Below, piece by piece: positions 1 to 64,000 of a DNA stretch of 64,000 bases; within the stretch, counting starts at the first letter, position 1, and the number at the start of each line of letters is the position of its first letter. Where the stretch lies: positions 67,457 through 131,456 of the forward strand of contig JAGWFT010000001.1 of assembly GCA_028867755.1 (NCBI GenBank), read 5' to 3'. The translations under genes were made by a program, and so were the position numbers. Origin of the DNA: Nitrososphaerota archaeon. GTDB lineage: Archaea; Thermoproteota; Nitrososphaeria; Nitrososphaerales; Nitrosopumilaceae. Under the pieces are notes generated by a model. That model searched no databases, was not told the origin of the DNA, and was given only the letters and a program-made list of their open reading frames with translations.

Positions 1-120
1 AGATCAACAACTATCCGATGACAAGGCAAGACTTACTTCTATAGATCAACAACTATCCGATGACAAGGCAAGACTTACTTCTATAGATCAACAACTATCC
101 GATGACAAGGCAAGACTTAC
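1..120 (+). repeat. 42-bp in-frame tandem repeat, 2.9 copies visible
   Basis: Copies start at 1, 43 and 85; the third is cut after 36 bp. Copies are identical base for base where they overlap. The period of 42 bp is 14 codons, so copy-number change keeps the frame. More copies probably lie to the left of the window. Confidence 0.95.
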
Positions 121-1051
121 CGATTTCAAAAAAGAGTTTGTAGAAGCTGAGATTAAACATACGTACGATCATCTTTTACAGAGAGAAGCAAAACTGGAAG
201 AAGTACAACTTTATGCCAATACAATCATGGCTACCAATCTAACAATCAAGTCATTTTATGATGATGTGAAAAATTCTCCTGAATATTTAGGATTAGAATA
301 TGAAAAAGAGATAGCAATACCAGTTTTAATAAAAAAGATGAATGACACAATGAGATATTCAAAAGAGTACGAAAATCAAATTAAAAGGAATCCATCATAT
401 GCTATTTGTTCTATAGATCCTTCAAAAATAGCTTACTATAACCATTTACCAATGAGCGAACGTTTCGATGAATATTTTTGGGTATTGAAGAATCTTGGCA
501 TTAATGGAAAAATTTTAGATGTGGGTTGTTCTGAAAGTATTTTTGCTCAAGAATTAAGTAAGATCAAGACTCTTGATGTGTACGGCATTGATATAAGATC
601 TCCAGAATTTACTCCCAAGTTTAAATTTTTTATAGAAGATGCTACAGCAACTCATTTTAAAGATAAATTCTTTGACATTATAACAATTATTTCCAGTATA
701 GAACATTTTGGTTTAGATTTTTACGGTAATAAAAAAATTGATGAAAACGCCGATCTAAAAACAATGAAAGAATTGAAACGCATACTAAAAGATAATGGAA
801 TTATTTTTTTAACAATACCGTATGGAAGAGAATGGAAATCATGGTATAGGAGATATGACGATATTCGGCTAAAGATACTTATGAAAGATTTTGAGATCTT
901 AGAATTAAAATATCTGAAACAGACTCATATCGGTTGGGAAGAAACTGATTCAGAAGAATCTTTCAAATCAGACGATTCCATATATTATAAAAAACTAGGA
1001 AATCCCGGTGCGGTTGCTTTTATTAAAGCAAAAAAGATCAAACATGCCTAA
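1..1051 (+). CDS. SAM-dependent methyltransferase with N-terminal coiled-coil repeat arm (5' end outside window)
   Basis: The frame is open from the left edge of the window to the stop at 1049-1051, so an ATG at 227 is only an internal methionine. Residues encoded by 2-120 are a perfect 14-residue repeat (DQQLSDDKARLTSI), rich in heptad-compatible Leu/Ile and charged residues, so probably a coiled coil. It continues into a further charged helix (FKKEFVEAE...LLQREAKLEE). The C-terminal ~190 residues are a class I methyltransferase fold with the SAM-binding motif ILDVGCSES, an acidic strand end (YGIDIRS) and a DIITIISSIEHF motif IV region. It probably methylates a sugar or glycan in the polysaccharide region that follows; coiled-coil arms are known to act as oligomerisation or length-measuring devices in some glycan methyltransferases. 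Substrate unknown. Confidence 0.8.
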   Translation, partial: DQQLSDDKARLTSIDQQLSDDKARLTSIDQQLSDDKARLTDFKKEFVEAEIKHTYDHLLQREAKLEEVQLYANTIMATNLTIKSFYDDVKNSPEYLGLEYEKEIAIPVLIKKMNDTMRYSKEYENQIKRNPSYAICSIDPSKIAYYNHLPMSERFDEYFWVLKNLGINGKILDVGCSESIFAQELSKIKTLDVYGIDIRSPEFTPKFKFFIEDATATHFKDKFFDIITIISSIEHFGLDFYGNKKIDENADLKTMKELKRILKDNGIIFLTIPYGREWKSWYRRYDDIRLKILMKDFEILELKYLKQTHIGWEETDSEESFKSDDSIYYKKLGNPGAVAFIKAKKIKHA

Positions 1052-1133
1052 TTTGTATGCATAATTTGTTTCTTAGAGTATAAGATAAAGAATATTAAGT
1101 AATAGTTATAGAGGCTTTGAATTATATTAATTT

Positions 1134-2192
1134 ATGACTCAAAGGATACACCAAATTTTACCCACTATCAGTCCACATGATGCTATTGGAAACGAAGCTA
1201 TTCTTATTCAAAATACTCTCACAAAAATGGGATATGATTCCCAAATATTTGCTGAAAATATTCATACCTCTATGAGTAATGTAAAAAGCATAAATGATTA
1301 TAATAATTCAAACAAAAATGACATATTCATATATCATCATTCCATAGGCTCTGGCCTTCTTGATTTTATTTTATCTTTGAAGTGCAAAATTATAATGATA
1401 TATCATAATATTACACCACCCGAATTTTTTGACGGAACAAATAGTACAATTGCTGATCTTTTACGATTGGGTAGAAAACAACTTGAAATTTTAAAAAATA
1501 AAATTAGTTTAGCAGCAGGTGATTCTGAATTCAATAGACTTGAATTGGAGAAAATTGGTTATGAAAACACAACTGTTCTACCTATATTACTTGATTTCAG
1601 CAAATATCTAATACAACCAGATCAAAGCTTAATTTCTAGATACAGAGATTATATTAATATATTATATGTTGGACGTATAGCTCCAAACAAAAGAGTAGAT
1701 GATGTCATACGATCTTTTGCATATTTTAATCAGAACATAAATCCAAAATCTAATCTATTCATAGTAGGCAGAAGTAACGGTATAGCTGACAGATATCTTG
1801 ATTCGTTGCAATCATTGATAGAGAATGCACAAATAAAAAATGTTCACTTAGTAACTGATGCGGATGATAAAAAATTAGTAAATTTTTACCAGATTGCAAA
1901 CCTATTTGTGACAATGAGCTTGCACGAAGGTTTTTGTGTTCCTTTAGTAGAAAGTATGTATTTTAAAATTCCAATAATAGCCCATAACTCATCTGCAATT
2001 CCATATACTTTAGGAGACAGCGGCATCACGGTTAAGGATGAAACCTATGAAGAGATTGGAGAGCTTTTTGATTTCATATTACTCCACCCAGAACTAAAGA
2101 AAATAATTGAAAAACAAACTAATAGATTTCATTCAATTTATGCTAAAGATAACGAATCTATGATTTCTGATCTGCTACATCTTATTAAATAA
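1134..2192 (+). CDS. GT4-family glycosyltransferase
   Basis: A GT-B fold retaining glycosyltransferase of 352 residues. The N-terminal half carries the acceptor-side Rossmann domain. The C-terminal half starts at the strand NILYVGRIAPNKRVD and has the donor-binding EX7E motif in HEGFCVPLVE. There is no signal peptide or membrane helix, so it probably acts on the cytoplasmic face on a lipid-linked glycan. It begins with ATG after an 82-bp AT-rich gap from the methyltransferase gene and is followed 18 bp later by another GT4 gene, so the four genes on this strand are likely co-transcribed. Sugar specificity cannot be read from sequence. Confidence 0.88.
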   Translation: MTQRIHQILPTISPHDAIGNEAILIQNTLTKMGYDSQIFAENIHTSMSNVKSINDYNNSNKNDIFIYHHSIGSGLLDFILSLKCKIIMIYHNITPPEFFDGTNSTIADLLRLGRKQLEILKNKISLAAGDSEFNRLELEKIGYENTTVLPILLDFSKYLIQPDQSLISRYRDYINILYVGRIAPNKRVDDVIRSFAYFNQNINPKSNLFIVGRSNGIADRYLDSLQSLIENAQIKNVHLVTDADDKKLVNFYQIANLFVTMSLHEGFCVPLVESMYFKIPIIAHNSSAIPYTLGDSGITVKDETYEEIGELFDFILLHPELKKIIEKQTNRFHSIYAKDNESMISDLLHLIK

Positions 2193-2210
2193 AAAACAAA
2201 CTGATTTAAA

Positions 2211-3383
2211 TTGAAATTAGCCTTTATAGTTCAAAGATGCGGAAAAGAAATAATAGGTGGTGCAGAAAGCCTTTGCCTCAATTTAGCTCTGAAACTTTCG
2301 GAATATTTTGAAATCGAAATACTAACTTCATGTGCATTAGATTACATGAGTTGGGAAAATTATTATCCTAGTGGAGTAGAAAAAATAAATGGAATTACCA
2401 TCAGGCGATTCAAAACTGATTTTGTACGCAATGTGTCCAAATTCAATTCAATTTCTGACATGGTACTTGTTGGCCATCATTCTCTTGATGATGAAGAATT
2501 ATGGATGAAGATGCAAGGTCCACATTGTTCTGGACTCATAAACTTTCTAAAGGAAAATAAGGATAATTACGACCTATTCGTCTTTTTCACTTATCTTTAT
2601 GCTACTACCTATTACGGATTACCTATTGTAGCCAACAAAAGTATTCTTATTCCACTAGCACATGATGAACTGCCATTAAAACTTTCAATTTATAATAAGA
2701 TCTTTCAAAATGCAAGAGGTATAATATTTCATACTGAAGAAGAACAAAAATTAATTTTTAATAGATTTGATATTAAAAAAATAAAAAGTAAACTTATTGG
2801 TTATGGCGTGGATGAATTAACTGATATACCATCCGGATTTTCTTTAAAACATGATCTTGCTTTTCCCTATCTCCTTTACGTTGGAAGAATAGATGAATCA
2901 AAAGGTTGTGATGAGTTAATTAGTTTCTTTCTAAAATATAATTCTGAAAATAATTCTCAACTAAAATTAGTTTTAGTCGGTCCAAAGGTATTTGAATTTA
3001 AAAAAAATGAAAATATAGTACATTTAGGTGTTCTAGATGAAAAAGAGAAATCCTATGTTATAAGAAAATCGTTGATATTTGTCATGCCTTCTCGTTATGA
3101 GAGCTTTTCCATAGCAACTATGGAAGCATGGTTGGCAAAAAAACCAGTGTTAGTAAATGCTAAATCTGAGGTATTAAAAGCCCATTGCGAAAAAAGTAAT
3201 GGTGGGCTATATTACGAAACATATGAAGAATTTGTGGAATGTATAAACTTATTTTTGTCTAGTATGTCTCTTCTAAAACAGATGGGAGAAAACGGATTTG
3301 ATTATGTGAAACATAACTATGATTGGAATAACGTCATAAATAATTACCATAATTTTATAAAAGAACTAATCTCAAAACCTTGA
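2211..3383 (+). CDS. GT4-family glycosyltransferase (first of a paralogous pair)
   Basis: 390 residues, starting at TTG (2211) 18 bp after the previous stop. The N-terminus (LAFIVQRCGKEIIGGAESL) has the glycine-rich loop of GT4 enzymes. The C-terminal domain begins at PYLLYVGRIDESKG and carries the donor-site motif around RYESFSIATME. It shares with the next gene a distinctive block near the C-terminus (HCEKSNGGLYYETYEEF here, HCIKSNGGLYFTNYEEF next) and the N-terminal GGAE loop. The two are therefore probably products of an old tandem duplication with different specificities. Confidence 0.87.
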   Translation: MKLAFIVQRCGKEIIGGAESLCLNLALKLSEYFEIEILTSCALDYMSWENYYPSGVEKINGITIRRFKTDFVRNVSKFNSISDMVLVGHHSLDDEELWMKMQGPHCSGLINFLKENKDNYDLFVFFTYLYATTYYGLPIVANKSILIPLAHDELPLKLSIYNKIFQNARGIIFHTEEEQKLIFNRFDIKKIKSKLIGYGVDELTDIPSGFSLKHDLAFPYLLYVGRIDESKGCDELISFFLKYNSENNSQLKLVLVGPKVFEFKKNENIVHLGVLDEKEKSYVIRKSLIFVMPSRYESFSIATMEAWLAKKPVLVNAKSEVLKAHCEKSNGGLYYETYEEFVECINLFLSSMSLLKQMGENGFDYVKHNYDWNNVINNYHNFIKELISKP

Positions 3384-3423
3384 TAGATTATTAAGTATGT
3401 GATTAAAATAAAAATTGGATTTC

Positions 3424-4614
3424 ATGAAAAGTGATCTAAAAAATATATTAACATTTGTGATTCCTTGGTACGGAATAGATCTTAATGGTGGAGCAGAGAA
3501 TCTGTGTAGGAGAACGGTTGAGAACTTGGCAAATAATGGTATAACCGTAGAGGTTTTTACAACTTGTTCTAAAGAGTTTCTAAGTGATTGGAGTAGTAAC
3601 TTTTATGATGAGGGAAAATATGATGTTAATGGAATTACAGTAAGAAGATTTTCAGTGGATTCCAGAGATGTATCATTATTTGATTCAATAAATTACAAAT
3701 TAATTAACAGAATTGCCATCACTGAGGAGGAAGAAAGTCAATTTTTTAAAAACAATATTAATAGTCATCAGATGATGTCGTCTATTCTAAAAGAAAAAGA
3801 TAAGAGGATCTACATCTTTCTGCCGTACTTGTATGGTACTACATTTTTTGGTGTACAGATTTGTCCAGAAAAATCATTAATGATTCCATGTCTTCATGAT
3901 GAAAGCTACGCATATATGAAAATCTTTAAAAAAGCTATAACTAATGTGAAAGGTCTAATTTTTAACTCCACTCCAGAAAAATTACTGGCAGAAAAAATTT
4001 ATGGAAAAATACCCCCAAATCAGGTTCTTGGGATAGGGGTAGATGATATTTCTGGCTGTAATCCTGAAAAATTCAAGAATAAACATAAGTTAGAAAAATT
4101 CCTTCTTTACACTGGCAGAAAAGATCCTCAGAAGAATTTGCATACACTAATTGACTATTTTTGTAAATATATGGATAGAAATGGACCAAAATTTGATCTT
4201 GTTTTAACAGGTTCTGGTGAAATAAAAATACCAAGCAAATATTCAAATCACATAAAAAGCCTGTTTTTGTCAAAAGAAGATCTTAATGACGCCTATTCTG
4301 CTGCCTTTCTGACCTGTCAACCGTCATTGAATGAGAGTTTTTCATTTTCCATTATGGAATCGTGGTTATGTTCTACACCAGTATTGGTACATGGAAATTG
4401 TGCTGTTACTACCGATCATTGTATAAAAAGCAATGGAGGTTTGTACTTTACTAACTATGAGGAATTTGAGGAATGTATAAATTATTTTCTTGAAAATCCA
4501 GACGAAAGTAAAATTATGGCTTTGAACGGAAAGAATTATGTTTTAAACAATTTTGAATGGAAGAAAATAGTCGATAAGTACATTAGTTTTATCACTAAAC
4601 TATTTTTAACTTGA
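3424..4614 (+). CDS. GT4-family glycosyltransferase (second of a paralogous pair)
   Basis: About 396 residues from the ATG at 3424; an in-frame TTG at 3415 would add three residues and cannot be excluded. It shows the same architecture as the preceding gene: N-terminal DLNGGAENLCRRT loop, C-terminal domain from FLLYTGRKDPQKN, donor motif NESFSFSIME, and a shared SNGGLY block. It is soluble and presumably peripheral at the inner membrane. It is the last gene of the forward run, converging on the carbamoyltransferase gene 60 bp downstream. Confidence 0.87.
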   Translation: MKSDLKNILTFVIPWYGIDLNGGAENLCRRTVENLANNGITVEVFTTCSKEFLSDWSSNFYDEGKYDVNGITVRRFSVDSRDVSLFDSINYKLINRIAITEEEESQFFKNNINSHQMMSSILKEKDKRIYIFLPYLYGTTFFGVQICPEKSLMIPCLHDESYAYMKIFKKAITNVKGLIFNSTPEKLLAEKIYGKIPPNQVLGIGVDDISGCNPEKFKNKHKLEKFLLYTGRKDPQKNLHTLIDYFCKYMDRNGPKFDLVLTGSGEIKIPSKYSNHIKSLFLSKEDLNDAYSAAFLTCQPSLNESFSFSIMESWLCSTPVLVHGNCAVTTDHCIKSNGGLYFTNYEEFEECINYFLENPDESKIMALNGKNYVLNNFEWKKIVDKYISFITKLFLT

Positions 4615-4629
4615 AAAATCATTTCAAGT
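4609..4629 (+). terminator. Inverted repeat over the stop codon, between convergent genes
   Basis: ACTTGAAA and TTTCAAGT form a perfect 8-bp stem around a 5-nt loop, overlapping the TGA at 4612-4614. It lies in the 60-bp gap between two convergent genes, so a bidirectional transcript-end role is plausible. It is also possible that the symmetry is chance. Confidence 0.35.
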
Positions 4630-4674
4630 CTGATGTACCCTAATAGGTTTGACATCATAAGGAAAAATATATCC

Positions 4675-6315
4675 TTATTTTCTAATTAGAAAATCATTAA
4701 TGATTAATGCATCAAGATCAGAATTTGTAAAAGTGAGGAGTGCATTAGTGGGGCTTTCAACCATTGGTTCGCCAGCAAGATTAAAGGAGGTATTCAAAAT
4801 AATGCCTCCTGCTCCCTTCACTACATCATAAAAGGAGGGATTAATAGATTTTTCAAGTATTTGTGGCCTGCAAGTTTTATCTATGTGACAAACAGCGGGT
4901 GCTTCTTCCGAATTATTCATTCTAAATCCTAAAATCATATAAGGTGCATCAGTGGGATCATTGAGGTAGTAGGATCTCTTTTGATCTATTATTGTAGGGC
5001 AAAATGGTCTCCATAATTCTCTTTTCTTCACTTTTTCATTTACTATATTTTTATACCTAATGTCATTCGCAAGAGAAAGAATGCTTCTATTTCCTAGAGC
5101 TCTCTGACCCAATTCAGACCTTCCTTGAAACCAGCCCAAGACATTTCCTTTCCTAAGCAATTCAATTGCCATTTGTACTTTATCAACTCGTTCATATTTG
5201 AAATTCCATTTCTTTAATGAAGCTATAACCTCATCATTACCATAATCTGGTCCAAGATACAAGGTACTCTTGGGGAAAGAAATATTCCTACCTGTCACTT
5301 GGTAGTAATCTTCAAAAACTACTCCAAGGGCATTGCCTAAGTCACTGCTCACAGGATTAAAAAAAATACTATAATTATTACCTAACTGTTCTCTAATTTT
5401 CAGATTCATAATCATGTTCATGAATACCCCACCAGTTAACACTACATTTTTTTGGTGTGTAAGTTCTACGGCATTAATCACAAGATCGACTACTATCTCT
5501 TCTAATCTTTTTTGTGCAGCCCATGCAATAATCTCGTTTTTGAATAGCTTGTTTATCGAATTTATTCGTTCATCAGCACAGTAAATTAGCTGAGTATTGT
5601 GAATATATCTAATAATTAGTTCCTTAATACCACCATTAAGATATTCAAGACCTTTGAAAGTAGGAAAAATTTCTTTTGCATATTGGTATGCTTTATTTTT
5701 CACATCCTCCGGCTCTTTTTCACCATACGCTGCAAGACTCATTGTTTTTCCCTCACCATCCTGCATACGAAAACCACACGTTTGTGTTAATATCCCATAC
5801 GCAAATCCTAACGAAGCATGTATGGGGAAAATTATAACTGGTTCTATTTCTCCACCATTTGCGACAAAAATACCTCCGCAATTTGCTTTTCCATCATCTT
5901 GTCCCCCGCCATCAAGAGAGATTATAACAGCGCTGTTAAAACCACTTAAAGAATATCCAGTTCGTGCATGAATATACTGATGATTATAAAAAATTGGATT
6001 TTTATTCTCGATTAAAGTTTTTTTAAATCGAGTATCAGATTTGGCAGTAGATGAAAATCTTTGTTTATTTGGCTTTTCAATCAATTCATCTTGCAGGCCA
6101 AATCCAACTACCACTCTGTCTACATCAGATAAAGTTATGCCGCATTCATTTAAACAAAATTGTATTGCATTTGATGGGTAACCACCATCATGTTTAATTC
6201 TACTAAATCGCTCTTCGCTAACTGCAGAACGAAGTATGCCATCTTGTAATAGAGCTACTGTAGTATCATGACCTATTGGAGATGGTTCAAGATGACTTAA
6301 ACCCAAAATTATCAT
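4675..6315 (-). CDS. Carbamoyltransferase, NodU/TobZ family
   Basis: 546 residues, the usual length of NodU-type enzymes that transfer carbamoyl from carbamoyl phosphate (via carbamoyl-adenylate) to a sugar hydroxyl. The N-terminal Kae1/YrdC-like ATPase part starts at MIILGLSHLEPSPIGHDTT. The metal/ATP site region is visible in NHQYIHARTGY and LDGGGQDDG. The C-terminal half holds GWFQGRSELGQRALGNRS and the terminal ILNTSFNLAGEPMV motif typical of the family. In this setting it would decorate a sugar of the surface glycan. It is transcribed alone on this strand, divergent from the membrane glycosyltransferase gene at 6498. Confidence 0.92.
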   Translation of the reverse strand: MIILGLSHLEPSPIGHDTTVALLQDGILRSAVSEERFSRIKHDGGYPSNAIQFCLNECGITLSDVDRVVVGFGLQDELIEKPNKQRFSSTAKSDTRFKKTLIENKNPIFYNHQYIHARTGYSLSGFNSAVIISLDGGGQDDGKANCGGIFVANGGEIEPVIIFPIHASLGFAYGILTQTCGFRMQDGEGKTMSLAAYGEKEPEDVKNKAYQYAKEIFPTFKGLEYLNGGIKELIIRYIHNTQLIYCADERINSINKLFKNEIIAWAAQKRLEEIVVDLVINAVELTHQKNVVLTGGVFMNMIMNLKIREQLGNNYSIFFNPVSSDLGNALGVVFEDYYQVTGRNISFPKSTLYLGPDYGNDEVIASLKKWNFKYERVDKVQMAIELLRKGNVLGWFQGRSELGQRALGNRSILSLANDIRYKNIVNEKVKKRELWRPFCPTIIDQKRSYYLNDPTDAPYMILGFRMNNSEEAPAVCHIDKTCRPQILEKSINPSFYDVVKGAGGIILNTSFNLAGEPMVESPTNALLTFTNSDLDALIINDFLIRK

Positions 6316-6466
6316 TCATTCAATAGTCATTATGAAGGTCAATTTAACTCAATTACCTATTAATTAATGTTCAAGAATCACGATTTAAGGTAAATTTTAA
6401 TATTTTAAGTCAAATAATTATTTTTTATATTAAAATCAAATAATATATGTATCAAGAAAAGAATTA

Positions 6467-6476
6467 CTTTTAAGTA
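6467..6476 (+). promoter_or_regulatory. Candidate TATA box for the gene at 6498
   Basis: CTTTTAAGTA is centred about 26 bp before the ATG at 6498, the spacing expected for an archaeal TATA box if the transcript is leaderless or nearly so. The whole 182-bp divergent gap (6316-6497) is very AT-rich and has other TATA-like stretches, so this assignment is tentative. Confidence 0.3.
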
Positions 6477-6497
6477 CGTTACATTTGTTTAAAACGA

Positions 6498-7727
6498 ATG
6501 ACTGTCACAGAAAAAAATTCCTTTGAGAAGCCTAGGTATCCCATATTTAGTATTGTTTCTATTGTTTTAGTTATCTTTCTAATCATTAGGTTTGCCTTTA
6601 CTGACAGCCCGGTCAACGTGATACTCTTGGTATTGATCACGTTCTTAGTATTCATGTTTGTTTCGTTAATTTTTAAAAGACATAGGTTTGTTGAATTAGT
6701 TCAAGTATTTTACGTATTAGCATTAGGTATTTTCCTAAAATTTTATAGTATACAGATGCCAAGTGGTAATGATGTTTTTTGGGGCGGACAAGAAGCTGCA
6801 AAGTATCTGTTGAATGGAACCAATATTTATAATGCAACGTATTATGTCTATAATAATCCTGTTTGGGCAGGAGTGCCATTCAAAGTATATACTTATCTTC
6901 CTGGTACCACGATCTTTGAGGCTCTGTTTTACTCGATTTTTGCTGATATAAGATATGCAATTATGTTTGCGGATACTGGTATAGCGATTTTATTGTATTT
7001 GATCATAAGAAAAAAGAATGAGGATTATGGACGTGCAGCCATGTCTTTTTATCTTCTTGCAATGGCTTTAACTTTTGTCGCTCCTAGTAGAGTCTTTGAT
7101 ACTAGGATATCTGATGGGTTAACTGATCCTATATGGTGTGTTATGTTATTATCTGCCATATACCTCTCTATGAAAAATCAAAAACTCGCTGCTGCCATAT
7201 TCGTTGGTTACGCATTAGCTACTAAACAATTTGCAATTTTGTTTTTTATTCCAATTGCAATACTATGGTTAAAAAAAGATGTGAATTTCAAGCGGGATTA
7301 TAGATCTATCGTAATATCTGTCGGAGTGGCTACAGCTATCATCCTTCCCTTTTTCCTCTGGTCGCCTTCTAATTTTGTTAATGGCACAATGACTTCTCTT
7401 CCGAGTCAAGGTATAGCAATAAGTTTAGGTCAACCTCAATGGAATATGTCCATACCGGCACAAATGACTTTTTTTGGAATAAACATAGGAGTCAGAATAA
7501 CTCATATCATACAAATAGCTGTTATTGGAGGACTACTAGTAGCATTAAGAAATAAGATAACAAACATATTCTCAGCCACCCTTGTCTTTGTGGTCATATA
7601 CACTATATTTTTGTCCTTTAACAATTTTACCCAGTATTTTTATTGGCTTTCTATAATCCCTTACATTTTAATTGCGTTTTCACATAGTTTCACAGATTAT
7701 GTAAAGAAGGATGATAATCACTCGTAA
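6498..7727 (+). CDS. Polytopic membrane protein, GT-C-like glycosyltransferase (GT87/DUF2029 type)
   Basis: 409 residues with about ten hydrophobic segments. After the first helices, an extracytoplasmic loop carries MPSGNDVFWGGQEAAKYLL and NIYNATYYVYNN, the pattern of GT87-like polyprenyl-phosphate-sugar-dependent transferases (an acidic residue in the first large loop, then LLNGTNIY). Such enzymes take sugars from lipid-phosphate donors on the outer face of the membrane. The gene starts with ATG and heads a forward group of GT-C, flippase-like and UbiA genes. Donor and acceptor are unknown. Confidence 0.7.
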   Translation: MTVTEKNSFEKPRYPIFSIVSIVLVIFLIIRFAFTDSPVNVILLVLITFLVFMFVSLIFKRHRFVELVQVFYVLALGIFLKFYSIQMPSGNDVFWGGQEAAKYLLNGTNIYNATYYVYNNPVWAGVPFKVYTYLPGTTIFEALFYSIFADIRYAIMFADTGIAILLYLIIRKKNEDYGRAAMSFYLLAMALTFVAPSRVFDTRISDGLTDPIWCVMLLSAIYLSMKNQKLAAAIFVGYALATKQFAILFFIPIAILWLKKDVNFKRDYRSIVISVGVATAIILPFFLWSPSNFVNGTMTSLPSQGIAISLGQPQWNMSIPAQMTFFGINIGVRITHIIQIAVIGGLLVALRNKITNIFSATLVFVVIYTIFLSFNNFTQYFYWLSIIPYILIAFSHSFTDYVKKDDNHS

Positions 7728-7875
7728 AGTTAACTCAAATTATATTTTCACGTCACCATGAAAAAAAATTGCCAAGAACTTGTAGTAGATTAAGCTGCAA
7801 TAGAAGTGTAACAAAAGGTATTCATGTCATAAACATGATAAGACATATTTACTACCATGATTAACCACAGCCTTA

Positions 7876-9429
7876 TTGCTGAAAAAAACGCAAATTGATT
7901 ACAAAATTTACATAATTCCCATAGTGTTGTTTTGTGTGTCATATATCATATACTCCTTTAATCTAGTAGGTCAACCATGGCATGGTGATGAGCTCATGTT
8001 TTTAGGATCGGGCGGAGAATATTTCAATCTGATTTTAGAGGGAAATTTTTCTAGTCCTTGTTGGAATGATTATCCTCACTGTAATCTTTTATATCCTTTT
8101 CCAGGTGCATGGAATCTGAATCATAGTCCTGTCAGAGATTTTTTTATTGGATTAAGTAGAACTATAACAACAGGACATAATGATGGAGATTTCTATATCT
8201 GGTCATGTATCTGGAATTCATGTTGGGATGCTTCAAAAATGCCATCTCCACAAGTTTTCGCAGCAGCAAGTTTTCTTTCATCAATCTTTGGGGCATTAGC
8301 AGTAGTATGTGCGTATGGCATAGGAAAAGTCCTATATTCTAGGATGGCTGGATTGTTTTTTTCATTAATTTTGTTGTTTAATAGCATGTGGTTATGGAAT
8401 AGTAGAGGAATTATGCAAGAAATATATCTCGGATTTTTTAGTTTGTTGTGTTTATTTTTACTTTTTTACTCGTTCAAAAATGAAACAACGAAAAAATGGA
8501 CTTTTGTTCTTAGTGCTGTCGTTTTAGGTCTATTATTCAATATAAAACTAATTTCAATTTATTTATTACCATTAATACTAACTACGATTTTATTAAGAGT
8601 GCCTCACAACAAACAATTCCCATATTTAACCAGCCTACCATCTAGAAAATCAATCTTACTACTGATGTTATTTGTAAGTGTGTCACTAGCAACAACCTAT
8701 GCAACGGAACCAAGCTATTGGAAGGATGTAACATATCCTATATCGGATATAGTAAAAGGTTTTCGCGTACATTACCCATTTTTTTCAGCTCCTTCTCTTG
8801 ATAATAACAACTTGTTTACAACTTTAGCAACCATACATTCTACAATTATACCATATTTTGTAAATTACTATGATCAGCCTAATAAGTCTGCCCCGAATTT
8901 GAGTTGGAATGCTCCTGGTACTTATTCGAGTATACCTGTTATGATCTTTTTTATGGTTGGCATAGTATATCTCTGCATCAGATTCAAAACAAAAAAGGCA
9001 ACCTATGCAGAATTTTTAATGACTGTTTGGGTATCTAGCATTTTTGTACTTTCTTCTTTGACAATAGTTGACTTTCAGATGGAACGATACTATCTTCTCC
9101 TCCTATTTCCCATCATGCTCGTTTCAGCATATGGCGTATGGAGGTTTCTAGAACGTCTAGACAAGAAAATTCATCTTGTTCTTTTTGGTAGTTTTCTTAT
9201 TTCCCATATTTTGACTACAATGGTATTTTGGAAGTACATTTACTTTTCCACAGGAGTACGATGGCTCAACCCGCTTGGTGTCAATCTTCAATCAGCACTA
9301 CAACATAAATCTGTGATTATCTCAAGTATTATTTTTGTAATAATATTCATAATAATTCTCTCATATAAGGTCAGAATCAATGCTAGATCAAGAACAAAAG
9401 ATCAAGCGCAATATCAACAACCTTCTTAG
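7876..9429 (+). CDS. Polytopic GT-C glycosyltransferase (PMT/ArnT-like)
   Basis: 517 residues, with TTG (7876) the first usable start in frame. The first extracytoplasmic loop contains the acidic motif GQPWHGDELMF (Asp38, Glu39), typical of the catalytic loop of PMT, ArnT and related GT-C enzymes. Many hydrophobic helices follow. A large loop around residues 290-350 (TEPSYWKDVTY and onwards) is also usual in this class. It presumably transfers a sugar from a polyprenyl-phosphate donor to glycan, lipid or protein outside the cell. It lies 148 bp downstream of another GT-C gene. Confidence 0.78.
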   Translation: MLKKTQIDYKIYIIPIVLFCVSYIIYSFNLVGQPWHGDELMFLGSGGEYFNLILEGNFSSPCWNDYPHCNLLYPFPGAWNLNHSPVRDFFIGLSRTITTGHNDGDFYIWSCIWNSCWDASKMPSPQVFAAASFLSSIFGALAVVCAYGIGKVLYSRMAGLFFSLILLFNSMWLWNSRGIMQEIYLGFFSLLCLFLLFYSFKNETTKKWTFVLSAVVLGLLFNIKLISIYLLPLILTTILLRVPHNKQFPYLTSLPSRKSILLLMLFVSVSLATTYATEPSYWKDVTYPISDIVKGFRVHYPFFSAPSLDNNNLFTTLATIHSTIIPYFVNYYDQPNKSAPNLSWNAPGTYSSIPVMIFFMVGIVYLCIRFKTKKATYAEFLMTVWVSSIFVLSSLTIVDFQMERYYLLLLFPIMLVSAYGVWRFLERLDKKIHLVLFGSFLISHILTTMVFWKYIYFSTGVRWLNPLGVNLQSALQHKSVIISSIIFVIIFIIILSYKVRINARSRTKDQAQYQQPS

Positions 9430-9439
9430 GATGGAGTCA

Positions 9440-9460
9440 TTGGAGGGTTCAGTCCTCCAA
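9440..9460 (+). terminator. Hairpin just after the GT-C gene
   Basis: TTGGAGG and CCTCCAA form a 7-bp stem with a 7-nt loop, starting 11 bp after the stop at 9429. The gap 9430-9636 has no other supported feature. There is no T-run immediately downstream, so the role as a terminator is uncertain. Confidence 0.3.
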
Positions 9461-9636
9461 CCTAGTTTGCAGCTCATATCAAAAGTTATTACTTTGGATA
9501 ATGTAATTAAAATAATAAAACGATCAAAGCATCATATATACTTTAACAAGACTCAGATTAAGTTTTGGAGGAATTCTCAAGATGGTTAAGATAAACTACG
9601 ATACGCTTATACTAAAATATACTTTCAATTAGTTGA

Positions 9637-10572
9637 TTGAACTCAAATAAGATAATACTTGTATCTATATTTGTTGTCGTTGTATATGCAATAATTATTT
9701 CATTATCTGATACCAAATTATTTCTCACAAAATTTTCTACTGTAAATATCAAATATCTATTGATTGCATTAGGATTTTTTTCTTTGGGCTATTTTGTAAG
9801 ATCCTTTAGGTGGATAGAAATGTTGAGATTTATGAAGATCAAAATTCCAGTTTTAAAAAATATCATAATTTACTTTACTGGTTATGCTTTTTCACTTACT
9901 CCAGGAAAAGTGGGAGAAGGAATACGCTCAAAATATCTAAAGGACAGCTTTGAAGTTTCTATCACAAGATCTCTACCCACAGTTTTAGCGGAAAGATATT
10001 ATGATGTCATTGGAGTTATTGCAATAATTTTCATCACTGTAGGGTTAACACAGACAGGGAGTTTCATGGTATATGCTGGCATTGCACTTTTGGTGTTCTT
10101 CTACTTTTCAGTAAGAAAGAAAATTGCTTTGAAGCTACTTTCGCCTTTGAATAGGGTCAAGAGGCTTCAGGCAATACAACATAATCTAATCGAATCGGTT
10201 GAGGTTCTTGAAACTCTATTGAAGCCAAAGATATTCGTACAATGTTCTTTTCTGACCATTGTATCTTGGATGGCAGAAGCTGTTGGGGCTTACTTTGTCT
10301 TTAAGAGCTTTCACTTGGAGTTTGGCATTCTGAAGGGGGCGTTTGACTATGTGACAACGTCGCTTGCTGGTGCTGCTACATTGCTGCCAGGAGGCGTAGG
10401 TGGAACCGAGGCAAGTCTCATAGGTCTTTTACTATTACAGGGTCATAGCTATGACGATATACTTGGAGCAGTTCTCATGATTAGATTCTTCGCGCTATGG
10501 TATGTCATAATAATAGGAATTGTTTTTACATCAATCTATAAGATGAACCAGAGGAGGTATATCTCCAAATGA
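9637..10572 (+). CDS. Flippase-like integral membrane protein (UPF0104 / LPG synthase TM domain family)
   Basis: 311 residues starting at TTG (9637), with about eight membrane helices. Family signatures are RSFRWIEMLR after the second helix, SLTPGKVGEGIRSKYL, an LAERYYDVIG segment, and a LLPGGVGGTEASL loop near the C-terminus. The family includes the membrane domain of MprF and archaeal AglD-like proteins and is often linked to lipid or polyprenyl-phosphate-sugar translocation. Its stop overlaps the start of the UbiA gene by 4 bp (ATGA), which implies translational coupling and a shared pathway. Confidence 0.82.
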   Translation: MNSNKIILVSIFVVVVYAIIISLSDTKLFLTKFSTVNIKYLLIALGFFSLGYFVRSFRWIEMLRFMKIKIPVLKNIIIYFTGYAFSLTPGKVGEGIRSKYLKDSFEVSITRSLPTVLAERYYDVIGVIAIIFITVGLTQTGSFMVYAGIALLVFFYFSVRKKIALKLLSPLNRVKRLQAIQHNLIESVEVLETLLKPKIFVQCSFLTIVSWMAEAVGAYFVFKSFHLEFGILKGAFDYVTTSLAGAATLLPGGVGGTEASLIGLLLLQGHSYDDILGAVLMIRFFALWYVIIIGIVFTSIYKMNQRRYISK

Positions 10573-11459
10573 CTAGCATGAGGACAATTGTAAGCTTCAT
10601 CAGGGTTAAACAATGGTACAAAAATGTCATCATCTTTTTGCCATTGGTATTTTCTTTCAAGTTCTTTCTCCTTCCAGAATTTCTATTAACCGTTCTTGGT
10701 TTCATAGCTCTTTCTATGATCTCAAGCGCAATGTATGCTAGGAACGATATCAAGGATCTGGAAACGGATAAATCACATCCGTTAAAAAAACAGAGGGCTT
10801 TGCCGGCTGGACGGATCAATGTAAAACAGGCAGAGACGATTTTTGGAATACTTCTGGTTATAGGATTTGGAATTTCGATTCTACTTAACGTGTACTTTAC
10901 TTTATTGCTTGCAATATTTTTTGCAAATACAGAGATCTATTCAAGATGGACAAAAAACATCATATTTCTTGATGCATTTGCAATTGGAATTAACTTCATC
11001 ATAAGAGCAATGGCTGGAATTGTTTTGTTGCACACTCCTCTTTCTCCATGGATTATTCTAGGTGTATTCTTTGTGGCTTTGTTTCTTGCCTTTACGAAGA
11101 GAAAAGGAGAGCTCATCACCCTAGAAGAAAAAGCACACGAGCATCGAGTAACGCTCAAAGATTATTCATCTTTTTCACTAAATTCAGCACTCATAATCTC
11201 AGCAGTTATGATAATCGTGACTTATTCACTTTATGCAATGCATGGTCCAAATGGAGATTGGAGGTTAATTCTCACAGTACCATTCATAATATTTGTCATT
11301 TTCAGACATCTGTACCTTTCAGGTATAAATGATACACTTGCTCAGACAAATGAGGTTTTCAAAGACAAGCATTCCCTTGTAGCTATTATTGCTTATGCCA
11401 TTTTCACGATAATTTTGTTGTATATGGGACATTCTGAAATCTTTGGTGGCAATTTTTAA
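10569..11459 (+). CDS. UbiA-family prenyltransferase, probable polyprenyl-phosphate phosphoribosyltransferase (DPPR synthase type)
   Basis: 296 residues, starting with the ATG that overlaps the previous stop. It is a polytopic membrane enzyme of the UbiA superfamily. The first Mg-binding motif NDxxDxxxD is present as Asn59-Asp60-Asp63-Asp67 (ARNDIKDLETDKSHP), followed by KKQRALPAGRI, as in decaprenyl-phosphate 5-phosphoribosyltransferases. The opening segment FIRVKQWYKNVIIF is also characteristic of that subgroup. The family reaction joins PRPP to polyprenyl phosphate. DprE1- and DprE2-like genes 13 kb away (24509-26559) would supply the next steps to a lipid-linked pentose. Other UbiA substrates remain possible. 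Confidence 0.8.
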   Translation: MTSMRTIVSFIRVKQWYKNVIIFLPLVFSFKFFLLPEFLLTVLGFIALSMISSAMYARNDIKDLETDKSHPLKKQRALPAGRINVKQAETIFGILLVIGFGISILLNVYFTLLLAIFFANTEIYSRWTKNIIFLDAFAIGINFIIRAMAGIVLLHTPLSPWIILGVFFVALFLAFTKRKGELITLEEKAHEHRVTLKDYSSFSLNSALIISAVMIIVTYSLYAMHGPNGDWRLILTVPFIIFVIFRHLYLSGINDTLAQTNEVFKDKHSLVAIIAYAIFTIILLYMGHSEIFGGNF

Positions 11460-11491
11460 GGTTTATTAAAGAACTGCGGAAGTCACATGGT

Positions 11492-12484
11492 GTGTCTGAG
11501 AAATATTTGGTAACAGGAGCTCCCGGGTGGCTGTGCAATAGACTTGTTAAAGTAATGGGACAAAGTGAGATGAAAGTAAGATGCCTTGTACTGAAGGGGA
11601 TGAAGATAGAGCATCTAGAAGAATGTGGTGCTGAGATTTTTTATGGTAATGTATTGAACTTTGATTCCTTGCTTGAAGCAACAAAAGGTATTGATAAAGT
11701 AATTCATGCTGTAGGAGTTATACACCCAAAGAAAGCAAAGGACTTTTATGATCTAAATACGGGGGGCACAAAGAACATGTTGGAAGCAAGCTCTCAGAAC
11801 GGGGTAAAGAAATTCTTGTTTGTAAGCTCCAACTCTGCTCAAGGATACAATGCAGACAAGGACAAACCAATGACTGAAGAGGGGCTAGAGAGACCATACA
11901 CTGACTATGGCAAGAGCAAGTGGAAGGCAGAGCAAATAGTAAAGGAGTATCAGAAATCTGGAAAATTACAAACCGTGATTGTAAGGCCATGCTGGTTTTA
12001 CGGGCCAAATCCAGGACAGATCTTCATTGAACTTGCAAAATACATCAAAAAAGGAAAGCCCCCAATCTTTGGAGACGGACAGAACCTCCGCACAATGTCC
12101 TATATAGATAATACTGTTGATGGTATACTAAAGGCAATAGACTCAGACAAGACTAATGGACAGATATACTGGCTTGGTGATGAAAAACCATACAAACTGA
12201 TTGACATCTACTATGAGATGGCAAAGAATCTTGGGGTGGAGATCAAACCAACTTACATACCATGGTTCTTGTGCTGGCTAGCTGAGAAAATTGATCAATT
12301 TACTGGAAAATTTGGACAATATCACAAACACCTTCATGTTATGGGCGAAACTGGGCATTACATATGGTGTGACACGGCAAAAGCACAGCAAGACTTTGGA
12401 TACAAGCCAGGAATATCGTTGCAGGAAGGAATGAAAAGAACTATAGGCTCTATGCAAGAAGCTGGTATTCTTGATAAGATCTAA
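11492..12484 (+). CDS. NAD(P)-dependent sugar epimerase/dehydratase (extended SDR)
   Basis: 330 residues with GTG start at 11492. The Rossmann motif reads VTGAPGWLCNRLVK; the third glycine position of the usual TGxxGxxG is a cysteine, which is unusual. The catalytic YxxxK is in the segment PYTDYGKSKWKAEQ. An SSNSAQGY strand and an MSYIDNTVDGI segment match the extended SDR fold. It overlaps the following SDR gene by 14 bp and follows UbiA by 32 bp, so it is probably in the same transcript. Substrate unknown; a nucleotide- or lipid-linked sugar is likely. Confidence 0.8.
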   Translation: MSEKYLVTGAPGWLCNRLVKVMGQSEMKVRCLVLKGMKIEHLEECGAEIFYGNVLNFDSLLEATKGIDKVIHAVGVIHPKKAKDFYDLNTGGTKNMLEASSQNGVKKFLFVSSNSAQGYNADKDKPMTEEGLERPYTDYGKSKWKAEQIVKEYQKSGKLQTVIVRPCWFYGPNPGQIFIELAKYIKKGKPPIFGDGQNLRTMSYIDNTVDGILKAIDSDKTNGQIYWLGDEKPYKLIDIYYEMAKNLGVEIKPTYIPWFLCWLAEKIDQFTGKFGQYHKHLHVMGETGHYIWCDTAKAQQDFGYKPGISLQEGMKRTIGSMQEAGILDKI

Positions 12485-13508
12485 GCGGTGCCTTGTAACT
12501 GGTGGTTCTGGATTTGTTGGCACACATCTTGTAAAGAAACTTTTAGATCTTGGTAATGAGGTGAGAATTCTCGATATTACAGAACCTGACAAAGGGATTG
12601 GTTCTAAGGTTGAGTTTTTCAAAGGAGATATACGAAATACTGAGAAAGTAAAGACGGCCTGTAAAGATATAGATCATGTCTTTCATGCAGTTGCACTAGT
12701 CCCCATTTCAAAAGCTGATAAAATGTTTGATGAGGTCAATGCAGGTGGAACTAAAAATATCCTAGATGCTGCAATAGAGAATAAAGTAAAGTCAGTTTTA
12801 CACTTGTCATCTACCTCAGTATACAAGATCCCAAATAGAGGTATGGTGATGGATGAGAATTACCCTAGAGCCCCAGTTGGAGCATATGGCAGAGCAAAAT
12901 ATCTTGCAGAAGAGATCTGTTTTGAATATATGAAGAAAGGAGTTCCTATAACCATCATTAGGCCGAAAACAATTCTTGGGCAAAATAGACTAGGTATTTA
13001 CTCGCTTCTTTTTGAATGGATAATGAATGACAAGCCAATTTTTATTCTAGGAGATGGCAAGAATTTTTATTCTTATATTAGCATTTCAGATTTGGTAGAG
13101 GCCATTGTTCTTAGTGCGGAAAAAGGAATAAGAGAAGTCTTTAATATTGCTACAGACAAATACGGAACTTACCGTGGAGACATAGAAGATCTTATCAAAT
13201 ATGCACATAGTAGATCAAAAGTGTATTCTATAAATGCCAATCTCTGTCGTTTTATTTTAAAAGCTCTTGATAAGATGAACTTATCTCCCTTGTCAGAGTG
13301 GCATTATTCCATAATAGACAAGGAATACGTCTTTGACATATCAAAGGCAAAGAAGATTCTAGGATGGTCTCCAAGGGATAGTAATCAAAAAATGTTTCGA
13401 GAATCATATGATTGGTTTAAGGAAAATTATCACTCACTTCATAAGACTGGTACTACTCACAAGACAAAACTCAATCCCAAGATTTTTGGGGTTATTAACA
13501 AACTCTAA
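12471..13508 (+). CDS. NAD(P)-dependent sugar epimerase/dehydratase (extended SDR)
   Basis: 345 residues from TTG at 12471, inside the 3' end of the previous gene; no other start precedes the Rossmann strand CLVTGGSGFVGTHL. The catalytic motif is APVGAYGRAKYLAEE (Tyr...Lys), preceded by HLSSTSVYK. The C-terminal part has the FNIATDKYGTYRG and AKKILGWSPRDS segments of UDP-sugar epimerases. It is about 25 residues longer than a minimal enzyme because of a polar tail. It ends 55 bp before the convergent phosphatase gene. Confidence 0.82.
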   Translation: MIRSKRCLVTGGSGFVGTHLVKKLLDLGNEVRILDITEPDKGIGSKVEFFKGDIRNTEKVKTACKDIDHVFHAVALVPISKADKMFDEVNAGGTKNILDAAIENKVKSVLHLSSTSVYKIPNRGMVMDENYPRAPVGAYGRAKYLAEEICFEYMKKGVPITIIRPKTILGQNRLGIYSLLFEWIMNDKPIFILGDGKNFYSYISISDLVEAIVLSAEKGIREVFNIATDKYGTYRGDIEDLIKYAHSRSKVYSINANLCRFILKALDKMNLSPLSEWHYSIIDKEYVFDISKAKKILGWSPRDSNQKMFRESYDWFKENYHSLHKTGTTHKTKLNPKIFGVINKL

Positions 13509-13563
13509 TTTGAAAAACATCTTTTTCATCTCTAAAAATTCTACAATTTTAACAGTAGGTATA

Positions 13564-14058
13564 TCATAACCTATGACTGAATTCTTTTATCATTTGTAGT
13601 TGTGTACGATTAAAATAACAATAGGGTCTAGCCTTTCTTACGGTTTGTATAGCTTCATCTGTTTTTATGCCTTCGGAAATTAGGTACAATACTGCCATCA
13701 GTGGACCTCTTCCCCTTCCTAAATTACAATGAATGAATATTTTGGATCCTTGCATACGTTGATTTCTTATCCATGCTGTTGTATTAATTGCTTCATTTAG
13801 GTCTGGAATGCCACGATCTTGTACGGATAATCTGATATAGCTCATCCTAAATTTCTCAATCTCCGTAGGATCATCATGATCTTCAGCCCGCATGTCTACT
13901 ACTGCTACGATTCCCTCTTTTGCAAGGTATTCTATTTTTGATGCTCCTCCAACGCTCAGATTTTGATTAATAAATGATATATCTGGTTTTTTGCCAAGTG
14001 TCTTTCTATGAAACCGTACTGTTACGGCTCCAAGAAGATGATCGAAGGTACTAAACAT
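13564..14058 (-). CDS. Dual-specificity / tyrosine-type protein phosphatase
   Basis: 164 residues. The active-site signature HCX5R is present as HCNLGRGRGP (Cys111, Arg117), with a general-acid candidate Asp81 in SVQDRGIPDL. The fold is that of a compact DSP (strand VAVVDMRAED, then the P-loop and a helical C-terminus with a YCYFNRTQ segment). It probably dephosphorylates phosphoproteins or a phosphorylated lipid or sugar. Because a DPPR-type pathway needs a 5-phosphatase, a role on phosphoribosyl lipid is conceivable but only inferred from position. Confidence 0.82.
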   Translation of the reverse strand: MFSTFDHLLGAVTVRFHRKTLGKKPDISFINQNLSVGGASKIEYLAKEGIVAVVDMRAEDHDDPTEIEKFRMSYIRLSVQDRGIPDLNEAINTTAWIRNQRMQGSKIFIHCNLGRGRGPLMAVLYLISEGIKTDEAIQTVRKARPYCYFNRTQLQMIKEFSHRL

Positions 14059-14267
14059 GATTTCATCATAAAATTAACTAGATTTATTCCAAACTATGAG
14101 TCGTATTATATACTCGATACATGTTGATAACTTTTTGATACATTGATTCAGTATCAATGAGCATCTCAAACGTGAGTAAGAAAACAAAGACCATAAATCG
14201 TTTGGTGAAAAACAATGTTGTTGCCTTCTTAGTTTTCTTGTAAATCTAAATCCATTTTTAAGCAAAA

Positions 14268-15800
14268 TTAAACAATTTTAGTTACTTGTTTTGATTTGTC
14301 TTTTAGAAAAAATGGAATTAATACACCAATAGAAAGCATTATTATCATTACAATAACAAAAATCTGGTTGTAAGAATTGAATGGATGATTTTCCGGATGT
14401 GATAAAGGACCAATACTTGGTAAAATAAAATCAAATCCTTGATAAATTGTATGGACTAAATTGCCTTTAATTGGGTTATAACAACACTCAGCCAATCTGC
14501 CTCCGATAAAAGAAAAACTAAATACAAAAGATGCACCTATAACTGAAAAAATTGATATTAATATTCTGTATATCCAATTTTTTGAAAATTTTTGTAAACC
14601 CAAAGCAAATGGTATTGTCATCAGAGGAATTGTGGGTAAAAAGTATCTAAATGGAGAATCTATTGCATCCATAGAGCTGATGGGATTCATCCATGTATAT
14701 GATCCTATGTCTAATGCTGATATAATTATAATAGTAGTCAACAATAAGCGGTTTTTATTCAATACTGATTTAATCCCTAATACAGATAACATTACCACTG
14801 GTGAAAAAATAAATAATCCGTGATATTTTCCAAAAAATATTTCAATCAATTCAGGGATTGCCCAAGTTTTAGTGTCACCACCACCAAAAACTCCATAACC
14901 AGAATAACCATTACTGAATGGTGGGTTCAATAGAAAGTGCAATGGAGTAATTGCTCCTAATGAAAGTCTTGCTTCTGCTCCTCCTACGAGTGAATGATAC
15001 ATGTAAATATTATTTATTATTGCCAGACTTGTTAAAATTATGAAAAAACTCAAGAAGACCATGAAATTTTTTAAATTGATTTTATGCGTTAAAAGCAGTA
15101 AAAAAACTAGAGGAATCAGTGCTAGATCTAGTATAATAAAAAAGATTTTTAAAAAAAAACCAAATCCTACGAGTGCTCCTGCTGCAGCCATATGGACATT
15201 ATTCTGATTTTTTTCAAAAATTACATAAAGAATAACAATCAAAAATAATGTAATTACTACATCAGGATAGATTTGGTTAGACCATGTGAATAAAAGCGTA
15301 GAAAAACTGAAAATTATTGTAGTAAGAAAACCTATTTTGGGTGTAGAAAGATTAGATGTAAATTTGTAGATGAAAACTGAAGTCAAGCTAGATAATGCCG
15401 ACATTGTTACTAATGCACCAAAAACACCTGCAACCGCGTAACCTGGAACTAGCATAAAAGACACACCTGGACCTCCTCCCATCATCCAATGCCCATCATC
15501 TCGTTGAAAAGATTCCCAATAAGCAGAATTATTGTAATATACATGAGGCCATATCAATTTTGGATCTTGATGACTGAAGTATTCATCCATGTACACATTG
15601 TGACGTTGTATTATCTCTGACGTAACGGCTAGATAATGTGGTTCATCTCCTGTCACGACCCCACCGATAACAGGATAATCTAGGTGTATTTTTACCTCAT
15701 ATACGTCCACTGAGACAAATGCAGTTAATGTTATAATAAATACTAGTAGAATTCCTTTTTTTTCTACTATTTTCCAAAAACTGCTAATCTGTATTTTCAT
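14268..15800 (-). CDS. Polytopic membrane protein, GT-C-like glycosyltransferase
   Basis: 510 residues from the ATG at 15800; a TTG at 15839 would add 13 residues but overlaps the remnant upstream. The first loop after the N-terminal helix has GGVVTGDEPHYLAVTSEII, with the acidic pair (GDEPHYL) typical of GT-C enzymes of the PMT/ArnT type. About eleven hydrophobic segments follow. It probably uses a polyprenyl-phosphate sugar on the outer face. No partner gene overlaps it; it stands between the phosphatase and a GT2 gene. Confidence 0.7.
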   Translation of the reverse strand: MKIQISSFWKIVEKKGILLVFIITLTAFVSVDVYEVKIHLDYPVIGGVVTGDEPHYLAVTSEIIQRHNVYMDEYFSHQDPKLIWPHVYYNNSAYWESFQRDDGHWMMGGGPGVSFMLVPGYAVAGVFGALVTMSALSSLTSVFIYKFTSNLSTPKIGFLTTIIFSFSTLLFTWSNQIYPDVVITLFLIVILYVIFEKNQNNVHMAAAGALVGFGFFLKIFFIILDLALIPLVFLLLLTHKINLKNFMVFLSFFIILTSLAIINNIYMYHSLVGGAEARLSLGAITPLHFLLNPPFSNGYSGYGVFGGGDTKTWAIPELIEIFFGKYHGLFIFSPVVMLSVLGIKSVLNKNRLLLTTIIIISALDIGSYTWMNPISSMDAIDSPFRYFLPTIPLMTIPFALGLQKFSKNWIYRILISIFSVIGASFVFSFSFIGGRLAECCYNPIKGNLVHTIYQGFDFILPSIGPLSHPENHPFNSYNQIFVIVMIIMLSIGVLIPFFLKDKSKQVTKIV

Positions 15801-15823
15801 TTTAAATAATCCAATTAGACATT

Positions 15824-16117
15824 TTATAAAATATTCCAATATATAGGTAATAGACTGAAAAAGCGCTTACAATCTCCTGATTCCCATCTCAGAATTAATA
15901 GACTTAAGATATTTTTATCTGATAACTTAGAGAATATATTGCATACTTCATGAATTGAATAACTCTTTCCGGATCCTACGTTGCACACATTGAATTTTTT
16001 CGTTTTTCTTAAAATTAATTCAATTGCTATAACTGCATCTTTTACATGAAGAAAATCTCTTTTTGGATAAAGTACTTTTAGATTCATTTTGAAAATAATT
16101 GTAGTTTTATAAAACAA
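15824..16117 (-). pseudogene. Fragment of a sugar epimerase/dehydratase (SDR C-terminal part)
   Basis: A 97-codon frame whose first ~65 residues match only the C-terminal third of nucleotide-sugar epimerases. YPKRDFLHVKDAVIAIE is the usual RDF-hinge before the final helices, and NVCNVGSGKSYSIHEV is the GSG...S strand. There is no Rossmann domain, no YxxxK, and the last ~30 residues lose resemblance to the family, as if the frame has slipped. The 3' end runs toward the GT-C gene. A dead remnant is the simplest reading. Confidence 0.65.
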
Positions 16118-16189
16118 GTAATTGTGATTTCAGTTCATTCTTTTACTAATTTTGTAGATTATTGAAATATACGACTTTATGTCAATGTC

Positions 16190-17209
16190 CTAATATCTGA
16201 GAATTATCCAAAGAATATTTAAACCTCCCTCCAAATTTTTAAGGAATTTATCAGAACCAACTTTCGATTCTCCAATTCTTTTCTTATATGTCACAGGAAC
16301 TTCAATAATTCTAAAATCTTTATCCAAACATTTAGTTGTTAAGAATACAATTTCAGCAATCCCCCCAATTGGTATGTCACTATCCGGAAAATTCAATTGA
16401 TCATGTATTTCTTCAATGACTTTCCTTCTGAAGATTCTTAGCATACATCCTTCGTCACTTATATTAAAAATTCCTAAATAAATAAAGTTCAGATATTTTA
16501 ATTGAAGTAATTTTGAAAAAAAATAATTCCCCCATATGTGTACTGCTGATTCTCGAAGATTTCCCTTTTCAGTCAGAATTTGTACTCGCCTCGAACCATT
16601 TACTACGTCACAATGGTCTAGATATGGTAACATTTTGTCTAAATCATATGCGCTATGAGTTCCATCTGCTTCAGTAAGAGCAATTACATTTGCATCTGTA
16701 TTCAGAGCTTCTTTTAGTCCGAGTACAATTGAATGTGCCATGCCTCTATTTTCAGTCTTTGTGATTACCTTTGCTCCACTTTGTCTAGCTAATTCGACGG
16801 TCTTGTCGCTACTGAAATTATCTATTACAATAACATGTTTGACAAATTTATGTCTAAGATGATCATCGACTACTTGTTGAATGGATAGTTCTTCGTTATA
16901 AGCAGGTATTACTACACAGATACGTGGGTTATCAATCCTATCGTATTGAAGAAAATGCTTTTCAGATTCTGTTCGATATTTCATCCTACTAAACAAATAG
17001 ATCAAAAATAAAATTATCCAAATGAAGTCTATTAATAATATCCATTTCAGATATTGCGTACTAACAAGAGTTATAATAAGACCTTTACCTTGTAGAAAAA
17101 ATTGTATTCCGTTAGTAATGAGTAGAATAAAGATTGAGAATACAGAATACAAATTTACAATAAAAATCGGGAAAAACGATATTACTAATACTTTAAAAAG
17201 TTTTGCCAT
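16190..17209 (-). CDS. GT2-family glycosyltransferase with N-terminal membrane helices
   Basis: 339 residues starting with ATG. Residues 1-75 hold two hydrophobic segments. The GT2 (GT-A) domain starts at RICVVIPAYNEE (~97-107), with VIDNFSSDKT for nucleotide binding and EADGTH (~180-185) in the position of the DxD metal site. The segment RVQILTEKGNLRESAVHIWG resembles dolichyl-phosphate-sugar synthases. It probably makes or extends a lipid-linked sugar on the cytoplasmic face, which could feed the GT-C enzymes nearby. It is divergent from the aldo/keto reductase gene. Confidence 0.85.
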   Translation of the reverse strand: MAKLFKVLVISFFPIFIVNLYSVFSIFILLITNGIQFFLQGKGLIITLVSTQYLKWILLIDFIWIILFLIYLFSRMKYRTESEKHFLQYDRIDNPRICVVIPAYNEELSIQQVVDDHLRHKFVKHVIVIDNFSSDKTVELARQSGAKVITKTENRGMAHSIVLGLKEALNTDANVIALTEADGTHSAYDLDKMLPYLDHCDVVNGSRRVQILTEKGNLRESAVHIWGNYFFSKLLQLKYLNFIYLGIFNISDEGCMLRIFRRKVIEEIHDQLNFPDSDIPIGGIAEIVFLTTKCLDKDFRIIEVPVTYKKRIGESKVGSDKFLKNLEGGLNILWIILRY

Positions 17210-17400
17210 TAATATCCCAATAGGAACAGATTATTTAACACATACTTTTGGGGTGGTCGTTGCTTTTAGTGGGATGGTATACAGAATGATGGATGCAACT
17301 GTTAGAGTGATTGAGATTATGTATTAATTTTAAATGGTTTCTGTATAGCAATTCTGTTACTAACACATAAATAACAAATTTAGTGATAGTAAACGAAATT

Positions 17401-18312
17401 ATGAAATATAGAAAATTAGGAAAAACAGGATTAGAAGTATCTGTCGTCGGTTTAGGAACTGATCAGTTTTATGGAGAATGGGGACAAGAATTTACTCAAT
17501 CCATTATAGATAAAATAATTAAAAAAGCAAATGATCTTGGCATCAATTTAATTGATACAGCGGAGTGTTATGGTGATCATTTCTCAGAATCGCTAGTTGG
17601 AAATGCAATTGAACATAATAGAGAAGATTGGATCATTGCAACAAAATTTGGTCATAAATACAATGGCTTTCAACAAGAAAGAACTCGGCAATTTTCACCA
17701 AAAGAAGTGATTGATCAATTAGATAAATCATTAAAGGCGCTGAAAACTGATTATGTCGATATTTATCAATATCATAGTGTCACTAACAAGGAATTTGATA
17801 ATGAAGAGCTTTGGGCTGTTTTAGAAAAGAAAGTTCAAGAAGGTAAAATACGCCATCTGGGAAATGCACTAGAAGCACCAGCAGTCAATAACGATGACAT
17901 GTTTCAACTAGAACATGCAGAAAAAGCAAAAGTCGAAATGATACAAGTGGTTTATAATCGTATAAATAAAAAAGCAGAAGAGAAGGTGCTTCCTTTTTGT
18001 CAAAAACATAACATAGGAGCGATCGCTCGTATACCATTAGCTAGAGGACATCTTAGTGGCAAATATGACCTAAACGTAACTTTTCCATCAAATGATAGAC
18101 GATCTTTTGAAGATAAAGAACAAACACTTCGACAACTCAAATTTGTTCAGGAGCTTAAGCGCACCGAAGTACCAAAAGACATGAACATGGCACAATGGGC
18201 ACTTGGTTGGTGTCTTCAAAATCCAACCATTGCAGCTGTGATACCCGGGTGCAAGAATATAGAACAAGTAGAGATAAACGCAAAAGCTGCAGAATTAAAC
18301 ATGGTAAAGTAA
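17401..18312 (+). CDS. Aldo/keto reductase
   Basis: 303 residues from the ATG at 17401 (an in-frame GTG at 17383 would add six). The AKR catalytic tetrad is visible: Asp52 and Tyr57 (IDTAECYG), Lys82 (ATKFGH), His125 (YQYHSV). The fold is a TIM barrel using NADPH. The C-terminal region MAQWALGWCLQNPTIAAVIPGC is the usual cofactor-binding end. It may act on a sugar intermediate, given its setting, but AKRs are broad and the substrate is open. Confidence 0.9.
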   Translation: MKYRKLGKTGLEVSVVGLGTDQFYGEWGQEFTQSIIDKIIKKANDLGINLIDTAECYGDHFSESLVGNAIEHNREDWIIATKFGHKYNGFQQERTRQFSPKEVIDQLDKSLKALKTDYVDIYQYHSVTNKEFDNEELWAVLEKKVQEGKIRHLGNALEAPAVNNDDMFQLEHAEKAKVEMIQVVYNRINKKAEEKVLPFCQKHNIGAIARIPLARGHLSGKYDLNVTFPSNDRRSFEDKEQTLRQLKFVQELKRTEVPKDMNMAQWALGWCLQNPTIAAVIPGCKNIEQVEINAKAAELNMVK

Positions 18313-18406
18313 AACCGTTTCATCATAATGGAGCATATCCAGAAACATTTCAGTTCATTTAACAAGCAGTAAACAATATATTCCGCATTATTTGCTCATG
18401 AAATAG

Positions 18407-19147
18407 TTGAATAAATTAGATGCAGTGACTAAATTTTTTGAAACAGACAAAATCTATCTAGATGAGCGTAAAAAACTTTCAGAAAAATATGGGAAGCGTG
18501 AAATGTGGGAAGTTATCGATCCTTGGCCTCTTTACTGTGGAATAGCTAATTTAGCAATCAAGTTATCAGTAGCAGATCTTTTGCGTTCAACGTTGGACGT
18601 GCCAGGTCATGTTGCTGAATTTGGTTCACGGCGCGGTGATAACCTTCTATTCATGGCTAAAATATTAAGAATTTATGATCCATACGGCAGTAAGGTAACC
18701 CACTGTTTTGATAGTTTTGAAGGATTAACGGAATTCTCAAAACAGGATAGTGTTTCACTAACCGATGCAAAGGACTTGTACAAGGCTTCGTATGAAGAAT
18801 TGCTAGATTTCATTTCGTTATATAAAATGAGTAATGAAATAGTTATTCATAAAGGTCTAATCGAGAAAACACTCCCTAAACTTTTGGAAGAAAATAAAGC
18901 TCTATCATTTTCTTTTGTTTATTGCGATACTGATTTGTATAGCTCTACAAAAATAATATTGGAAAGTTTGCATGATAGACTTTCAAAAGGCGGTTTGTTT
19001 GTATTAGATGAATGGAATCACGAACATTTTCATGGTGAAGGCGTAGCTGTCACTGAATTTTTAAAGGAATATGGACATAAATACAAAATGCATCATGTAA
19101 GAAATACAAGAAGACCCAATTTAGTCCTCGAAAAAATTGATTTTTAA
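18407..19147 (+). CDS. TylF-type O-methyltransferase
   Basis: 246 residues, TTG start at 18407 (the only start before the conserved part). Features of the macrocin O-methyltransferase family are a SAM motif HVAEFGSRRGDNLL, CFDSFEGL, metal-site acidic residues in YCDTDLYSSTK and VLDEWNHEHFHGEG. Family members methylate sugars attached to antibiotics or glycans in a metal-dependent way. The gene follows the AKR by 94 bp on the same strand, consistent with tailoring of a surface sugar. Confidence 0.82.
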   Translation: MNKLDAVTKFFETDKIYLDERKKLSEKYGKREMWEVIDPWPLYCGIANLAIKLSVADLLRSTLDVPGHVAEFGSRRGDNLLFMAKILRIYDPYGSKVTHCFDSFEGLTEFSKQDSVSLTDAKDLYKASYEELLDFISLYKMSNEIVIHKGLIEKTLPKLLEENKALSFSFVYCDTDLYSSTKIILESLHDRLSKGGLFVLDEWNHEHFHGEGVAVTEFLKEYGHKYKMHHVRNTRRPNLVLEKIDF

Positions 19148-19239
19148 TAGGATCTAAGATGATGTGTTTTGGGCCTAGATGGTAATTATCTAGTTACTAT
19201 ATTTTTAAAGCATGACAAAGGGAAGAAGGATGAAATAAC

Positions 19240-19674
19240 TTGAGCAATATACGTCATGTAGGATTAGTTGTTGCAGATATGGAAAAAGCTCTTGGATTTT
19301 ATCGTGATCTATTAGGCCTAAAAATATGTGGTACAACAGATGAAAAAGGAGATTACATAAATCAATTGCTAGCCAAGGAAAATATCGAATTAAAAACAAT
19401 CAAACTCTCTGCAGAGGATAATGCAACAAGAATTGAATTACTGAAGTTCTCTAATTCTAAATCCAATCAAACCAAAAAAATTGAATTATCTGACCCGGGT
19501 TTTACACACATAGCACTTACTGTAAACAATTTAGATGAAATATATTTACGCTTGCGAAAAGCTGGCATCCAATTCAACTGTCCTCCAAAATCCTCACTAA
19601 ATGGAAAATTAAAGATTACTTTTTGTAGAGACTTTGAAGGAAACTATTTGGAATTAACTGAAGAGATCTTATGA
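19240..19674 (+). CDS. VOC-superfamily (glyoxalase/bleomycin-resistance fold) protein
   Basis: 144 residues from TTG at 19240. It has two beta-alpha-beta-beta-beta modules: RHVGLVVADMEKALGFYRD at the N-terminus and FTHIALTVNNLDEIYLRLR in the second. Candidate metal ligands are His6, Glu in RIELLKF, His in FTHIAL and Glu in NYLELTEE. The order resembles methylmalonyl-CoA epimerase and glyoxalase I, but substrate cannot be assigned. In the glycan region it could be a sugar isomerase or epimerase. It converges on the kinase gene 57 bp downstream. Confidence 0.8.
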   Translation: MSNIRHVGLVVADMEKALGFYRDLLGLKICGTTDEKGDYINQLLAKENIELKTIKLSAEDNATRIELLKFSNSKSNQTKKIELSDPGFTHIALTVNNLDEIYLRLRKAGIQFNCPPKSSLNGKLKITFCRDFEGNYLELTEEIL

Positions 19675-19731
19675 TACCAGATTTCTACTGTTCCAAGAAA
19701 GAGTTTAAAATTTCTTGTGTATTACGTCTTA

Positions 19732-20748
19732 TCATTTAACGAAATCATATAAGTTCATAACTTTTGGACCCTCATTTTGAAATTGAAATTCAATCTGCTT
19801 TAAACCAATATTTTTCATTTTTTCTATCAGTTTTTGTCGCTTTGACGATTCACAGTAAAATAGCATATGACCACCACCACCAGCTCCAGTCAATTTTCCA
19901 CCGATTGCACCATGCTTTAATGCCATATTGTAAATTCGATCTATGCGTTCATTTGTAACATTTTTTGTGAATTTCTTTTTTGCAGTCCAACCTTTGTGAA
20001 GTAGATCACCAAATGTTGTTATATCTGATTTTTTTAGTGATTTGTACATAATTTCTGCAAGATTTTTTACATAGTTTAATGAATCCATAGTATCTTTTTG
20101 ATTTTCCTTTATTAGATCAATTTGTGTTGAAAGTATTGTTGAGCTAGTTCTCGTATCTCCGATATAGAATAATACTAAATTTTGTTGAAGTTCTAAAAAT
20201 GATGCCTTATTCATTTTTATTGGTACAACATTTACGTTACCTTTTGCAAACTTGATGTAATTAAATCCACCAAACGCTGAAACATACTCATCTTGTTTTC
20301 CGATGGGCCATTTTAGAATATTTCTACCTATATGGTATGAAATTTCAGCAAGGCTTTCTTTCGTAATTTCTTGTCCTTTCAATGATGATATTGTTTTTAC
20401 AAGGTTTACTGCTAAGGCACTTGAAGACCCTAGTCCAGAGCCTGGAGGGACATCACTAGAAATTAAAAAATTTGCCCCTTCTCCATAATTGAGATATTTG
20501 ATTACGGTGACGAACAATTCCATTCCATGTTTAGATAATAGTTTATCATAACTAGTTAGCTCATGGTGTGATTGAAAATCAGATGAAAAAGCTTGAACCA
20601 AATTATCATGGCGTGGATTAATTATAACATAAGTAAATTTAGTTATAGCTGTAGAGAGGACGTTTCCACCATGTGTTTCATAATATTCAGGAATATCCGT
20701 ACCCCCTCCTGCAAAACTTATCCTGACAGGAGACATACCAAGAAACAT
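19732..20748 (-). CDS. hddA: GHMP-family sugar kinase, D-glycero-alpha-D-manno-heptose 7-phosphate kinase type
   Basis: 338 residues. The N-terminal motif SPVRISFAGGGTDIPEYYE is the signature of HddA-like kinases. GHMP motif 2 is PPGSGLGSSSALAV (101-114). Motif 3 is GKLTGAGGGGHMLFY near the C-terminus. The family reaction phosphorylates C1 of heptose 7-phosphate to the alpha-1,7-bisphosphate. gmhA- and gmhB-like genes lie at 29865-30945, so three steps of the heptose route are in the window. It is last in a reverse-strand set with an SDR and two E1-type genes. L-fucokinase-like activity is the main alternative. Confidence 0.8.
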   Translation of the reverse strand: MFLGMSPVRISFAGGGTDIPEYYETHGGNVLSTAITKFTYVIINPRHDNLVQAFSSDFQSHHELTSYDKLLSKHGMELFVTVIKYLNYGEGANFLISSDVPPGSGLGSSSALAVNLVKTISSLKGQEITKESLAEISYHIGRNILKWPIGKQDEYVSAFGGFNYIKFAKGNVNVVPIKMNKASFLELQQNLVLFYIGDTRTSSTILSTQIDLIKENQKDTMDSLNYVKNLAEIMYKSLKKSDITTFGDLLHKGWTAKKKFTKNVTNERIDRIYNMALKHGAIGGKLTGAGGGGHMLFYCESSKRQKLIEKMKNIGLKQIEFQFQNEGPKVMNLYDFVK

Positions 20749-20843
20749 GAAGTGGGTATTTTTGATGTAGAATTTATTGTTATGGAATTTAGAAACAGAT
20801 AACTAAATTCTTATAACATAACTCAAAACTAACCAACAGTAAA

Positions 20844-20999
20844 TTATTGACGATCTCTTGATCTATTTGCTATTTCGTCATCACAATTACATGAGATTCC
20901 AAGAATTGACTGATAGACAGTAGGCAAAATGGCATCTGGAAAAGATACTTGTGGAAAGAGGCCTCTACTGAATCTGATATATGAGGGCTTGAAAGTAAC
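20844..20999 (-). pseudogene. Start-less coding remnant (51 codons), family not recognised
   Basis: In the 271-bp gap between the kinase and E1-beta genes, one reverse frame is open from a stop at 21000-21002 to TAA at 20844-20846. It reads like real protein (FKPSYIRFSRGLFPQV, then SFPDAILPTVYQSILG, then CNCDDEIANRSRDRQ). It has no ATG, GTG or TTG near its beginning. It looks like the last 50 residues of a deleted gene. I do not recognise the family. Confidence 0.4.
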
Positions 21000-21019
21000 T
21001 CATTATACACTTAACAATA

Positions 21020-21961
21020 TTAATTTATTAATTGACTCATGATATGTTTTATATCAATTTCCATTAGGTCTGATGTCGGATTTAGCCAATCATTAGAAAG
21101 TTGCCGTTTTAGAATAATTTTCTTCTTTAGATTGCAAGTGACACAAATTTCGGCAACAAGGGCATCACACGCAAGATTCTGACTTTTACTATCATCTATT
21201 ACTATCAATTTTTGAGTACTTTGCACATTATCAATTATCTTGCTCCAATTCGTGGGAGTAGCTGAAGTGACATTGAAAATAGATGTATCTATATTGCTTT
21301 TTTGCAATTCTTGATGTAAAAGCCAACCCTGAGGAAAGGAAAAGTTAAAACAAACTATTGTTGCATCTTTTCCCAAACTATATTGAAATACTGTATTATT
21401 GTCATTTGAATAATAAAGTTTCTCAGGTGATAATAGTTCTTCTTTGAATAGTCGTTGACTTACAGTAATTATCCTAAATCCTGGAGATACAAGTTCAGTT
21501 GAGATAATTTTTTCTGCTTCCCATTTGGTCATGATGGAGAATCCTGGGATTCTTGCTATGGAACAAAAATCAGGAAGGTTATTCAAACTTGATTGAGGTC
21601 CCTGATATCCATTATCTACCACAATCGGCATAATTGTGAAGGAAGAATTACTTCCCAGTTTCATGTTTCTAATGATATTATATGTGTTGACTAGGTGATC
21701 AATACCTAATAACAAAAAATCTAATTGTTTCATAAAAAATATGGAGGAAACGCCATTCATCATCATGCCAAATCCAAAACCGCACAAGGTGTTTTCTGAG
21801 TTTGTTGAATTAATTATCTTGCTACTAGGACGTACGGAGAGTCCTTTTGTCAATCCACCTAAACAAGAACCCGCACTGATGTTCTGACCAAATAATATAA
21901 GTTTATCATGCTTTGAAACCTCGTTTTTGAGTAGAGTATTCACAAACTCAAGGTATTTCAT
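21020..21961 (-). CDS. Thiamine-diphosphate enzyme, E1-beta / transketolase C-terminal-type subunit
   Basis: 313 residues resembling the beta subunit of 2-oxoacid dehydrogenase E1 or the pyrimidine-binding half of transketolase. The N-terminal part has LILFGQNISAGSC, and FGFGMMMNGVSSIFF where E1-beta has its conserved GxAxG segment. A C-terminal domain follows (ATIVCFNFSFPQGWLLH). It overlaps the E1-alpha gene by 4 bp, so the two are translated together. Such split pairs in polysaccharide clusters act on keto sugars or two-carbon transfers rather than in central metabolism. No E2 or E3 gene is nearby. Confidence 0.75.
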   Translation of the reverse strand: MKYLEFVNTLLKNEVSKHDKLILFGQNISAGSCLGGLTKGLSVRPSSKIINSTNSENTLCGFGFGMMMNGVSSIFFMKQLDFLLLGIDHLVNTYNIIRNMKLGSNSSFTIMPIVVDNGYQGPQSSLNNLPDFCSIARIPGFSIMTKWEAEKIISTELVSPGFRIITVSQRLFKEELLSPEKLYYSNDNNTVFQYSLGKDATIVCFNFSFPQGWLLHQELQKSNIDTSIFNVTSATPTNWSKIIDNVQSTQKLIVIDDSKSQNLACDALVAEICVTCNLKKKIILKRQLSNDWLNPTSDLMEIDIKHIMSQLIN

Positions 21962-22884
21962 GTTGATATATCCTTCTTAATTTCATCACGTATCTCTCTC
22001 GACATTTCTTCCAAAACAGATGAATTAGCATGCTTATTCAGGACAAATATGGGATCTTCTTCACTTGTTTTTATTAACAATGGCCAATCTTTTAATTCAA
22101 CGGTAGGTGCTGGACCTGCATGATAATTAACAAATTTACCGTTTGGGTTTTCAGGAGTTTTCATAATCCAATCTCCCATGGTTGTTACCATAACTTCTAT
22201 ACAGACTGGCATGCCATCTAACGCTAATTTCCTTAATTTCTTTAGTTGTTCTATATACTCTATTGAATTGTTTCCTTCTAATCTTACATATTTAATGTTA
22301 TAGGAGGAAGTTAATTTTTCAAGATCAATAGGGCATCGCCTCTGATCTATACGAGTAGACATAGACCATTCATTGTTTTCAACAATCACAAATGCTCCAA
22401 GATTGAGACTCTTTAACATTAAAAGACTCTCGTGAAAGGTCCCTTCCTCTATAGAACCATCTCCCCCCAAGACAATTGTGATCCCATTCTGAGGAAGAAT
22501 TTTCTGTGCCATTGCCACACCTGTTGCGACTGAAAAATTATTTCCCAAAATACTAGAGCTGTAAATGATTCCTTTTTGAGAATTTATAACATTCATAGAT
22601 CCCAGTTTTCCCTCTGCAAGTCCTGAAGGTTTCAGAAAATATTCATCCAAGATAGGTTTCAATCTTCCATGTCTTGCCAAATTATAAGCGATGTTTCTAT
22701 GACTTAGAATTAGCTTATCATCGCCTTCCATGAAATGATTCATGGCAACTGCAATTGCCTCATGACCAAAGGCCAAATGAATTGGGATCTTGAATTTTCC
22801 AGCCTTGTATTCTTCATTTACAATCATTTGAGCCAATCTTAACCAAAGTATGTCATGAATAATTTTTTTATTATCTAGTCCCAT
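21958..22884 (-). CDS. Thiamine-diphosphate enzyme, E1-alpha / transketolase N-terminal-type subunit
   Basis: 308 residues with the classic TPP motif: GGDGSIEEGTFHESL followed about 25 residues later by VENNEWSMST. It has FKIPIHLAFGHEAIAVAM at the front and KLGSMNVINSQKG before the cofactor site, as in E1-alpha subunits. It is partner of the overlapping E1-beta-like gene. It begins 9 bp after the SDR gene stop. The reaction is unknown, but decarboxylation or ketol transfer on a sugar precursor fits the neighbourhood. Confidence 0.8.
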   Translation of the reverse strand: MGLDNKKIIHDILWLRLAQMIVNEEYKAGKFKIPIHLAFGHEAIAVAMNHFMEGDDKLILSHRNIAYNLARHGRLKPILDEYFLKPSGLAEGKLGSMNVINSQKGIIYSSSILGNNFSVATGVAMAQKILPQNGITIVLGGDGSIEEGTFHESLLMLKSLNLGAFVIVENNEWSMSTRIDQRRCPIDLEKLTSSYNIKYVRLEGNNSIEYIEQLKKLRKLALDGMPVCIEVMVTTMGDWIMKTPENPNGKFVNYHAGPAPTVELKDWPLLIKTSEEDPIFVLNKHANSSVLEEMSREIRDEIKKDIST

Positions 22885-22893
22885 AGTAATCTA

Positions 22894-23775
22894 CTACACA
22901 AATGGTAAAACAGTCTTGAGTCCACTTTTCAAGTCTATTTCAGGGTTCCAATTTAACATTTTTTTTGCTTTGTTGTTTGAGGGGTTTCTTATGTTTATTT
23001 GAGAAGGATTTGTTTCTATTATCTTTACTGATTTCCCTAATAGATTCTGACTTGTTTCAATTATATCATGTAATGTGATTAATTTGTTACCAGTCAAATT
23101 CAGTATGTTAAATCCACTCAAGCCAATTGATTTCTTTATTCCTCCTGCAATATCAGATACATGAATAAAACGCCTGCCGTTTTTGAGAGATCCTACCTTG
23201 ATTTCTGATTGGTTTTTTACAGAACTCATCAATGACTCTACTGCCGCCCAGTTATTTTTTCGAGGTCCATATATAATACCAAAACGCAAAATTGTTACTG
23301 GACAAAATCCCTGTTCATATTTCTGGCGCAAGTTTGTCTCACTTACTAATTTTGAAAGTGCGTATTCAGAATGATGATTGGCTATGTTTATGAAAGCATG
23401 TTCATCTTTGATTTCATCTTCTTTAAATTCGTCATATACCCATTCGCTAGATGCGAAGATGAATTGTTTGACTTTTTTCATTGATACCGCATTAATCAGA
23501 TTTAGAGTACCCATGACGTTGACATCAAAGCATTCGTATGGCCTACCTCTACAATCTGCATCTCTAGATAATGCAGCCAAATGAATTAGTACATCAGCTT
23601 CTTGAGGAATGACTTGATGAATTTGTGGATTTCTGATATCTACTTGATGAAATTCATAACCACCTGATTTTATATTGGCAGAATCGAAACCAATTATTTC
23701 AAAATTACTATCCTTTAATTGTGAAATTAATTCTTTGCCAACAAAGCTTTCTGATCCAGTTATAACTATTTTCAT
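22894..23775 (-). CDS. NAD-dependent sugar epimerase/dehydratase (extended SDR)
   Basis: 293 residues. Rossmann motif VITGSESFVGKEL has Ser-Glu-Ser in place of the usual central glycine region (GSESFVG), with TG and the last G kept. It continues with LIHLAALSRDADC, the catalytic HSEYALSKLVSE, and RFIHVSDIAGGIKK. It is first gene of the reverse set SDR - E1-alpha - E1-beta - HddA, suggesting a concerted pathway to an unusual sugar. Confidence 0.82.
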   Translation of the reverse strand: MKIVITGSESFVGKELISQLKDSNFEIIGFDSANIKSGGYEFHQVDIRNPQIHQVIPQEADVLIHLAALSRDADCRGRPYECFDVNVMGTLNLINAVSMKKVKQFIFASSEWVYDEFKEDEIKDEHAFINIANHHSEYALSKLVSETNLRQKYEQGFCPVTILRFGIIYGPRKNNWAAVESLMSSVKNQSEIKVGSLKNGRRFIHVSDIAGGIKKSIGLSGFNILNLTGNKLITLHDIIETSQNLLGKSVKIIETNPSQINIRNPSNNKAKKMLNWNPEIDLKSGLKTVLPFV

Positions 23776-23893
23776 GTTTTTTATTACCTATTAATTATAC
23801 TACATATCAACCTTTAGAGAAACTGGCTTTCACTAGAGTTGTTCGATAGTGGATCGATGACGACAAGTAAACAATTGACAAACAAAGGGCCAA

Positions 23894-24400
23894 TTAAAAT
23901 CTGAAATAATTAAAATATTGAAGAAATATGTTTCCGAGGTAAATGGCAACTAGTGAATGAATAGATCTTGCTATTCCCATTGAGATCACAAATTTCTTAA
24001 AATCATATTTTTTAATTCCTGCAATTATTGTCACAACTTCTGTCAATACGGGTATCAAATTTAAAATAAAGATTATAGTCCAACCGTGTTTGTTTAACCA
24101 ACCAGAACTTTTTTCAAAATGTTTATTTTCATGTGTTTTTTTTAATAATTTGTAAAATTTTTTACCATCATATCCTATAAAATAGGATAAAATTCCACCC
24201 CCTATTGCTCCGACAGTCATAACAAGAAATACTGTTGATGTTTCTTCACCATCTAAAAGAAGGGCTGTTGATGTAATTACAACTGGAATGGGAATAAACG
24301 AAGAAAAGACCGAATTAAGAAATAGACCAAGCAATCCGTATTTTACAAATATGGGATTTTCAAGGATAGGTTTTAGCAGGTCAATCAACATGGTTGTCAA
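23894..24400 (-). CDS. DedA/VTT-domain membrane protein
   Basis: 168 residues, small for DedA and near the YqaA-type subgroup. Signatures are SSFIPIPVVITSTALLL early, GGGILSYFIGYDGKKF in the re-entrant loop, and LNLIPVLTEVVTIIAG with the conserved Pro. VTT-domain proteins include polyprenyl-phosphate and phospholipid translocases. A role in recycling polyprenyl carrier for the DprE-type pathway encoded just upstream on the same strand is plausible but inferred. Confidence 0.78.
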   Translation of the reverse strand: MTTMLIDLLKPILENPIFVKYGLLGLFLNSVFSSFIPIPVVITSTALLLDGEETSTVFLVMTVGAIGGGILSYFIGYDGKKFYKLLKKTHENKHFEKSSGWLNKHGWTIIFILNLIPVLTEVVTIIAGIKKYDFKKFVISMGIARSIHSLVAIYLGNIFLQYFNYFRF

Positions 24401-24508
24401 GAATATTTTCCTAAATATTAGGGCTCAGTTACACGAAATAATCGCTTGAAAACATGTTCTCGATGCATAAAAATGAAGCCACAATCAGAGAGATTAAAAC
24501 GTTCATTT

Positions 24509-25246
24509 TTAAAAATTTATTTTCTTGAAAATTTTCCATGGAATAAAAGGTAAAAGTAATTTAACTAATTTCCATTTTTTGGGGTACGCCATAGTTCCAA
24601 AATCTCTAAACCTATTTGAATAAACTACATCGGATAATTTCTTTACGTCTATACGCCTGAAAAAAACTTGGTCTTGACCCCCAAAAGAAAGATTAGTATC
24701 AAGATAACCCAAAACATAGAATTGAATTATTACATTAGAATTTTGCATATGATGTCTTAGACTTTCGAAAAAACTTTCTAATCCCCTTTTTGATGCAGCA
24801 TAAGTTACATTTCTACTTCTACCTCTGATTGCAGCAACACTACCAAAACCTATAATCACAGATTTTCTTTCTTTTAGTGAATTCAAAAAATGATTTATTA
24901 TTAGACATACGCATATTAGATTGGTATTAAAAATTTCAATTGCTGTGGTATCATCTAGTCCTGGAACATCATTGATATCTGAATATCCAACGGGAAAAAG
25001 TATGCCTTCTAATGGAGATATATGGTTTAGTGATTGAATAATTTTAGTAAAATCTACAGATATTTTCTTTAAAGATAGTTCAATAGGTATAACTTTCACT
25101 TTAAACCTAATTTCTAAATCAGATTTTAATGGAATTAAATCCCTCATATCGGATGAAATTAAAATTAAATCATTTTTCTCTGAAGCAAATTTTTCTGCAA
25201 GGGATCTCCCTAATCCTGCAGATGCACCTACAATAATGAATGTCAT
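24509..25246 (-). CDS. Short-chain dehydrogenase, DprE2-like (polyprenylphosphoryl 2-keto-ribose reductase)
   Basis: 245 residues. Classical SDR features: nucleotide loop GASAGLGRSLAEKF (7-20), Ser136 in GFGSVAAIRG, Tyr149 and Lys153 in VTYAASKRGLESF. The C-terminus is basic and hydrophobic (KWKLVKLLLPFIPWKIFKK), consistent with membrane association as in mycobacterial DprE2. It overlaps the upstream DprE1-like gene by 4 bp (ATGA). In mycobacteria the pair DprE1-DprE2 epimerises C2 of decaprenylphosphoryl-ribose to arabinose; the same organisation here supports the same chemistry. Confidence 0.8.
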   Translation of the reverse strand: MTFIIVGASAGLGRSLAEKFASEKNDLILISSDMRDLIPLKSDLEIRFKVKVIPIELSLKKISVDFTKIIQSLNHISPLEGILFPVGYSDINDVPGLDDTTAIEIFNTNLICVCLIINHFLNSLKERKSVIIGFGSVAAIRGRSRNVTYAASKRGLESFFESLRHHMQNSNVIIQFYVLGYLDTNLSFGGQDQVFFRRIDVKKLSDVVYSNRFRDFGTMAYPKKWKLVKLLLPFIPWKIFKKINF

Positions 25247-26559
25247 AAATTCAGTTGTTCAGAAAGGTAAGATTTAAAAATTCTATCCGGATCAATTTTT
25301 TTTAGAAGATTTTTAAATTCCTCATACTGAGGATAACACTTTTCAACAATATTCTTTGGTAGTCTTGAGTCTTTTATAATGTAAGGAAGTGCCTTGTAAG
25401 ACATTACTAGTTCGTCAATTTTAGATAGAAAGTGGCTAGTTGAAGGTGAATTTTTAAAGTTCAAAGTGATCGAGAGACCATCTCTACAATATTGAAGAAA
25501 TTTCTGTTCGCCTCTAAAGGGTTTTAGGCCCATGAGATGTAAATCAGGTTTTTCCTTTCTAATTAAACTAGTAAGATCATGAATGAAATCCCTTATGTTA
25601 TTTTTAGAGACAAGGATCTGACATTCCCTAAATCCTTTTTTTCCATAAAGTACAAAATACCATTGTGTTGAAAATGTAAATGGAAAAAAATTATTGAAAA
25701 TGTCTTTTTCTATTTTATTTTGACTTGTTTCGATGTTTCTATTAATAGAATTGAACAACGGAATGGTGAATTTTCCCCAAAAGGATATTGGGATCTGAAT
25801 TTTTTTAATAGTTGTTTTTTTTGGAACTATCAAATTGTTGCCAAGAAATCCTTCTGAAAATGACCCTATTTGTACGACTCCTTTCTCAAAATTCTTCAAT
25901 ATTGACCCATTGTGCCATGCATAAAGTATCTCCGAATTGGGATTTCTTTCAAATATTTCCGCAGATTCTATCATGGAATCTACTTTCCTTGGTTCAACAG
26001 TGATTCTGTCAGAAGGTAAATCTCGAAGTTGAATCTTTACTTTTGTTATGATACCAGTCAATCCCAAACCGCCAAAAGTAGCTTCAAAAAGTTCTGATTT
26101 TGATTCTAGTATTCTTGATCCATTTTTAGGATGAAATAGCTCTATCCAGATAACATGTTCTTTGAATGATCCATATTTGTGAGGATTCTTACCATGAACA
26201 TTTGCTGCTACACAGCCTCCTATCGTTATGTCTGGATATCCCGGTTGTACTGGCAGATATAATTTCTCAGTAAAGCTCCATTCCAATAACTTTTTGAGTG
26301 TAATTCCAGATTCAACAACCACAGTCTTCTGTTTTACATCGAATTCCAGTATCCGATTAAAGGGAGATAATTCTCTAACCAGAGTATCTTGTCCAAAGCT
26401 TGCTGGAACATAAGACAATCCAGAACCTCGAGGAATTTGAAACGTTGTAATGCTTTCTTCAAGCATTCTTGTTCTGTCTGGTTTTTGATGTAGTGTAGTA
26501 ATAGAAACTGTTTTATCAAAACTGGTAAAAGTTGTATTTTTTGTATAAGGTATTTTCAT
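25243..26559 (-). CDS. FAD-linked oxidase, DprE1-like (polyprenylphosphoryl-ribose 2-oxidase)
   Basis: 438 residues, close to mycobacterial DprE1. The VAO-type FAD domain shows the PRGSGLSYVPASFGQDTLV pyrophosphate loop and VQPGYPDITIGGCVAAN, then VHGKNPHKYGSF (His122-Gly-Lys-Asn). The C-terminal substrate domain ends with YIIKDSRLPK (Lys396 matches the catalytic-site lysine of DprE1 as I know it) and IDPDRIFKSYL. The position of the benzothiazinone-reactive cysteine of DprE1 appears to be Thr here (GLSITLNF). Known reaction: oxidation of the ribose C2 hydroxyl on the lipid carrier. It is coupled to DprE2. Confidence 0.85.
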   Translation of the reverse strand: MKIPYTKNTTFTSFDKTVSITTLHQKPDRTRMLEESITTFQIPRGSGLSYVPASFGQDTLVRELSPFNRILEFDVKQKTVVVESGITLKKLLEWSFTEKLYLPVQPGYPDITIGGCVAANVHGKNPHKYGSFKEHVIWIELFHPKNGSRILESKSELFEATFGGLGLTGIITKVKIQLRDLPSDRITVEPRKVDSMIESAEIFERNPNSEILYAWHNGSILKNFEKGVVQIGSFSEGFLGNNLIVPKKTTIKKIQIPISFWGKFTIPLFNSINRNIETSQNKIEKDIFNNFFPFTFSTQWYFVLYGKKGFRECQILVSKNNIRDFIHDLTSLIRKEKPDLHLMGLKPFRGEQKFLQYCRDGLSITLNFKNSPSTSHFLSKIDELVMSYKALPYIIKDSRLPKNIVEKCYPQYEEFKNLLKKIDPDRIFKSYLSEQLNL

Positions 26560-26730
26560 AAATTACTTCTAAAATTTCTCTATTTATTATATTAACATTA
26601 GTATTAAATTGGTTATCAAAAATCATTCTTCAGGCATGTTTTTTTCAAAAATAAATCAGCAGAAAGTTTATTGATAGCAAATACCAGCCAAAATTTCTTG
26701 GCAATAACATATTTATCGTAAAGCGAATTT

Positions 26731-27162
26731 CTAGCTCTTCCAAGCAATTTTTTTTTGAGTAATATAATTAAAAAAGAATGCAGTTATAATTGCTATAAAC
26801 TCACTAATATAATAGGGGAATCCAATTTTTTCTGTAAAAAAAACCAATACTAACTCATTTACTCCCAATCCCAAAACAGCAAATGAATTGTATTTAATAA
26901 AACGAATTATTCCTCTTGTGCTTCTTGGTACGTCAGCAAATGTCCACCTATCATGTGCTACATAAGTCCATATTTGTGTAATTTCAAAAGCAAGTGCTAC
27001 TGAAATTACATAATAAACATGTAGAATAGACGTAAACAAAACTGTGATGAAGAAGACACTACTTGCTGAACCTGTTGCTACAAGTAAATATTTGAAAAGG
27101 ATGGGATTCATTATGTATTCGCGCAAAGTACCTATGATATCCATGCTACGTATTTTGTTCAT
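26731..27162 (-). CDS. GtrA-family membrane protein
   Basis: 143 residues with four hydrophobic helices and the GtrA pattern: FKYLLVATGSASSVF in the first helix and YVAHDRWTF between helices 2 and 3. A polar loop with arginines follows, then a terminal NYITQKKIAW. GtrA proteins are proposed to move or handle polyprenyl-phosphate sugars. Rv3789, a GtrA-like protein, is functionally tied to the arabinan pathway in mycobacteria. It sits upstream of the DprE1-DprE2 pair on the same strand (171-bp gap), which supports that link. Confidence 0.85.
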   Translation of the reverse strand: MNKIRSMDIIGTLREYIMNPILFKYLLVATGSASSVFFITVLFTSILHVYYVISVALAFEITQIWTYVAHDRWTFADVPRSTRGIIRFIKYNSFAVLGLGVNELVLVFFTEKIGFPYYISEFIAIITAFFFNYITQKKIAWKS

Positions 27163-27369
27163 TTGTTTATAAACTATAATTGAGTATTACAAAATTGCGA
27201 CTGAATTTATAAACTAGTTCTAAACTGAAGCGATGAGTGTAAATCACGGAATTATGGAATTATTTGAGAGGAATTTGTGTGATTTGCTTTTACTAAAGAC
27301 GTTCATAATCCATAGTTAAAGATTGGAGAAGAATCACAAGTCTTCCTGAATTCTGGTAGCTAATAGTGA

Positions 27370-27915
27370 TTACATTTCATAGAGTCCTTCTTTGAATAGA
27401 GGATGAGATTTGTCCTTCTCCGATATTACAGTAGGTTCCAATGGCCAGTCTATTTTAAAGGCTGGATCATTCCACCTTATTCCTTGTTCATATTGTAGAT
27501 TGTACACTTGAGAAACCTGATAGGTCAATTCTACATCATCTACCAATGTTTGAAAACCCGCAGCAAACCCTTCTGGAGCATAGAGCATCTTGTAATTGTC
27601 AGCGCTTAGTTCTACTCCAATCCATTGTTTGTAGGTTTCAGATTTTGAGCGCAAATCAATGATAACATCATATATCCTCCCTCTAACACACCTAAGAAAT
27701 TTTGCTTCTTGATATGGAGGCAATTGAAAATGCATTCCTCGTATGGTACCTTTGTTTTTACTACAGGAAATGTTACATTGTAGAACGTTTGGATTCAGAC
27801 CATGTTTTCTAAATACCTCACTATCAAATGATCTAGCAAAGAAACCTCTTTCGTCCTGCTTCTTTTCTGGTTCAATAATGTATGCACCCTTTAACTTTGT
27901 TTCAGTAAAAATCAT
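27370..27915 (-). CDS. rmlC: dTDP-4-dehydrorhamnose 3,5-epimerase family (RmlC-like cupin)
   Basis: 181 residues, standard RmlC size. Conserved blocks are DERGFFARSFD, NISCSKNKGTIRGMHFQ (catalytic-type His), GRIYDVIIDLR, YAPEGFAAGF, YQVSQVYNLQYEQGIRWNDP. The enzyme epimerises C3 and C5 of a 4-keto-6-deoxy nucleotide sugar. Together with the RmlD-like gene at 28854 it could finish dTDP-rhamnose, but no RmlA or RmlB is in the window, and in heptose clusters related enzymes act on GDP-6-deoxy-heptose. The substrate is therefore open. Confidence 0.88.
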   Translation of the reverse strand: MIFTETKLKGAYIIEPEKKQDERGFFARSFDSEVFRKHGLNPNVLQCNISCSKNKGTIRGMHFQLPPYQEAKFLRCVRGRIYDVIIDLRSKSETYKQWIGVELSADNYKMLYAPEGFAAGFQTLVDDVELTYQVSQVYNLQYEQGIRWNDPAFKIDWPLEPTVISEKDKSHPLFKEGLYEM

Positions 27916-28008
27916 TTCTCTTATACCTCTCCAAGAATCTAATTTAAAGTGTTACGAATTAGTTAGTGGATTTCTTGATACTTTTTGATTAGATGAGTGT
28001 AAAAAGAA

Positions 28009-28788
28009 TCATTTCCAAACCTTCCAATATGCCTTACCAGAATTCCAGAGGTCTTCAAGTCTTTGCTTGTCCCTTAGAGTATCTAATGGTTGGTACAGTC
28101 CATCGTATTTGTAGGCAGAAAGTTGCCCCTCTTTGATAAGATTGTTTAATGGTTCATGCTCAAAAAAAGTCGAATCATCATGGATATAATCTAGAACCTT
28201 TGGTTCCAAGACAAAATATCCTCCGTTTATCCAAGTATCATTTTCTAGTGGCTTTTCTTTCAAGCTGGTTACTTTGTCTCCATCGATATTGACTACGCCA
28301 AACCTGTCTGGATTTCTAGCTACTGTGATCGTAGCTAATCTCTTCCTTTCTCTATGAAATTGAATCAAACCAGTGATATTAACATTCTTCAAGTCATCCC
28401 CATATGTTAAACAGAAAGTGTCGTCTTCGACATATTTTTTTATCCGTTTTAGTCTCCCTCCCGTCATAGTTTCTAGACCTGTATCAACTAATGTTACATT
28501 CCATGATTCCACATGCTTGTCATGTATTTCCATTTTATTTTGCTTCACATTGATTGTAACGTCAGCCATATTTAGAAAATAGTTGGCAAAATATTCCTTG
28601 ATCATGTTTCCTTTGTAGCCGCAACAGATGACAAAATCATTGATTCCATGTGAAGAATATATCTTCATAATATGCCAGATAACTGGCATCTCTCCAATCT
28701 CAATTAATGGTTTTGGTATGTTATATGTTACTTCCCCAATTCTTGTTCCTCGTCCTCCGGCTAGAATAACAGTTTTCAATAACTTCAA
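28009..28788 (-). CDS. rfbF: Sugar-1-phosphate nucleotidyltransferase, glucose-1-phosphate cytidylyltransferase type
   Basis: 259 residues. N-terminal VILAGGRGTRIGEVTYNIPK is the nucleotide-binding signature. MPVIWHIMKIYSSHGINDFV and CCGYKGNMIKEYF are specific to RfbF-like cytidylyltransferases, as are LTYGDDLKNVNI and INGGYFVLEPKVLDYI. It would make a CDP-sugar, or another NDP-sugar. It begins at TTG (28788 or 28779) and is divergent from the RmlD-like gene; RmlC is 93 bp downstream. Being among heptose genes, it could supply the missing heptose-1-phosphate nucleotidyltransferase step, but sequence alone favours CTP:glucose-1-phosphate. Confidence 0.82.
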   Translation of the reverse strand: MKLLKTVILAGGRGTRIGEVTYNIPKPLIEIGEMPVIWHIMKIYSSHGINDFVICCGYKGNMIKEYFANYFLNMADVTINVKQNKMEIHDKHVESWNVTLVDTGLETMTGGRLKRIKKYVEDDTFCLTYGDDLKNVNITGLIQFHRERKRLATITVARNPDRFGVVNIDGDKVTSLKEKPLENDTWINGGYFVLEPKVLDYIHDDSTFFEHEPLNNLIKEGQLSAYKYDGLYQPLDTLRDKQRLEDLWNSGKAYWKVWK

Positions 28789-28853
28789 TCAAACTGTAAT
28801 TAACAAATATTTAAATCAAGATCAATTAATGACTCATTCGTTTGTTATCTAAA

Positions 28854-29735
28854 ATGTTAATCATTGGTGGTAGTGGCCTTGTTGGAAGTACCCTTGTATC
28901 TTATGCCATTCCAGATTATGATCTTCATGTTACAACAAATAAAAGTGAATTAAAGCAGAATAATGTTGCAGTCACTAAAGTTGATCTGCTGAAAAATAGA
29001 GAGAAAATAATTGATTTGATAACAAAATTAAACCCTCACGTTGTTGTTAACACAGCAGCGCATGCCAGCGTAGATTTGTGCGAAACTGATCATGCTAGCG
29101 CGGAGTTGCTACACGTTGATGTAACCAAGGATATAGCTATCACATGTAGAAAAACTGGTTCCAAATTAATTCATTTCTCAACCGATTTTGTATTTGAGGG
29201 ATCATCAAATAAAAAATATACAGAAACTGATATTCCTAAACCAGTAAACTATTATGGTAAGACTAGGCTGTCAGCAGAAAAAATAGTCCTAAATGAATCT
29301 GAAAATAATGTGGTGCTAAGACCAGCTGTAATATATGGCTGGCATGAAAAATCACGTTTTACCAACTGGATAATAGAGTCATTACGGCAAAACAAGGTTG
29401 TTGATCCACACCTAGACCAATATAACACACCCACTCTGGTTGACGATTTATGTAAGGCTATACTTCAAATAATCAAACTCAACAAATCAGGTCTCTACCA
29501 CGCAACAGGAAAAACATGTTTATCTCGTTATGAATTTGCCCAAGCACTGGCAGACGGATTTAGCTTGGACAAAAATTTTATAAAACCTGTAACATCACAA
29601 GAAAAAAAACAACTTGCCCCACGCCCATTTCGTACATGCTTGGATTCAAGTAAACTAGAAAGAGAAATAGAATTTGAATTCTCCGATATCAAAACTGGAG
29701 TTTCCTATATTTTCAACAAATCAAAAGAAAGATAA
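28854..29735 (+). CDS. rmlD: dTDP-4-dehydrorhamnose reductase family (RmlD-like SDR)
   Basis: 293 residues from ATG 28854 (TTG at 28842 would add four). Features are MLIIGGSGLVGSTLV, VVVNTAAHASVDLCE, the strongly RmlD-like LIHFSTDFVFEGSS, catalytic NYYGKTRLSAEK, LRPAVIYG, and ending in RPFRTCLDSSKLE. It would reduce the 4-keto group of an epimerised 6-deoxy nucleotide sugar. It heads the forward run RmlD - GmhA - GmhB - SDR - Gmd-like, and pairs functionally with the RmlC-like gene. Confidence 0.85.
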   Translation: MLIIGGSGLVGSTLVSYAIPDYDLHVTTNKSELKQNNVAVTKVDLLKNREKIIDLITKLNPHVVVNTAAHASVDLCETDHASAELLHVDVTKDIAITCRKTGSKLIHFSTDFVFEGSSNKKYTETDIPKPVNYYGKTRLSAEKIVLNESENNVVLRPAVIYGWHEKSRFTNWIIESLRQNKVVDPHLDQYNTPTLVDDLCKAILQIIKLNKSGLYHATGKTCLSRYEFAQALADGFSLDKNFIKPVTSQEKKQLAPRPFRTCLDSSKLEREIEFEFSDIKTGVSYIFNKSKER

Positions 29736-29864
29736 GGATATGTCATTCTGAAATTTGCTCACGGTTACAAAGGACAAGTTCGACAATTTAGATGTAAAAA
29801 TTGGTTCCAAGTATAATGATATGAAATGTTAAACTTATATAATTTTAACAAATAGGATGACTTG

Positions 29865-30458
29865 ATGTCTAGTACACAAAATAAAGTAGATTCTTTTCTA
29901 AGGGAACAAGAGTTGGTTTACGATAAGATTACAAGCAAAACAGATGTGATAACAAAAATTATTGATATACTAACTAAGGCACGGGATGACGAAAATAAAA
30001 TTTTTACCATGGGTAATGGCGGATCAGCATCTACAGCATCTCATTTTGTATCAGACTTGTTGAAGACATCAATTACAAAAGGAAACAAACGCTTTAAAGC
30101 TATTTCGCTAGTAGATAATGTTCCCGTGACACTTGCTTGGGCAAACGATGTTTCTTACGAAGACATATTTGTAGAACAAGTAAAGAACTTTTTTGATAAA
30201 GATGATATCATAATTGGATTTAGCGGTAGTGGAAAATCAAAGAATGTCATCAAGGCAATGAAATATGCAAAAGAAAGTGGGGGACGATGTATAGGTTTTA
30301 CTGGAATGTCCGGAGGAGAATTTCCAAAAATTTGTGACATTTGTTTTGTGGTACCAAGCAATGACATGCTTGTAATAGAGTCTGTACATGTAGCGTTATG
30401 TCACTGCATTGTTTCTGCAATCAGAAATCTTGGAAAGCCTCAATTCACATATGAATAA
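29865..30458 (+). CDS. gmhA: Sedoheptulose-7-phosphate isomerase (SIS domain, GmhA)
   Basis: About 197 residues from ATG 29865; GGATGA just upstream is a fair ribosome-binding match. GmhA hallmarks: MGNGGSASTASHFVSDL, WANDVSYEDIFVEQV, and GFSGSGKSKNVIKAM (SIS domain), with a terminal helix MLVIESVHVALCHCIV carrying the conserved Glu/His. The enzyme converts sedoheptulose 7-phosphate to D-glycero-D-manno-heptose 7-phosphate. Its 3' end overlaps gmhB by 8 bp, implying coupling. Confidence 0.92.
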   Translation: MSSTQNKVDSFLREQELVYDKITSKTDVITKIIDILTKARDDENKIFTMGNGGSASTASHFVSDLLKTSITKGNKRFKAISLVDNVPVTLAWANDVSYEDIFVEQVKNFFDKDDIIIGFSGSGKSKNVIKAMKYAKESGGRCIGFTGMSGGEFPKICDICFVVPSNDMLVIESVHVALCHCIVSAIRNLGKPQFTYE

Positions 30459-30945
30459 ACTTCGAAAAGCAGTCTTTTTCGACCGTGATGGTGTAATCAA
30501 TAAAAATAGACCAGATTATGTTAAGACAGTAGAAGAGCTTGAAATTTTTCCATATGTTGCAAAGTCAATTAAACAATTAAAGAAACAGGGATATCTAGTT
30601 GTGGTAATAACTAATCAATCTGCAATAAACAGAGGCCTTACAGATGATGATAAGGTTAGTGAGATACATCAGACTATTCAGAAACATCTCTTAAAGCACA
30701 GTTCAGGTATAGATGCGTTCTATTACTGTCCACATAGACCAGATGAGAATTGCGTGTGCAGAAAACCAAAACCTGGATTGCTACTAAAGGCAAGTCAGGA
30801 ATTAGAAATTGATCTGAAATCAAGTTGGATGATTGGAGATAACGAATCTGATATACAGGCAGCAGAATCTGTTGGCTGTAAGGCATTGAAGATTAGAGAA
30901 AATTTTCAATTAAAACATGCAGTGCAAAGTATATTAAATTCTTGA
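30451..30945 (+). CDS. gmhB: D-glycero-D-manno-heptose 1,7-bisphosphate 7-phosphatase (HAD, GmhB)
   Basis: 164 residues from ATG 30451. A longer frame reaches to 30409 but only through the end of gmhA. HAD motif I is FFDRDGVIN (Asp11, Asp13), motif II VVITNQS, zinc-binding YYCPHRPDENCVCRKPKPG, and motif III/IV MIGDNESDIQAA. GmhB removes the 7-phosphate after the HddA-type kinase has phosphorylated C1. The related histidinol phosphatase branch is less likely next to gmhA. Confidence 0.92.
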   Translation: MNKLRKAVFFDRDGVINKNRPDYVKTVEELEIFPYVAKSIKQLKKQGYLVVVITNQSAINRGLTDDDKVSEIHQTIQKHLLKHSSGIDAFYYCPHRPDENCVCRKPKPGLLLKASQELEIDLKSSWMIGDNESDIQAAESVGCKALKIRENFQLKHAVQSILNS

Positions 30946-30971
30946 TATTTCTGATTGTTCTAGGTGATAGA

Positions 30972-31988
30972 TTGAAGATACTTGTAAGTGGAGGAGCAGG
31001 ATACGTTGGATCCGTTGTAATTCCAGAATTGGTAAAAGATGGGCATTACGTAAAATGTCTTGACAGATTCTTCTTTGGCAATGAGTATTTGTCCAGTGAA
31101 CAGTTTCAGGGCAAAGTTGAGCTTATTAGAGATGATATAAGATGGTTTGATCCGAAGATTCTAGAAAGTGTTGATATTGTATTGGATCTAGCAGCGTTAT
31201 CAAACGATCCTGTTGGTGAACTGGATCCAAATAAAACATTTGATATCAATCATCTTGGGAGAGCACGGGTTGCTCGCTTGAGCAAGAATGCAGGTGTTAA
31301 AAGATACATACTTGCATCAAGTGCTAGTGTTTATGGTCAACAATCTGGTGCGGTTGACGAAAAATCTCCAGTAAATCCACTTACAGCATATTCTAAAGCA
31401 AACAGAATGGCTGAAGTTGACAACATTCCATTGAATGATGACAACTTTGTCGTCACGGTAATGAGATTCTCAAGTATATATGGACTTTCACCTAGGATGA
31501 GATTTGATCTTGCTGTTAACAGCATGGCTCTTGAACTATACAAAACTGGAAAAATAGTTGTAAGGGGCAAGAGCAATACAAGACCATTCCTGCACATTAA
31601 AGATGCTGCCAGAGCATATCTTCTTTTCATAAATGCTCCAAAGGAAAAGATTGGAGGTGAGATATTCAACATAGGCTCTGATGAGCAGAATTACCAGATG
31701 GATAGGTTATCTAGAGAAGTAGCAGAATCAATAGGAAAAAAATATGAGATCGAAGTTAAGGATACCAAAGATCATCGTTCGTATATTGCCTCTTTTAAGA
31801 AAGTAAAAGAACGTATAGGATTTACGACAAAGCATACAGTAAAGGATGGATCAATAGAGATTTTCAAAGCACTTGAAAGTGGAAATCTGGTTGATTCTAC
31901 AAAAACAATCACCGTTGAGTGGTACAAACACCTTCAATCAATTTACAAAACTGCAAACGAAGTTAGTCTAAGAGATACCATACTTTGA
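30972..31988 (+). CDS. NAD-dependent sugar epimerase/dehydratase (extended SDR)
   Basis: 338 residues from TTG at 30972, four bases after a GGTGA ribosome-binding match (30963-30967). The longer frame from 30942 would add ten residues before the Rossmann strand. LKILVSGGAGYVGSVVIPEL is the nucleotide motif, LDLAALSNDPVGE and SSASVYG follow, and the catalytic LTAYSKANRMAE contains YxxxN instead of YxxxK: the lysine position seems to be Asn (Tyr-Ser-Lys-Ala-Asn), although a Lys lies two residues after the Tyr. RPFLHIKDAARAYLLF ends the substrate domain. It probably acts on an NDP-heptose or deoxyheptose. Confidence 0.8.
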   Translation: MKILVSGGAGYVGSVVIPELVKDGHYVKCLDRFFFGNEYLSSEQFQGKVELIRDDIRWFDPKILESVDIVLDLAALSNDPVGELDPNKTFDINHLGRARVARLSKNAGVKRYILASSASVYGQQSGAVDEKSPVNPLTAYSKANRMAEVDNIPLNDDNFVVTVMRFSSIYGLSPRMRFDLAVNSMALELYKTGKIVVRGKSNTRPFLHIKDAARAYLLFINAPKEKIGGEIFNIGSDEQNYQMDRLSREVAESIGKKYEIEVKDTKDHRSYIASFKKVKERIGFTTKHTVKDGSIEIFKALESGNLVDSTKTITVEWYKHLQSIYKTANEVSLRDTIL

Positions 31989-32029
31989 TCAAATAAGTAA
32001 AGCAAAATAATTACCAAAAACTTGGTTTC

Positions 32030-32098
32030 CTACTGACCAAATCTTCTGCCAGATGATCCAATAAATTCTCCTGAGCCTGTTATCAGTATTTTATTCAA
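32030..32098 (-). pseudogene. N-terminal stub of a sugar epimerase (SDR)
   Basis: On the reverse strand a TTG at 32096-32098 opens a 22-residue frame (NKILITGSGEFIGSS...) ending at TAG 32030-32032. The LITGSGEFIGS core is an SDR Rossmann motif followed directly by nonsense. The rest of the gene is missing; the 208-bp gap around it (31989-32196) holds nothing else. Confidence 0.5.
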
Positions 32099-32185
32099 AT
32101 TATACTCAAGTTATTCATACAACATTAAAACTTTGTAATAGAACATCATTGTAGGTTTTTAAGGATCTATCTAAAAAACAAAGAA

Positions 32186-32190
32186 GGTGA
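32186..32190 (+). promoter_or_regulatory. Shine-Dalgarno GGTGA supporting an ATT start at 32197
   Basis: GGTGA matches the archaeal 16S 3' end and lies six bases before ATT 32197-32199. The preceding in-frame TGA (32188-32190) excludes any start further upstream, and the first standard start codon in frame is GTG 32221, 35 bp from this site. Confidence 0.55.
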
Positions 32191-32196
32191 AACTCG

Positions 32197-33237
32197 ATTA
32201 AAACTGCACTAATTACAGGTGTGACTGGACAGGATGGTGCCTATCTTGCAAAATTTCTATTAGAAAAAAACTACAGAGTTTTTGGGACATACAGACGCCT
32301 ATCAACACCAAATTTTTGGAGATTGCATTATCTTGACATTTATGATAAGATTACATTCATTCCAGCAGATATTATTGATTCAAGATCAATATCAGAGACT
32401 CTAAAAAAATCTCATCCTGATGAGGTATATCATTTGGCTGCACAAAGTTTTGTTGGAGCCTCCTTTGATCAGCCCTTGTATACAGGTGATATCACTGGTT
32501 TTGGAACAGTCAGATTACTGGAAGAGATCAAGAAATATAACAAAAATATTAGAATCTACCAAGCTTCATCAAGTGAAATGTATGGAGATGTGAAATCCCC
32601 AATTAAGAATGAAAACACTCCATTTCATCCCTCTAGTCCCTATGCCATTGCCAAGCTTTACAGCTACTGGATGATCAATTTGTACAGGGTAGCATATGGA
32701 ATGTATGCTGTCAACGGCATTTTGTTTAACCATGAATCACCAACACGAGGTTTAGAATTTGTTACAAGAAAAGTATCAAACGGTGTAGCAAAAATCTCTC
32801 TTGGATTAGCAAACAATCTAAAATTAGGAAACTTGGAAGCAAAAAGAGATTGGGGATACGCACCAGAATATGTAGAAGGAATGTGGATGATGCTTCAACA
32901 AAATAAACCAGATGATTATGTCTTAGCTACCAATGAATCACACACCATCAAAGAGTTGGTTTACGAGGCGTGCAGAGCTGCTGGAATTTCTACTTCTAAA
33001 ATAATATCAACAAAGGAAAACTTTCGTCCATTTGATGTATTGGATCTCAAGGGAGATTACTCCAAAGCTAAGAGAAGATTTGGATGGAAACCCAAAACAA
33101 CATTCAAAAAGTTGATAAAAATCATGGTAGAAGAAGACATTACAAGGTGGCAGAGGTGGCTAAAAGGAGAACATTTTCCATGGGATGCTGCTACCTCAGG
33201 AGAAGATTCACATGTACTTAAGAGAAAACCAACCTAA
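32197..33237 (+). CDS. gmd: GDP-mannose 4,6-dehydratase family enzyme, probable ATT start
   Basis: 346 residues if initiated at ATT 32197. The first residues then read (M)KTALITGVTGQDGAYLAKF, exactly the Gmd Rossmann strand and GxxGxxG loop. Starting at GTG 32221 removes beta-strand 1 and the first glycine. Other Gmd features: DEVYHLAAQSFVGASF, QASSSEMYGD, catalytic YAIAKLYSYW, and the NHESPTRGLEFVTRKV substrate loop. Product is a 4-keto-6-deoxy GDP-sugar. In this gene set it may act on GDP-manno-heptose, as related enzymes do in heptose-containing bacteria, or simply on GDP-mannose. Confidence 0.88.
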   Translation: MKTALITGVTGQDGAYLAKFLLEKNYRVFGTYRRLSTPNFWRLHYLDIYDKITFIPADIIDSRSISETLKKSHPDEVYHLAAQSFVGASFDQPLYTGDITGFGTVRLLEEIKKYNKNIRIYQASSSEMYGDVKSPIKNENTPFHPSSPYAIAKLYSYWMINLYRVAYGMYAVNGILFNHESPTRGLEFVTRKVSNGVAKISLGLANNLKLGNLEAKRDWGYAPEYVEGMWMMLQQNKPDDYVLATNESHTIKELVYEACRAAGISTSKIISTKENFRPFDVLDLKGDYSKAKRRFGWKPKTTFKKLIKIMVEEDITRWQRWLKGEHFPWDAATSGEDSHVLKRKPT

Positions 33238-33238
33238 A

Positions 33239-34264
33239 TTATGCCTGCAAATGCGATAGTTTTTCTTTGATAAAATCTATTGACTTTATGGGTGTAGGAT
33301 CCACATTTGACATAATTGCACGATATATCGTAGAATAATCCAATACATAGATTAGAGAAACTAATTTAGTTATAATGCCACCTTTGTCGGCAAAGACTTC
33401 CCTATATCCTATACCATTAACGTCAAAATATTCTTTTATTACTTTCCATCTTTCTTTAGTTGTGATATAATCATCAGAGCCTTCTATTAGGATAGGTTGT
33501 ACTGTTGATTTTCCTTCCCATGCAACTATGCCATTGTGACAAACTTCTATGACGTTTTCAACCATTGAATGTAGTTTTGCATTTTCTTGTAACGAGTTCT
33601 TAAATCTAGTTGCTGCAGGTTTTAGCCCCCATGGATAATATATCACTGGAATTCCTGTGATCCATTCTGCCAAATTAAGCGATGTATTGTCATCAGTTAG
33701 GTTAGATGACCAAATTTTTCTTCTTACAACTTCAAGGTTGTTTATTGCTTCAGCCACATCCTTTTTGTCTATAGATAGTATTGGATCCAAGATCTTTAGC
33801 ATTGAGAACAAAAATGAAGGAAATGATGCTCGTGGAGAGTGAGTTTGCGGTATAATTCTGTGATCAATTTTGTTTCTTTTGCAAAATTCTTTAATTTTAC
33901 CACCAGATGAGAATGCTACTATATGACAATCCAATTTGCTTGCAATATCCAAAATAGAGAGTGTTTCTCGCGTATTTCCAGATACGCTAGTAGTTATGAC
34001 CAGAGTTTTATCATCTACCGTATTTGGCAAAGTGTATCCCTTTATGTTACAAACATGAATGTTTGTCCTTGAAAGAATAGAGGTCAGGACATCTCCAATT
34101 GCTCCTGAGCCTCCCATGCCTGCAAATACTATATGGTCTATATCTCTAAAATTAACTGGCTCATGATCTGATTCATAAGACTGCTTTGCTATATCAGGCC
34201 ATTGATCGTAAACTGTACAAATACCACTAGCATCAACTTTTTTTATCGTATCTATGTCAAGCAA
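33239..34264 (-). CDS. Bifunctional phosphoglucose/phosphomannose isomerase
   Basis: 341 residues, the archaeal/actinobacterial PGI/PMI type. The N-terminal SIS motif is FAGMGGSGAIGDV (49-54 for GMGGSG). It is followed by VITTSVSGNTRETLS, HSPRASFPS (the arginine-serine region for the second substrate), a C-terminal FKNSLQENAKLHSM helix with Glu/Lys/His, and KGGIITKLVSLIYVLDYST. It interconverts fructose-6-phosphate with glucose- and mannose-6-phosphate and so feeds GDP-mannose. It converges on the Gmd-like gene (1-bp gap). A degenerate N-terminal copy exists at 52972-53223. Confidence 0.92.
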   Translation of the reverse strand: MLDIDTIKKVDASGICTVYDQWPDIAKQSYESDHEPVNFRDIDHIVFAGMGGSGAIGDVLTSILSRTNIHVCNIKGYTLPNTVDDKTLVITTSVSGNTRETLSILDIASKLDCHIVAFSSGGKIKEFCKRNKIDHRIIPQTHSPRASFPSFLFSMLKILDPILSIDKKDVAEAINNLEVVRRKIWSSNLTDDNTSLNLAEWITGIPVIYYPWGLKPAATRFKNSLQENAKLHSMVENVIEVCHNGIVAWEGKSTVQPILIEGSDDYITTKERWKVIKEYFDVNGIGYREVFADKGGIITKLVSLIYVLDYSTIYRAIMSNVDPTPIKSIDFIKEKLSHLQA

Positions 34265-34335
34265 CCTATGAGATTGAAAATTCGATTTCTATTTAATGCT
34301 TCTACCTATCTCAATATCAAAGATATGTTTTAATC

Positions 34336-35508
34336 ATGAAGATCCTACTGTTATCCCAGTTTTTTTCCACCACACGCGGAGGAGGCGAGTATGTATTCAG
34401 CCTAATTGCAAAGAATTTAGCTGATAACGGTCATAATGTGTGGGTAATTACTAATAAAATAAATGATGAAGAATACAAAATCCATGATGATAATGTCAAG
34501 TTGGTTTTTGTAAAACCGGACTTACAATATAAGGGAGGTTTACCACCATCATTTCTAGACAATATAAGATATCTTGTCAACGCCGTATCCCAAGGCTTGA
34601 AGATTATAAAAAATGAAAAAATAGATATCATACACTCTAATAATTTTGCACCAGCCCTTGCAGGTGCAATATTATCAAGTCTTACTTCAAAGCCACACAT
34701 AACTACAATTCATGATGTATTTTCATTATGCGGTAAAAATTATTGGAAGAGATGGGGAAAACAAAGCGACTTATCAAAGCTAAATGTATGGTTGGCCCCA
34801 TTTTTTGAGAAATTAATGATAAAGCTAAAGTTCAATTGTATCCATACCGTAAGTGAGACTACCAGAGATGATTTGGTAAAGTTTGGAGCAAGAAAACCAA
34901 TCCATGTGATTCACAATTCAATTGAAACAAATGTAATAAACAATACAATGCCGAATCCACTGCAGTTTGTATATGTTGGTAGACTAGTTTTTTATAAAAA
35001 TATTGAAGTTGCAATAAGAGCAATAGAGATTGTCAAGAAGACTGAACCTGAAATAAAACTCACAATAATAGGCAGTGGTCCTCATGAAAATTCTCTAAAA
35101 AATCTCGTCAAAAAGATTGGTTTGGAACAAAACATAGAGTTCAAGGGATATGTCAGTGCTCAAGAAAAATCAAGATTGATTACAGAATCAAATGCACTTG
35201 TTTTCCCAAGCCTGTGCGAAGGCTTTGGGCTAGTTATTTTAGAAGCCTTTGATCAATCTAGGCCTGTTCTTGTTTCCAATATCAGACCCATGTCAGATAT
35301 TGTAAGTCATGAAGAGAATGGATTTATTTTAGATCCATATAACGAAAACCAATGGGCAGATTGTTTACTTAGAATAATTAGAAATCCGCAAGAGGCAACA
35401 AAGATAGGACAAAATGGTAATCAGTTGTTGAAGACAAAATACAATCAGGAATCCATGTATGAGAAAATTGTTAACATGTATTCTGAAACATTAAAAATGA
35501 ATAAGTAA
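34336..35508 (+). CDS. GT4-family glycosyltransferase
   Basis: 390 residues with ATG start. N-terminal MKILLLSQFFSTTRGGGEYVF has the GGGE loop. The central region has SKPHITTIHDVFSLCGK. The donor-binding domain starts with LQFVYVGRLVFYKNIEVA, with EX7E in CEGFGLVILE. It is a retaining glycosyltransferase on the cytoplasmic face, divergent from the PGI/PMI gene (71-bp gap). It closes the polysaccharide region. Confidence 0.9.
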   Translation: MKILLLSQFFSTTRGGGEYVFSLIAKNLADNGHNVWVITNKINDEEYKIHDDNVKLVFVKPDLQYKGGLPPSFLDNIRYLVNAVSQGLKIIKNEKIDIIHSNNFAPALAGAILSSLTSKPHITTIHDVFSLCGKNYWKRWGKQSDLSKLNVWLAPFFEKLMIKLKFNCIHTVSETTRDDLVKFGARKPIHVIHNSIETNVINNTMPNPLQFVYVGRLVFYKNIEVAIRAIEIVKKTEPEIKLTIIGSGPHENSLKNLVKKIGLEQNIEFKGYVSAQEKSRLITESNALVFPSLCEGFGLVILEAFDQSRPVLVSNIRPMSDIVSHEENGFILDPYNENQWADCLLRIIRNPQEATKIGQNGNQLLKTKYNQESMYEKIVNMYSETLKMNK

Positions 35509-35559
35509 CTACAAAACTCCTTTTTCTAATTTTTTATTTTAGTTAGGAGAGAGAATACT

Positions 35560-36117
35560 TTAACAAGAACCTATACAAATGTCGTTGGGAGAAACAATAT
35601 TACCAGTAAGTCGTATATTTCCAGTAACATCCAGAGTCTGTTGAGGACTAGTTGTACCTATGCCGACGCTGCCACCAAATATCGCGTTACCTGTTATGTC
35701 AGAAATTTCTAGTGGGGCATCTACGCGTGATACGCCTGACATGCTTGTAAGACCCTGTTTTATAATCGCAAACTTCCCAGTGTTTTCTTTTCCTACAAAC
35801 CAAGTGTTAGTGTAATCGCTTCCTGTGTGACCAGGCTGTCTGAAAAATATGGCATTATAGCCAGTTGCAGATGGATCGACTACAACTCCTTCACCCCAAC
35901 TATTAGATGTAGGATTAACTTCAAATGTAGAATATGGACTAGTTGTACCTATTCCTACAGTACCTGAACTAGTAACAATCAATCCGGTTGAGCTCTGGCC
36001 TGGAATTTGGTATGGATAACTTGTTATCGTTACAGTATCTGCTAATACTGTCGTTATTGTGATACTACCTAAGATAATTATCAATATCATATATAACGAG
36101 CTTAATTTTTTCATCAT
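35560..36117 (-). CDS. Secreted protein with VGIGTTSP repeats
   Basis: 185 residues. It has an N-terminal signal peptide (KKLSSLYMILIIILGSIT, cleavage near TTVLADT). It contains two copies of the motif VGIGTTSP (TVGIGTTSPYSTFEV; SVGIGTTSPQQTLDV), each followed by a beta-strand-like segment with GN-I, as in phage tail fibre and bacterial surface proteins. The C-terminus ends NDICIGSC, with two cysteines that may pair or anchor. Function unknown; it probably lies at the cell surface. It neighbours another small exported-type gene on the same strand. Confidence 0.78.
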   Translation of the reverse strand: MMKKLSSLYMILIIILGSITITTVLADTVTITSYPYQIPGQSSTGLIVTSSGTVGIGTTSPYSTFEVNPTSNSWGEGVVVDPSATGYNAIFFRQPGHTGSDYTNTWFVGKENTGKFAIIKQGLTSMSGVSRVDAPLEISDITGNAIFGGSVGIGTTSPQQTLDVTGNIRLTGNIVSPNDICIGSC

Positions 36118-36177
36118 TTACAAACTCTATCTGAAAAGTTTAAACTTTTAGTCAATATTATATCTTTTTTGATTTCT

Positions 36178-36453
36178 TTATCTAGTCATATTCTTTTCAG
36201 CTTTCAGACAAGAAACGTCGAAAATTGTCTTTGTCAGATTACCTATGGTTACAGTAGTAGTTTGACAGTTTTCCGTTTGCTTGTATACTGCAACAGCGGC
36301 ATCGGTCAATCCATTTTTGTATCCGCCCTGATAAGCATTTGCCAATTCCTGCTGTCTTGATTCTGTTATCTTTTCATAGATGATATATTGTGCCGATACA
36401 AACAAAGCTACTGAAAGTGCAACTATAGTTATTTTTTGCTTATTCATATCCAT
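36178..36453 (-). CDS. Small membrane-anchored protein of unknown function
   Basis: 91 residues. One N-terminal hydrophobic helix (KITIVALSVALFVSAQYIIY) is followed by an extracytoplasmic domain rich in polar residues (QQELANAYQGGYKNGLTDA) with two cysteines (TENCQTTTVT, FDVSCLKAEK). Type II anchor or uncleaved signal. It is upstream of the VGIGTTSP gene on the same strand (60-bp gap) and may be co-expressed. I do not recognise a named family. Confidence 0.7.
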   Translation of the reverse strand: MDMNKQKITIVALSVALFVSAQYIIYEKITESRQQELANAYQGGYKNGLTDAAVAVYKQTENCQTTTVTIGNLTKTIFDVSCLKAEKNMTR

Positions 36454-36464
36454 CTTGTATCAAT

Positions 36465-36512
36465 CAAGAAATAGTTAATTGTTCCTCCAGCTTTAATCAA
36501 TATATTGCATCC
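36465..36512 (-). pseudogene. Remnant of an exported-protein C-terminal module (IKAGGTIN)
   Basis: In the 241-bp gap 36454-36694, a reverse-strand segment reads GCNILIKAGGTIN, nearly the same as the end of the subtilase at 53393 (GGVLIKAGGTIN then stop). Here there is a stop just upstream and no stop after TIN, so it is a leftover of a gene that carried this module. Nothing else in the gap is convincing. Confidence 0.45.
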
Positions 36513-36694
36513 TAATGACTAGTCTTGCTAAAGACAGGAAACCTAATCAAGCACAACAGGTCCTTCATGTCATCTCATTGTTTTGGTCCATTGTTCTTAA
36601 GCAGGTTGGATCTAAATCTTAGTCTGGTCTTTCTCTGTTGTACTGCGTAATCATGCTTTCATTATTTAAGAATTGTTTGAGATTTTTGGAAGAT

Positions 36695-39600
36695 CTAGTG
36701 TAGACCTATAGCTCCTGATGTATTGGCACCCTTCAGGTTGGCTCCTGTAAGGTTAGCACCAGTGAGATTGGCATTTTGTAGGTTATCACCCTTCAAATTG
36801 GCTCCTTGGAGGTTGGCTCCAGATAAAATTGCATTTTGTAGGTTAGAGCCAGACAAGTCGTCACCTTGCAAGTTGGTGTTTTGCAGGTTGGCTCCTTGCA
36901 GGTTAACACCTGATAGTGTAACTCCTTGTAGATTCATCCCACTCAAGTTATAACCTTGAAGATTAGCTCCAGACAGGTTCATGGCATCTGTTGCAGATTC
37001 CCAAGCTTGCCTGTAATCATATATAGCCCTGTGGGAGTTGCCGCCTGCCAAGTCTGACTGGGCCTTTTGCATCCAGCTGTTTGCATTGCTTACATCCTTC
37101 TGTACTTGTGCGATCAATGCTGGCGGTGCATTATGAGATTGGAGTGAGGCCAAGAACGATGTGGCAGTGTTAACCTGATTCTGTGCGAGAGTGTTATCGA
37201 TTGATACTAGTTGGTTTATTATAGTTTGAATCGAGCTTGCAGTACCTAATGGTAATGTTGTGGTTATAACAGAGTCGAGATCATGGTCTTTGGTAGTATC
37301 ATCACCACGTGGATCAACCAAGTCGGTATCTTGCGATGTAGACTGTAGAAGAAGTTTCTTAAGGATATTGACTGCATCTGCTTCCTGATTGAATACTTTA
37401 TTTCCATTCTTTAGGTCAAGTGTTGTTCCATCAGTATTCCATAGGCTGTTTGTAGCACTATTTTGTATGTGATCTGCTGCCCTTGCAAGCTTCTGTATCA
37501 TTCCTTTATCAAATATTCCAGATTCAAGACCCTTGATAGTGGATGCTAATCCTGACTTTTGCGATTCTAATGAACCTACTGTAAGAATCACACTGCCTGA
37601 GCTCTGTTTGTTGTTAGTATCACCTGAATAGATGCCCATTATCGATACCTGTCCTGACGATGATGAAGTAAATGTAACAGAACATGTACCAGCATTACTA
37701 AGAGTACACTGGTTTGGTTGGAATGAGCCAGATGCAGCGCTAAATGATACTGTTCCAGAAGGCGAGAATCCGTTAGTTATTTGGGCTGCTACGGTCGTAG
37801 AACCTCCTAATGGAATTGAGGATGAACCAAGTGAGATAGTCGTGGTTGGGATGGCTTGTGAAACTGACAAGACTGCATTATTTGTGTTCTGTTTATTGTT
37901 AGGATCACCTGAATATGCTGCAGTAATCTTGTGATAACCGTTGCTTACTGATGAAGGTGCATAGGTTACCGCACACTGGTTGTTGTGTACGGTACATGAT
38001 GTGGAGTTGAACGAACCAGTACTATTACTTGTAAATGATACTGTTCCCGTGGGTGAGATGCCGTTTATCTTGACTAATACGACCGAAGAGCTACCCACTA
38101 TAACGGATGATGGCGTGAGTGTGACAGATTCTGTTGGGGCAGTTGGTGTGACTGTCAGGCCTACGCTATTTGAGCTTCCCTGGTTGTTTGCATCACCTGA
38201 ATATGTCGCAGTAATGGTGTGCGTGCTTGTGCCTACAGACGATGGTGTATAGGTTACCGCACACTGGTTGTTGTTTACGGTACATGATGTGGAGTTGAAC
38301 GAGCCTGCACCGTCAGATGCAAATGATACTGTACCTCCTGGCAGGAATCCATTGTTTATCTGCACGGTTACTGTTGTGGTAGCTCCCACCGCAACGTTAG
38401 ATGGCCCAAGTGATGGGGCAATACTTGGAGTAGCTTTTGAAACTTTTAAGAGGGTGCTGCTTGAGCTGGGCAGGTTGTTCAAGTCGCCAGAATAACTGCC
38501 AGAGATCTGCACTTGGCCCGGTGCTGATGAAGTAAATGTAACAGAACATGTACCAGCATTACTAAGAGTACACTGGTTTGGTTGGAATGAGCCAGATGCA
38601 GCGCTAAATGATACTGTTCCAGAAGGCGAGGACCCTACCACTTGAGCAGTTACAGTTGTAGAGCCTCCAACAATGACTGATGATGGTACAACTGAGACTA
38701 TGGTATTTGTAGATACTGTTGTTTTAGATGGAGCCACAATGCTAATTGATACAGTAGCTGGGCTGCTGTTTACAAGCCCATCACTAGTCTGGAATGTAAA
38801 GCTGTCCTGCCCTGTAAATCCAGTAGCTGGTGTGTATACTAGATTAGGTGCGGTGCCAGACAGATCACCAGATGATGTGCCTTGCACAATTGAGAACTGG
38901 AGTGGAGCACTACCACCAGATCCCGTTAGTACTAACGCAACCTTGCCATTTTCTGTTAGTGTAACACTCTGGCTGTTGGCTATAGGGAAGTTCTCTAACT
39001 TGAGTAGTATAGTTGCTGTGTTGCTTTGTACGTTGTTTGTGTTGGTTGCATGGAACGTAAAGCTGTCTGTGTTTGTAAAGCTCGAGAATGCGTTGAACAT
39101 AAGGTTCGGTGCAGTTCCTGTTAGGGTACCATGTGATGGATTGGTGGAAGAGTATGCTAATGGTAAGTTGTTTGGATCTGTGGCCTGCAGTGTTACTGGT
39201 GTCGTAGTGATGCCGTTTACGTAAACGGTTTGTGATGATGCCATTGGTGGAAGATTAGCTTGAAGTGAGGAGATGATTCCATTTATTGTTGTAGTCATCT
39301 CGTTCTGGGCAATCTTGTCAGTAATCAACGGTGTTGGGCCGTTCACAAGCTCTAGTATTGCTTGAAGCTCAGATATGGCAGCATTAACATTCTTGCTTTG
39401 AATGTCTGAGATCACTATACTGATGTCATTGTTGAATATAACTCTGGAAGTTGAGGGGCTTGCAAAGTTGCTGTCTGGCAGGCTGTTAAGACCACTGTTA
39501 AGCTTTGTAATTACCAATGCCTCGATTTGTGTGAGAGCTGTAGAAGTAAGGTCTTTGTTGAGTGATACTGGTGTATAGAATCCATTACTGAAAAGTGACG

Positions 39601-42600
39601 AGCTTCTAAAGTTAAAATTTAGATTGGCCCAGTCATTCCAGCCATTAAGTGTAGTTAGTTGGCTGTTAGTTGATGCATCACAATTTGGAATGTTAAATTC
39701 ATGAATGTTCGTTTGTACTCCATTCGTTAGTGTAGCATCTCTGGAAAAGGCAACCTGGTTTCCAAATGTTGCACCAAGCGGTAGCAGGTAATTACCTGAC
39801 GAATCTACGCCACCAATTACAGTCTGAAGTCCTGACGGCGTACTCTGTCCAATTCCAGTTTGTTCATTGAGATTGTTCTCGTTCAGAGAAGCAATTTGGG
39901 ATTCAGAATAATCAAGTGACCTTCCAGGAATAAGTGTTGGGAACTGGAACAGATAGTTCATGACACTTGGATAGTTTGGCTTGCAGTTTAGACTATCAAA
40001 TATGGCACCGCCGTGGTTGAGTCCCAAGTTGTGACCAAGCTCATGCATGAATGTTGACTCCTGTTCTACCACACTTCCAACATCATTTGTAAATGCACCT
40101 AGAGATACAACAAAGTTATTCCCGCCTATATCTGACCAGCCAGAAGATGTTGGTGTGTCCCTTAGCTGATCGATAAACATTGCATAGTGGAATGCCTGTC
40201 TCTTTGCACTGAGTATATCTGAGACATATTCTGACTGTGAACCAGAGAATCCTGCCGGCGGAGTAGCTGAATGTTCTGCAGCTATACCGATAAAGTCCTG
40301 TTTGTAGTCAAAGAATCCTTTGATGTACGTACCAGTTGGTGTTGTATATCCATTAAGTGGGATGGTCTGGTTGTGGAATCCAGCTTCGCTAGGGTTTATC
40401 TGTATATGTAATTGTATGCCGTGATTTGCAAATGCATTGACAACATCGTTCAGTGCTGTTGGGTTGGGCTGGAATCCTGCCATGTAGTTCACCTCTACAA
40501 ATAGATCCTTTTTGTTTACATTAGGACATACTGGATCTGGATTTGCCATAGATCCAAGTGGCTGAGTAGAGTCTGTAACTGTGAAACCATCACCTTGACA
40601 ATAGTACTGATAGTAAGCTGTGTTGCCAGTAGTAGGATTGGTGTATGGGATTTGAAGTCCTGGGCTTACCTTCCACTCGTCGCATATTGCATCACCTGCG
40701 GCATTGCTATTACAACTTGCCCTTGTGGTTTTATCAACTGAAGTTCCAGCAATTGAGTTAACATTTGACGCTGCAATTACTGATGCTGTGGGAGTAGCAC
40801 TTATTCCGCTTGTTACTGGTCTGAAGACACCGACACTCGTTTTACCGCTACCTGTCCAGTCTCCAACTACCGGTACGTCTCCTGATGCACCCCAGCCAGG
40901 AGCTGAGTATGTACCATCGTTATGGAGTAGATACCAAGTACTAGTAGATGGTCTGAAGACACCAACTTCTGTTATTGGTACTCCTGATGTGGATTTGGCA
41001 CCATCCCAGTTGCCAACTACCGGTACGTCTCCTGATGCACCCCAGCTAGGAGCTGAGTATGTACCATCGTTATGGAGTAGATACCAAGTACTAGTAGATG
41101 GTCTGAAGACACCAACACTCGTTTTACCGCTACCTGTCCAGTCTCCAACTACCGGTACGTCTCCTGGTCCACCCCAGCCAGGAGCTGAGTATGTACCATC
41201 GTTATGGAGTAGATACCAAGTACCACCAGATGGATTATATGTTGCATAAACCGAATCGCCTACTCTTGTAACTAGTTTGGTGAGATGATCAGCAGGCAAT
41301 GCTGATGAGATGAGGAATTGACTTGATGAATACTGAGATGAAGCAGTGGGGGTCTGGTTTAATGTAATCAACATTCCCTCAGGCTGACTTGTAGATGCAA
41401 CAAATGCAGTAACAGATTTTGCTCCACTGTTTGCAGCATTCTGGTCTGCCACGCTCATTATCAAAGATTCCTGGTCAATGGTAAACACAGGAGAGTTTAG
41501 TGTGGCAGCTGGCGTGGACGAAGTTGTTGCTAGTGCAGTAACACCAATTGCAGGAAGGCCGATGTTTTGAGGAGTAGCAGTATTTACAGTGATAAAGTCA
41601 TTTGCTGTCACAGTGTTTGACGCGCTGTCTTGTGCCTTGACAGTTATGGAATGAAGGCCAGTTGCCAGAGTTCCTGTCACAAACTTCCAATCGCCAGAGG
41701 CCTGGTCAAGTGTTGCAGGTGAAAACGTTCCGCTGTGATCAATGTCAACTCCAACACTTGTCACAGTACCCGAGGAGACAACATGAGATTCTATAGTGAT
41801 TACATTTTGTGTAGTAGATGTATTGTTGGAAGGAGATACAATTGAAAGTGTTAGAGGAGCAACTGTCACAGATATCGATTGTGTAGTAACAAGCCCTGCA
41901 GAATCAGTTGCGTTGACGTATATCGTATGCAGACCGCTTGCAAGATTACCTGTTGTAAATATCCATGCTGTGGTACCTGTTGCTGCAGATACAGGACCAT
42001 TGTCCACCTTCCATGATACTGCAAACGAGACAATGTCAGACGCGGTACCTGATACGACAGGAGCCTGTGTAGTAATTGTTGCACCATTGGCAGGCGATGT
42101 AATGGATAACGTTGGTGGTATTGTAGTTACAGTCACTGCAAATGATTGTGTGCTGACAAGCCCTGCAGAATCAGTCGAGTTGACCTGTATTAGGTGCGAC
42201 CCTTGTGTCAATGTTGGATTAAATGACCAGCTCACGCTTGGTCCAGGGGTAATAAGCACTGTATTTACAGAGCCACTATCTGCCTTCCATGACACACCAG
42301 TAACCGATACGGCATCAGTTGATGTACCGGAGACGGTAGGTGTCGTAGTACCCAGTGCTGCATTGTTAGAGGGTGAGGAGATGTGTGTAGTTGGTGCAGC
42401 CGAGTTTACTGTTATTGATTCTGATTTTATTGTAGAGAGTCCGACACCGCTAGTAGCGTTTACTGTAATTGTATGTGAGCCATCAGAAAGTCCTGATGCA
42501 CCGTAAGACCAGCTAGTAGAGTTACCAATAATTGTTGCAGGAGAGTACGAGCCAAGGTCAATCTTTATCTGAACGCTGCCTATTCCAGATTGTGTATCGT

Positions 42601-45600
42601 TTGCAGTTCCGCTGATTGTAAATGTTCCTGTATTTAATACTGCATTATTGGCAGGCGATGTTATGATAACAGTCGGTGGGAATGATTGTACATTTACTGA
42701 AAAGAATGTTGGAGTAGAGATTATGGAGATGTTGTTGTCGACATTGTTAGTTACATAGAGGTCACCGTTTGAAGGAGCATACGTAATTCCAACAGGAGTA
42801 TTTCCTACAGGGATTTGTAAGCCGACAAGTGTGTTGGTTGTACCGTTGATTACTGATACTGAGCTACCACCGCTGTTAGTTACATAGAGGTTGCCGTTTG
42901 CAGGATCAAATGTGATTGCGTATGGACCGTTTCCAACTGAGATTGGGGAACCGACTATATTGTTGGTTGCACCGTTGATTACTGATACTGTGCCACCACC
43001 TTGGTTGGTTACATAGATGTTGCCGTTTGCAGGATCAAGTGCAAGACCAAATGGATTTGATCCCACTGCGATTGGGTTTGTAAAGCCAGTAGCAAGTGCG
43101 TTTGTTGTTCCATTGATTACAGAGACAGAGTTGCTGGCGTAGTTGGCTACATAGATGTAGTTGCTTGCAGGATTGTATACCATTCCTTCAGGATGGGTTC
43201 CTACTGTGATTGGACTGCCTATCACTGTATTTGATGCGGCATTTATCACCGATACGGTTCCCGCGTTAAAGTTATCTACAAATATGTGCTGGTTTGCCGA
43301 GTCATACACAACACCAGCTCCTCCACCGGCACCGATGTTTGTAAGAAGCGAGGTTCCATTTATGACGTTTGTAACTCCGCTAAGGCCGTTTACGTATATC
43401 TCACCATTTGCCGAGTCGTATGCTAGACCAAATGGTGTAAAGATTCCGCCAAGCGGGATTGTTGCAACAATATTGTTGTTTGCGGTATTGATTACAGATA
43501 TGCTGTTAGCGTTATAGTTTGCTACATAGAGATAGCCGTTTGCAGGATCGTATACGCTTTCTTCAGGAAGGGTTCCTACTGTGATTGGCGAGCCGATAAC
43601 TTTGTTTGAGGCATAGCTGTATCCATTATTTCCTGTATTGTCAGTTGCTCTTGCCAATATAGTATGAATGCTGTTTGTTAATCCATGTTTTGTGAACGAC
43701 CAAGATGTTGTGCCGTTTGCAAGTAGGAATGGACCGTTGTCAATTGATAATTTAACATGGGATATTGTAGAGTTTACAGCTGATGAGGTTCCAGTAATGG
43801 CAACATCAGATGATGTAAGTGTAGTGCCGTTTGATGGGAATCCTATATTGATATGCGGTGGAAACGCGAAGAATAATGTGCAGTTTCCGCATCCCGGAAG
43901 GCTTGTAATAATTCTTGGATAGAGTACTAGACCTGGATCAACAATGTTGCCGTTTGCCACTCCATCCGAGTCTCCAAACCCTCCATCGGTCACGTTAAGC
44001 AACATCGAATTCCTGTTGTTTACAATTGTAATGTGAGATGTAGCATTAACCCATGTTCCTCCCTGGAGTTTCCAGTATTGGGCATTTGCTGCAAGTTGTG
44101 CTGGGAATGTCATGTTGACAATATCATTTGCACCGTGTGCAAGACCTGTTACGTTAAACGCGAATGCACCAAACGGCAGTGTTGCATTTTGAGGAAGGCC
44201 GTTGCTTGTAAGGTTTGATGGCGAGATTGCAGCAAGGCTTGCAAAGCCACCAAATAAAGTCTTGAAGTTGACAATGCCTGCACCATTAGAAGATAAGGCG
44301 CTTGAGCTTGACGGAAAACTATTTGCAGAAAATTTCTCTACACGGTTGTTGTGAGCATCTACAACATAGATGTTGCTAGAGTTGTCAAGTGCAATCCCAA
44401 TTGGAACATTAAACTGGCCGTTAGTGGAACCAAATGAGCCAAACTGGGAGAGGTATGTGCCGGCAGAGTTGAATTTTTCGACGCGGGAGTTGCCTTCATC
44501 CGTAACATAGATGTTGCCGGAACTGTCAAGTGCTATTGCATATGGAGAGTGAAACTGGCCGGTGCCGGAACCTAATGAGCCGAATTGGGATTGGTATACT
44601 CCGGCAGAGTTGAATTCTTCAACGCGGGAGTTGCCTGTATCTACAACATAGATGTTGCCGGAGCTGTCAAGTGCAATCCCAAGTGGAGACAGAAACTGGC
44701 CATTGCCGGAACCAGAGGAGCCAAACTGGGAGAGGTATGTGCCGGCAGAGTTGAATTTTTCGACACGATCGTTTTGAGCATCTACAACATAGATGTTGCT
44801 AGAGTTGTCAAGTGCAATCCCAATTGGAACATTAAACTGGCCGTTAGTGGAACCAAATGAGCCGAATTGGGAGAGGTATGTGCCGGCAGAGTTGAATTTT
44901 TCGACACGGTTGTTGCCTGCATCCGTAACATAGATGTTGCCGGAACTGTCAAGTGCTATTCCATATGGAGTATTAAACTGGCCGGTGCCATTACCCAAAG
45001 AGCCAAATTGTGATTGGTAGACGCCGGCAGAGTTGAGTTTTTCGATGCGGTTGTTGCTTTGATCTGTGACATAGATGTTGCCGGAACTGTCAAGTGCAAT
45101 AAAAGCCGGACCGTTAAACTGGCCGTTGCCGGAACCAGCAGAGCCGAATTGTGATATGTAGGTTGCAAAGTGATTAAATTTTTCGACGCGGTTGTTGTCT
45201 GTATCTACAACATAGATGTTGCCGGAGCTGTCGATTGCAATGCCAATTGGGTGAAGAAGCTGGCCGTTGCCGGAGCCTTGTGAACCAAATTGGGATTGGT
45301 ATACACCGGCAGAGTTGAATTTTTCGACACGGTAGTTGCCATGATCTACAACATAGATGTTGCCGGAGCTGTCGATTGTAATGCCAATTGGATTATTAAA
45401 TTGACCGTTGCCGGAACCAAATGAGCCAAACTGGGATTGGTATACACCGGCAGAGTTGAATTTTTCGACACGATTGTTGCCTTGATCTGTAACATAGATG
45501 TTGCCGGAGCTGTCGATTGTAATGCCACCTGGATTTTGAAACTGGCCGTTGCCTAAGCCTGAAGAGCCAAATTGTGATTGGTATACACCGGCAGAGTTGA

Positions 45601-46030
45601 ATTCTTCAACGCGGTTGCTGCCTGTATCTGTAACATAGATGTTGCCGGAGCTGTCGATTGCAATGCGACCTGGACTTTGAAACTGGCCGTTGCCGAAGCC
45701 TGAAGAGCCAAATTGTGATTGGTATACACCGGCAGAGTTGAATTTTTCGACACGATTGTTGTTTTGATCTGTAACATAGATGTTGCCGGAGCTGTCGATT
45801 GCAATGCCAATTGGAACATTAAACTGGCCGTTGCCGGAACCAGATGAGCCAAACTGGGATTGATAATCAGCAGCTGCATTTTGTAAAGAAAATAATGGTG
45901 AAGGCAGTGAAAGATCTGATCTTGAATTTTGTGTAATAGGTTGTATCAATGATGCAAACATTGTTGATGGCGCAGGAATCATCATTGTTAAAACTACAAA
46001 AAATGCTATACCAAATGCTAAACGATTCAA
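36695..46030 (-). CDS. Giant secreted mosaic: NHL propeller, YVTN propeller, Ig-like domains, metzincin-type protease, pentapeptide repeats
   Basis: 3,111 residues with an N-terminal signal segment (LAFGIAFFVVLTMMIPAPS). In order: eleven 47-residue NHL repeats (56-572); a region like a choice-of-anchor domain (QYWKLQGGTW, DGGFGDSDGVANG); one Ig-like domain; a seven-bladed YVTN propeller (~810-1100); four Ig-like domains; three WYLLHNDGTYS/VGDWTGSGK repeats; a zinc protease domain with HELGHNLGLNH (His1996, Glu1997, His2000, His2006) and Met-turn PSVMNY (Met2024); two cadherin-like and four Big_3-type domains; a helical linker; and a C-terminal pentapeptide-repeat solenoid (3017-3105). It is probably a surface-displayed protease/adhesin. 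Its base composition is more GC-rich and less A-rich than the glycan genes nearby. Confidence 0.88.
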   Translation of the reverse strand: MNRLAFGIAFFVVLTMMIPAPSTMFASLIQPITQNSRSDLSLPSPLFSLQNAAADYQSQFGSSGSGNGQFNVPIGIAIDSSGNIYVTDQNNNRVEKFNSAGVYQSQFGSSGFGNGQFQSPGRIAIDSSGNIYVTDTGSNRVEEFNSAGVYQSQFGSSGLGNGQFQNPGGITIDSSGNIYVTDQGNNRVEKFNSAGVYQSQFGSFGSGNGQFNNPIGITIDSSGNIYVVDHGNYRVEKFNSAGVYQSQFGSQGSGNGQLLHPIGIAIDSSGNIYVVDTDNNRVEKFNHFATYISQFGSAGSGNGQFNGPAFIALDSSGNIYVTDQSNNRIEKLNSAGVYQSQFGSLGNGTGQFNTPYGIALDSSGNIYVTDAGNNRVEKFNSAGTYLSQFGSFGSTNGQFNVPIGIALDNSSNIYVVDAQNDRVEKFNSAGTYLSQFGSSGSGNGQFLSPLGIALDSSGNIYVVDTGNSRVEEFNSAGVYQSQFGSLGSGTGQFHSPYAIALDSSGNIYVTDEGNSRVEKFNSAGTYLSQFGSFGSTNGQFNVPIGIALDNSSNIYVVDAHNNRVEKFSANSFPSSSSALSSNGAGIVNFKTLFGGFASLAAISPSNLTSNGLPQNATLPFGAFAFNVTGLAHGANDIVNMTFPAQLAANAQYWKLQGGTWVNATSHITIVNNRNSMLLNVTDGGFGDSDGVANGNIVDPGLVLYPRIITSLPGCGNCTLFFAFPPHINIGFPSNGTTLTSSDVAITGTSSAVNSTISHVKLSIDNGPFLLANGTTSWSFTKHGLTNSIHTILARATDNTGNNGYSYASNKVIGSPITVGTLPEESVYDPANGYLYVANYNANSISVINTANNNIVATIPLGGIFTPFGLAYDSANGEIYVNGLSGVTNVINGTSLLTNIGAGGGAGVVYDSANQHIFVDNFNAGTVSVINAASNTVIGSPITVGTHPEGMVYNPASNYIYVANYASNSVSVINGTTNALATGFTNPIAVGSNPFGLALDPANGNIYVTNQGGGTVSVINGATNNIVGSPISVGNGPYAITFDPANGNLYVTNSGGSSVSVINGTTNTLVGLQIPVGNTPVGITYAPSNGDLYVTNNVDNNISIISTPTFFSVNVQSFPPTVIITSPANNAVLNTGTFTISGTANDTQSGIGSVQIKIDLGSYSPATIIGNSTSWSYGASGLSDGSHTITVNATSGVGLSTIKSESITVNSAAPTTHISSPSNNAALGTTTPTVSGTSTDAVSVTGVSWKADSGSVNTVLITPGPSVSWSFNPTLTQGSHLIQVNSTDSAGLVSTQSFAVTVTTIPPTLSITSPANGATITTQAPVVSGTASDIVSFAVSWKVDNGPVSAATGTTAWIFTTGNLASGLHTIYVNATDSAGLVTTQSISVTVAPLTLSIVSPSNNTSTTQNVITIESHVVSSGTVTSVGVDIDHSGTFSPATLDQASGDWKFVTGTLATGLHSITVKAQDSASNTVTANDFITVNTATPQNIGLPAIGVTALATTSSTPAATLNSPVFTIDQESLIMSVADQNAANSGAKSVTAFVASTSQPEGMLITLNQTPTASSQYSSSQFLISSALPADHLTKLVTRVGDSVYATYNPSGGTWYLLHNDGTYSAPGWGGPGDVPVVGDWTGSGKTSVGVFRPSTSTWYLLHNDGTYSAPSWGASGDVPVVGNWDGAKSTSGVPITEVGVFRPSTSTWYLLHNDGTYSAPGWGASGDVPVVGDWTGSGKTSVGVFRPVTSGISATPTASVIAASNVNSIAGTSVDKTTRASCNSNAAGDAICDEWKVSPGLQIPYTNPTTGNTAYYQYYCQGDGFTVTDSTQPLGSMANPDPVCPNVNKKDLFVEVNYMAGFQPNPTALNDVVNAFANHGIQLHIQINPSEAGFHNQTIPLNGYTTPTGTYIKGFFDYKQDFIGIAAEHSATPPAGFSGSQSEYVSDILSAKRQAFHYAMFIDQLRDTPTSSGWSDIGGNNFVVSLGAFTNDVGSVVEQESTFMHELGHNLGLNHGGAIFDSLNCKPNYPSVMNYLFQFPTLIPGRSLDYSESQIASLNENNLNEQTGIGQSTPSGLQTVIGGVDSSGNYLLPLGATFGNQVAFSRDATLTNGVQTNIHEFNIPNCDASTNSQLTTLNGWNDWANLNFNFRSSSLFSNGFYTPVSLNKDLTSTALTQIEALVITKLNSGLNSLPDSNFASPSTSRVIFNNDISIVISDIQSKNVNAAISELQAILELVNGPTPLITDKIAQNEMTTTINGIISSLQANLPPMASSQTVYVNGITTTPVTLQATDPNNLPLAYSSTNPSHGTLTGTAPNLMFNAFSSFTNTDSFTFHATNTNNVQSNTATILLKLENFPIANSQSVTLTENGKVALVLTGSGGSAPLQFSIVQGTSSGDLSGTAPNLVYTPATGFTGQDSFTFQTSDGLVNSSPATVSISIVAPSKTTVSTNTIVSVVPSSVIVGGSTTVTAQVVGSSPSGTVSFSAASGSFQPNQCTLSNAGTCSVTFTSSAPGQVQISGSYSGDLNNLPSSSSTLLKVSKATPSIAPSLGPSNVAVGATTTVTVQINNGFLPGGTVSFASDGAGSFNSTSCTVNNNQCAVTYTPSSVGTSTHTITATYSGDANNQGSSNSVGLTVTPTAPTESVTLTPSSVIVGSSSVVLVKINGISPTGTVSFTSNSTGSFNSTSCTVHNNQCAVTYAPSSVSNGYHKITAAYSGDPNNKQNTNNAVLSVSQAIPTTTISLGSSSIPLGGSTTVAAQITNGFSPSGTVSFSAASGSFQPNQCTLSNAGTCSVTFTSSSSGQVSIMGIYSGDTNNKQSSGSVILTVGSLESQKSGLASTIKGLESGIFDKGMIQKLARAADHIQNSATNSLWNTDGTTLDLKNGNKVFNQEADAVNILKKLLLQSTSQDTDLVDPRGDDTTKDHDLDSVITTTLPLGTASSIQTIINQLVSIDNTLAQNQVNTATSFLASLQSHNAPPALIAQVQKDVSNANSWMQKAQSDLAGGNSHRAIYDYRQAWESATDAMNLSGANLQGYNLSGMNLQGVTLSGVNLQGANLQNTNLQGDDLSGSNLQNAILSGANLQGANLKGDNLQNANLTGANLTGANLKGANTSGAIGLH
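36704..36985 (-). repeat. Pentapeptide-repeat coding region
   Basis: About 18 tandem five-residue units of the A(N/D)LxG type (SGANLQGANLKGDNLQ and similar), giving 15-bp DNA periodicity. Such repeats fold as a right-handed quadrilateral beta-helix. They end the giant protein. Confidence 0.9.
37661..37766 (-). repeat. 106-bp copy identical to 38525-38630 (Ig-like domain 4)
   Basis: The 106 bases are identical in the last and the first of the four Big_3-type Ig domains, although the domains between them have diverged. It covers the block SGTVSFSAASGSF to GTCSVTFTSS. Confidence 0.9.
38525..38630 (-). repeat. 106-bp copy identical to 37661-37766 (Ig-like domain 1)
   Basis: Partner of the segment above, 864 bp away in direct orientation. 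Confidence 0.9.
40819..41250 (-). repeat. Three near-identical ~140-bp tandem repeats (WYLLHNDGTYS units)
   Basis: Units beginning near 40819, 40960 and 41100 are almost identical in DNA. They encode GTWYLLHNDGTYSAPGW, GDVPVVGDWTGSGKTSVG and VFRPS, which resembles FG-GAP/VCBS propeller blades. One unit carries a small insertion (DGAKSTSGVPITE). Confidence 0.88.
42725..43600 (-). repeat. Seven-bladed YVTN-type propeller coding repeats
   Basis: Seven repeats of about 42 residues with the core YVAN/YVTN...SVSVIN (for example GNIYVTNQGGGTVSVIN), each followed by a P-x-G turn. A seven-fold count fits one closed propeller. Confidence 0.88.
44315..45865 (-). repeat. Eleven 141-bp tandem repeats encoding NHL blades
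   Basis: Eleven units of exactly 47 residues, core GNGQF...GIAIDSSGNIYVTD then NRVEKFNSAGVY. They are highly alike in DNA; units 8 and 11 share FGSTNGQFNVPIGIALDNSS, showing block duplication. NHL propellers bind protein, glycan or nucleic acid. Confidence 0.93.
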
Positions 46031-46390
46031 AGACTTTCCACCAGATTCCCAGCATTGTTTCTAATTATCAATTGAATTCCATATTCCCTATTTGCAAGTC
46101 TAGATATGACACATCTCCTAGCCCTACAAAATGGAGTGTTATTATAGAATAGTATTATAGAACCCCCTTCAACAATCAACCTGATTATTCTCATAATAAA
46201 AACATGATCTTCCAATACTGGAAACGAGAATTTTATGTAAGAATATTTTTATAAAAAGAAAAAATCAGAAATAATGTATATTCATACAAATAAAATTGAA
46301 AAATTTGCAAAACTAACCCTTGACTCATCAGGTACAATATAATTGCAACGTATGGCGATGCAATACCAATTCATCCTTAATATATAGAAC
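46031..46390. other. Divergent intergenic region, no gene seen
   Basis: 360 bp between the giant gene (reverse) and the ribbon-helix-helix-like gene (forward). It is AT-rich, with TATA-like stretches on both strands (for example ATTATAGAATAGTATTATAG at 46139-46158, itself an imperfect direct repeat of TATTATAGAA). Probably carries both promoters. No convincing coding or RNA signal. Confidence 0.5.
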
Positions 46391-46939
46391 ATGAAAATTT
46401 ACAGTATACTACAAAAAAGAACAAAAAAAACCATCAGTTTTAGAGTCGATCCCCATGTCATAGACGGATTAAACAAGGCTGCAAAAGATGACAGGATAAC
46501 ACTCAATGCCTTGGTAGATCAGATCTTTGACAATTATGTCACATGGGATAGAAAGGCCACCAAGTCAGGCTGGATCTTGGTAAAAAACAATGTTCTCAAA
46601 TTATTTATCGAGAACATCGATGAGAAAAAGATAGCAAGGCTTGGAATCCGTGCTGCAGGGATAGTGATGAGGGATACACTGCTTTCCATTTCAGGCAAGA
46701 TCGATCTAGAGTCATGGCTTTTAGTCACAAAGCACAGGTCAATGAGATCAGACTTTGCCTACCAAGAGTCGAAGAGCAATGATGATGGGATCAAGCTAGT
46801 GATCACACATGGGATGGGACTCAAGTGGTCGCTCTTTCACAAATGGTACTATCTACAGATGCTAAAAGATCTTGGCAAAAAGGCAGATGCCGAATATACT
46901 GCAAATACGCTTGTCATTAACATAAAAAATGTCACATGA
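46391..46939 (+). CDS. Ribbon-helix-helix-like DNA-binding protein
   Basis: 182 residues with ATG start. N-terminal ~45 residues (KKTISFRVDPHVIDGLNKAA, then ITLNALVDQIF) fit the RHH pattern: a basic strand ISFRVDP followed by two helices with a turn before TLNALV. The remaining ~130 residues are an uncharacterised domain (KKIARLGIRAAGIVMRDTL; ITHGMGLKWSLFHKWYY) that resembles sensory C-terminal parts. Probably a transcription regulator; target unknown, but the divergent giant gene is a candidate. Confidence 0.65.
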   Translation: MKIYSILQKRTKKTISFRVDPHVIDGLNKAAKDDRITLNALVDQIFDNYVTWDRKATKSGWILVKNNVLKLFIENIDEKKIARLGIRAAGIVMRDTLLSISGKIDLESWLLVTKHRSMRSDFAYQESKSNDDGIKLVITHGMGLKWSLFHKWYYLQMLKDLGKKADAEYTANTLVINIKNVT

Positions 46940-47054
46940 AAATAATTGGCATCTCTGCAATCAGAGATCTACATGTTGAGATAAAAGAAGATGGATGTTA
47001 ATCCTGTCAGAGTAAAATTTCAACATATCTTTTTGCAGAATTAAAATAAGTCAT

Positions 47055-47366
47055 CTAAAAACTGTCGTGCTTTTCCACGCCGCCAAGTTTTTTCATAAAT
47101 TCCAAAAACGGCTCCTTTTCTGAGACCTCTCCTAAAAGTCCCCTCATCTTGTTTATTATGGTAATGTACTTGTCGCCACATCTTCTCTGGAGTGTCTTTC
47201 GCAAAGATTCTGGATGCTCCAAGCAGTCTGAAAAGTTATAATGGTATTCCGAGTCTAACCACTTTTGTACTGACTCGTGAAGCCCAGAGCCACCCACCTC
47301 AATTAGCGCCCTCTCTATTGTCACACTAACGAGTATCTTTTCCATCTCATTTTTGCTTGCCAACAA
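47055..47366 (-). CDS. Conserved-type small hypothetical protein
   Basis: 103 residues; an internal Met at residue 8 (MEKILVSVTIERAL) may be the real start. Mostly helical, soluble, charged, with two cysteines (NFSDCLEHPES, LQRRCGDKYI). No transmembrane helix or recognised motif. Amino-acid composition looks like a real cytosolic protein. I do not recognise it. Confidence 0.6.
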   Translation of the reverse strand: MLASKNEMEKILVSVTIERALIEVGGSGLHESVQKWLDSEYHYNFSDCLEHPESLRKTLQRRCGDKYITIINKMRGLLGEVSEKEPFLEFMKKLGGVEKHDSF

Positions 47367-47485
47367 TACATCAGTTTACAAAATGTTACTAGTTGCAGTA
47401 TATGGATAGAGCTTGTAATACTAGCTAACTAGTTGTGATATCAGCTAAATCAGGTCTATCAATTATTTCTGCAAATATATCATGC

Positions 47486-48160
47486 ATGATAAAGAGATCA
47501 CCATACCAGATCGCAGTAGAGAGGGGCATAGTGACAGAGCCCTTCCAATACATAGACTCGCTAGAAGGTAGAAGACACATCATACTTGTCTATGATGACC
47601 AGATAGAGGGAAAGCTGATACAGTTTAGGTTCATAAGAAACGGCCTTAGAGTTGGCGAGAGTTGCTTCTACCTTACTCACCAAGAGCCCGAAATAATTGA
47701 AAGGGAGATGAGTGAATCTGGTTTGATAGATGCTGTAGAGTGGATGAAGAAGGGTCTGCTCTACATACACAAGATTCCAGACATAAGCCAGGATAAGGAG
47801 GGCATGCTTGAAGGATGCCAGAAAATTCTCAAAATGGTTCAGAGATACAAGGCACCATACAGGATTGTGGGAAGGGCCATCTCAGATGTGAGTACAGAAA
47901 TGGCAATGGAAGCCCAGTATGTCTTAGAGAAGGTCTTTCATTCCAAATTTGAGAGAACAAATGGCTCTTTTCTCTGCTACTATGACTGGTCGCAGATTGG
48001 CGGCAATCGCCTCAGATGGATAGAGAGACTTTCAAAGACACACCATGCAATGATCTTTGCAACAAAGTTCAAACTCGGTATGGCATTCAATCTAGAGGAT
48101 GTATTTCCAGATAGCCCCACAAATTATCTTAGATCTCCTCAACGCGATAGTAGCTGTTGA
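47486..48160 (+). CDS. MEDS-domain sensory protein, probably truncated by a frameshift
   Basis: 224 residues from ATG 47486 (GTG at 47435 is an alternative). HIILVYDDQIEGKLIQFRF and VGESCFYLTHQEPEIIER followed by KGLLYIHKIPDI are the MEDS pattern (methanogen/methylotroph DcmR-type sensory domain), often fused to regulators. At about 48105-48115 the frame leaves family-like sequence and ends in SPTNYLRSPQRDSSC. An overlapping +1 frame (48099-48296) continues with good protein-like sequence, so the intact ancestor was probably ~270 residues. Confidence 0.7.
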   Translation: MIKRSPYQIAVERGIVTEPFQYIDSLEGRRHIILVYDDQIEGKLIQFRFIRNGLRVGESCFYLTHQEPEIIEREMSESGLIDAVEWMKKGLLYIHKIPDISQDKEGMLEGCQKILKMVQRYKAPYRIVGRAISDVSTEMAMEAQYVLEKVFHSKFERTNGSFLCYYDWSQIGGNRLRWIERLSKTHHAMIFATKFKLGMAFNLEDVFPDSPTNYLRSPQRDSSC

Positions 48161-48296
48161 AACAAAGACCAATAAGGTTTTGATTGGGTTGGATGAACCA
48201 GCCAATGTGGGAGACATAATGCCAAAAGTCTTTAGAAGCTTTGAGAGGCTGGCAAGTGCTAATATCACATCAAAGATAACAACCGTCTATCAATAG
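48099..48296 (+). pseudogene. Frameshifted C-terminal part of the MEDS protein
   Basis: Continuous frame APQIILDLLNAIVAVETK, then VLIGLDEPANVGDIMPKVF, ending ITSKITTVYQ. It has no plausible start of its own and abuts the point where the upstream frame loses sense, so it is best read as the displaced end of the same gene. A sequencing error is the alternative to a real mutation. Confidence 0.55.
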
Positions 48297-48414
48297 TGCG
48301 TCATTAAAAATTACATGATAATAGCAGACTAAAATAGATGCCAAGATTACTATTTCAGGTAACGTATTGCATACGTAAGAGATCACAAATCAGATTGTAG
48401 AATAATCTTAACTG

Positions 48415-49842
48415 CTACCAATCAAACTGGTACGCCTCATAGGCACGAAGGTTGTTCTTGGTCCATGTTATCTCAACCCTGTCGTCAAGATATTTTACAG
48501 AGGGCGGTGGAGACGCATGAATCTTGTACCCAGTCTCACTATCAACTTTTAGCACCCGGGTCTTCAGTTCTGTCCCCTTTGGAATGATAAACTTGTACGT
48601 AAATTTTTTGCAGTCGGAGGCAAACCTGTAGAAAAATGTCCTCTCAGGTTCCTCCCAATCATACTCTAGCTTCAATATCTTTTTCTGCTTTGGCTTCATG
48701 GGCCTGTTAAGCTGCACATTGAATTCTTTGTGAAAGGGCTTGTTTGTGTTGAGTGCAAGTATATCCATCTTGTTTCCCCTGTCATCCATTACTGTGACGT
48801 TCATGTCTGCAAACTCCTTTGGAGTGTCCCCATCAAGATAGTAGAATATCTGTGATTTTGGCTCCTTTGATACGTTGATAACATTCCATATCCAAGTATG
48901 ATGAACAAGCATCATTTTGGGGTCAATTACGTTAAGGTCTATCTCGATCGAGTTGAATGTAAAGTTGTTTACTGTTTTGATGTCATGCTCAAGATTCTTC
49001 TTTGCAACTTTTGATTTTCGTGGTGCAATCTTGTTTCCAAAACCGTCTCCATAGACATTATAAAGATACAGCTGTTCGCCGTGCTTTATAGAATAGTCCC
49101 CGATTGGATGCATGATGGACTTGTATTCTGGAGACAATTTTCTAATGTCTTCTGCAATTCTTGATGATGCCAAGATCTGCATGTCTGCTGCCAGGTCCAT
49201 GACACGCCTTGTCAGAATAATTCCAGGGCCCCATACATTGTCCCTGCCAGTGACGTCCTTGATAAAATAGACCGGACCAATATCGATGCCAACCCTGATT
49301 AGCAACTTTTCTTTGCCCTTTCGTTGTTCGTTGTATCTGTTTATTGCCTTGTGAATCTCGATTGCAAGGCGTAATGGCTTCTCGGGGCTGTCGGCAAACC
49401 CAATTGCCATGCCGTCTCCGGTTGGAAGTATCATGGTAGACTCGGGGTCTCGGTTCTTGAATGTCTCTGCCCTTGAAACAATCTCATTTAGTACGATTAC
49501 CTTTCTTACCTGGTCCTTTGTAGATATGGTAGGGTTTGAGCCAGCCACTATATCACAAAAAAACCAGTGGTATGTCTTGGTTAATGTCCTGATGTCCTCA
49601 TAGTCATCAAAGTCCTCTCCCTTTAGGACTCGGAGGACGTGCATCACAAAACTGTCAGGACATGATTTTAGTATCTCAAAACTATTTGTAGCACGCTTTA
49701 TTGGCAACTTTAGATGAGATTTTTTTATCTCTTGTAAAATCCAGTCCTTTCCCCTATGGGTCTCGTCCAAGATTCCCAAGATCTCAGCAATGCTGTGTAT
49801 CTTTTCTGGTCCTTGTGATAGTTTGTTGTCCTCAGTCTGCAA
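48415..49842 (-). CDS. Class III nucleotidyl cyclase-domain protein
   Basis: 475 residues. An N-terminal ~85-residue helical part is followed by a class III cyclase domain (~90-265): metal Asp97 in YHWFFCDIVAGSNPTIS, second Asp143 in LPTGDGMAIGF, then LIRVGIDIGPVYFIKDV and DNVWGPGIILTRRVMDLA. The C-terminal ~200 residues form a beta-rich unknown domain (FNSIEIDLNVIDP, KILKLEYDWEEPERTF). It probably makes cAMP or acts as a nucleotide sensor. The purine-specifying residues are not obvious, so activity is uncertain. It is transcribed alone. Confidence 0.75.
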   Translation of the reverse strand: MQTEDNKLSQGPEKIHSIAEILGILDETHRGKDWILQEIKKSHLKLPIKRATNSFEILKSCPDSFVMHVLRVLKGEDFDDYEDIRTLTKTYHWFFCDIVAGSNPTISTKDQVRKVIVLNEIVSRAETFKNRDPESTMILPTGDGMAIGFADSPEKPLRLAIEIHKAINRYNEQRKGKEKLLIRVGIDIGPVYFIKDVTGRDNVWGPGIILTRRVMDLAADMQILASSRIAEDIRKLSPEYKSIMHPIGDYSIKHGEQLYLYNVYGDGFGNKIAPRKSKVAKKNLEHDIKTVNNFTFNSIEIDLNVIDPKMMLVHHTWIWNVINVSKEPKSQIFYYLDGDTPKEFADMNVTVMDDRGNKMDILALNTNKPFHKEFNVQLNRPMKPKQKKILKLEYDWEEPERTFFYRFASDCKKFTYKFIIPKGTELKTRVLKVDSETGYKIHASPPPSVKYLDDRVEITWTKNNLRAYEAYQFDW

Positions 49843-50083
49843 TACAGGAACTAATCCACATCCACATATTCAAGCCTAGTGGTGTCCTCTCACAGCAAAT
49901 GCAAGTGTGATGTATTATAGTTTGCTTGTATTGCGATGCAATTATTTGCCATACGAGCTAAGTAATGGTAATCTAAGAAATTCTCCATAAACTACCATGG
50001 TAAAACTCTACTGTGCATTTCACTCTTCTAGAAATGTCTATTTTAGATATCTAGTCCTGAATCAGGATTGTCTTAAATCCATA

Positions 50084-50226
50084 TTGACAAAAAGATTACA
50101 AACTGTATTTGTAATTGTACCGGTCTTGCTGCTAGTGTTTATCCCGTCTTCCTCATATGGAATGATACAGAGTTTGTCAGTAGTACAAAATATTTGCCTG
50201 ATGGCAACCAATTGGAGAAGAAATAA
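50084..50226 (+). pseudogene. Frameshifted remnant of a small secreted protein
   Basis: TTG 50084 opens a signal-peptide-like stretch (LTKRLQTVFVIVPVLLLVF, ending IPSSSYG). At about 50158 the frame must shift to continue as WNDTEFVSSTKYLPDGNQLE, ending KK-stop at 50224-50226. That tail looks like the start of a mature exported protein. The region 49843-50449 has no intact gene that I can support. Confidence 0.4.
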
Positions 50227-50449
50227 TCATGCTTAATAACATAGTGACAAAATTTTACATCAAGCTGCCATACCATGGAAAGCTTTTATCTCTTTATCTG
50301 TCATACAAACAAGAGTTGGTTGTGGATTTGCTGTTTGTAAAAAATTGCACCGTTATGACACGTATTGGATATTTCATAACTGGAAAGATTTTTTGTATGC
50401 CTTACTATGATTTAGAATTTCAGAAATTATTTTACTGTAAAAGAGGAAA

Positions 50450-52396
50450 TTGAAAGAATTGTCTTACTTGAAAAAAACAATCACATCATTACTTGTTGCA
50501 ACAATCATCATCTTTTCTACCATTCCAATGCATCCCGGATTTGCAACTCCTAGCATAACGCTTGACTCGTCAAGGTACCTGTTAAGCTCCACCGCACATG
50601 TAACTGTCAACGATCCAAGCTCAAGTGGTTCTATCTCAATTAATGTAAAATCTACAAGTGATCCAGTTGGAATAACGCTTACACTTTCTGAGACAGGTGC
50701 TGGCACCCATACTTTTACCGGCACATTTACATTTACTGGTCTGCCGTCTTCTGGCTCCACACTACAAGCAAAATGCAGTGTAGTATCGTCAGTGTCCTCC
50801 TGTGATAAAATTACTGCAACATTTGGTTCTGTCAGCACTACTGCACAAATGGTCTCCATACAGTTTGGAGATACCGGTTCCAATCTCTCTCCAAGTGCAC
50901 CAGTATCTTATGGTACTACATCATATGATCAAGGAACTGTAGCACACCTGCGAGTTCTTGATCCAAGTGCCAGCAGTTCTGTTTCAGTTAGTGTAGAATC
51001 GCAAAACCAGCAAAACACTGTTTCATTGACACTTCCAGAAACGGCACCTGGCTCTGGGGTGTTTACAGGATCCTTTATTTTCATGGCAACTAACAACCTC
51101 TTTCCAGCAACAGGAACTGTTACAATTACACAACAGAGCTCTTTGGCTGATCAAGTCAGGTCGTCGTCTGACACTACCGGCATATTGCTCTCACTGACGC
51201 AAACAGGAAGCAATACTTTCACTGGAAAATTGGCGTTTAACAGTTTTAGCTCATCAACACAGGGAATAATTAAAGCATCAGGCGGTGACTTTGTGCAAAT
51301 TCAGGTGGGCAGTACCACCACTGACACAAATGGACTTGTTACTCCAAATTCTGACCTGTCCAAAGGGGCGCTCTTGATAGACATCTCATCTACTTTGGGT
51401 GATACAGTTGTTGCCACATACCAAGGAATTACTACCTCTTCAGTCTCTGTGGGATATCTGTTTGGCGAGGGAGGTGGGGGAGGAGGGGTTGTTGCACCAA
51501 GCCTAGTGCTTGATGTTACAGCTGCAATAGGAGGAGGAGCACCTCCGCCGCCAGCATTCAGCTTGCATAGCTTTGTTGTAGCAAACGGACTGCCAGAGAA
51601 CATAGCGTCTGCGATAACAAACCAAGACGCACTGACACCTATCGAACCGACAAACGAGCCAGGCGTACCGTTCTATCCGCTGACAATTGACGGCAATGGC
51701 TATCTCCTTGGAGGATACGCAAATACAATTGATACAGTAAAAGAGCAGGTAGGCAAGCCAATGACACTTGCGCTTACCACCATCTCAAGTCCTGTAGTGC
51801 ACATCAGCCTCTTCACAAACCTTCATAGCCTGTATGATACCATGCAAGATAGCGATACTTACATCATTTACGACAAAGGTGAGCCGTTGCAGATAGTGGA
51901 CCCACATGGCTTCTTCTCAAATGTAACAATAACCCCAGTAATCAACGGAACAAAGCAGAGCTTTGTGTATGGTATCACTTTTGCCAAGCCAATGAACACG
52001 TCAAACATAATGATTCGTGCGTGGGATGATCAGAAGGCATCAACCAACCTGACGATCTATGATGCATGGCAGGCAACACCACACATCGAGGTATCATCAC
52101 AGAACACAACACAAAATGATGAATTATCAAAGAATCTACTGACGCAAAAGATCATGCCAGTACCAGTAGCCCAGAACAAGACAAGCACTGGTCTACTGGA
52201 TTCCATAAAAGAGTGGGGAGGCTATTCTCCAACATCGATATCTGACTCGCAGCTTTTAGGCGAGATTGGCATAGACGGCAAGTCCATCCCGCCGTGGTTT
52301 ATGAAAACTACCAAGTGGATAGTGCAAGGAGAGACAACCCAACAAGAATTTGTAAACGGAATCAAGTATCTATATGAGAAGGGCTTGGTTCACTAG
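50450..52396 (+). CDS. Large secreted surface protein with Ig-like domains and thaumarchaeal C-terminal module
   Basis: 648 residues; TTG at 50450, 50459 or 50468 may start it. Signal peptide: LKKTITSLLVATIIIFSTIP. It has three beta-sandwich repeats, each with DSSRYLLSSTAHVTVNDPS or SYDQGTVAHLRVLDPS-like starts and a TFTGTFTFTG end. A Gly/Pro-rich low-complexity linker follows (FGEGGGGGGVVAPS; GGGAPPPPAF), then a globular ~200-residue part. The C-terminus IPPWFMKTTKWIVQGE, with EFVNGIKYLYEKG, is a module I associate with exported thaumarchaeal proteins. Probably S-layer-associated; no enzyme motif. Confidence 0.8.
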   Translation: MKELSYLKKTITSLLVATIIIFSTIPMHPGFATPSITLDSSRYLLSSTAHVTVNDPSSSGSISINVKSTSDPVGITLTLSETGAGTHTFTGTFTFTGLPSSGSTLQAKCSVVSSVSSCDKITATFGSVSTTAQMVSIQFGDTGSNLSPSAPVSYGTTSYDQGTVAHLRVLDPSASSSVSVSVESQNQQNTVSLTLPETAPGSGVFTGSFIFMATNNLFPATGTVTITQQSSLADQVRSSSDTTGILLSLTQTGSNTFTGKLAFNSFSSSTQGIIKASGGDFVQIQVGSTTTDTNGLVTPNSDLSKGALLIDISSTLGDTVVATYQGITTSSVSVGYLFGEGGGGGGVVAPSLVLDVTAAIGGGAPPPPAFSLHSFVVANGLPENIASAITNQDALTPIEPTNEPGVPFYPLTIDGNGYLLGGYANTIDTVKEQVGKPMTLALTTISSPVVHISLFTNLHSLYDTMQDSDTYIIYDKGEPLQIVDPHGFFSNVTITPVINGTKQSFVYGITFAKPMNTSNIMIRAWDDQKASTNLTIYDAWQATPHIEVSSQNTTQNDELSKNLLTQKIMPVPVAQNKTSTGLLDSIKEWGGYSPTSISDSQLLGEIGIDGKSIPPWFMKTTKWIVQGETTQQEFVNGIKYLYEKGLVH

Positions 52397-52446
52397 GTTT
52401 GAAAAAAGGCAGCCAATGGCCAAGTCAAAGACAACGAAAAAGAATC

Positions 52447-52959
52447 CTATGTAGAACCATGAATGGTACCATATTCCACAAAACCCCCTACAAGCAATAG
52501 TGCAAGAACAATCCCTATCTCAATTCCAGCAGCGCGCATCTGTACTCTGATTCCTTTACGCCTTATCAATAACAATACAAGAAGACAGCTACGTGACATA
52601 CCAATCGAGTAAGCAACAAGCTCCATCACTCCAAAAGGCGATGACAGAAATATTGCAATTGGAGGAAGATTTGATAGCTGTGGGTTTTCTATCATCAAGA
52701 CACGAAACCCAGCACCAGTCTCCCACCCAGTAAATGCACCCCATGCAACACCAAAGCCTGGCACAAACATTGGCAACGCAACAGACGAGTTGTGCAAAAA
52801 TATTCCAATGGCGCCGATTCCTTTTGTTGTGCTGTGAAACTCCTTGAGAAACTTTCTAGCATCGTCTTCTGGCATCCTGTACCAAGTGCCTACTGTATAC
52901 GCAAGAAGGAATATTCCAAGAAATATTCCAAAAATAAAGATCCTTTTCTTCTTTGACAT
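52447..52959 (-). CDS. Polytopic membrane protein, possibly SpoIIM/DUF95-like
   Basis: 170 residues with about four hydrophobic segments. IGIFLHNSSVALPMFVPGFGVAWGAF matches the HN...P-G-x-G pattern of stage II sporulation protein M-like membrane proteins, which occur widely in archaea. The last helix is VLALLLVGGFVEYG. Function of archaeal members is unknown. It lies 12 bp after the broken isomerase fragment on the same strand. Confidence 0.6.
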   Translation of the reverse strand: MSKKKRIFIFGIFLGIFLLAYTVGTWYRMPEDDARKFLKEFHSTTKGIGAIGIFLHNSSVALPMFVPGFGVAWGAFTGWETGAGFRVLMIENPQLSNLPPIAIFLSSPFGVMELVAYSIGMSRSCLLVLLLIRRKGIRVQMRAAGIEIGIVLALLLVGGFVEYGTIHGST

Positions 52960-52971
52960 CTCAGCTACCTA

Positions 52972-53223
52972 TCATAAAACTTTTTGAAGATGATGACCTT
53001 TCACCGCACAGAGATGTATGCCAGTTTTTGATAGTATGGCTGAAAGGGCGTCTTCAATTGTACCAGAGTCTCCCATTCCGATAAGAATAATATTATCAAC
53101 TCCCCTGAAGTCAATCTTGTCAAGATTTTTTTTATAAGATTCTCCTGCAAGCTCAGGCCAGATATCATAGACCTTGTGCATGCCAGCTTTGTCATATTTT
53201 TCCAAATCATGATGAGTGGTCAA
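52972..53223 (-). pseudogene. N-terminal fragment of a second phosphoglucose/phosphomannose isomerase
   Basis: 83 residues aligned end to end with the first ~85 of the gene at 33239 (YDIWPELAGESYKKN versus YDQWPDIAKQSYESD; FRGVDNIILIGMGDSG versus FRDIDHIVFAGMGGSG). The SIS loop GMGGSG is altered to GMGDSG and the rest of the enzyme is missing. A degenerate duplicate. Confidence 0.8.
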
Positions 53224-53278
53224 GATATGATTTAGAAATTAAGGTTCCAATATAATGATTTATGATGATGTGTAGAGC

Positions 53279-53392
53279 CTAACCCAGACCTACAAAGTCG
53301 TTCCATTTGTCTTGTTTGATTTTATTTAGCATCTTTTTCAGATTGCCAACTCTCCTGTTTGTAGAACCAAAACCATACTGATGTGGACTTTT
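53279..53392 (-). pseudogene. Unassigned coding remnant next to the subtilase
   Basis: A reverse frame open between stops at 53393-53395 and 53279-53281 reads KSPHQYGFGSTNRRVGNLKK, then MLNKIKQDKWNDFVGLG-stop. Basic and protein-like, with no start before the internal Met. Possibly the C-terminus of a lost gene; not recognised. Confidence 0.35.
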
Positions 53393-55093
53393 CTAGTTTA
53401 TTGTACCACCAGCTTTAATCAGTACACCTCCACCGGCTCGTACAAGTAAATGATGATGTACAAAGTCAATGTTTAAGGTTAGTCCATTTGGAATTGTCAA
53501 TACAGCACCTGACTGGATAATCACGTTTTGCGGTGCAGTTACAGTAGATGATATAGTGCAGCTTGATGATATGGTCCAGTCTCCAGACGATGGAGGACTG
53601 CAAGAAAGAGATGAGAGTGCCGAGTCCATCTTAATTCTTGGAAAAGAAAACCCACTGCCAGAATCACTGATAGTAATTCCAGTTGTCCTCAGGTCAGACA
53701 AAATTGTAGATACAGATGCAGATGGGTTTTTCTGTTTTAAAATAGCAAACGCGCCAGCTACTGCTGGGGTTGCAAACGAAGTTCCGCTTCCTGTACTTGT
53801 CCCCCCGCCAGGTACAGATGATATTACTGATTGTCCTGGTGCCAAAAGGCTAAGAAATGAGGCCCTGTCAGAAAACGACGATACTTGATCAGAGTCGGTT
53901 GTAGAACCAACACTTATTGCACTAGAAACACAGGCAGGAGAGTCCAAGGCATTTACAAAACCATCATTGCCTGCTGCAACCACAGGTGCAATCCCTACAG
54001 ATTGCAATGTGTCAAACTCTGACTTGTACTGGGGAAAAGATGAATCACAGTAACTTGTAAATGGGTCACTGCCAAGGCTCAAGTTTACTGCAGCTATATG
54101 AAATGTGTTTCTAAGACTGTAAACGTATTCAAGACCATTGATAATATCGCTGTCAGATGATACAATGCATGGTGTTGAAGAACCACAATCTCCTACATTG
54201 TTAGATTCATGAAAGATTTGGACTGCAATGATATTTGCACCTTTTGCAAAGCCAGGAAGTATTGTAGGATCATTTCCTGCTGCAATTCCTGCCACAAAGG
54301 TTCCATGGAAACACTCTGAAAATGAACTAGGACATGGTACTGCAGCACCAGAGCCTGTCTGGCTTGACTGGCTGTTTGGACAAAATGACAAGTCTCCAGT
54401 GTGTATTGGAGTAGAGTAGCACGCCTCTGAGACCACCTTGCCACTCAGAAAGGGATGTGTCTTGTCAACACCAGTATCAAGTATGGCAATTGTCTGACCT
54501 GTCCCATCATATCCCGCTGTCCATGCATTGTTTGTACCAGTTAGAGGGATTGTACTTGTATCAAATGGATGCAGTATCCTGTCTTCGTATATTCCTGCAA
54601 CTAGTCCAGATGAGTTGAGATACTTTAATGTTGCAGCATCAACTCTCATTGCAATAAATGGTATGTTCTTGAATTTCTTTACGTTGTCAACATGGTATAG
54701 CGATAAAGTCATGTTCAGCTGATCCTGGGTTTGGTTAATCGATAGTCTCTGACTTAATACACTGGAAGTGCTTCGAAGATTTCCCTCCGGAATAAAGGCA
54801 AGATTTAGTCGTATAATTACTCGAACTTTTCCTTCCTTGTTTGCCTTGGTCATGAGTAATTTGAAGTGACTTGTTGCATTTGTTGGAGAATATATTTTTG
54901 GGTGGAATGTGCCAGAAAAAGATTGGTTGGCAAGAACATTTCCAGAACCATTGTTTACAAAAAGATTAGAGCCGTTTATTGTGCTTGGTACAATTTGATT
55001 GGTAGCAATTGATGCATGACCTGATACCATAATTAAAAATGCAATCAAGACTAGAGGAATTACAAGCAACAAGAAACCATTAAAATATTTCAT
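53393..55093 (-). CDS. Secreted subtilisin-family (S8) serine protease
   Basis: 566 residues. Signal peptide FLLLVIPLVLIAFLIMVSG. Residues ~65-175 form an I9-type propeptide. The catalytic domain has Asp206 (AILDTGVDKTHP), His263 (FHGTFVAGIAAG), oxyanion Asn376 (VAAGNDG) and Ser439 (GTSFATPAVAG). After the protease, residues ~500-566 (CTISSTVTAPQNVIIQSGAV and VRAGGGVLIKAGGTIN) form a short beta-helix-like module that recurs as a remnant at 36465-36512. Several cysteine pairs suggest an extracellular stable enzyme. It is transcribed away from the DUF457-type gene. Confidence 0.93.
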   Translation of the reverse strand: MKYFNGFLLLVIPLVLIAFLIMVSGHASIATNQIVPSTINGSNLFVNNGSGNVLANQSFSGTFHPKIYSPTNATSHFKLLMTKANKEGKVRVIIRLNLAFIPEGNLRSTSSVLSQRLSINQTQDQLNMTLSLYHVDNVKKFKNIPFIAMRVDAATLKYLNSSGLVAGIYEDRILHPFDTSTIPLTGTNNAWTAGYDGTGQTIAILDTGVDKTHPFLSGKVVSEACYSTPIHTGDLSFCPNSQSSQTGSGAAVPCPSSFSECFHGTFVAGIAAGNDPTILPGFAKGANIIAVQIFHESNNVGDCGSSTPCIVSSDSDIINGLEYVYSLRNTFHIAAVNLSLGSDPFTSYCDSSFPQYKSEFDTLQSVGIAPVVAAGNDGFVNALDSPACVSSAISVGSTTDSDQVSSFSDRASFLSLLAPGQSVISSVPGGGTSTGSGTSFATPAVAGAFAILKQKNPSASVSTILSDLRTTGITISDSGSGFSFPRIKMDSALSSLSCSPPSSGDWTISSSCTISSTVTAPQNVIIQSGAVLTIPNGLTLNIDFVHHHLLVRAGGGVLIKAGGTIN

Positions 55094-55186
55094 CTAGACT
55101 TCATCGTTAAGATGAAAACCTAGCTTTTTAATGATTTAGCAATATGACAAAACATTCTAAAGAAGAATAGATGTCGAAAAACAAAG

Positions 55187-55753
55187 ATGAGAACTGAGAT
55201 ATCTTTTGTAATCAAAACAGGGTTGTTATTTTGCGTACTCTCTGCAGGCTTTTCATTTGTTGGGATGCTCCTTCCGGAAAGGGGTCTGCTCCCAAACCCA
55301 AGTGGTGGATTAAACCTTCATGAGATTGGAGGTCATATGTTATGGGGCCTGGTTGCTGGCGCAGTATTTCTTAGCGCAAGATACATAATCATTACAGGCA
55401 TCTTTGCAGTACTCATTGATTCAGACCATCTCATTGCACTACTACACGTAGATGCGCTGTCAAGGATGTCACATTCCTTTGCGTTTAGTGCAATTGCAAT
55501 AGTAGTACTGATGATATCATTTGGAAGACGAGATTACAAACTTGGCGCAGCAGCGTTTGCAGGAGTGCTATCACATCTCTCCTTTGATACGTTTGCAGGA
55601 AATGATGGCAAATTCCCGCTCTTTGTGCCGTTTTACAACCACCAGATCATATTTCCAAACATAGACTGGATTTATTTCGAGATAGCAGCAATAGCAATAG
55701 TTGGAACTGTAACACTTTTAGCAAGAAGAAAGGAAACGCAGGTACAAAATTAA
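55187..55753 (+). CDS. YdjM/DUF457-like membrane-bound metal-dependent hydrolase
   Basis: 188 residues with four or five membrane helices. Candidate metal ligands: LNLHEIGGHM (His45, His50), LIDSDHL (Asp78, Asp80, His81), RMSHSF (His96), LSHLSFDTF (His130, Asp134), the usual pattern of this family. Hydrolase activity is inferred from the family name only. Its 3' end is partly duplicated just downstream. Confidence 0.75.
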   Translation: MRTEISFVIKTGLLFCVLSAGFSFVGMLLPERGLLPNPSGGLNLHEIGGHMLWGLVAGAVFLSARYIIITGIFAVLIDSDHLIALLHVDALSRMSHSFAFSAIAIVVLMISFGRRDYKLGAAAFAGVLSHLSFDTFAGNDGKFPLFVPFYNHQIIFPNIDWIYFEIAAIAIVGTVTLLARRKETQVQN

Positions 55754-55829
55754 CTGGATATATTTTGAGATTGCAGTTGTAGGTATTGTGACTCTCCTGT
55801 CAGCAAGACAAGCAAGCTTGAGGCAAGTG
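55752..55829 (+). pseudogene. Degenerate duplicate of the 3' end of the YdjM-like gene
   Basis: The text reads NWIYFEIAVVGIVTLLSARQ, close to DWIYFEIAAIAIVGTVTLLARR at the end of the preceding gene. It directly follows that gene's stop. It carries the left copy of the direct repeat that flanks the toxin-antitoxin pair. Confidence 0.65.
55796..55829. repeat. Left direct repeat flanking the toxin-antitoxin pair
   Basis: 34 bp, matching 56324-56361 except for one transition-type pair near the end, one at the start, and a 4-bp insertion in the right copy. The core CAGCAAGACA and AGCAAGCTT are shared. Confidence 0.85.
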
Positions 55830-55842
55830 CCAAGAGATTTGG

Positions 55843-56124
55843 CTATCTATTGTCTCGGCCGTAGAGATTTTTGTGATCATCAAGATCAATTAACTGAACA
55901 ATATCTTCATCAGAAAAATACCTGTATAGTAAGCTGTGGCTTTTTGTTACATGGATGCCATAGCAATAACGGTAGATACCGTGTTTTAACTCTCCAATCT
56001 TCCGTGGGTCTTGTGTCGTTTTTAGCTCGTCTAATATTCTGGAAAAGCCAAAAAATACAGCCTTATTTGATTTGAATTTCTTTAATTTTTTATCTATTAT
56101 TGGAGATGCTTGAATAATTCGCAA
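55843..56124 (-). CDS. RelE/ParE-family toxin
   Basis: 93 residues starting at TTG 56124, 3 bp after the antitoxin stop. The RelE-type C-terminal strand is clear: KIGELKHGIYRYCYGIHVT, then SLLYRYF and IVQLIDLDDHKNLYGRD with conserved Arg and a terminal basic/aromatic residue set. RelE toxins cut mRNA on the ribosome; ParE relatives hit gyrase. Archaeal RelE of this form usually acts on mRNA. Antitoxin is encoded just upstream. Confidence 0.85.
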   Translation of the reverse strand: MRIIQASPIIDKKLKKFKSNKAVFFGFSRILDELKTTQDPRKIGELKHGIYRYCYGIHVTKSHSLLYRYFSDEDIVQLIDLDDHKNLYGRDNR

Positions 56125-56127
56125 ATC

Positions 56128-56286
56128 TTATTCTTTGAGAATGTCATCTACATGCTTGATGTATTCATCAACAGTGTATTTCTTCATCCTTATCTTGCCC
56201 TTATCAATATCTTCTAAAAGCTTTTCAACCTCTGGAGAAAGTTCTGGTATCTCTTTTTGCTTCTTTGCTTTTGCAGAGGACTGCAT
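56128..56286 (-). CDS. Small antitoxin of the RelE-type pair
   Basis: 52 residues from ATG 56284-56286 to TAA 56128-56130. Highly charged, helical: SSAKAKKQKEIPELSPEVEK, then LLEDIDKGKIRMKKYTVDEY, ending DDILKE. It precedes the toxin by 3 bp, the usual antitoxin-first order. It resembles short archaeal RelB-like antitoxins with a C-terminal toxin-binding helix (TVDEYIKHVDDIL). Confidence 0.75.
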   Translation of the reverse strand: MQSSAKAKKQKEIPELSPEVEKLLEDIDKGKIRMKKYTVDEYIKHVDDILKE

Positions 56287-56323
56287 ATCTTAGTTATGTG
56301 CTAAACCTGTTATTATTAGTATT

Positions 56324-56361
56324 CTTGTCAGCAAGACAAACAAGCAAGCTTAAGGCAAGTG
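56324..56361. repeat. Right direct repeat flanking the toxin-antitoxin pair
   Basis: 38 bp; partner of 55796-55829, in the same orientation. Together they bracket about 495 bp that contains only the toxin and antitoxin genes. Confidence 0.85.
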
Positions 56362-56385
56362 TCTAGCGGGATTTCAATTATTCAG

Positions 56386-56580
56386 CTATGTCTGTGAGAT
56401 CAAGTTTGCTGGATTTTTGTTGAATTTAGAAACAATGTACTGCACTTTATCGTCGCCTTCTGGCAGAGGATTTGCACACTTGCCACACTTTGGAAGGGTT
56501 ACCACTGCATCGTAGTCAATCTCGCCTATGAACCTGTCACACTTGGAGCAACGGACTGATTTTTTGTCATATATGTTCAT
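56386..56580 (-). CDS. Small zinc-ribbon protein
   Basis: 64 residues, ATG start. Two CxxC knuckles: Cys11-Ser-Lys-Cys14 and Cys32-Gly-Lys-Cys35, 17 residues apart, the rubredoxin/zinc-ribbon spacing. The tail is polar (DKVQYIVSKFNKN). Role unknown; such proteins often bind nucleic acid or protein partners. Confidence 0.8.
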   Translation of the reverse strand: MNIYDKKSVRCSKCDRFIGEIDYDAVVTLPKCGKCANPLPEGDDKVQYIVSKFNKNPANLISQT

Positions 56581-56667
56581 GGCGTACTATAGTACGTTAT
56601 CCTTGCTATTAAGAGGGATCATGATTATCATCAAAAAAACTAAAGGCTACCTGTATACAATAAATAT

Positions 56668-57075
56668 ATGAAAAAAAGGCCCGCCAAGACACAAAAGAAA
56701 ACAAGAGCCAGCTCAAATGCAAATACAAAAAACAGTACTACAAAAACTAGTAGAAACAAACCTAGAGCAAAAAAGAGTCAAAAAAATACAGATCCAGAAA
56801 GGTTGGCGCTCTCAAAAAATGACATTTTACAGTTCTGCGATCGCGTGCTCAAAAAATGGCAGCAAGATCCGGTATCAAATGGAAGAAACGTTCCTGCAAT
56901 GTTTGCAGTGCGAACAAGCGTCCTTTTCTCTGATGAGCAGTCGCTCAAGGCAATCTGGTCTGAGATAACATCATGGGTTTACCAGCTACTCTACGAGAAT
57001 GCCCAGGCCCAAGCAAGACAAGAAAACCTAGAGTGGGCAAAGACATTTTCCAAGATAAAAAACGACAAGGTTTAG
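56668..57075 (+). CDS. Basic-tailed hypothetical protein
   Basis: 135 residues. Residues 1-45 are a disordered Lys/Arg/Ser/Thr-rich tail (KKRPAKTQKKTRASSN and following). The rest is a small helical domain (LSKNDILQFCDRVLKKWQQ; WSEITSWVYQLLYENAQAQ). The tail could bind nucleic acid or membranes. The family is not recognised. The next gene starts 45 bp downstream. Confidence 0.7.
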   Translation: MKKRPAKTQKKTRASSNANTKNSTTKTSRNKPRAKKSQKNTDPERLALSKNDILQFCDRVLKKWQQDPVSNGRNVPAMFAVRTSVLFSDEQSLKAIWSEITSWVYQLLYENAQAQARQENLEWAKTFSKIKNDKV

Positions 57076-57120
57076 AAAATTCCGTTTCGCTTTTAAACCC
57101 AGCCACTTTAGGACAATCGT

Positions 57121-58410
57121 TTGGCAGACAAGAGAAAAAGACCAGAACCAAAAAAGGCGCCGGAGCCAAGACCAAAAAGGAGTTTTTCGATCAAGCCTCA
57201 TCTGCTTTCATGGGCAGTCTTTATCCCAACTGTCACTACAGTCTTCATCAGCCTTATTGCAGTAGTCTTTCCAGCCCTGATAAGCAGGACAACTAGCCCA
57301 TTTCAGGACAGTGTCTTTTCCCCAAACGTAGTAAATCCTTTTGAGCCAGGAGTCTTGGCAGCACCGCTTGTTATAGTAAGCATCATAATACTTGTAATAG
57401 GGCTTGGATATTACAAAAGGTCCAAGTACAAGGTACGGTTCAATAAGATTGCAAATTTTGAGATCTCACAAAAACAAGCACTGATTGGTGTAATTGCAAT
57501 ACTTGTAATCTTTGTAGCAATAACTGCAAATACGCTAGGGCAAGAAGAGCAGTGGGCGGACTATACAAAGGTCAAGCCAAGAGTCGAGTCTTGGGACATA
57601 TCACAGTTTACCAAAAGTTTTGAGCCGCATTTCAGATACCTCTTGCTCTCAGTGTCATTGCATGTATTTGGAAGCATGAGAGTGATTCCATTAATTACAA
57701 GTGCTGCACTGCTCCTTTTAACATATTTTTTTACAAAAAACATTACAGGAAAGAGATTTGCAGGATTGGTCTCCATGGCACTGTTTTTGCAAAGCAACAT
57801 CTTTGTCGCATACAGCACCACTGTAAGCTATGACAACTCATGGATACTGTTATACCTCTTCTCGCTTTATCTGATACTAAAGTTCTGGCCGCCGTCTCCC
57901 ATACCACACTTTCTCTCGCTATTTTCAAAACCGCTCACTATAGCATTTCTCCCAATGAATTTCTATTTCATTGCAAGGTCTACTCTTCCTAAAAGATTCA
58001 AGATGTACTCTTTTGCCACATATGGTATAATCATAGTTGCCATAATAGCAGCTTCAGCAGCATACAATACAACTTTTACCGGTGGAATCAAACCATTTGA
58101 TACATTCCAATTCTGGCAGGGCTTTACCGCAATGGCAATGCAGATGAGATTTGATTATATCGTGATACTTTTCTTGCTGCCGCTCACAGTCATGCTATTT
58201 TTTGCGTCAAGGAGAGGAATATTGCATGCAGATTCTATAATGGTATTCATACTGATCAATTTACTAATAGCTCCATTGCTTACTGCGTTTACTATAGAGA
58301 CAAACCAGCCGTACAGGTTTGTCTCGCTCTTGCTATTTTTTGCAATAGGTGCAGGGGTGTTGCTATCTAACAAAACTAGGAAAGAGACCGAATTATCGTC
58401 CAGTACGTAG
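57121..58410 (+). CDS. Polytopic membrane protein with basic N-terminal tail, possibly GT-C-like
   Basis: 429 residues from TTG 57121. Residues 1-22 are Lys/Arg/Pro-rich (ADKRKRPEPKKAPEPRPKR), then about ten membrane helices. The loop after the third helix holds EEQWADYTKVKPRVESW, with acidic residues where GT-C enzymes have their catalytic loop, and FEPHFRYLLLSVSLHVFGSM then resembles the second GT-C helix pair. I am not sure of catalytic activity. Its 3' end overlaps the convergent gene by 35 bp. Confidence 0.7.
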   Translation: MADKRKRPEPKKAPEPRPKRSFSIKPHLLSWAVFIPTVTTVFISLIAVVFPALISRTTSPFQDSVFSPNVVNPFEPGVLAAPLVIVSIIILVIGLGYYKRSKYKVRFNKIANFEISQKQALIGVIAILVIFVAITANTLGQEEQWADYTKVKPRVESWDISQFTKSFEPHFRYLLLSVSLHVFGSMRVIPLITSAALLLLTYFFTKNITGKRFAGLVSMALFLQSNIFVAYSTTVSYDNSWILLYLFSLYLILKFWPPSPIPHFLSLFSKPLTIAFLPMNFYFIARSTLPKRFKMYSFATYGIIIVAIIAASAAYNTTFTGGIKPFDTFQFWQGFTAMAMQMRFDYIVILFLLPLTVMLFFASRRGILHADSIMVFILINLLIAPLLTAFTIETNQPYRFVSLLLFFAIGAGVLLSNKTRKETELSSST

Positions 58411-58843
58411 TTACATTATCTCCTGCTACGACAGGATATCCATCATGGTCTGCTGCAGCAAGTAGCTCTCTGCCAGCTATTGCAGCAACATCTATAAGAT
58501 TCTGCGATACTATGGTTGGAGACTGGTGTACAATAGAGGCATTTAGCTGGAAGACCTCAAAATCTTGTCCTCCAGAGTTTATCACGGTTCGCTTGAACCT
58601 GTCTATGTTGTTATCTATCATTTGGTTGAATTTTGTTGCATTATGCACAACAACACGTGATGTCTCAATATATGAGACCAAGTGTCCTGAAGAGTCACGT
58701 ATCACTAGCTGTGCATAAACTCCAAGTGTGGTGCTTGTAGTAGGGATGTTGTTCTGCACCACAGGATTTTGTGCAAAAGAATTTCCAGTCGACAGTACCA
58801 GAATAGAGCCAATTACTAGAAGAACAAATAATAGTGTACGCAT
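58376..58843 (-). CDS. Secreted or lipoprotein-like hypothetical protein
   Basis: 155 residues with signal peptide (RTLLFVLLVIGSILVLSTG, cleavage near NSFAQN). The mature part is beta-rich (LGVYAQLVIRDSSGHLVSYI; DNVTTYWTIIRSL) and has no cysteine. It is transcribed convergently with the membrane protein gene and overlaps it at the 3' ends. The family is not named, but the composition is that of a real exported protein. Confidence 0.72.
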   Translation of the reverse strand: MRTLLFVLLVIGSILVLSTGNSFAQNPVVQNNIPTTSTTLGVYAQLVIRDSSGHLVSYIETSRVVVHNATKFNQMIDNNIDRFKRTVINSGGQDFEVFQLNASIVHQSPTIVSQNLIDVAAIAGRELLAAADHDGYPVVAGDNVTTYWTIIRSLS

Positions 58844-59020
58844 GTTTTTTTGGAACTGTTTTGTACTAATAAGCTTCTCGCACTAGATTTTGGAAATCCA
58901 TGCAGCGCTTTGTAAGATAGTTTGATTCTACCAACCAAAATGTTTTGTTGTGCTGATTTTATCATTTAACCTCCTGTGATACAAATATTATTAAAGGAAC
59001 CAATCTGAAGATCCCAACGA

Positions 59021-59092
59021 AGCCCGGTAGTGTAGCGGTCAAGCATAGGGGCCTTTGGAGCCCTTGACCCCAGTTCGAATCTGGGCCGGGCT
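59021..59092 (+). tRNA. tRNA-Gln (anticodon UUG)
   Basis: 72 nt folding into a full cloverleaf: acceptor AGCCCGG/CCGGGCT, D stem GTGT/GCAT, anticodon stem GGGGC/GCCCT around loop CTTTGGA (anticodon TTG), and T stem CCCAG/CTGGG with TTCGAAT. No intron, no encoded CCA. An AATATTATTAAA stretch at 58984-58995 is a possible TATA box. Confidence 0.96.
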
Positions 59093-59102
59093 ACTGATTT
59101 TA

Positions 59103-59354
59103 TCACATGTAGTTCATGTGTGATATATTGATTGGAGGCATAAAGTGCGGCAGTATCGTAATGCCAACTAGAATTGGTACCAGAAACAACAGTATTGATA
59201 TTGCAGCAAGAAGTATTCCAAGCAAAAGACAGCTCTTGGCCTTTTTTGGGTCATCGTCACGAATAACAAAGTACGCAACTATTCCGCCTAGCACATTAAA
59301 CAAAATAGGCAACAGAAACCAGAGGCTACTCCTTCTTCGAATCTGCACAAGCAT
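59103..59354 (-). CDS. Small two-helix membrane protein
   Basis: 83 residues. Helix 1 SLWFLLPILFNVLGGIVAYFV, a charged loop RDDDPKKAKSC, and helix 2 CLLLGILLAAISILLFLVPIL. The pattern (aromatic start, RDDDPKKA loop) is common to small archaeal membrane proteins of unknown role. It is convergent with the tRNA gene. Confidence 0.7.
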   Translation of the reverse strand: MLVQIRRRSSLWFLLPILFNVLGGIVAYFVIRDDDPKKAKSCLLLGILLAAISILLFLVPILVGITILPHFMPPINISHMNYM

Positions 59355-59652
59355 AGATACGAGTGTTTTACATTTAAACTAACGTCTGCTCCGTTGCCAA
59401 TCTCAGTTACAGGTACATCTTTCCTAGTACCTTGTGGACTATATAGAACGGTATTTTGTCGCTTGCTGGTTGCTGAGTTGGATATGGAATTACATCCTCC
59501 CTGATCTGTCAAACAACCCCACAAATTTTCCGCACTGACTTGTATTAACCATTTCTAAAGTACGGGACAATCAAAGTATCAAAGAATTATGTTAGAAAGA
59601 TATGTTACTTGAGATTTAGAAGCCAGACTTGGAGAGAAATTTTTGTTTTGGC
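59355..59652. other. Intergenic, no supported gene
   Basis: 298 bp between two reverse-strand genes. A reverse frame (59288-59524) is open and reads GTRKDVPVTEIGNGADVSLN in part, which could be a leftover of an exported protein, but it lacks a clear start and overlaps the next gene. No RNA gene or repeat seen. Confidence 0.4.
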
Positions 59653-60414
59653 CTAGATCTCAAGTCTTGAGAGCAGTTTTGTTGCTATGATAAATAATGT
59701 CACTGCTCCTGTAATCAATACAATCATCTCGTATCCAACCGTTTGGGTAAAGTTGTCAAATATTCCTGCACGAACCACGTCAACAAGATAGGTGAGAGGA
59801 TTTAGGTAAAATGCAATTGCAAGAATTGGTGGGGCACCCTCTGCAGGATAAAATGCTGTGCTCACAAATGCAAAGAACAAAAATACAGTATTGATTACCA
59901 CGTTAAACCCCTCACTTGACTTAAGCCGTGTAGATATGATAGATGCAATCGAACCAAATAAAATTGCACCGGTGATAGACGCAAAGACAACAAGCGGTAT
60001 TGTCAGCGCATTAAACTCTATTGACTTGAAAAATAGCGGATACCCAATTGCAGTTATCAGTCCAGCAGATACAAGCCCAATTATTCCAATCGTATATACA
60101 TTTGATAAAATATACTGTGCACGGGTAAATGGGCCTACCAGAATCTGCTCAAACATTCCGTGTCTTCTGTCGTTCCAGATTATTATTCCAGAGATGAGCG
60201 TGCTGTTCATTATATTAAAACCAATCATGCCAGACGCGATAAATGCAGGATAGTTCAGGTTCTTTGATCCAAATGGAACACTATGAATCAGTGAAGTATA
60301 TGCAAACCCAGCAACAAAGATGTAGATTACAGGAAATATCACCTGCCATATCACAAAGCCCATGTTGAGCGATATGGTAAGATTCCTATTTACCAGACGA
60401 AATATTGGATGCAT
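59653..60414 (-). CDS. ABC-2 type exporter permease (DrrB-like)
   Basis: 253 residues with six membrane helices. The ABC-2 segment IIWNDRRHGMFEQILVGPFTRAQYIL and the final LNPLTYLVDVVRAGIF (the family LNPxxxxxD motif) are clear. It exports drugs, lipids or glycans with the ATPase encoded immediately upstream (overlap 29 bp). Substrate unknown. Confidence 0.9.
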   Translation of the reverse strand: MHPIFRLVNRNLTISLNMGFVIWQVIFPVIYIFVAGFAYTSLIHSVPFGSKNLNYPAFIASGMIGFNIMNSTLISGIIIWNDRRHGMFEQILVGPFTRAQYILSNVYTIGIIGLVSAGLITAIGYPLFFKSIEFNALTIPLVVFASITGAILFGSIASIISTRLKSSEGFNVVINTVFLFFAFVSTAFYPAEGAPPILAIAFYLNPLTYLVDVVRAGIFDNFTQTVGYEMIVLITGAVTLFIIATKLLSRLEI

Positions 60415-61360
60415 TAGAATTTTTCACCACTGTCAAAAAGATCTCCTCCAGACTTGTCGGAACTACACTCAAGTCTTCCACTGGAATGTTGTTTGATTGT
60501 AATGCTTGCAATATTTTTACCAAGACCTGTTCAGAGTCTGCAGAGTGTATCGTGATTATAGTGCCCTCGTCATACCCAACCTCATAGTTCCCAACCCCCT
60601 GCAAGACACTTGAGATGTCTTTCACATTTCCTATGCGAATCTTGATTGTCTTTTCTCTTCCAAATTTATTTTTGAGCTCGTCTGGTGTGTCAATAGCTAT
60701 TATCTTTCCCCGATTTATGATGGCAATCTTGTCGCAGAGATATTCTGCCTCTTCAAGTATGTGTGTTGTAAAAAATATTGTAAGCCCATTTTGCACCTTT
60801 CCCTTTATGTAGTCAAGCAGCCCCCTTCGTGCAGACGGGTCAAGGCCAGCTGTTGGCTCGTCTAAAAACAGCAAGTCCATGTCATGCATAAACTCTCGTG
60901 CAACCTGGACACGTCTTCTCTGTCCAATTGAGATGTCATCATTTTTCTTTTTCCTGATATCCTGCAGATCAAATGTAGAAAGAAGTTCTTCGACCCTATC
61001 TTTTCTTGTCTTTGGGTCAACATCCCACATCATGCCATATTCCTCAAGGGATTTTTCCACAGTAAGGGTTGGCTCGTAGCTTGGCTGCTGTAATACCACA
61101 CCAATCTTTTTTCGCACAGCAAGAGGATAACGAGACGTATCAATTCCCAGTATAGTTATTGTTCCACTGCTAGGAGAGACCAGTGTAGTCAAGAGCTTCA
61201 TTGTGGTGGTCTTGCCAGCACCGTTTGGTCCCAAAAATCCAAATATCTTGCCTTGTTCAACTGATAGATCGATTGAATCAACTGCAATAACGTTTCCATA
61301 TGATCTTGAAAGAGATTTGGCCTCGATGCAGAGCATTTGATGATTTTCATTTTCTCCCAC
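60386..61360 (-). CDS. ABC transporter ATP-binding protein (DrrA-like)
   Basis: 324 residues. Walker A GFLGPNGAGKTTTMKLL, Q-loop VLQQPSYEP, signature ISIGQRRRVQVAREF (SIGQ rather than SGGQ), Walker B LLFLDEPTAGLD and switch His in FFTTHILEEAEYL. The C-terminal ~90 residues are the DrrA-type regulatory extension. Forms an exporter with the following permease; start ATG at 61360. Confidence 0.94.
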   Translation of the reverse strand: MGENENHQMLCIEAKSLSRSYGNVIAVDSIDLSVEQGKIFGFLGPNGAGKTTTMKLLTTLVSPSSGTITILGIDTSRYPLAVRKKIGVVLQQPSYEPTLTVEKSLEEYGMMWDVDPKTRKDRVEELLSTFDLQDIRKKKNDDISIGQRRRVQVAREFMHDMDLLFLDEPTAGLDPSARRGLLDYIKGKVQNGLTIFFTTHILEEAEYLCDKIAIINRGKIIAIDTPDELKNKFGREKTIKIRIGNVKDISSVLQGVGNYEVGYDEGTIITIHSADSEQVLVKILQALQSNNIPVEDLSVVPTSLEEIFLTVVKNSNASNISSGK

Positions 61361-61597
61361 TAATCTAGGTTCTGAAATTCAGGCTTGATGTAGATTTTAG
61401 AAAATTTGTGTCTATATTCGTAATTTAGTTTTGGTTTTGGCAAGGATTAGTTCTGTACATTTTAGAGTTTTTGGTTCCTCTGTACTCATAAGGTCAGGTT
61501 GATCCTTCTTTGAGATAATAGACTTGCAGTGCATCAAAGAAAAAGATCGCTGCCACTGAAAATTCTTAATAATACACAGATTCTAACTGTGTTTGGT

Positions 61598-62995
61598 TTG
61601 TCCGAATTTGACTCTTTGATGAATAAACTACTTGAACAAAAGCCCGAGCTATCAAGAAAGGATATGGAAGAAATGATCCAAAGAAAGAAAGAAAAGATAG
61701 GTGCAGGCTATCTCACAGACCAAGGTGCACTCTTTCTTATCGCGTCAGACCTTGGCGTCTCATTGAGCGAGCCGCTCAAAGTCGAGATGGGCCTCAAAGA
61801 CATCTACGTTGGTGCAAAGGAGATTACACTTGAGAGCAGAGTCATGAATGTCTATCCAGTAAGACAATTTTCAAGAAAGGACGGCTCACAGTTTCTCTTG
61901 CGTAACATGACAGTATATGATGGAGATTCAAGGGCCAAGGTAAAGCTCTGGGACGAAAAGGCAAACTTGCCTGGTATCGAGAACCTAAAGCCAGGAGACC
62001 TTGTCAAGATAATCAAGGCATATGTAAAATCAGACATGAAGGGAAACCCGATCATAAATGTAGGCTCTGGCTCTACTGTAGAGCCAAACAATATGCAGAG
62101 CAAGATTCCAGGTCTTGATGCAATAACTGACAACGTATCAAGCGTAAAGGAGAACCAGCAGAACTTGGTGGTAACAGGAATCTTGGATGGAAATATTCGC
62201 ACTACAGAGTTTACAAATTTCAAGGGAGAACCAAGCAAGGCATTGCAATTGCGATTAAAGGGCAGTGATGGCACAATAGTTCGCGCCGTACTATGGAACA
62301 AGGATGAAAATTCTGTTCCAAAGGTTGTTTCTTCTGGCGCAAAGGCAAGACTGATTGGAGTGAACACAAAGGTGGGCCAGATGGGTCTTGAGCTTCACGG
62401 AGACGAGGGGACAGTATTAGAAATAGAGGGAGCAAAAGAGATCGAGCCAATAGTTACAAGAATATTGTCTGCCACAAAGAGCGATTCTAGAAGCAGATTG
62501 CTTGTAGGAGTGTTGCATGACAAGAAACTAGTAAACATCATAGATACTTCATCAATTACTTCTGATCTTAAACCAGGCGATGTCATCGAGATTACGCCAT
62601 CTAAAGTATATGGAAACTCTCTTACAATAGAACAAGACTCTCCTTTGAAAAAAATTGATGGACAAGATATTCCAACACTATCAGACACCAGAACAAAGAT
62701 AAGAGATGTCAAGCCATCTGACGGAACATACTGCATCGAGGCCATAATTCTCAAGGCTCCACAAAAAAAAGAGATACAGACCAAGACAGGCGAGACTGTC
62801 TTGCTTTCTGAAACATTTGTCGAGGATGATACTGGCCAGATATGGCTAAAGGGCTGGCGCTTGCAATCAAGACTACTAGAGCAGTTCACCCAAGGCGAGA
62901 TAATCAGTGTTACAGGAGTTACTGCAAAGCCAGGTCTTGAGGGAAGAACTGAGATATTTCTTACTGCATATTCTGTTGTCACAAGAAAGAACTAG
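61598..62995 (+). CDS. rpa: Replication protein A (single-stranded DNA binding, several OB folds)
   Basis: About 465 residues from TTG 61598; an upstream in-frame GTG (61529) would add 23 residues that do not look like the family N-terminus, while LSEFDSLMNKLLEQKPELSR does. Then GYLTDQGALFLIASDLGV, and OB folds: VMNVYPVRQFSRKDGSQFLL to GDLVKIIKAYV; a second near LVVTGILDGNIRTTEFTNFK; a third near LVGVLHDKKLVNIID; a fourth near CIEAIILKAP. No zinc finger. Coats ssDNA in replication and repair. Confidence 0.9.
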   Translation: MSEFDSLMNKLLEQKPELSRKDMEEMIQRKKEKIGAGYLTDQGALFLIASDLGVSLSEPLKVEMGLKDIYVGAKEITLESRVMNVYPVRQFSRKDGSQFLLRNMTVYDGDSRAKVKLWDEKANLPGIENLKPGDLVKIIKAYVKSDMKGNPIINVGSGSTVEPNNMQSKIPGLDAITDNVSSVKENQQNLVVTGILDGNIRTTEFTNFKGEPSKALQLRLKGSDGTIVRAVLWNKDENSVPKVVSSGAKARLIGVNTKVGQMGLELHGDEGTVLEIEGAKEIEPIVTRILSATKSDSRSRLLVGVLHDKKLVNIIDTSSITSDLKPGDVIEITPSKVYGNSLTIEQDSPLKKIDGQDIPTLSDTRTKIRDVKPSDGTYCIEAIILKAPQKKEIQTKTGETVLLSETFVEDDTGQIWLKGWRLQSRLLEQFTQGEIISVTGVTAKPGLEGRTEIFLTAYSVVTRKN

Positions 62996-63126
62996 TGCAG
63001 ATATACATAGGAAAAGATTTTTGAACACAAACTCTAGTTCTAGTCAGATCCTAAGTCATTCTTACCAATAGGAATAGCCATATCAGTTAAAAGCAATTTA
63101 TCACACACCTATCGATGGTTTAGAAT

Positions 63127-63399
63127 ATGGAAGAGTTGTCTGTTACAAATTACGTACTCTTAGCAGCCCACCTGATAGTAGGGTTTACACTCGTGTTTTT
63201 TGCTGCCAAGGCATTTAAAAGAACAAAATACCCTCCCATGATACTTTTAGTCATAGGTTTCACATTATTGGTGCTCGGGGAAACTGTCGTTGAGTATGGT
63301 TTTGCATTTCTTCAAAATGAAGGCCTTCAAAAAATAATAGAAGAGGGGTTTGAGATAGCTGGGTTCATCGTACTAATCATCTCTGTTAAGAAAAGCTAG
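63127..63399 (+). CDS. Small three-helix membrane protein
   Basis: 90 residues. Helices at YVLLAAHLIVGFTLVFFAAKA, MILLVIGFTLLVLGETVV and GFEIAGFIVLIISV. It ends 2 bp before the winged-helix regulator, so the two are probably co-transcribed and may act together as a membrane sensor plus regulator. I do not recognise the family name. Confidence 0.75.
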   Translation: MEELSVTNYVLLAAHLIVGFTLVFFAAKAFKRTKYPPMILLVIGFTLLVLGETVVEYGFAFLQNEGLQKIIEEGFEIAGFIVLIISVKKS

Positions 63400-63401
63400 A
63401 G

Positions 63402-63743
63402 ATGGCAAACGACGATGATATTCTTTCCGTACTGGCAGATGAGTACAGCAGAAAGATACTATCCATACTGACTAAAAATGAGCTTAATGCACAAGAGATC
63501 TCAGATGCCCTTGGCATCCCTACTTCGACCACATACAGGAAGATAAAAAATCTAGAAAATCTTGATCTTGTAAAAAAGACAAAGGTAATTCGTACACTTG
63601 AGGGTCTCGATGAGAGATACTACAAAAGTTTGGTTTCAGGCATAGATGTGCAATTCAAGGATGGACAGGTCTCTTGCAAGATTGAAAAATTTACCATGGA
63701 TAAAAAGATACAAAGACTCTGGGAGAAATTTTCAGAAAAATAA
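63402..63743 (+). CDS. Winged-helix transcriptional regulator (ArsR/helix-turn-helix type)
   Basis: 113 residues, ATG start. A classic winged helix: VLADEYSRKILSILTKNELN, recognition helix QEISDALGIPTSTTYRKIKN, wing LDLVKKTKVIRTLEGLDERYY. The C-terminal ~35 residues (FKDGQVSCKIEKFTMDKKI) may form a small ligand or dimer part. It follows the small membrane protein by 2 bp. The target is unknown, but autoregulation of this pair is likely. Confidence 0.88.
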   Translation: MANDDDILSVLADEYSRKILSILTKNELNAQEISDALGIPTSTTYRKIKNLENLDLVKKTKVIRTLEGLDERYYKSLVSGIDVQFKDGQVSCKIEKFTMDKKIQRLWEKFSEK

Positions 63744-63747
63744 ATGT

Positions 63748-64000
63748 CTACTTTGCCTCAATCTTTTCTTTATTCCAGTTTCGCAAAAGCAACAAAGATA
63801 CCACAACTATCGCACCTTGAGTAACTTTACACAAGATGTCTACTATTCCAACATCACCTTGTACTCCAACTATTGGTAGACTCGTAGTTCTTGAGGCCAC
63901 ATACAGCCCAATTAGTGCAATTGATATCATGCTTGCTATCACATATGGAGCCCTGCTGTGAAGATTGTTTTTGATCATCCATATTCCTAGCGGTAGATAT
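63748..64000 (-). CDS. Membrane protein, partial (5' end beyond window)
   Basis: The reverse frame ending at 63748 stays open to the window edge (YLPLGIWMIKNNLHSRAPY...), so the Met at 63978 need not be the start. Two membrane helices are visible (YVIASMISIALIGLYVA; IVDILCKVTQGAIVVVSLLLL) with a basic C-terminus (RNWNKEKIEAK). It is convergent with the regulator gene. No family recognised. Confidence 0.65.
   Translation of the reverse strand, partial: YLPLGIWMIKNNLHSRAPYVIASMISIALIGLYVASRTTSLPIVGVQGDVGIVDILCKVTQGAIVVVSLLLLRNWNKEKIEAK

Follow-up and report, generated by a model that had tools for sequence, protein, structure and literature searches.

Sugar-coat genes of an archaeon: a predicted lipid-linked pentofuranose module and a divergent DprE1/DprE2-like pair

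The tuberculosis bacterium loads a five-carbon sugar on a membrane lipid for its cell wall, and DprE1, an oxidase whose substrate is a lipid-linked sugar, belongs to a family that is a drug target. Do homologues of these enzymes in an archaeon make up the same route? The question is raised by a sugar-coat gene island of a Nitrososphaerota archaeon (Nitrosopumilaceae; GCA_028867755.1, contig JAGWFT010000001.1, positions 67,457-131,456 of the forward strand), analyzed here as a window of 64,000 nt. CDP-glucose, heptose, and dTDP-type sugars are products of the island genes, and UbiA and DprE1/DprE2 homologues are found inside a single 17-kb island. A sequence-only reading had proposed a complete mycobacterial-type arabinofuranose route; all the open reading frames that it named are present in the ORF list of the window at the coordinates it gave, and the family matches of UbiA, DprE1, SDR, GtrA, and flippase are far beyond chance.

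The UbiA-family protein (10569..11459, forward strand), earlier taken for a phosphoribosyltransferase, matches the NCBIfam model of decaprenyl-phosphate phosphoribosyltransferase (NF008977) at 1.2e-55, the next kind of UbiA model following at 8.6e-11, and its best structure match is Rv3806c (PDB 8j8j, 6e-28). Nine of the ten PRPP-contact residues of Rv3806c, the roles of which have been described (PMC10994848), are identical in the window protein (R22, K28, Y70, N73, D77, K87, R90, Y138, and K143), while Phe takes the place of Y157 here and in 30 of 54 homologues. In the UbiA tree, it groups with the 54 rows of polyprenyl-phosphate phosphoribosyltransferases (PPPRS), and seven other archaeal UbiAs are split off at 100/99 with 3.8 changes per column, the eighth being a long-branch row; the protein thus stands apart from the other archaeal UbiAs in the tree, and the grouping with quinone or heme enzymes that would have spoken against the assignment was not seen. 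A score of 189 bits against NF008977, below the curated equivalog cut-off of 234, would fit a lipid or quinone prenyltransferase of the ordinary archaeal kind in a coincidental neighborhood; the UbiA of Corynebacterium glutamicum, a true user, likewise fails to reach that cut-off. Against such an enzyme stand the length of the branch, the rank of Rv3806c among structures, and the retention of the phosphoribosyltransferase-specific Lys28 and Tyr70, which are Asn and Met in other archaeal UbiAs, so that this alternative is very improbable. As judged from its sequence, the window UbiA appears to be a polyprenyl-phosphate phosphoribosyltransferase. Because both UbiA and DprE1 (198 bits against a curated equivalog cut-off of 500 for NF053785) score below the NCBI cut-offs, they are called here homologues and not certified orthologues.

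The genes around UbiA are consistent with a lipid-linked pentofuranose. A flippase-like LPG_synthase_TM membrane protein (9637..10572, forward; PF03706, 3.5e-40), a predicted lipid-linked-pentofuranose flippase, overlaps UbiA by four bases, as had been noticed, and its homologues adjoin UbiA in the related genome G042 (31% identity) and in haloarchaea (27%). Two extended SDR epimerases follow in the same operon, SDRa (11492..12484, forward) and SDRb (12471..13508, forward). SDRa resembles an SDR adjoining UbiA on rhizobial plasmids (36%, 210 bits), and SDRb the UbiA-linked SDRs of rhizobia, haloarchaea, and Streptomyces (33-36%, 178-224 bits), 12 of the 14 best plasmid matches checked lying at most about 10 kb from a UbiA gene; in Rhizobium gallicum the order UbiA-SDR-SDR is that of the window. 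A precedent for an SDR epimerase with polyprenyl-phosphate ribofuranose as substrate is ORF13 of Citrobacter youngae, for which this activity has genetic support (PMC11127046). A DSP-type phosphatase (13564..14058, reverse; PF00782) with an intact CX5R site (HCNLGRGR) is a candidate 5'-phosphoribosyl phosphatase. Its orthologue (50% identical) is found among 100 relatives only in G042, adjoining the UbiA and flippase genes of that genome, and DSP and UbiA hence co-occur in two of two genomes out of 101. From this gene linkage, the DSP phosphatase and the SDRs may have the roles for which they are candidates. Regarding the GT-C enzymes that had been proposed to use such donors, those at 14268..15839 (reverse; PMT_2 type, PF13231 1.5e-8) and 7876..9429 (forward; PMT/PMT_2 type, PF13231 and PF02366) are above cut-off, the former being a candidate user of the lipid-linked sugar, whereas the membrane protein at 6498..7727 (forward) is only weakly GT-C-like, with GT87/PMT_2 matches below cut-off. 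PPPRS, flippase, and GT-C, the combination by which the three-component pathway is recognized, are found together at the window locus. Since this combination also comes with a phosphatase candidate, the prediction of a lipid-linked pentofuranose donor, made by the sequence-only reading, is a good one, but it does not reach as far as arabinofuranose in particular.

The second group of genes lies 13 kb away in a separate gene run of opposite orientation. As expected from the earlier reading, the FAD oxidase (25243..26559, reverse) is DprE1-like, matching NF053785 at 4.3e-58 and DprE1 in the PDB over its full length at 1.7e-33, whereas the models of sugar-lactone and other FAD oxidases reach 1e-7 to 1e-17; models and structures hence do not place it with the sugar-lactone oxidases. 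It overlaps by four bases, as also foreseen, a DprE2-like SDR (24509..25246, reverse; PF00106, 1.6e-20) with YAASK and a nucleotide-binding motif. The FAD-site and catalytic residues Y60, H132, K134, W230, K367, and K418 are kept in the oxidase, and, unlike other members of its clade, the oxidase has Tyr where canonical DprE1 has Tyr327 and Tyr415. The alignment of Lys396 with Lys418 of M. tuberculosis, and of Thr365 with the inhibitor-reactive Cys387, stood up; as a special trait the threonine did not, the absence of cysteine being unremarkable because Ala occupies this position in 89 of 96 canonical homologues. In the pocket, however, positions that do not vary among canonical DprE1 enzymes carry other residues (Q334 to E, L317 to F, V365 to G, V/S228 to Y, and T118 to Y), positions 228, 317, and 365 being inhibitor contacts (PMC6128881).

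In the DprE1/DprE2 tree, the window pair belongs to a divergent clade, supported at 100/100, that holds one more member of the family (G641) and a rare gammaproteobacterial cluster. Its stem is long (2.5 changes per column in a tree without lactone oxidases), and it is separate at 100/100 with a branching order relative to the canonical rows that the tree does not resolve. The window DprE1 is 39% identical to its closest bacterial relatives, those of the Halieaceae cluster (flippase, DprE1, DprE2, GT2, methyltransferase, and membrane protein); DprE2, of the same divergent lineage, is 43% identical to that of Halioglobus L130, 58% to that of G641, and at most 28% to canonical DprE2. That L130 is a misbinned archaeal contig was rejected, given that its GC content is 49-57% and that three further genomes from this bacterial family carry syntenic copies. 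G642 was likewise rejected as a carrier, having only 25% identity and an ALO domain. No further member was seen in 383 genomes of the order, no close DprE1 relative in a plasmid search, and none in phage records or IMG/VR contigs; the sequence patterns of the contig scan miss some members, and the member count is a lower bound.

Could both groups of genes nevertheless form one mycobacterial-type route? UbiA would then make polyprenyl-phosphoryl-ribose, DprE1/DprE2 would epimerize it at C2 to arabinofuranose, GtrA would flip the product, and a GT-C enzyme would use it, leaving the SDRs to another sugar or a second pentofuranose. The presence of all homologues within one island speaks for it, as do the retained catalytic residues and tyrosines of DprE1, a UbiA gene near 58 of 79 canonical DprE1 loci, and the order GtrA-DprE1-DprE2, common to many bacterial DprE1 loci. 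The GtrA protein itself (26731..27162, reverse; PF04138, 3.9e-18), correctly named before and lying upstream of DprE1, is weak as specific evidence, having no real similarity to the one DprE1-linked bacterial GtrA compared. On the other side, the UbiA operon already has two epimerases, the two gene runs are separate and oppositely oriented, the pocket is altered, and the clade is divergent with a long stem. Moreover, no PPPRS was seen in five of five other divergent-clade carriers checked, one of which, G641, is only 63% complete. Within Halieaceae, PPPRS is absent from four of four divergent-clade genomes and present in nine of nine with canonical DprE1 (Fisher p 0.0014, the genomes not being independent, the four carriers reflecting perhaps one acquisition and not all being closed). 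A UbiA of the PPPRS kind without a full-length DprE1 is carried by 17 of 397 other genomes sampled from the phylum. Neither an Emb/Aft arabinosyltransferase nor a PAP2-type DPPR phosphatase gave a Pfam match among the ORFs at 1-36 kb of the window. A single mycobacterial-type route is thus possible but doubtful, and the complete arabinose route that had been claimed is not established, because the DprE1/DprE2 pair sits in a rare divergent branch that elsewhere seems to work without the first enzyme.

Alternatively, the substrate of the pair could be soluble, a sugar or a nucleotide sugar made by the island genes, as nucleotide-sugar genes flank the pair (glucose-1-phosphate cytidylyltransferase at 28009, above cut-off; RmlC at 27370; an SDR at 22894) and the cytidylyltransferase is also found near the DprE1-like genes of G641 and G642. 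This is improbable in view of the adjoining flippase (Halieaceae) or GtrA (window) and of top models and structures that are those of DprE1, a lipid-linked-sugar enzyme. A further candidate in the island is a GT2 resembling polyprenyl-phosphate-hexose synthases (16190..17209, reverse), whose best NCBIfam models, AglJ (1.4e-21) and dolichyl-phosphate hexose transferase (1.5e-15), are both below cut-off. Its orthologues occur in three of 100 relatives, and G641 and G642 have them as well, close to the DprE1-like genes; a strict tie to DprE1 was rejected, the three relatives carrying GT2 without a close DprE1. Tentatively, this GT2 may make the substrate, e.g., a polyprenyl-phosphate hexose, for which the divergent DprE1/DprE2, independently of UbiA, would be the epimerase pair.

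From the protein families, gene order, clades, and co-occurrence observed, and from the catalytic residues that are conserved, we infer with somewhat better than even confidence that the island holds two lipid-linked-sugar modules and not a single mycobacterial pathway, the substrates and products, the phosphatase role, the flipping, and the acceptor being predictions. In the first module (9637-15839), UbiA would move 5-phosphoribose from PRPP to polyprenyl (dolichyl) phosphate, the DSP phosphatase would take off the 5'-phosphate, SDRa and SDRb would turn the ribofuranose by epimerization into a different pentofuranose, the LPG_TM protein would flip the lipid-linked donor, and a GT-C enzyme would attach the pentofuranose to a surface glycan or protein. 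In the second (24509-27162), to which GtrA and the GT2 may also belong, the divergent DprE1/DprE2 would epimerize a lipid-linked sugar in two steps with FAD and NAD, and this sugar more likely does not come from UbiA.

By its gene content, the UbiA module appears to represent the three-component pentofuranose pathway in an archaeal version that does not need DprE1. This would extend the bacterial pathway to archaea, where its flippase and phosphatase are of other kinds, and provide candidate enzymes for lipid-linked pentofuranoses in a group of archaea about whose surface sugars very little is known, apart from one N-glycan solved in an ammonia oxidizer (PMC12153357). DprE1 and DprE2 together do not prove arabinose, as one clade of the pair seems to do without the ribose-loading enzyme, which, if true, would widen the range of a drug-target enzyme family. 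If the substrate is indeed made by a GT2, DprE1/DprE2 chemistry would be a general lipid-linked-sugar epimerization, found in a few archaea and gammaproteobacteria.

Compared with known systems, the mycobacterial DPA pathway (Rv3806c, Rv3807c, and Rv3789-3791) shares UbiA, DprE1, DprE2, and GtrA homologues and the adjacency of DprE1 and DprE2, but the island is without matches to the PAP2 phosphatase and Emb/Aft, and its DprE1/DprE2 come from another clade. The Halieaceae cluster has the nearest bacterial DprE1 and DprE2 in genomes without PPPRS, LPG_TM standing directly before DprE1 where the window has GtrA. The UbiA-SDR-SDR-SMR-GMC clusters of rhizobial symbiotic plasmids (NGR234, R. gallicum, and S. 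fredii) share UbiA and homologues of SDRa and SDRb; unlike the window module, they display a UbiA-HAD phosphatase fusion (in the copy examined), an SMR flippase, and a GMC oxidoreductase. The haloarchaeal UbiA-PHP-LPG_TM cluster, with an SDR and a GT-C resembling DolP-mannose transferases, shares UbiA, LPG_TM, an SDRb homologue, and GT-C, although its phosphatase is of the PHP type instead of DSP and no SDRa homologue was seen there. In contrast with the three-component systems of C. youngae O1/O2 (PMC11127046), which have a MATE flippase, a fused HAD domain, and a GT136 transferase, the window is archaeal and has an LPG_TM flippase, a separate DSP phosphatase, two SDRs, and a GT-C matched to PMT_2/GT87 Pfam models only; a UbiA-type PPPRS, a phosphatase, an SDR epimerase, a flippase, and a GT-C in one locus are common to both.

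All ORFs named in the sequence-only reading, which had proposed a complete-looking route to polyprenyl-phosphoryl arabinofuranose, are present, and its family assignments are strong by models and structures, although UbiA (10569-11459) and DprE1 (25243-26559) do not reach the NCBI curated cut-offs. The top NCBIfam models of UbiA are decaprenyl-phosphate phosphoribosyltransferases and its top structure is Rv3806c, the mycobacterial polyprenyl-phosphate phosphoribosyltransferase (PPPRS); for DprE1, the top model is DprE1 and the top structures are mycobacterial DprE1, aligned over ~400 residues. In Rv3806c, cryo-EM places Arg22, Lys28, Tyr70, Asn73, Asp77, Lys87, Arg90, Tyr138, Lys143, and Tyr157 in contact with PRPP, Lys28 and Tyr70 gripping its 5'-phosphate (PMC10994848). 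Nine of these ten are kept in the window UbiA, Tyr157 being replaced by Phe, as in 30 of 54 homologues. Other archaeal UbiAs carry Asn and Met at the positions of Lys28 and Tyr70, and the tree sets the window protein apart from them, among 54 PPPRS proteins, its exact place within these not being resolved. Judged from residues and phylogeny, the window UbiA is very probably a phosphoribosyltransferase. Seventeen further genomes of the phylum (L101-L118) also carry a PPPRS-type UbiA, in very varied neighborhoods; its neighbors include, at L101, a protein that combines PHP_C and nucleoside deoxyribosyltransferase domains and, at L114, a DUF4432 protein.

Neither the mycobacterial PAP2 nor the bacterial HAD domain is found in the UbiA module. 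A small DSP-type phosphatase (13564-14058), convergent with SDRb and with an intact CX5R site, is the candidate 5'-phosphatase, a good inference because DSP co-occurs and clusters with PPPRS-type UbiA in the related archaeal genome G042. Among 101 genomes, PPPRS-type UbiA is found in the window's genome and G042 alone; the latter has a DSP copy 50% identical to the window's, with its DSP, UbiA, and flippase genes within 2.5 kb. Most relatives have only a distant DSP paralogue (≤48 bits), the exceptions being two order-level genomes (64 and 93 bits).

Regarding DprE1 and DprE2 (24509-25246), comparison indicates that they are a divergent pair. Among 398 sampled genomes of the phylum, a full-length DprE1 match is confined to the window's genome (195 bits vs ≤75 elsewhere), and in 250 genomes of the family the single additional carrier is G641 (DprE1 50%, DprE2 58% identical), where PPPRS was not detected in a genome 63% complete. 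A search of 84,980 species genomes gave a Halioglobus contig as the closest relative (39% identical for DprE1, 43% for DprE2), the others among the best 80 being canonical bacterial DprE1 (24-31%). In the tree, window and Halieaceae DprE1 form one clade with 100/100 support; its stem measures 2.5 changes per column, and GlcD-type archaeal FAD oxidases lie far away. Another DprE1-like/ALO-type oxidase, in the archaeal genome G642 (L250 9389-10849), adjoins an LPG_TM flippase and lies near orthologues of the window's GT2 (16190-17209) and cytidylyltransferase.

While the catalytic and flavin-site residues of DprE1 are kept, the tree's clade members carry Phe, Glu, and Gly/Ser in place of Leu317, Gln334, and Val365 (Mtb numbering), which are invariant in 96/96 canonical proteins; position 228 is Tyr (mostly Val in canonical proteins, Ser in Mtb), and position 118 is Tyr vs Thr in 94 canonical proteins. 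Residues 228, 317, and 365 are among the Mtb inhibitor contacts (PMC6128881). These changes suggest an enzyme acting on another sugar. The Halieaceae loci (L130, L229, L230, L231) share a cluster of flippase, DprE1, DprE2, GT2, methyltransferase, and a divergent membrane protein, some parts seen in three of four since L229 had no flippase call and L231 no DprE2 call. PPPRS is found in none of these four genomes (best scores 26-30 bits) but in 9/9 tested canonical-DprE1 genomes of the same family (130-230 bits; Fisher's exact p 0.0014); as the four carriers are related, it is only suggestive that the divergent clade lives without PPPRS in Halieaceae. UbiA lies within the examined stretch at 58/79 canonical DprE1 loci. 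That DprE1/DprE2 would epimerize UbiA's lipid-linked product, as first proposed, appears less likely than not, given the altered pocket and the Halieaceae genomes; use of that product by the window DprE1 is nevertheless possible because, unlike its clade-mates, it matches canonical DprE1 in having Tyr at both positions equivalent to 327 and 415.

The window (G000:C24:67457-131456) belongs to a nearly complete genome of 1.64 Mb, for which the thaumarchaeal origin given in the sequence-only reading would be a fitting one. Bases 1-36000, mostly of GC 0.30-0.36 vs 0.38-0.46 over most of the remainder, are AT-richer and, by domain scans of ORFs, hold sugar-coat genes nearly throughout; an archaeal-type replication factor A-like gene lies in the right part. 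This island holds both a true glucose-1-phosphate cytidylyltransferase (28009-28788; 398 bits, cut-off 300) and a TPP-dependent E1 alpha/beta pair (21020-22884). As pairs of this E1-like type attach two-carbon branches to sugars in some antibiotic pathways, the island may make a branched sugar derived from CDP-glucose. HddA-like kinase, GmhA-like isomerase, and GmhB-like phosphatase genes, with a GDP-mannose 4,6-dehydratase-like gene (19732-20748, 29862-30458, 30409-30945, and 32221-33237), would provide a GDP-heptose-like route, and a NodU-like carbamoyltransferase (4675-6315) suggests carbamoylated surface sugars. The adjoining 3111-residue protein with NHL, Ig-like, and pentapeptide repeats (36695-46030) is perhaps a surface protein bearing the glycans, and 97 residues encoded at 15824-16117, which align with the C-terminal end of an SDR epimerase, are possibly a gene remnant.

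UbiA lies within a module of its own, with the LPG_TM flippase upstream (9637-10572) and, downstream in the same orientation, the mutually overlapping SDRa (11492-12484) and SDRb (12471-13508). Among 72,556 plasmids, SDRb has its top matches in SDRs of rhizobia and haloarchaea, with a PPPRS-type UbiA within ~10 kb in 12 of 14 checked cases; in Mesorhizobium AR07 the distance is 24 kb, and no UbiA lies in the stretch examined in S. fredii CCBAU 83666. Rhizobial clusters hold two SDRs each, and the two window SDRs each have one specific counterpart among them (SDRa, 210 bits to its counterpart and about 100 to the other; SDRb, 224 and 86). The gene row is UbiA-SDR-SDR-SMR in R. gallicum; in haloarchaea, UbiA is adjoined by SDR, GT-C, PHP phosphatase, and LPG_TM flippase genes. 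On pNGR234a of NGR234 (L254, 297590-316543), PPPRS-UbiA, two SDRs, an SMR transporter, and a GMC oxidoreductase are clustered; this type of cluster, located near nodS/nodU on symbiotic plasmids of rhizobia, appears to encode a so far undescribed route to a lipid-linked pentofuranose.

Of the earlier proposal, a lipid-linked pentofuranose stands as the well-predicted product of the UbiA module, but arabinofuranose specifically does not: by sequence, SDRa/SDRb may yield xylose, arabinose, or a different epimer, and the sugar may also be ribose itself. Pentose is not mentioned in the literature searched on Nitrosopumilus-type surface glycans, which neither confirms nor excludes a pentofuranose. 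The window module comprises the same kinds of parts as a pathway that Kelly et al. (PMC11127046) demonstrated in Citrobacter youngae, which consists of a PPPRS of the UbiA type, a phosphatase domain, an SDR epimerase that turns ribose into xylose, a flippase, and a GT-C enzyme.
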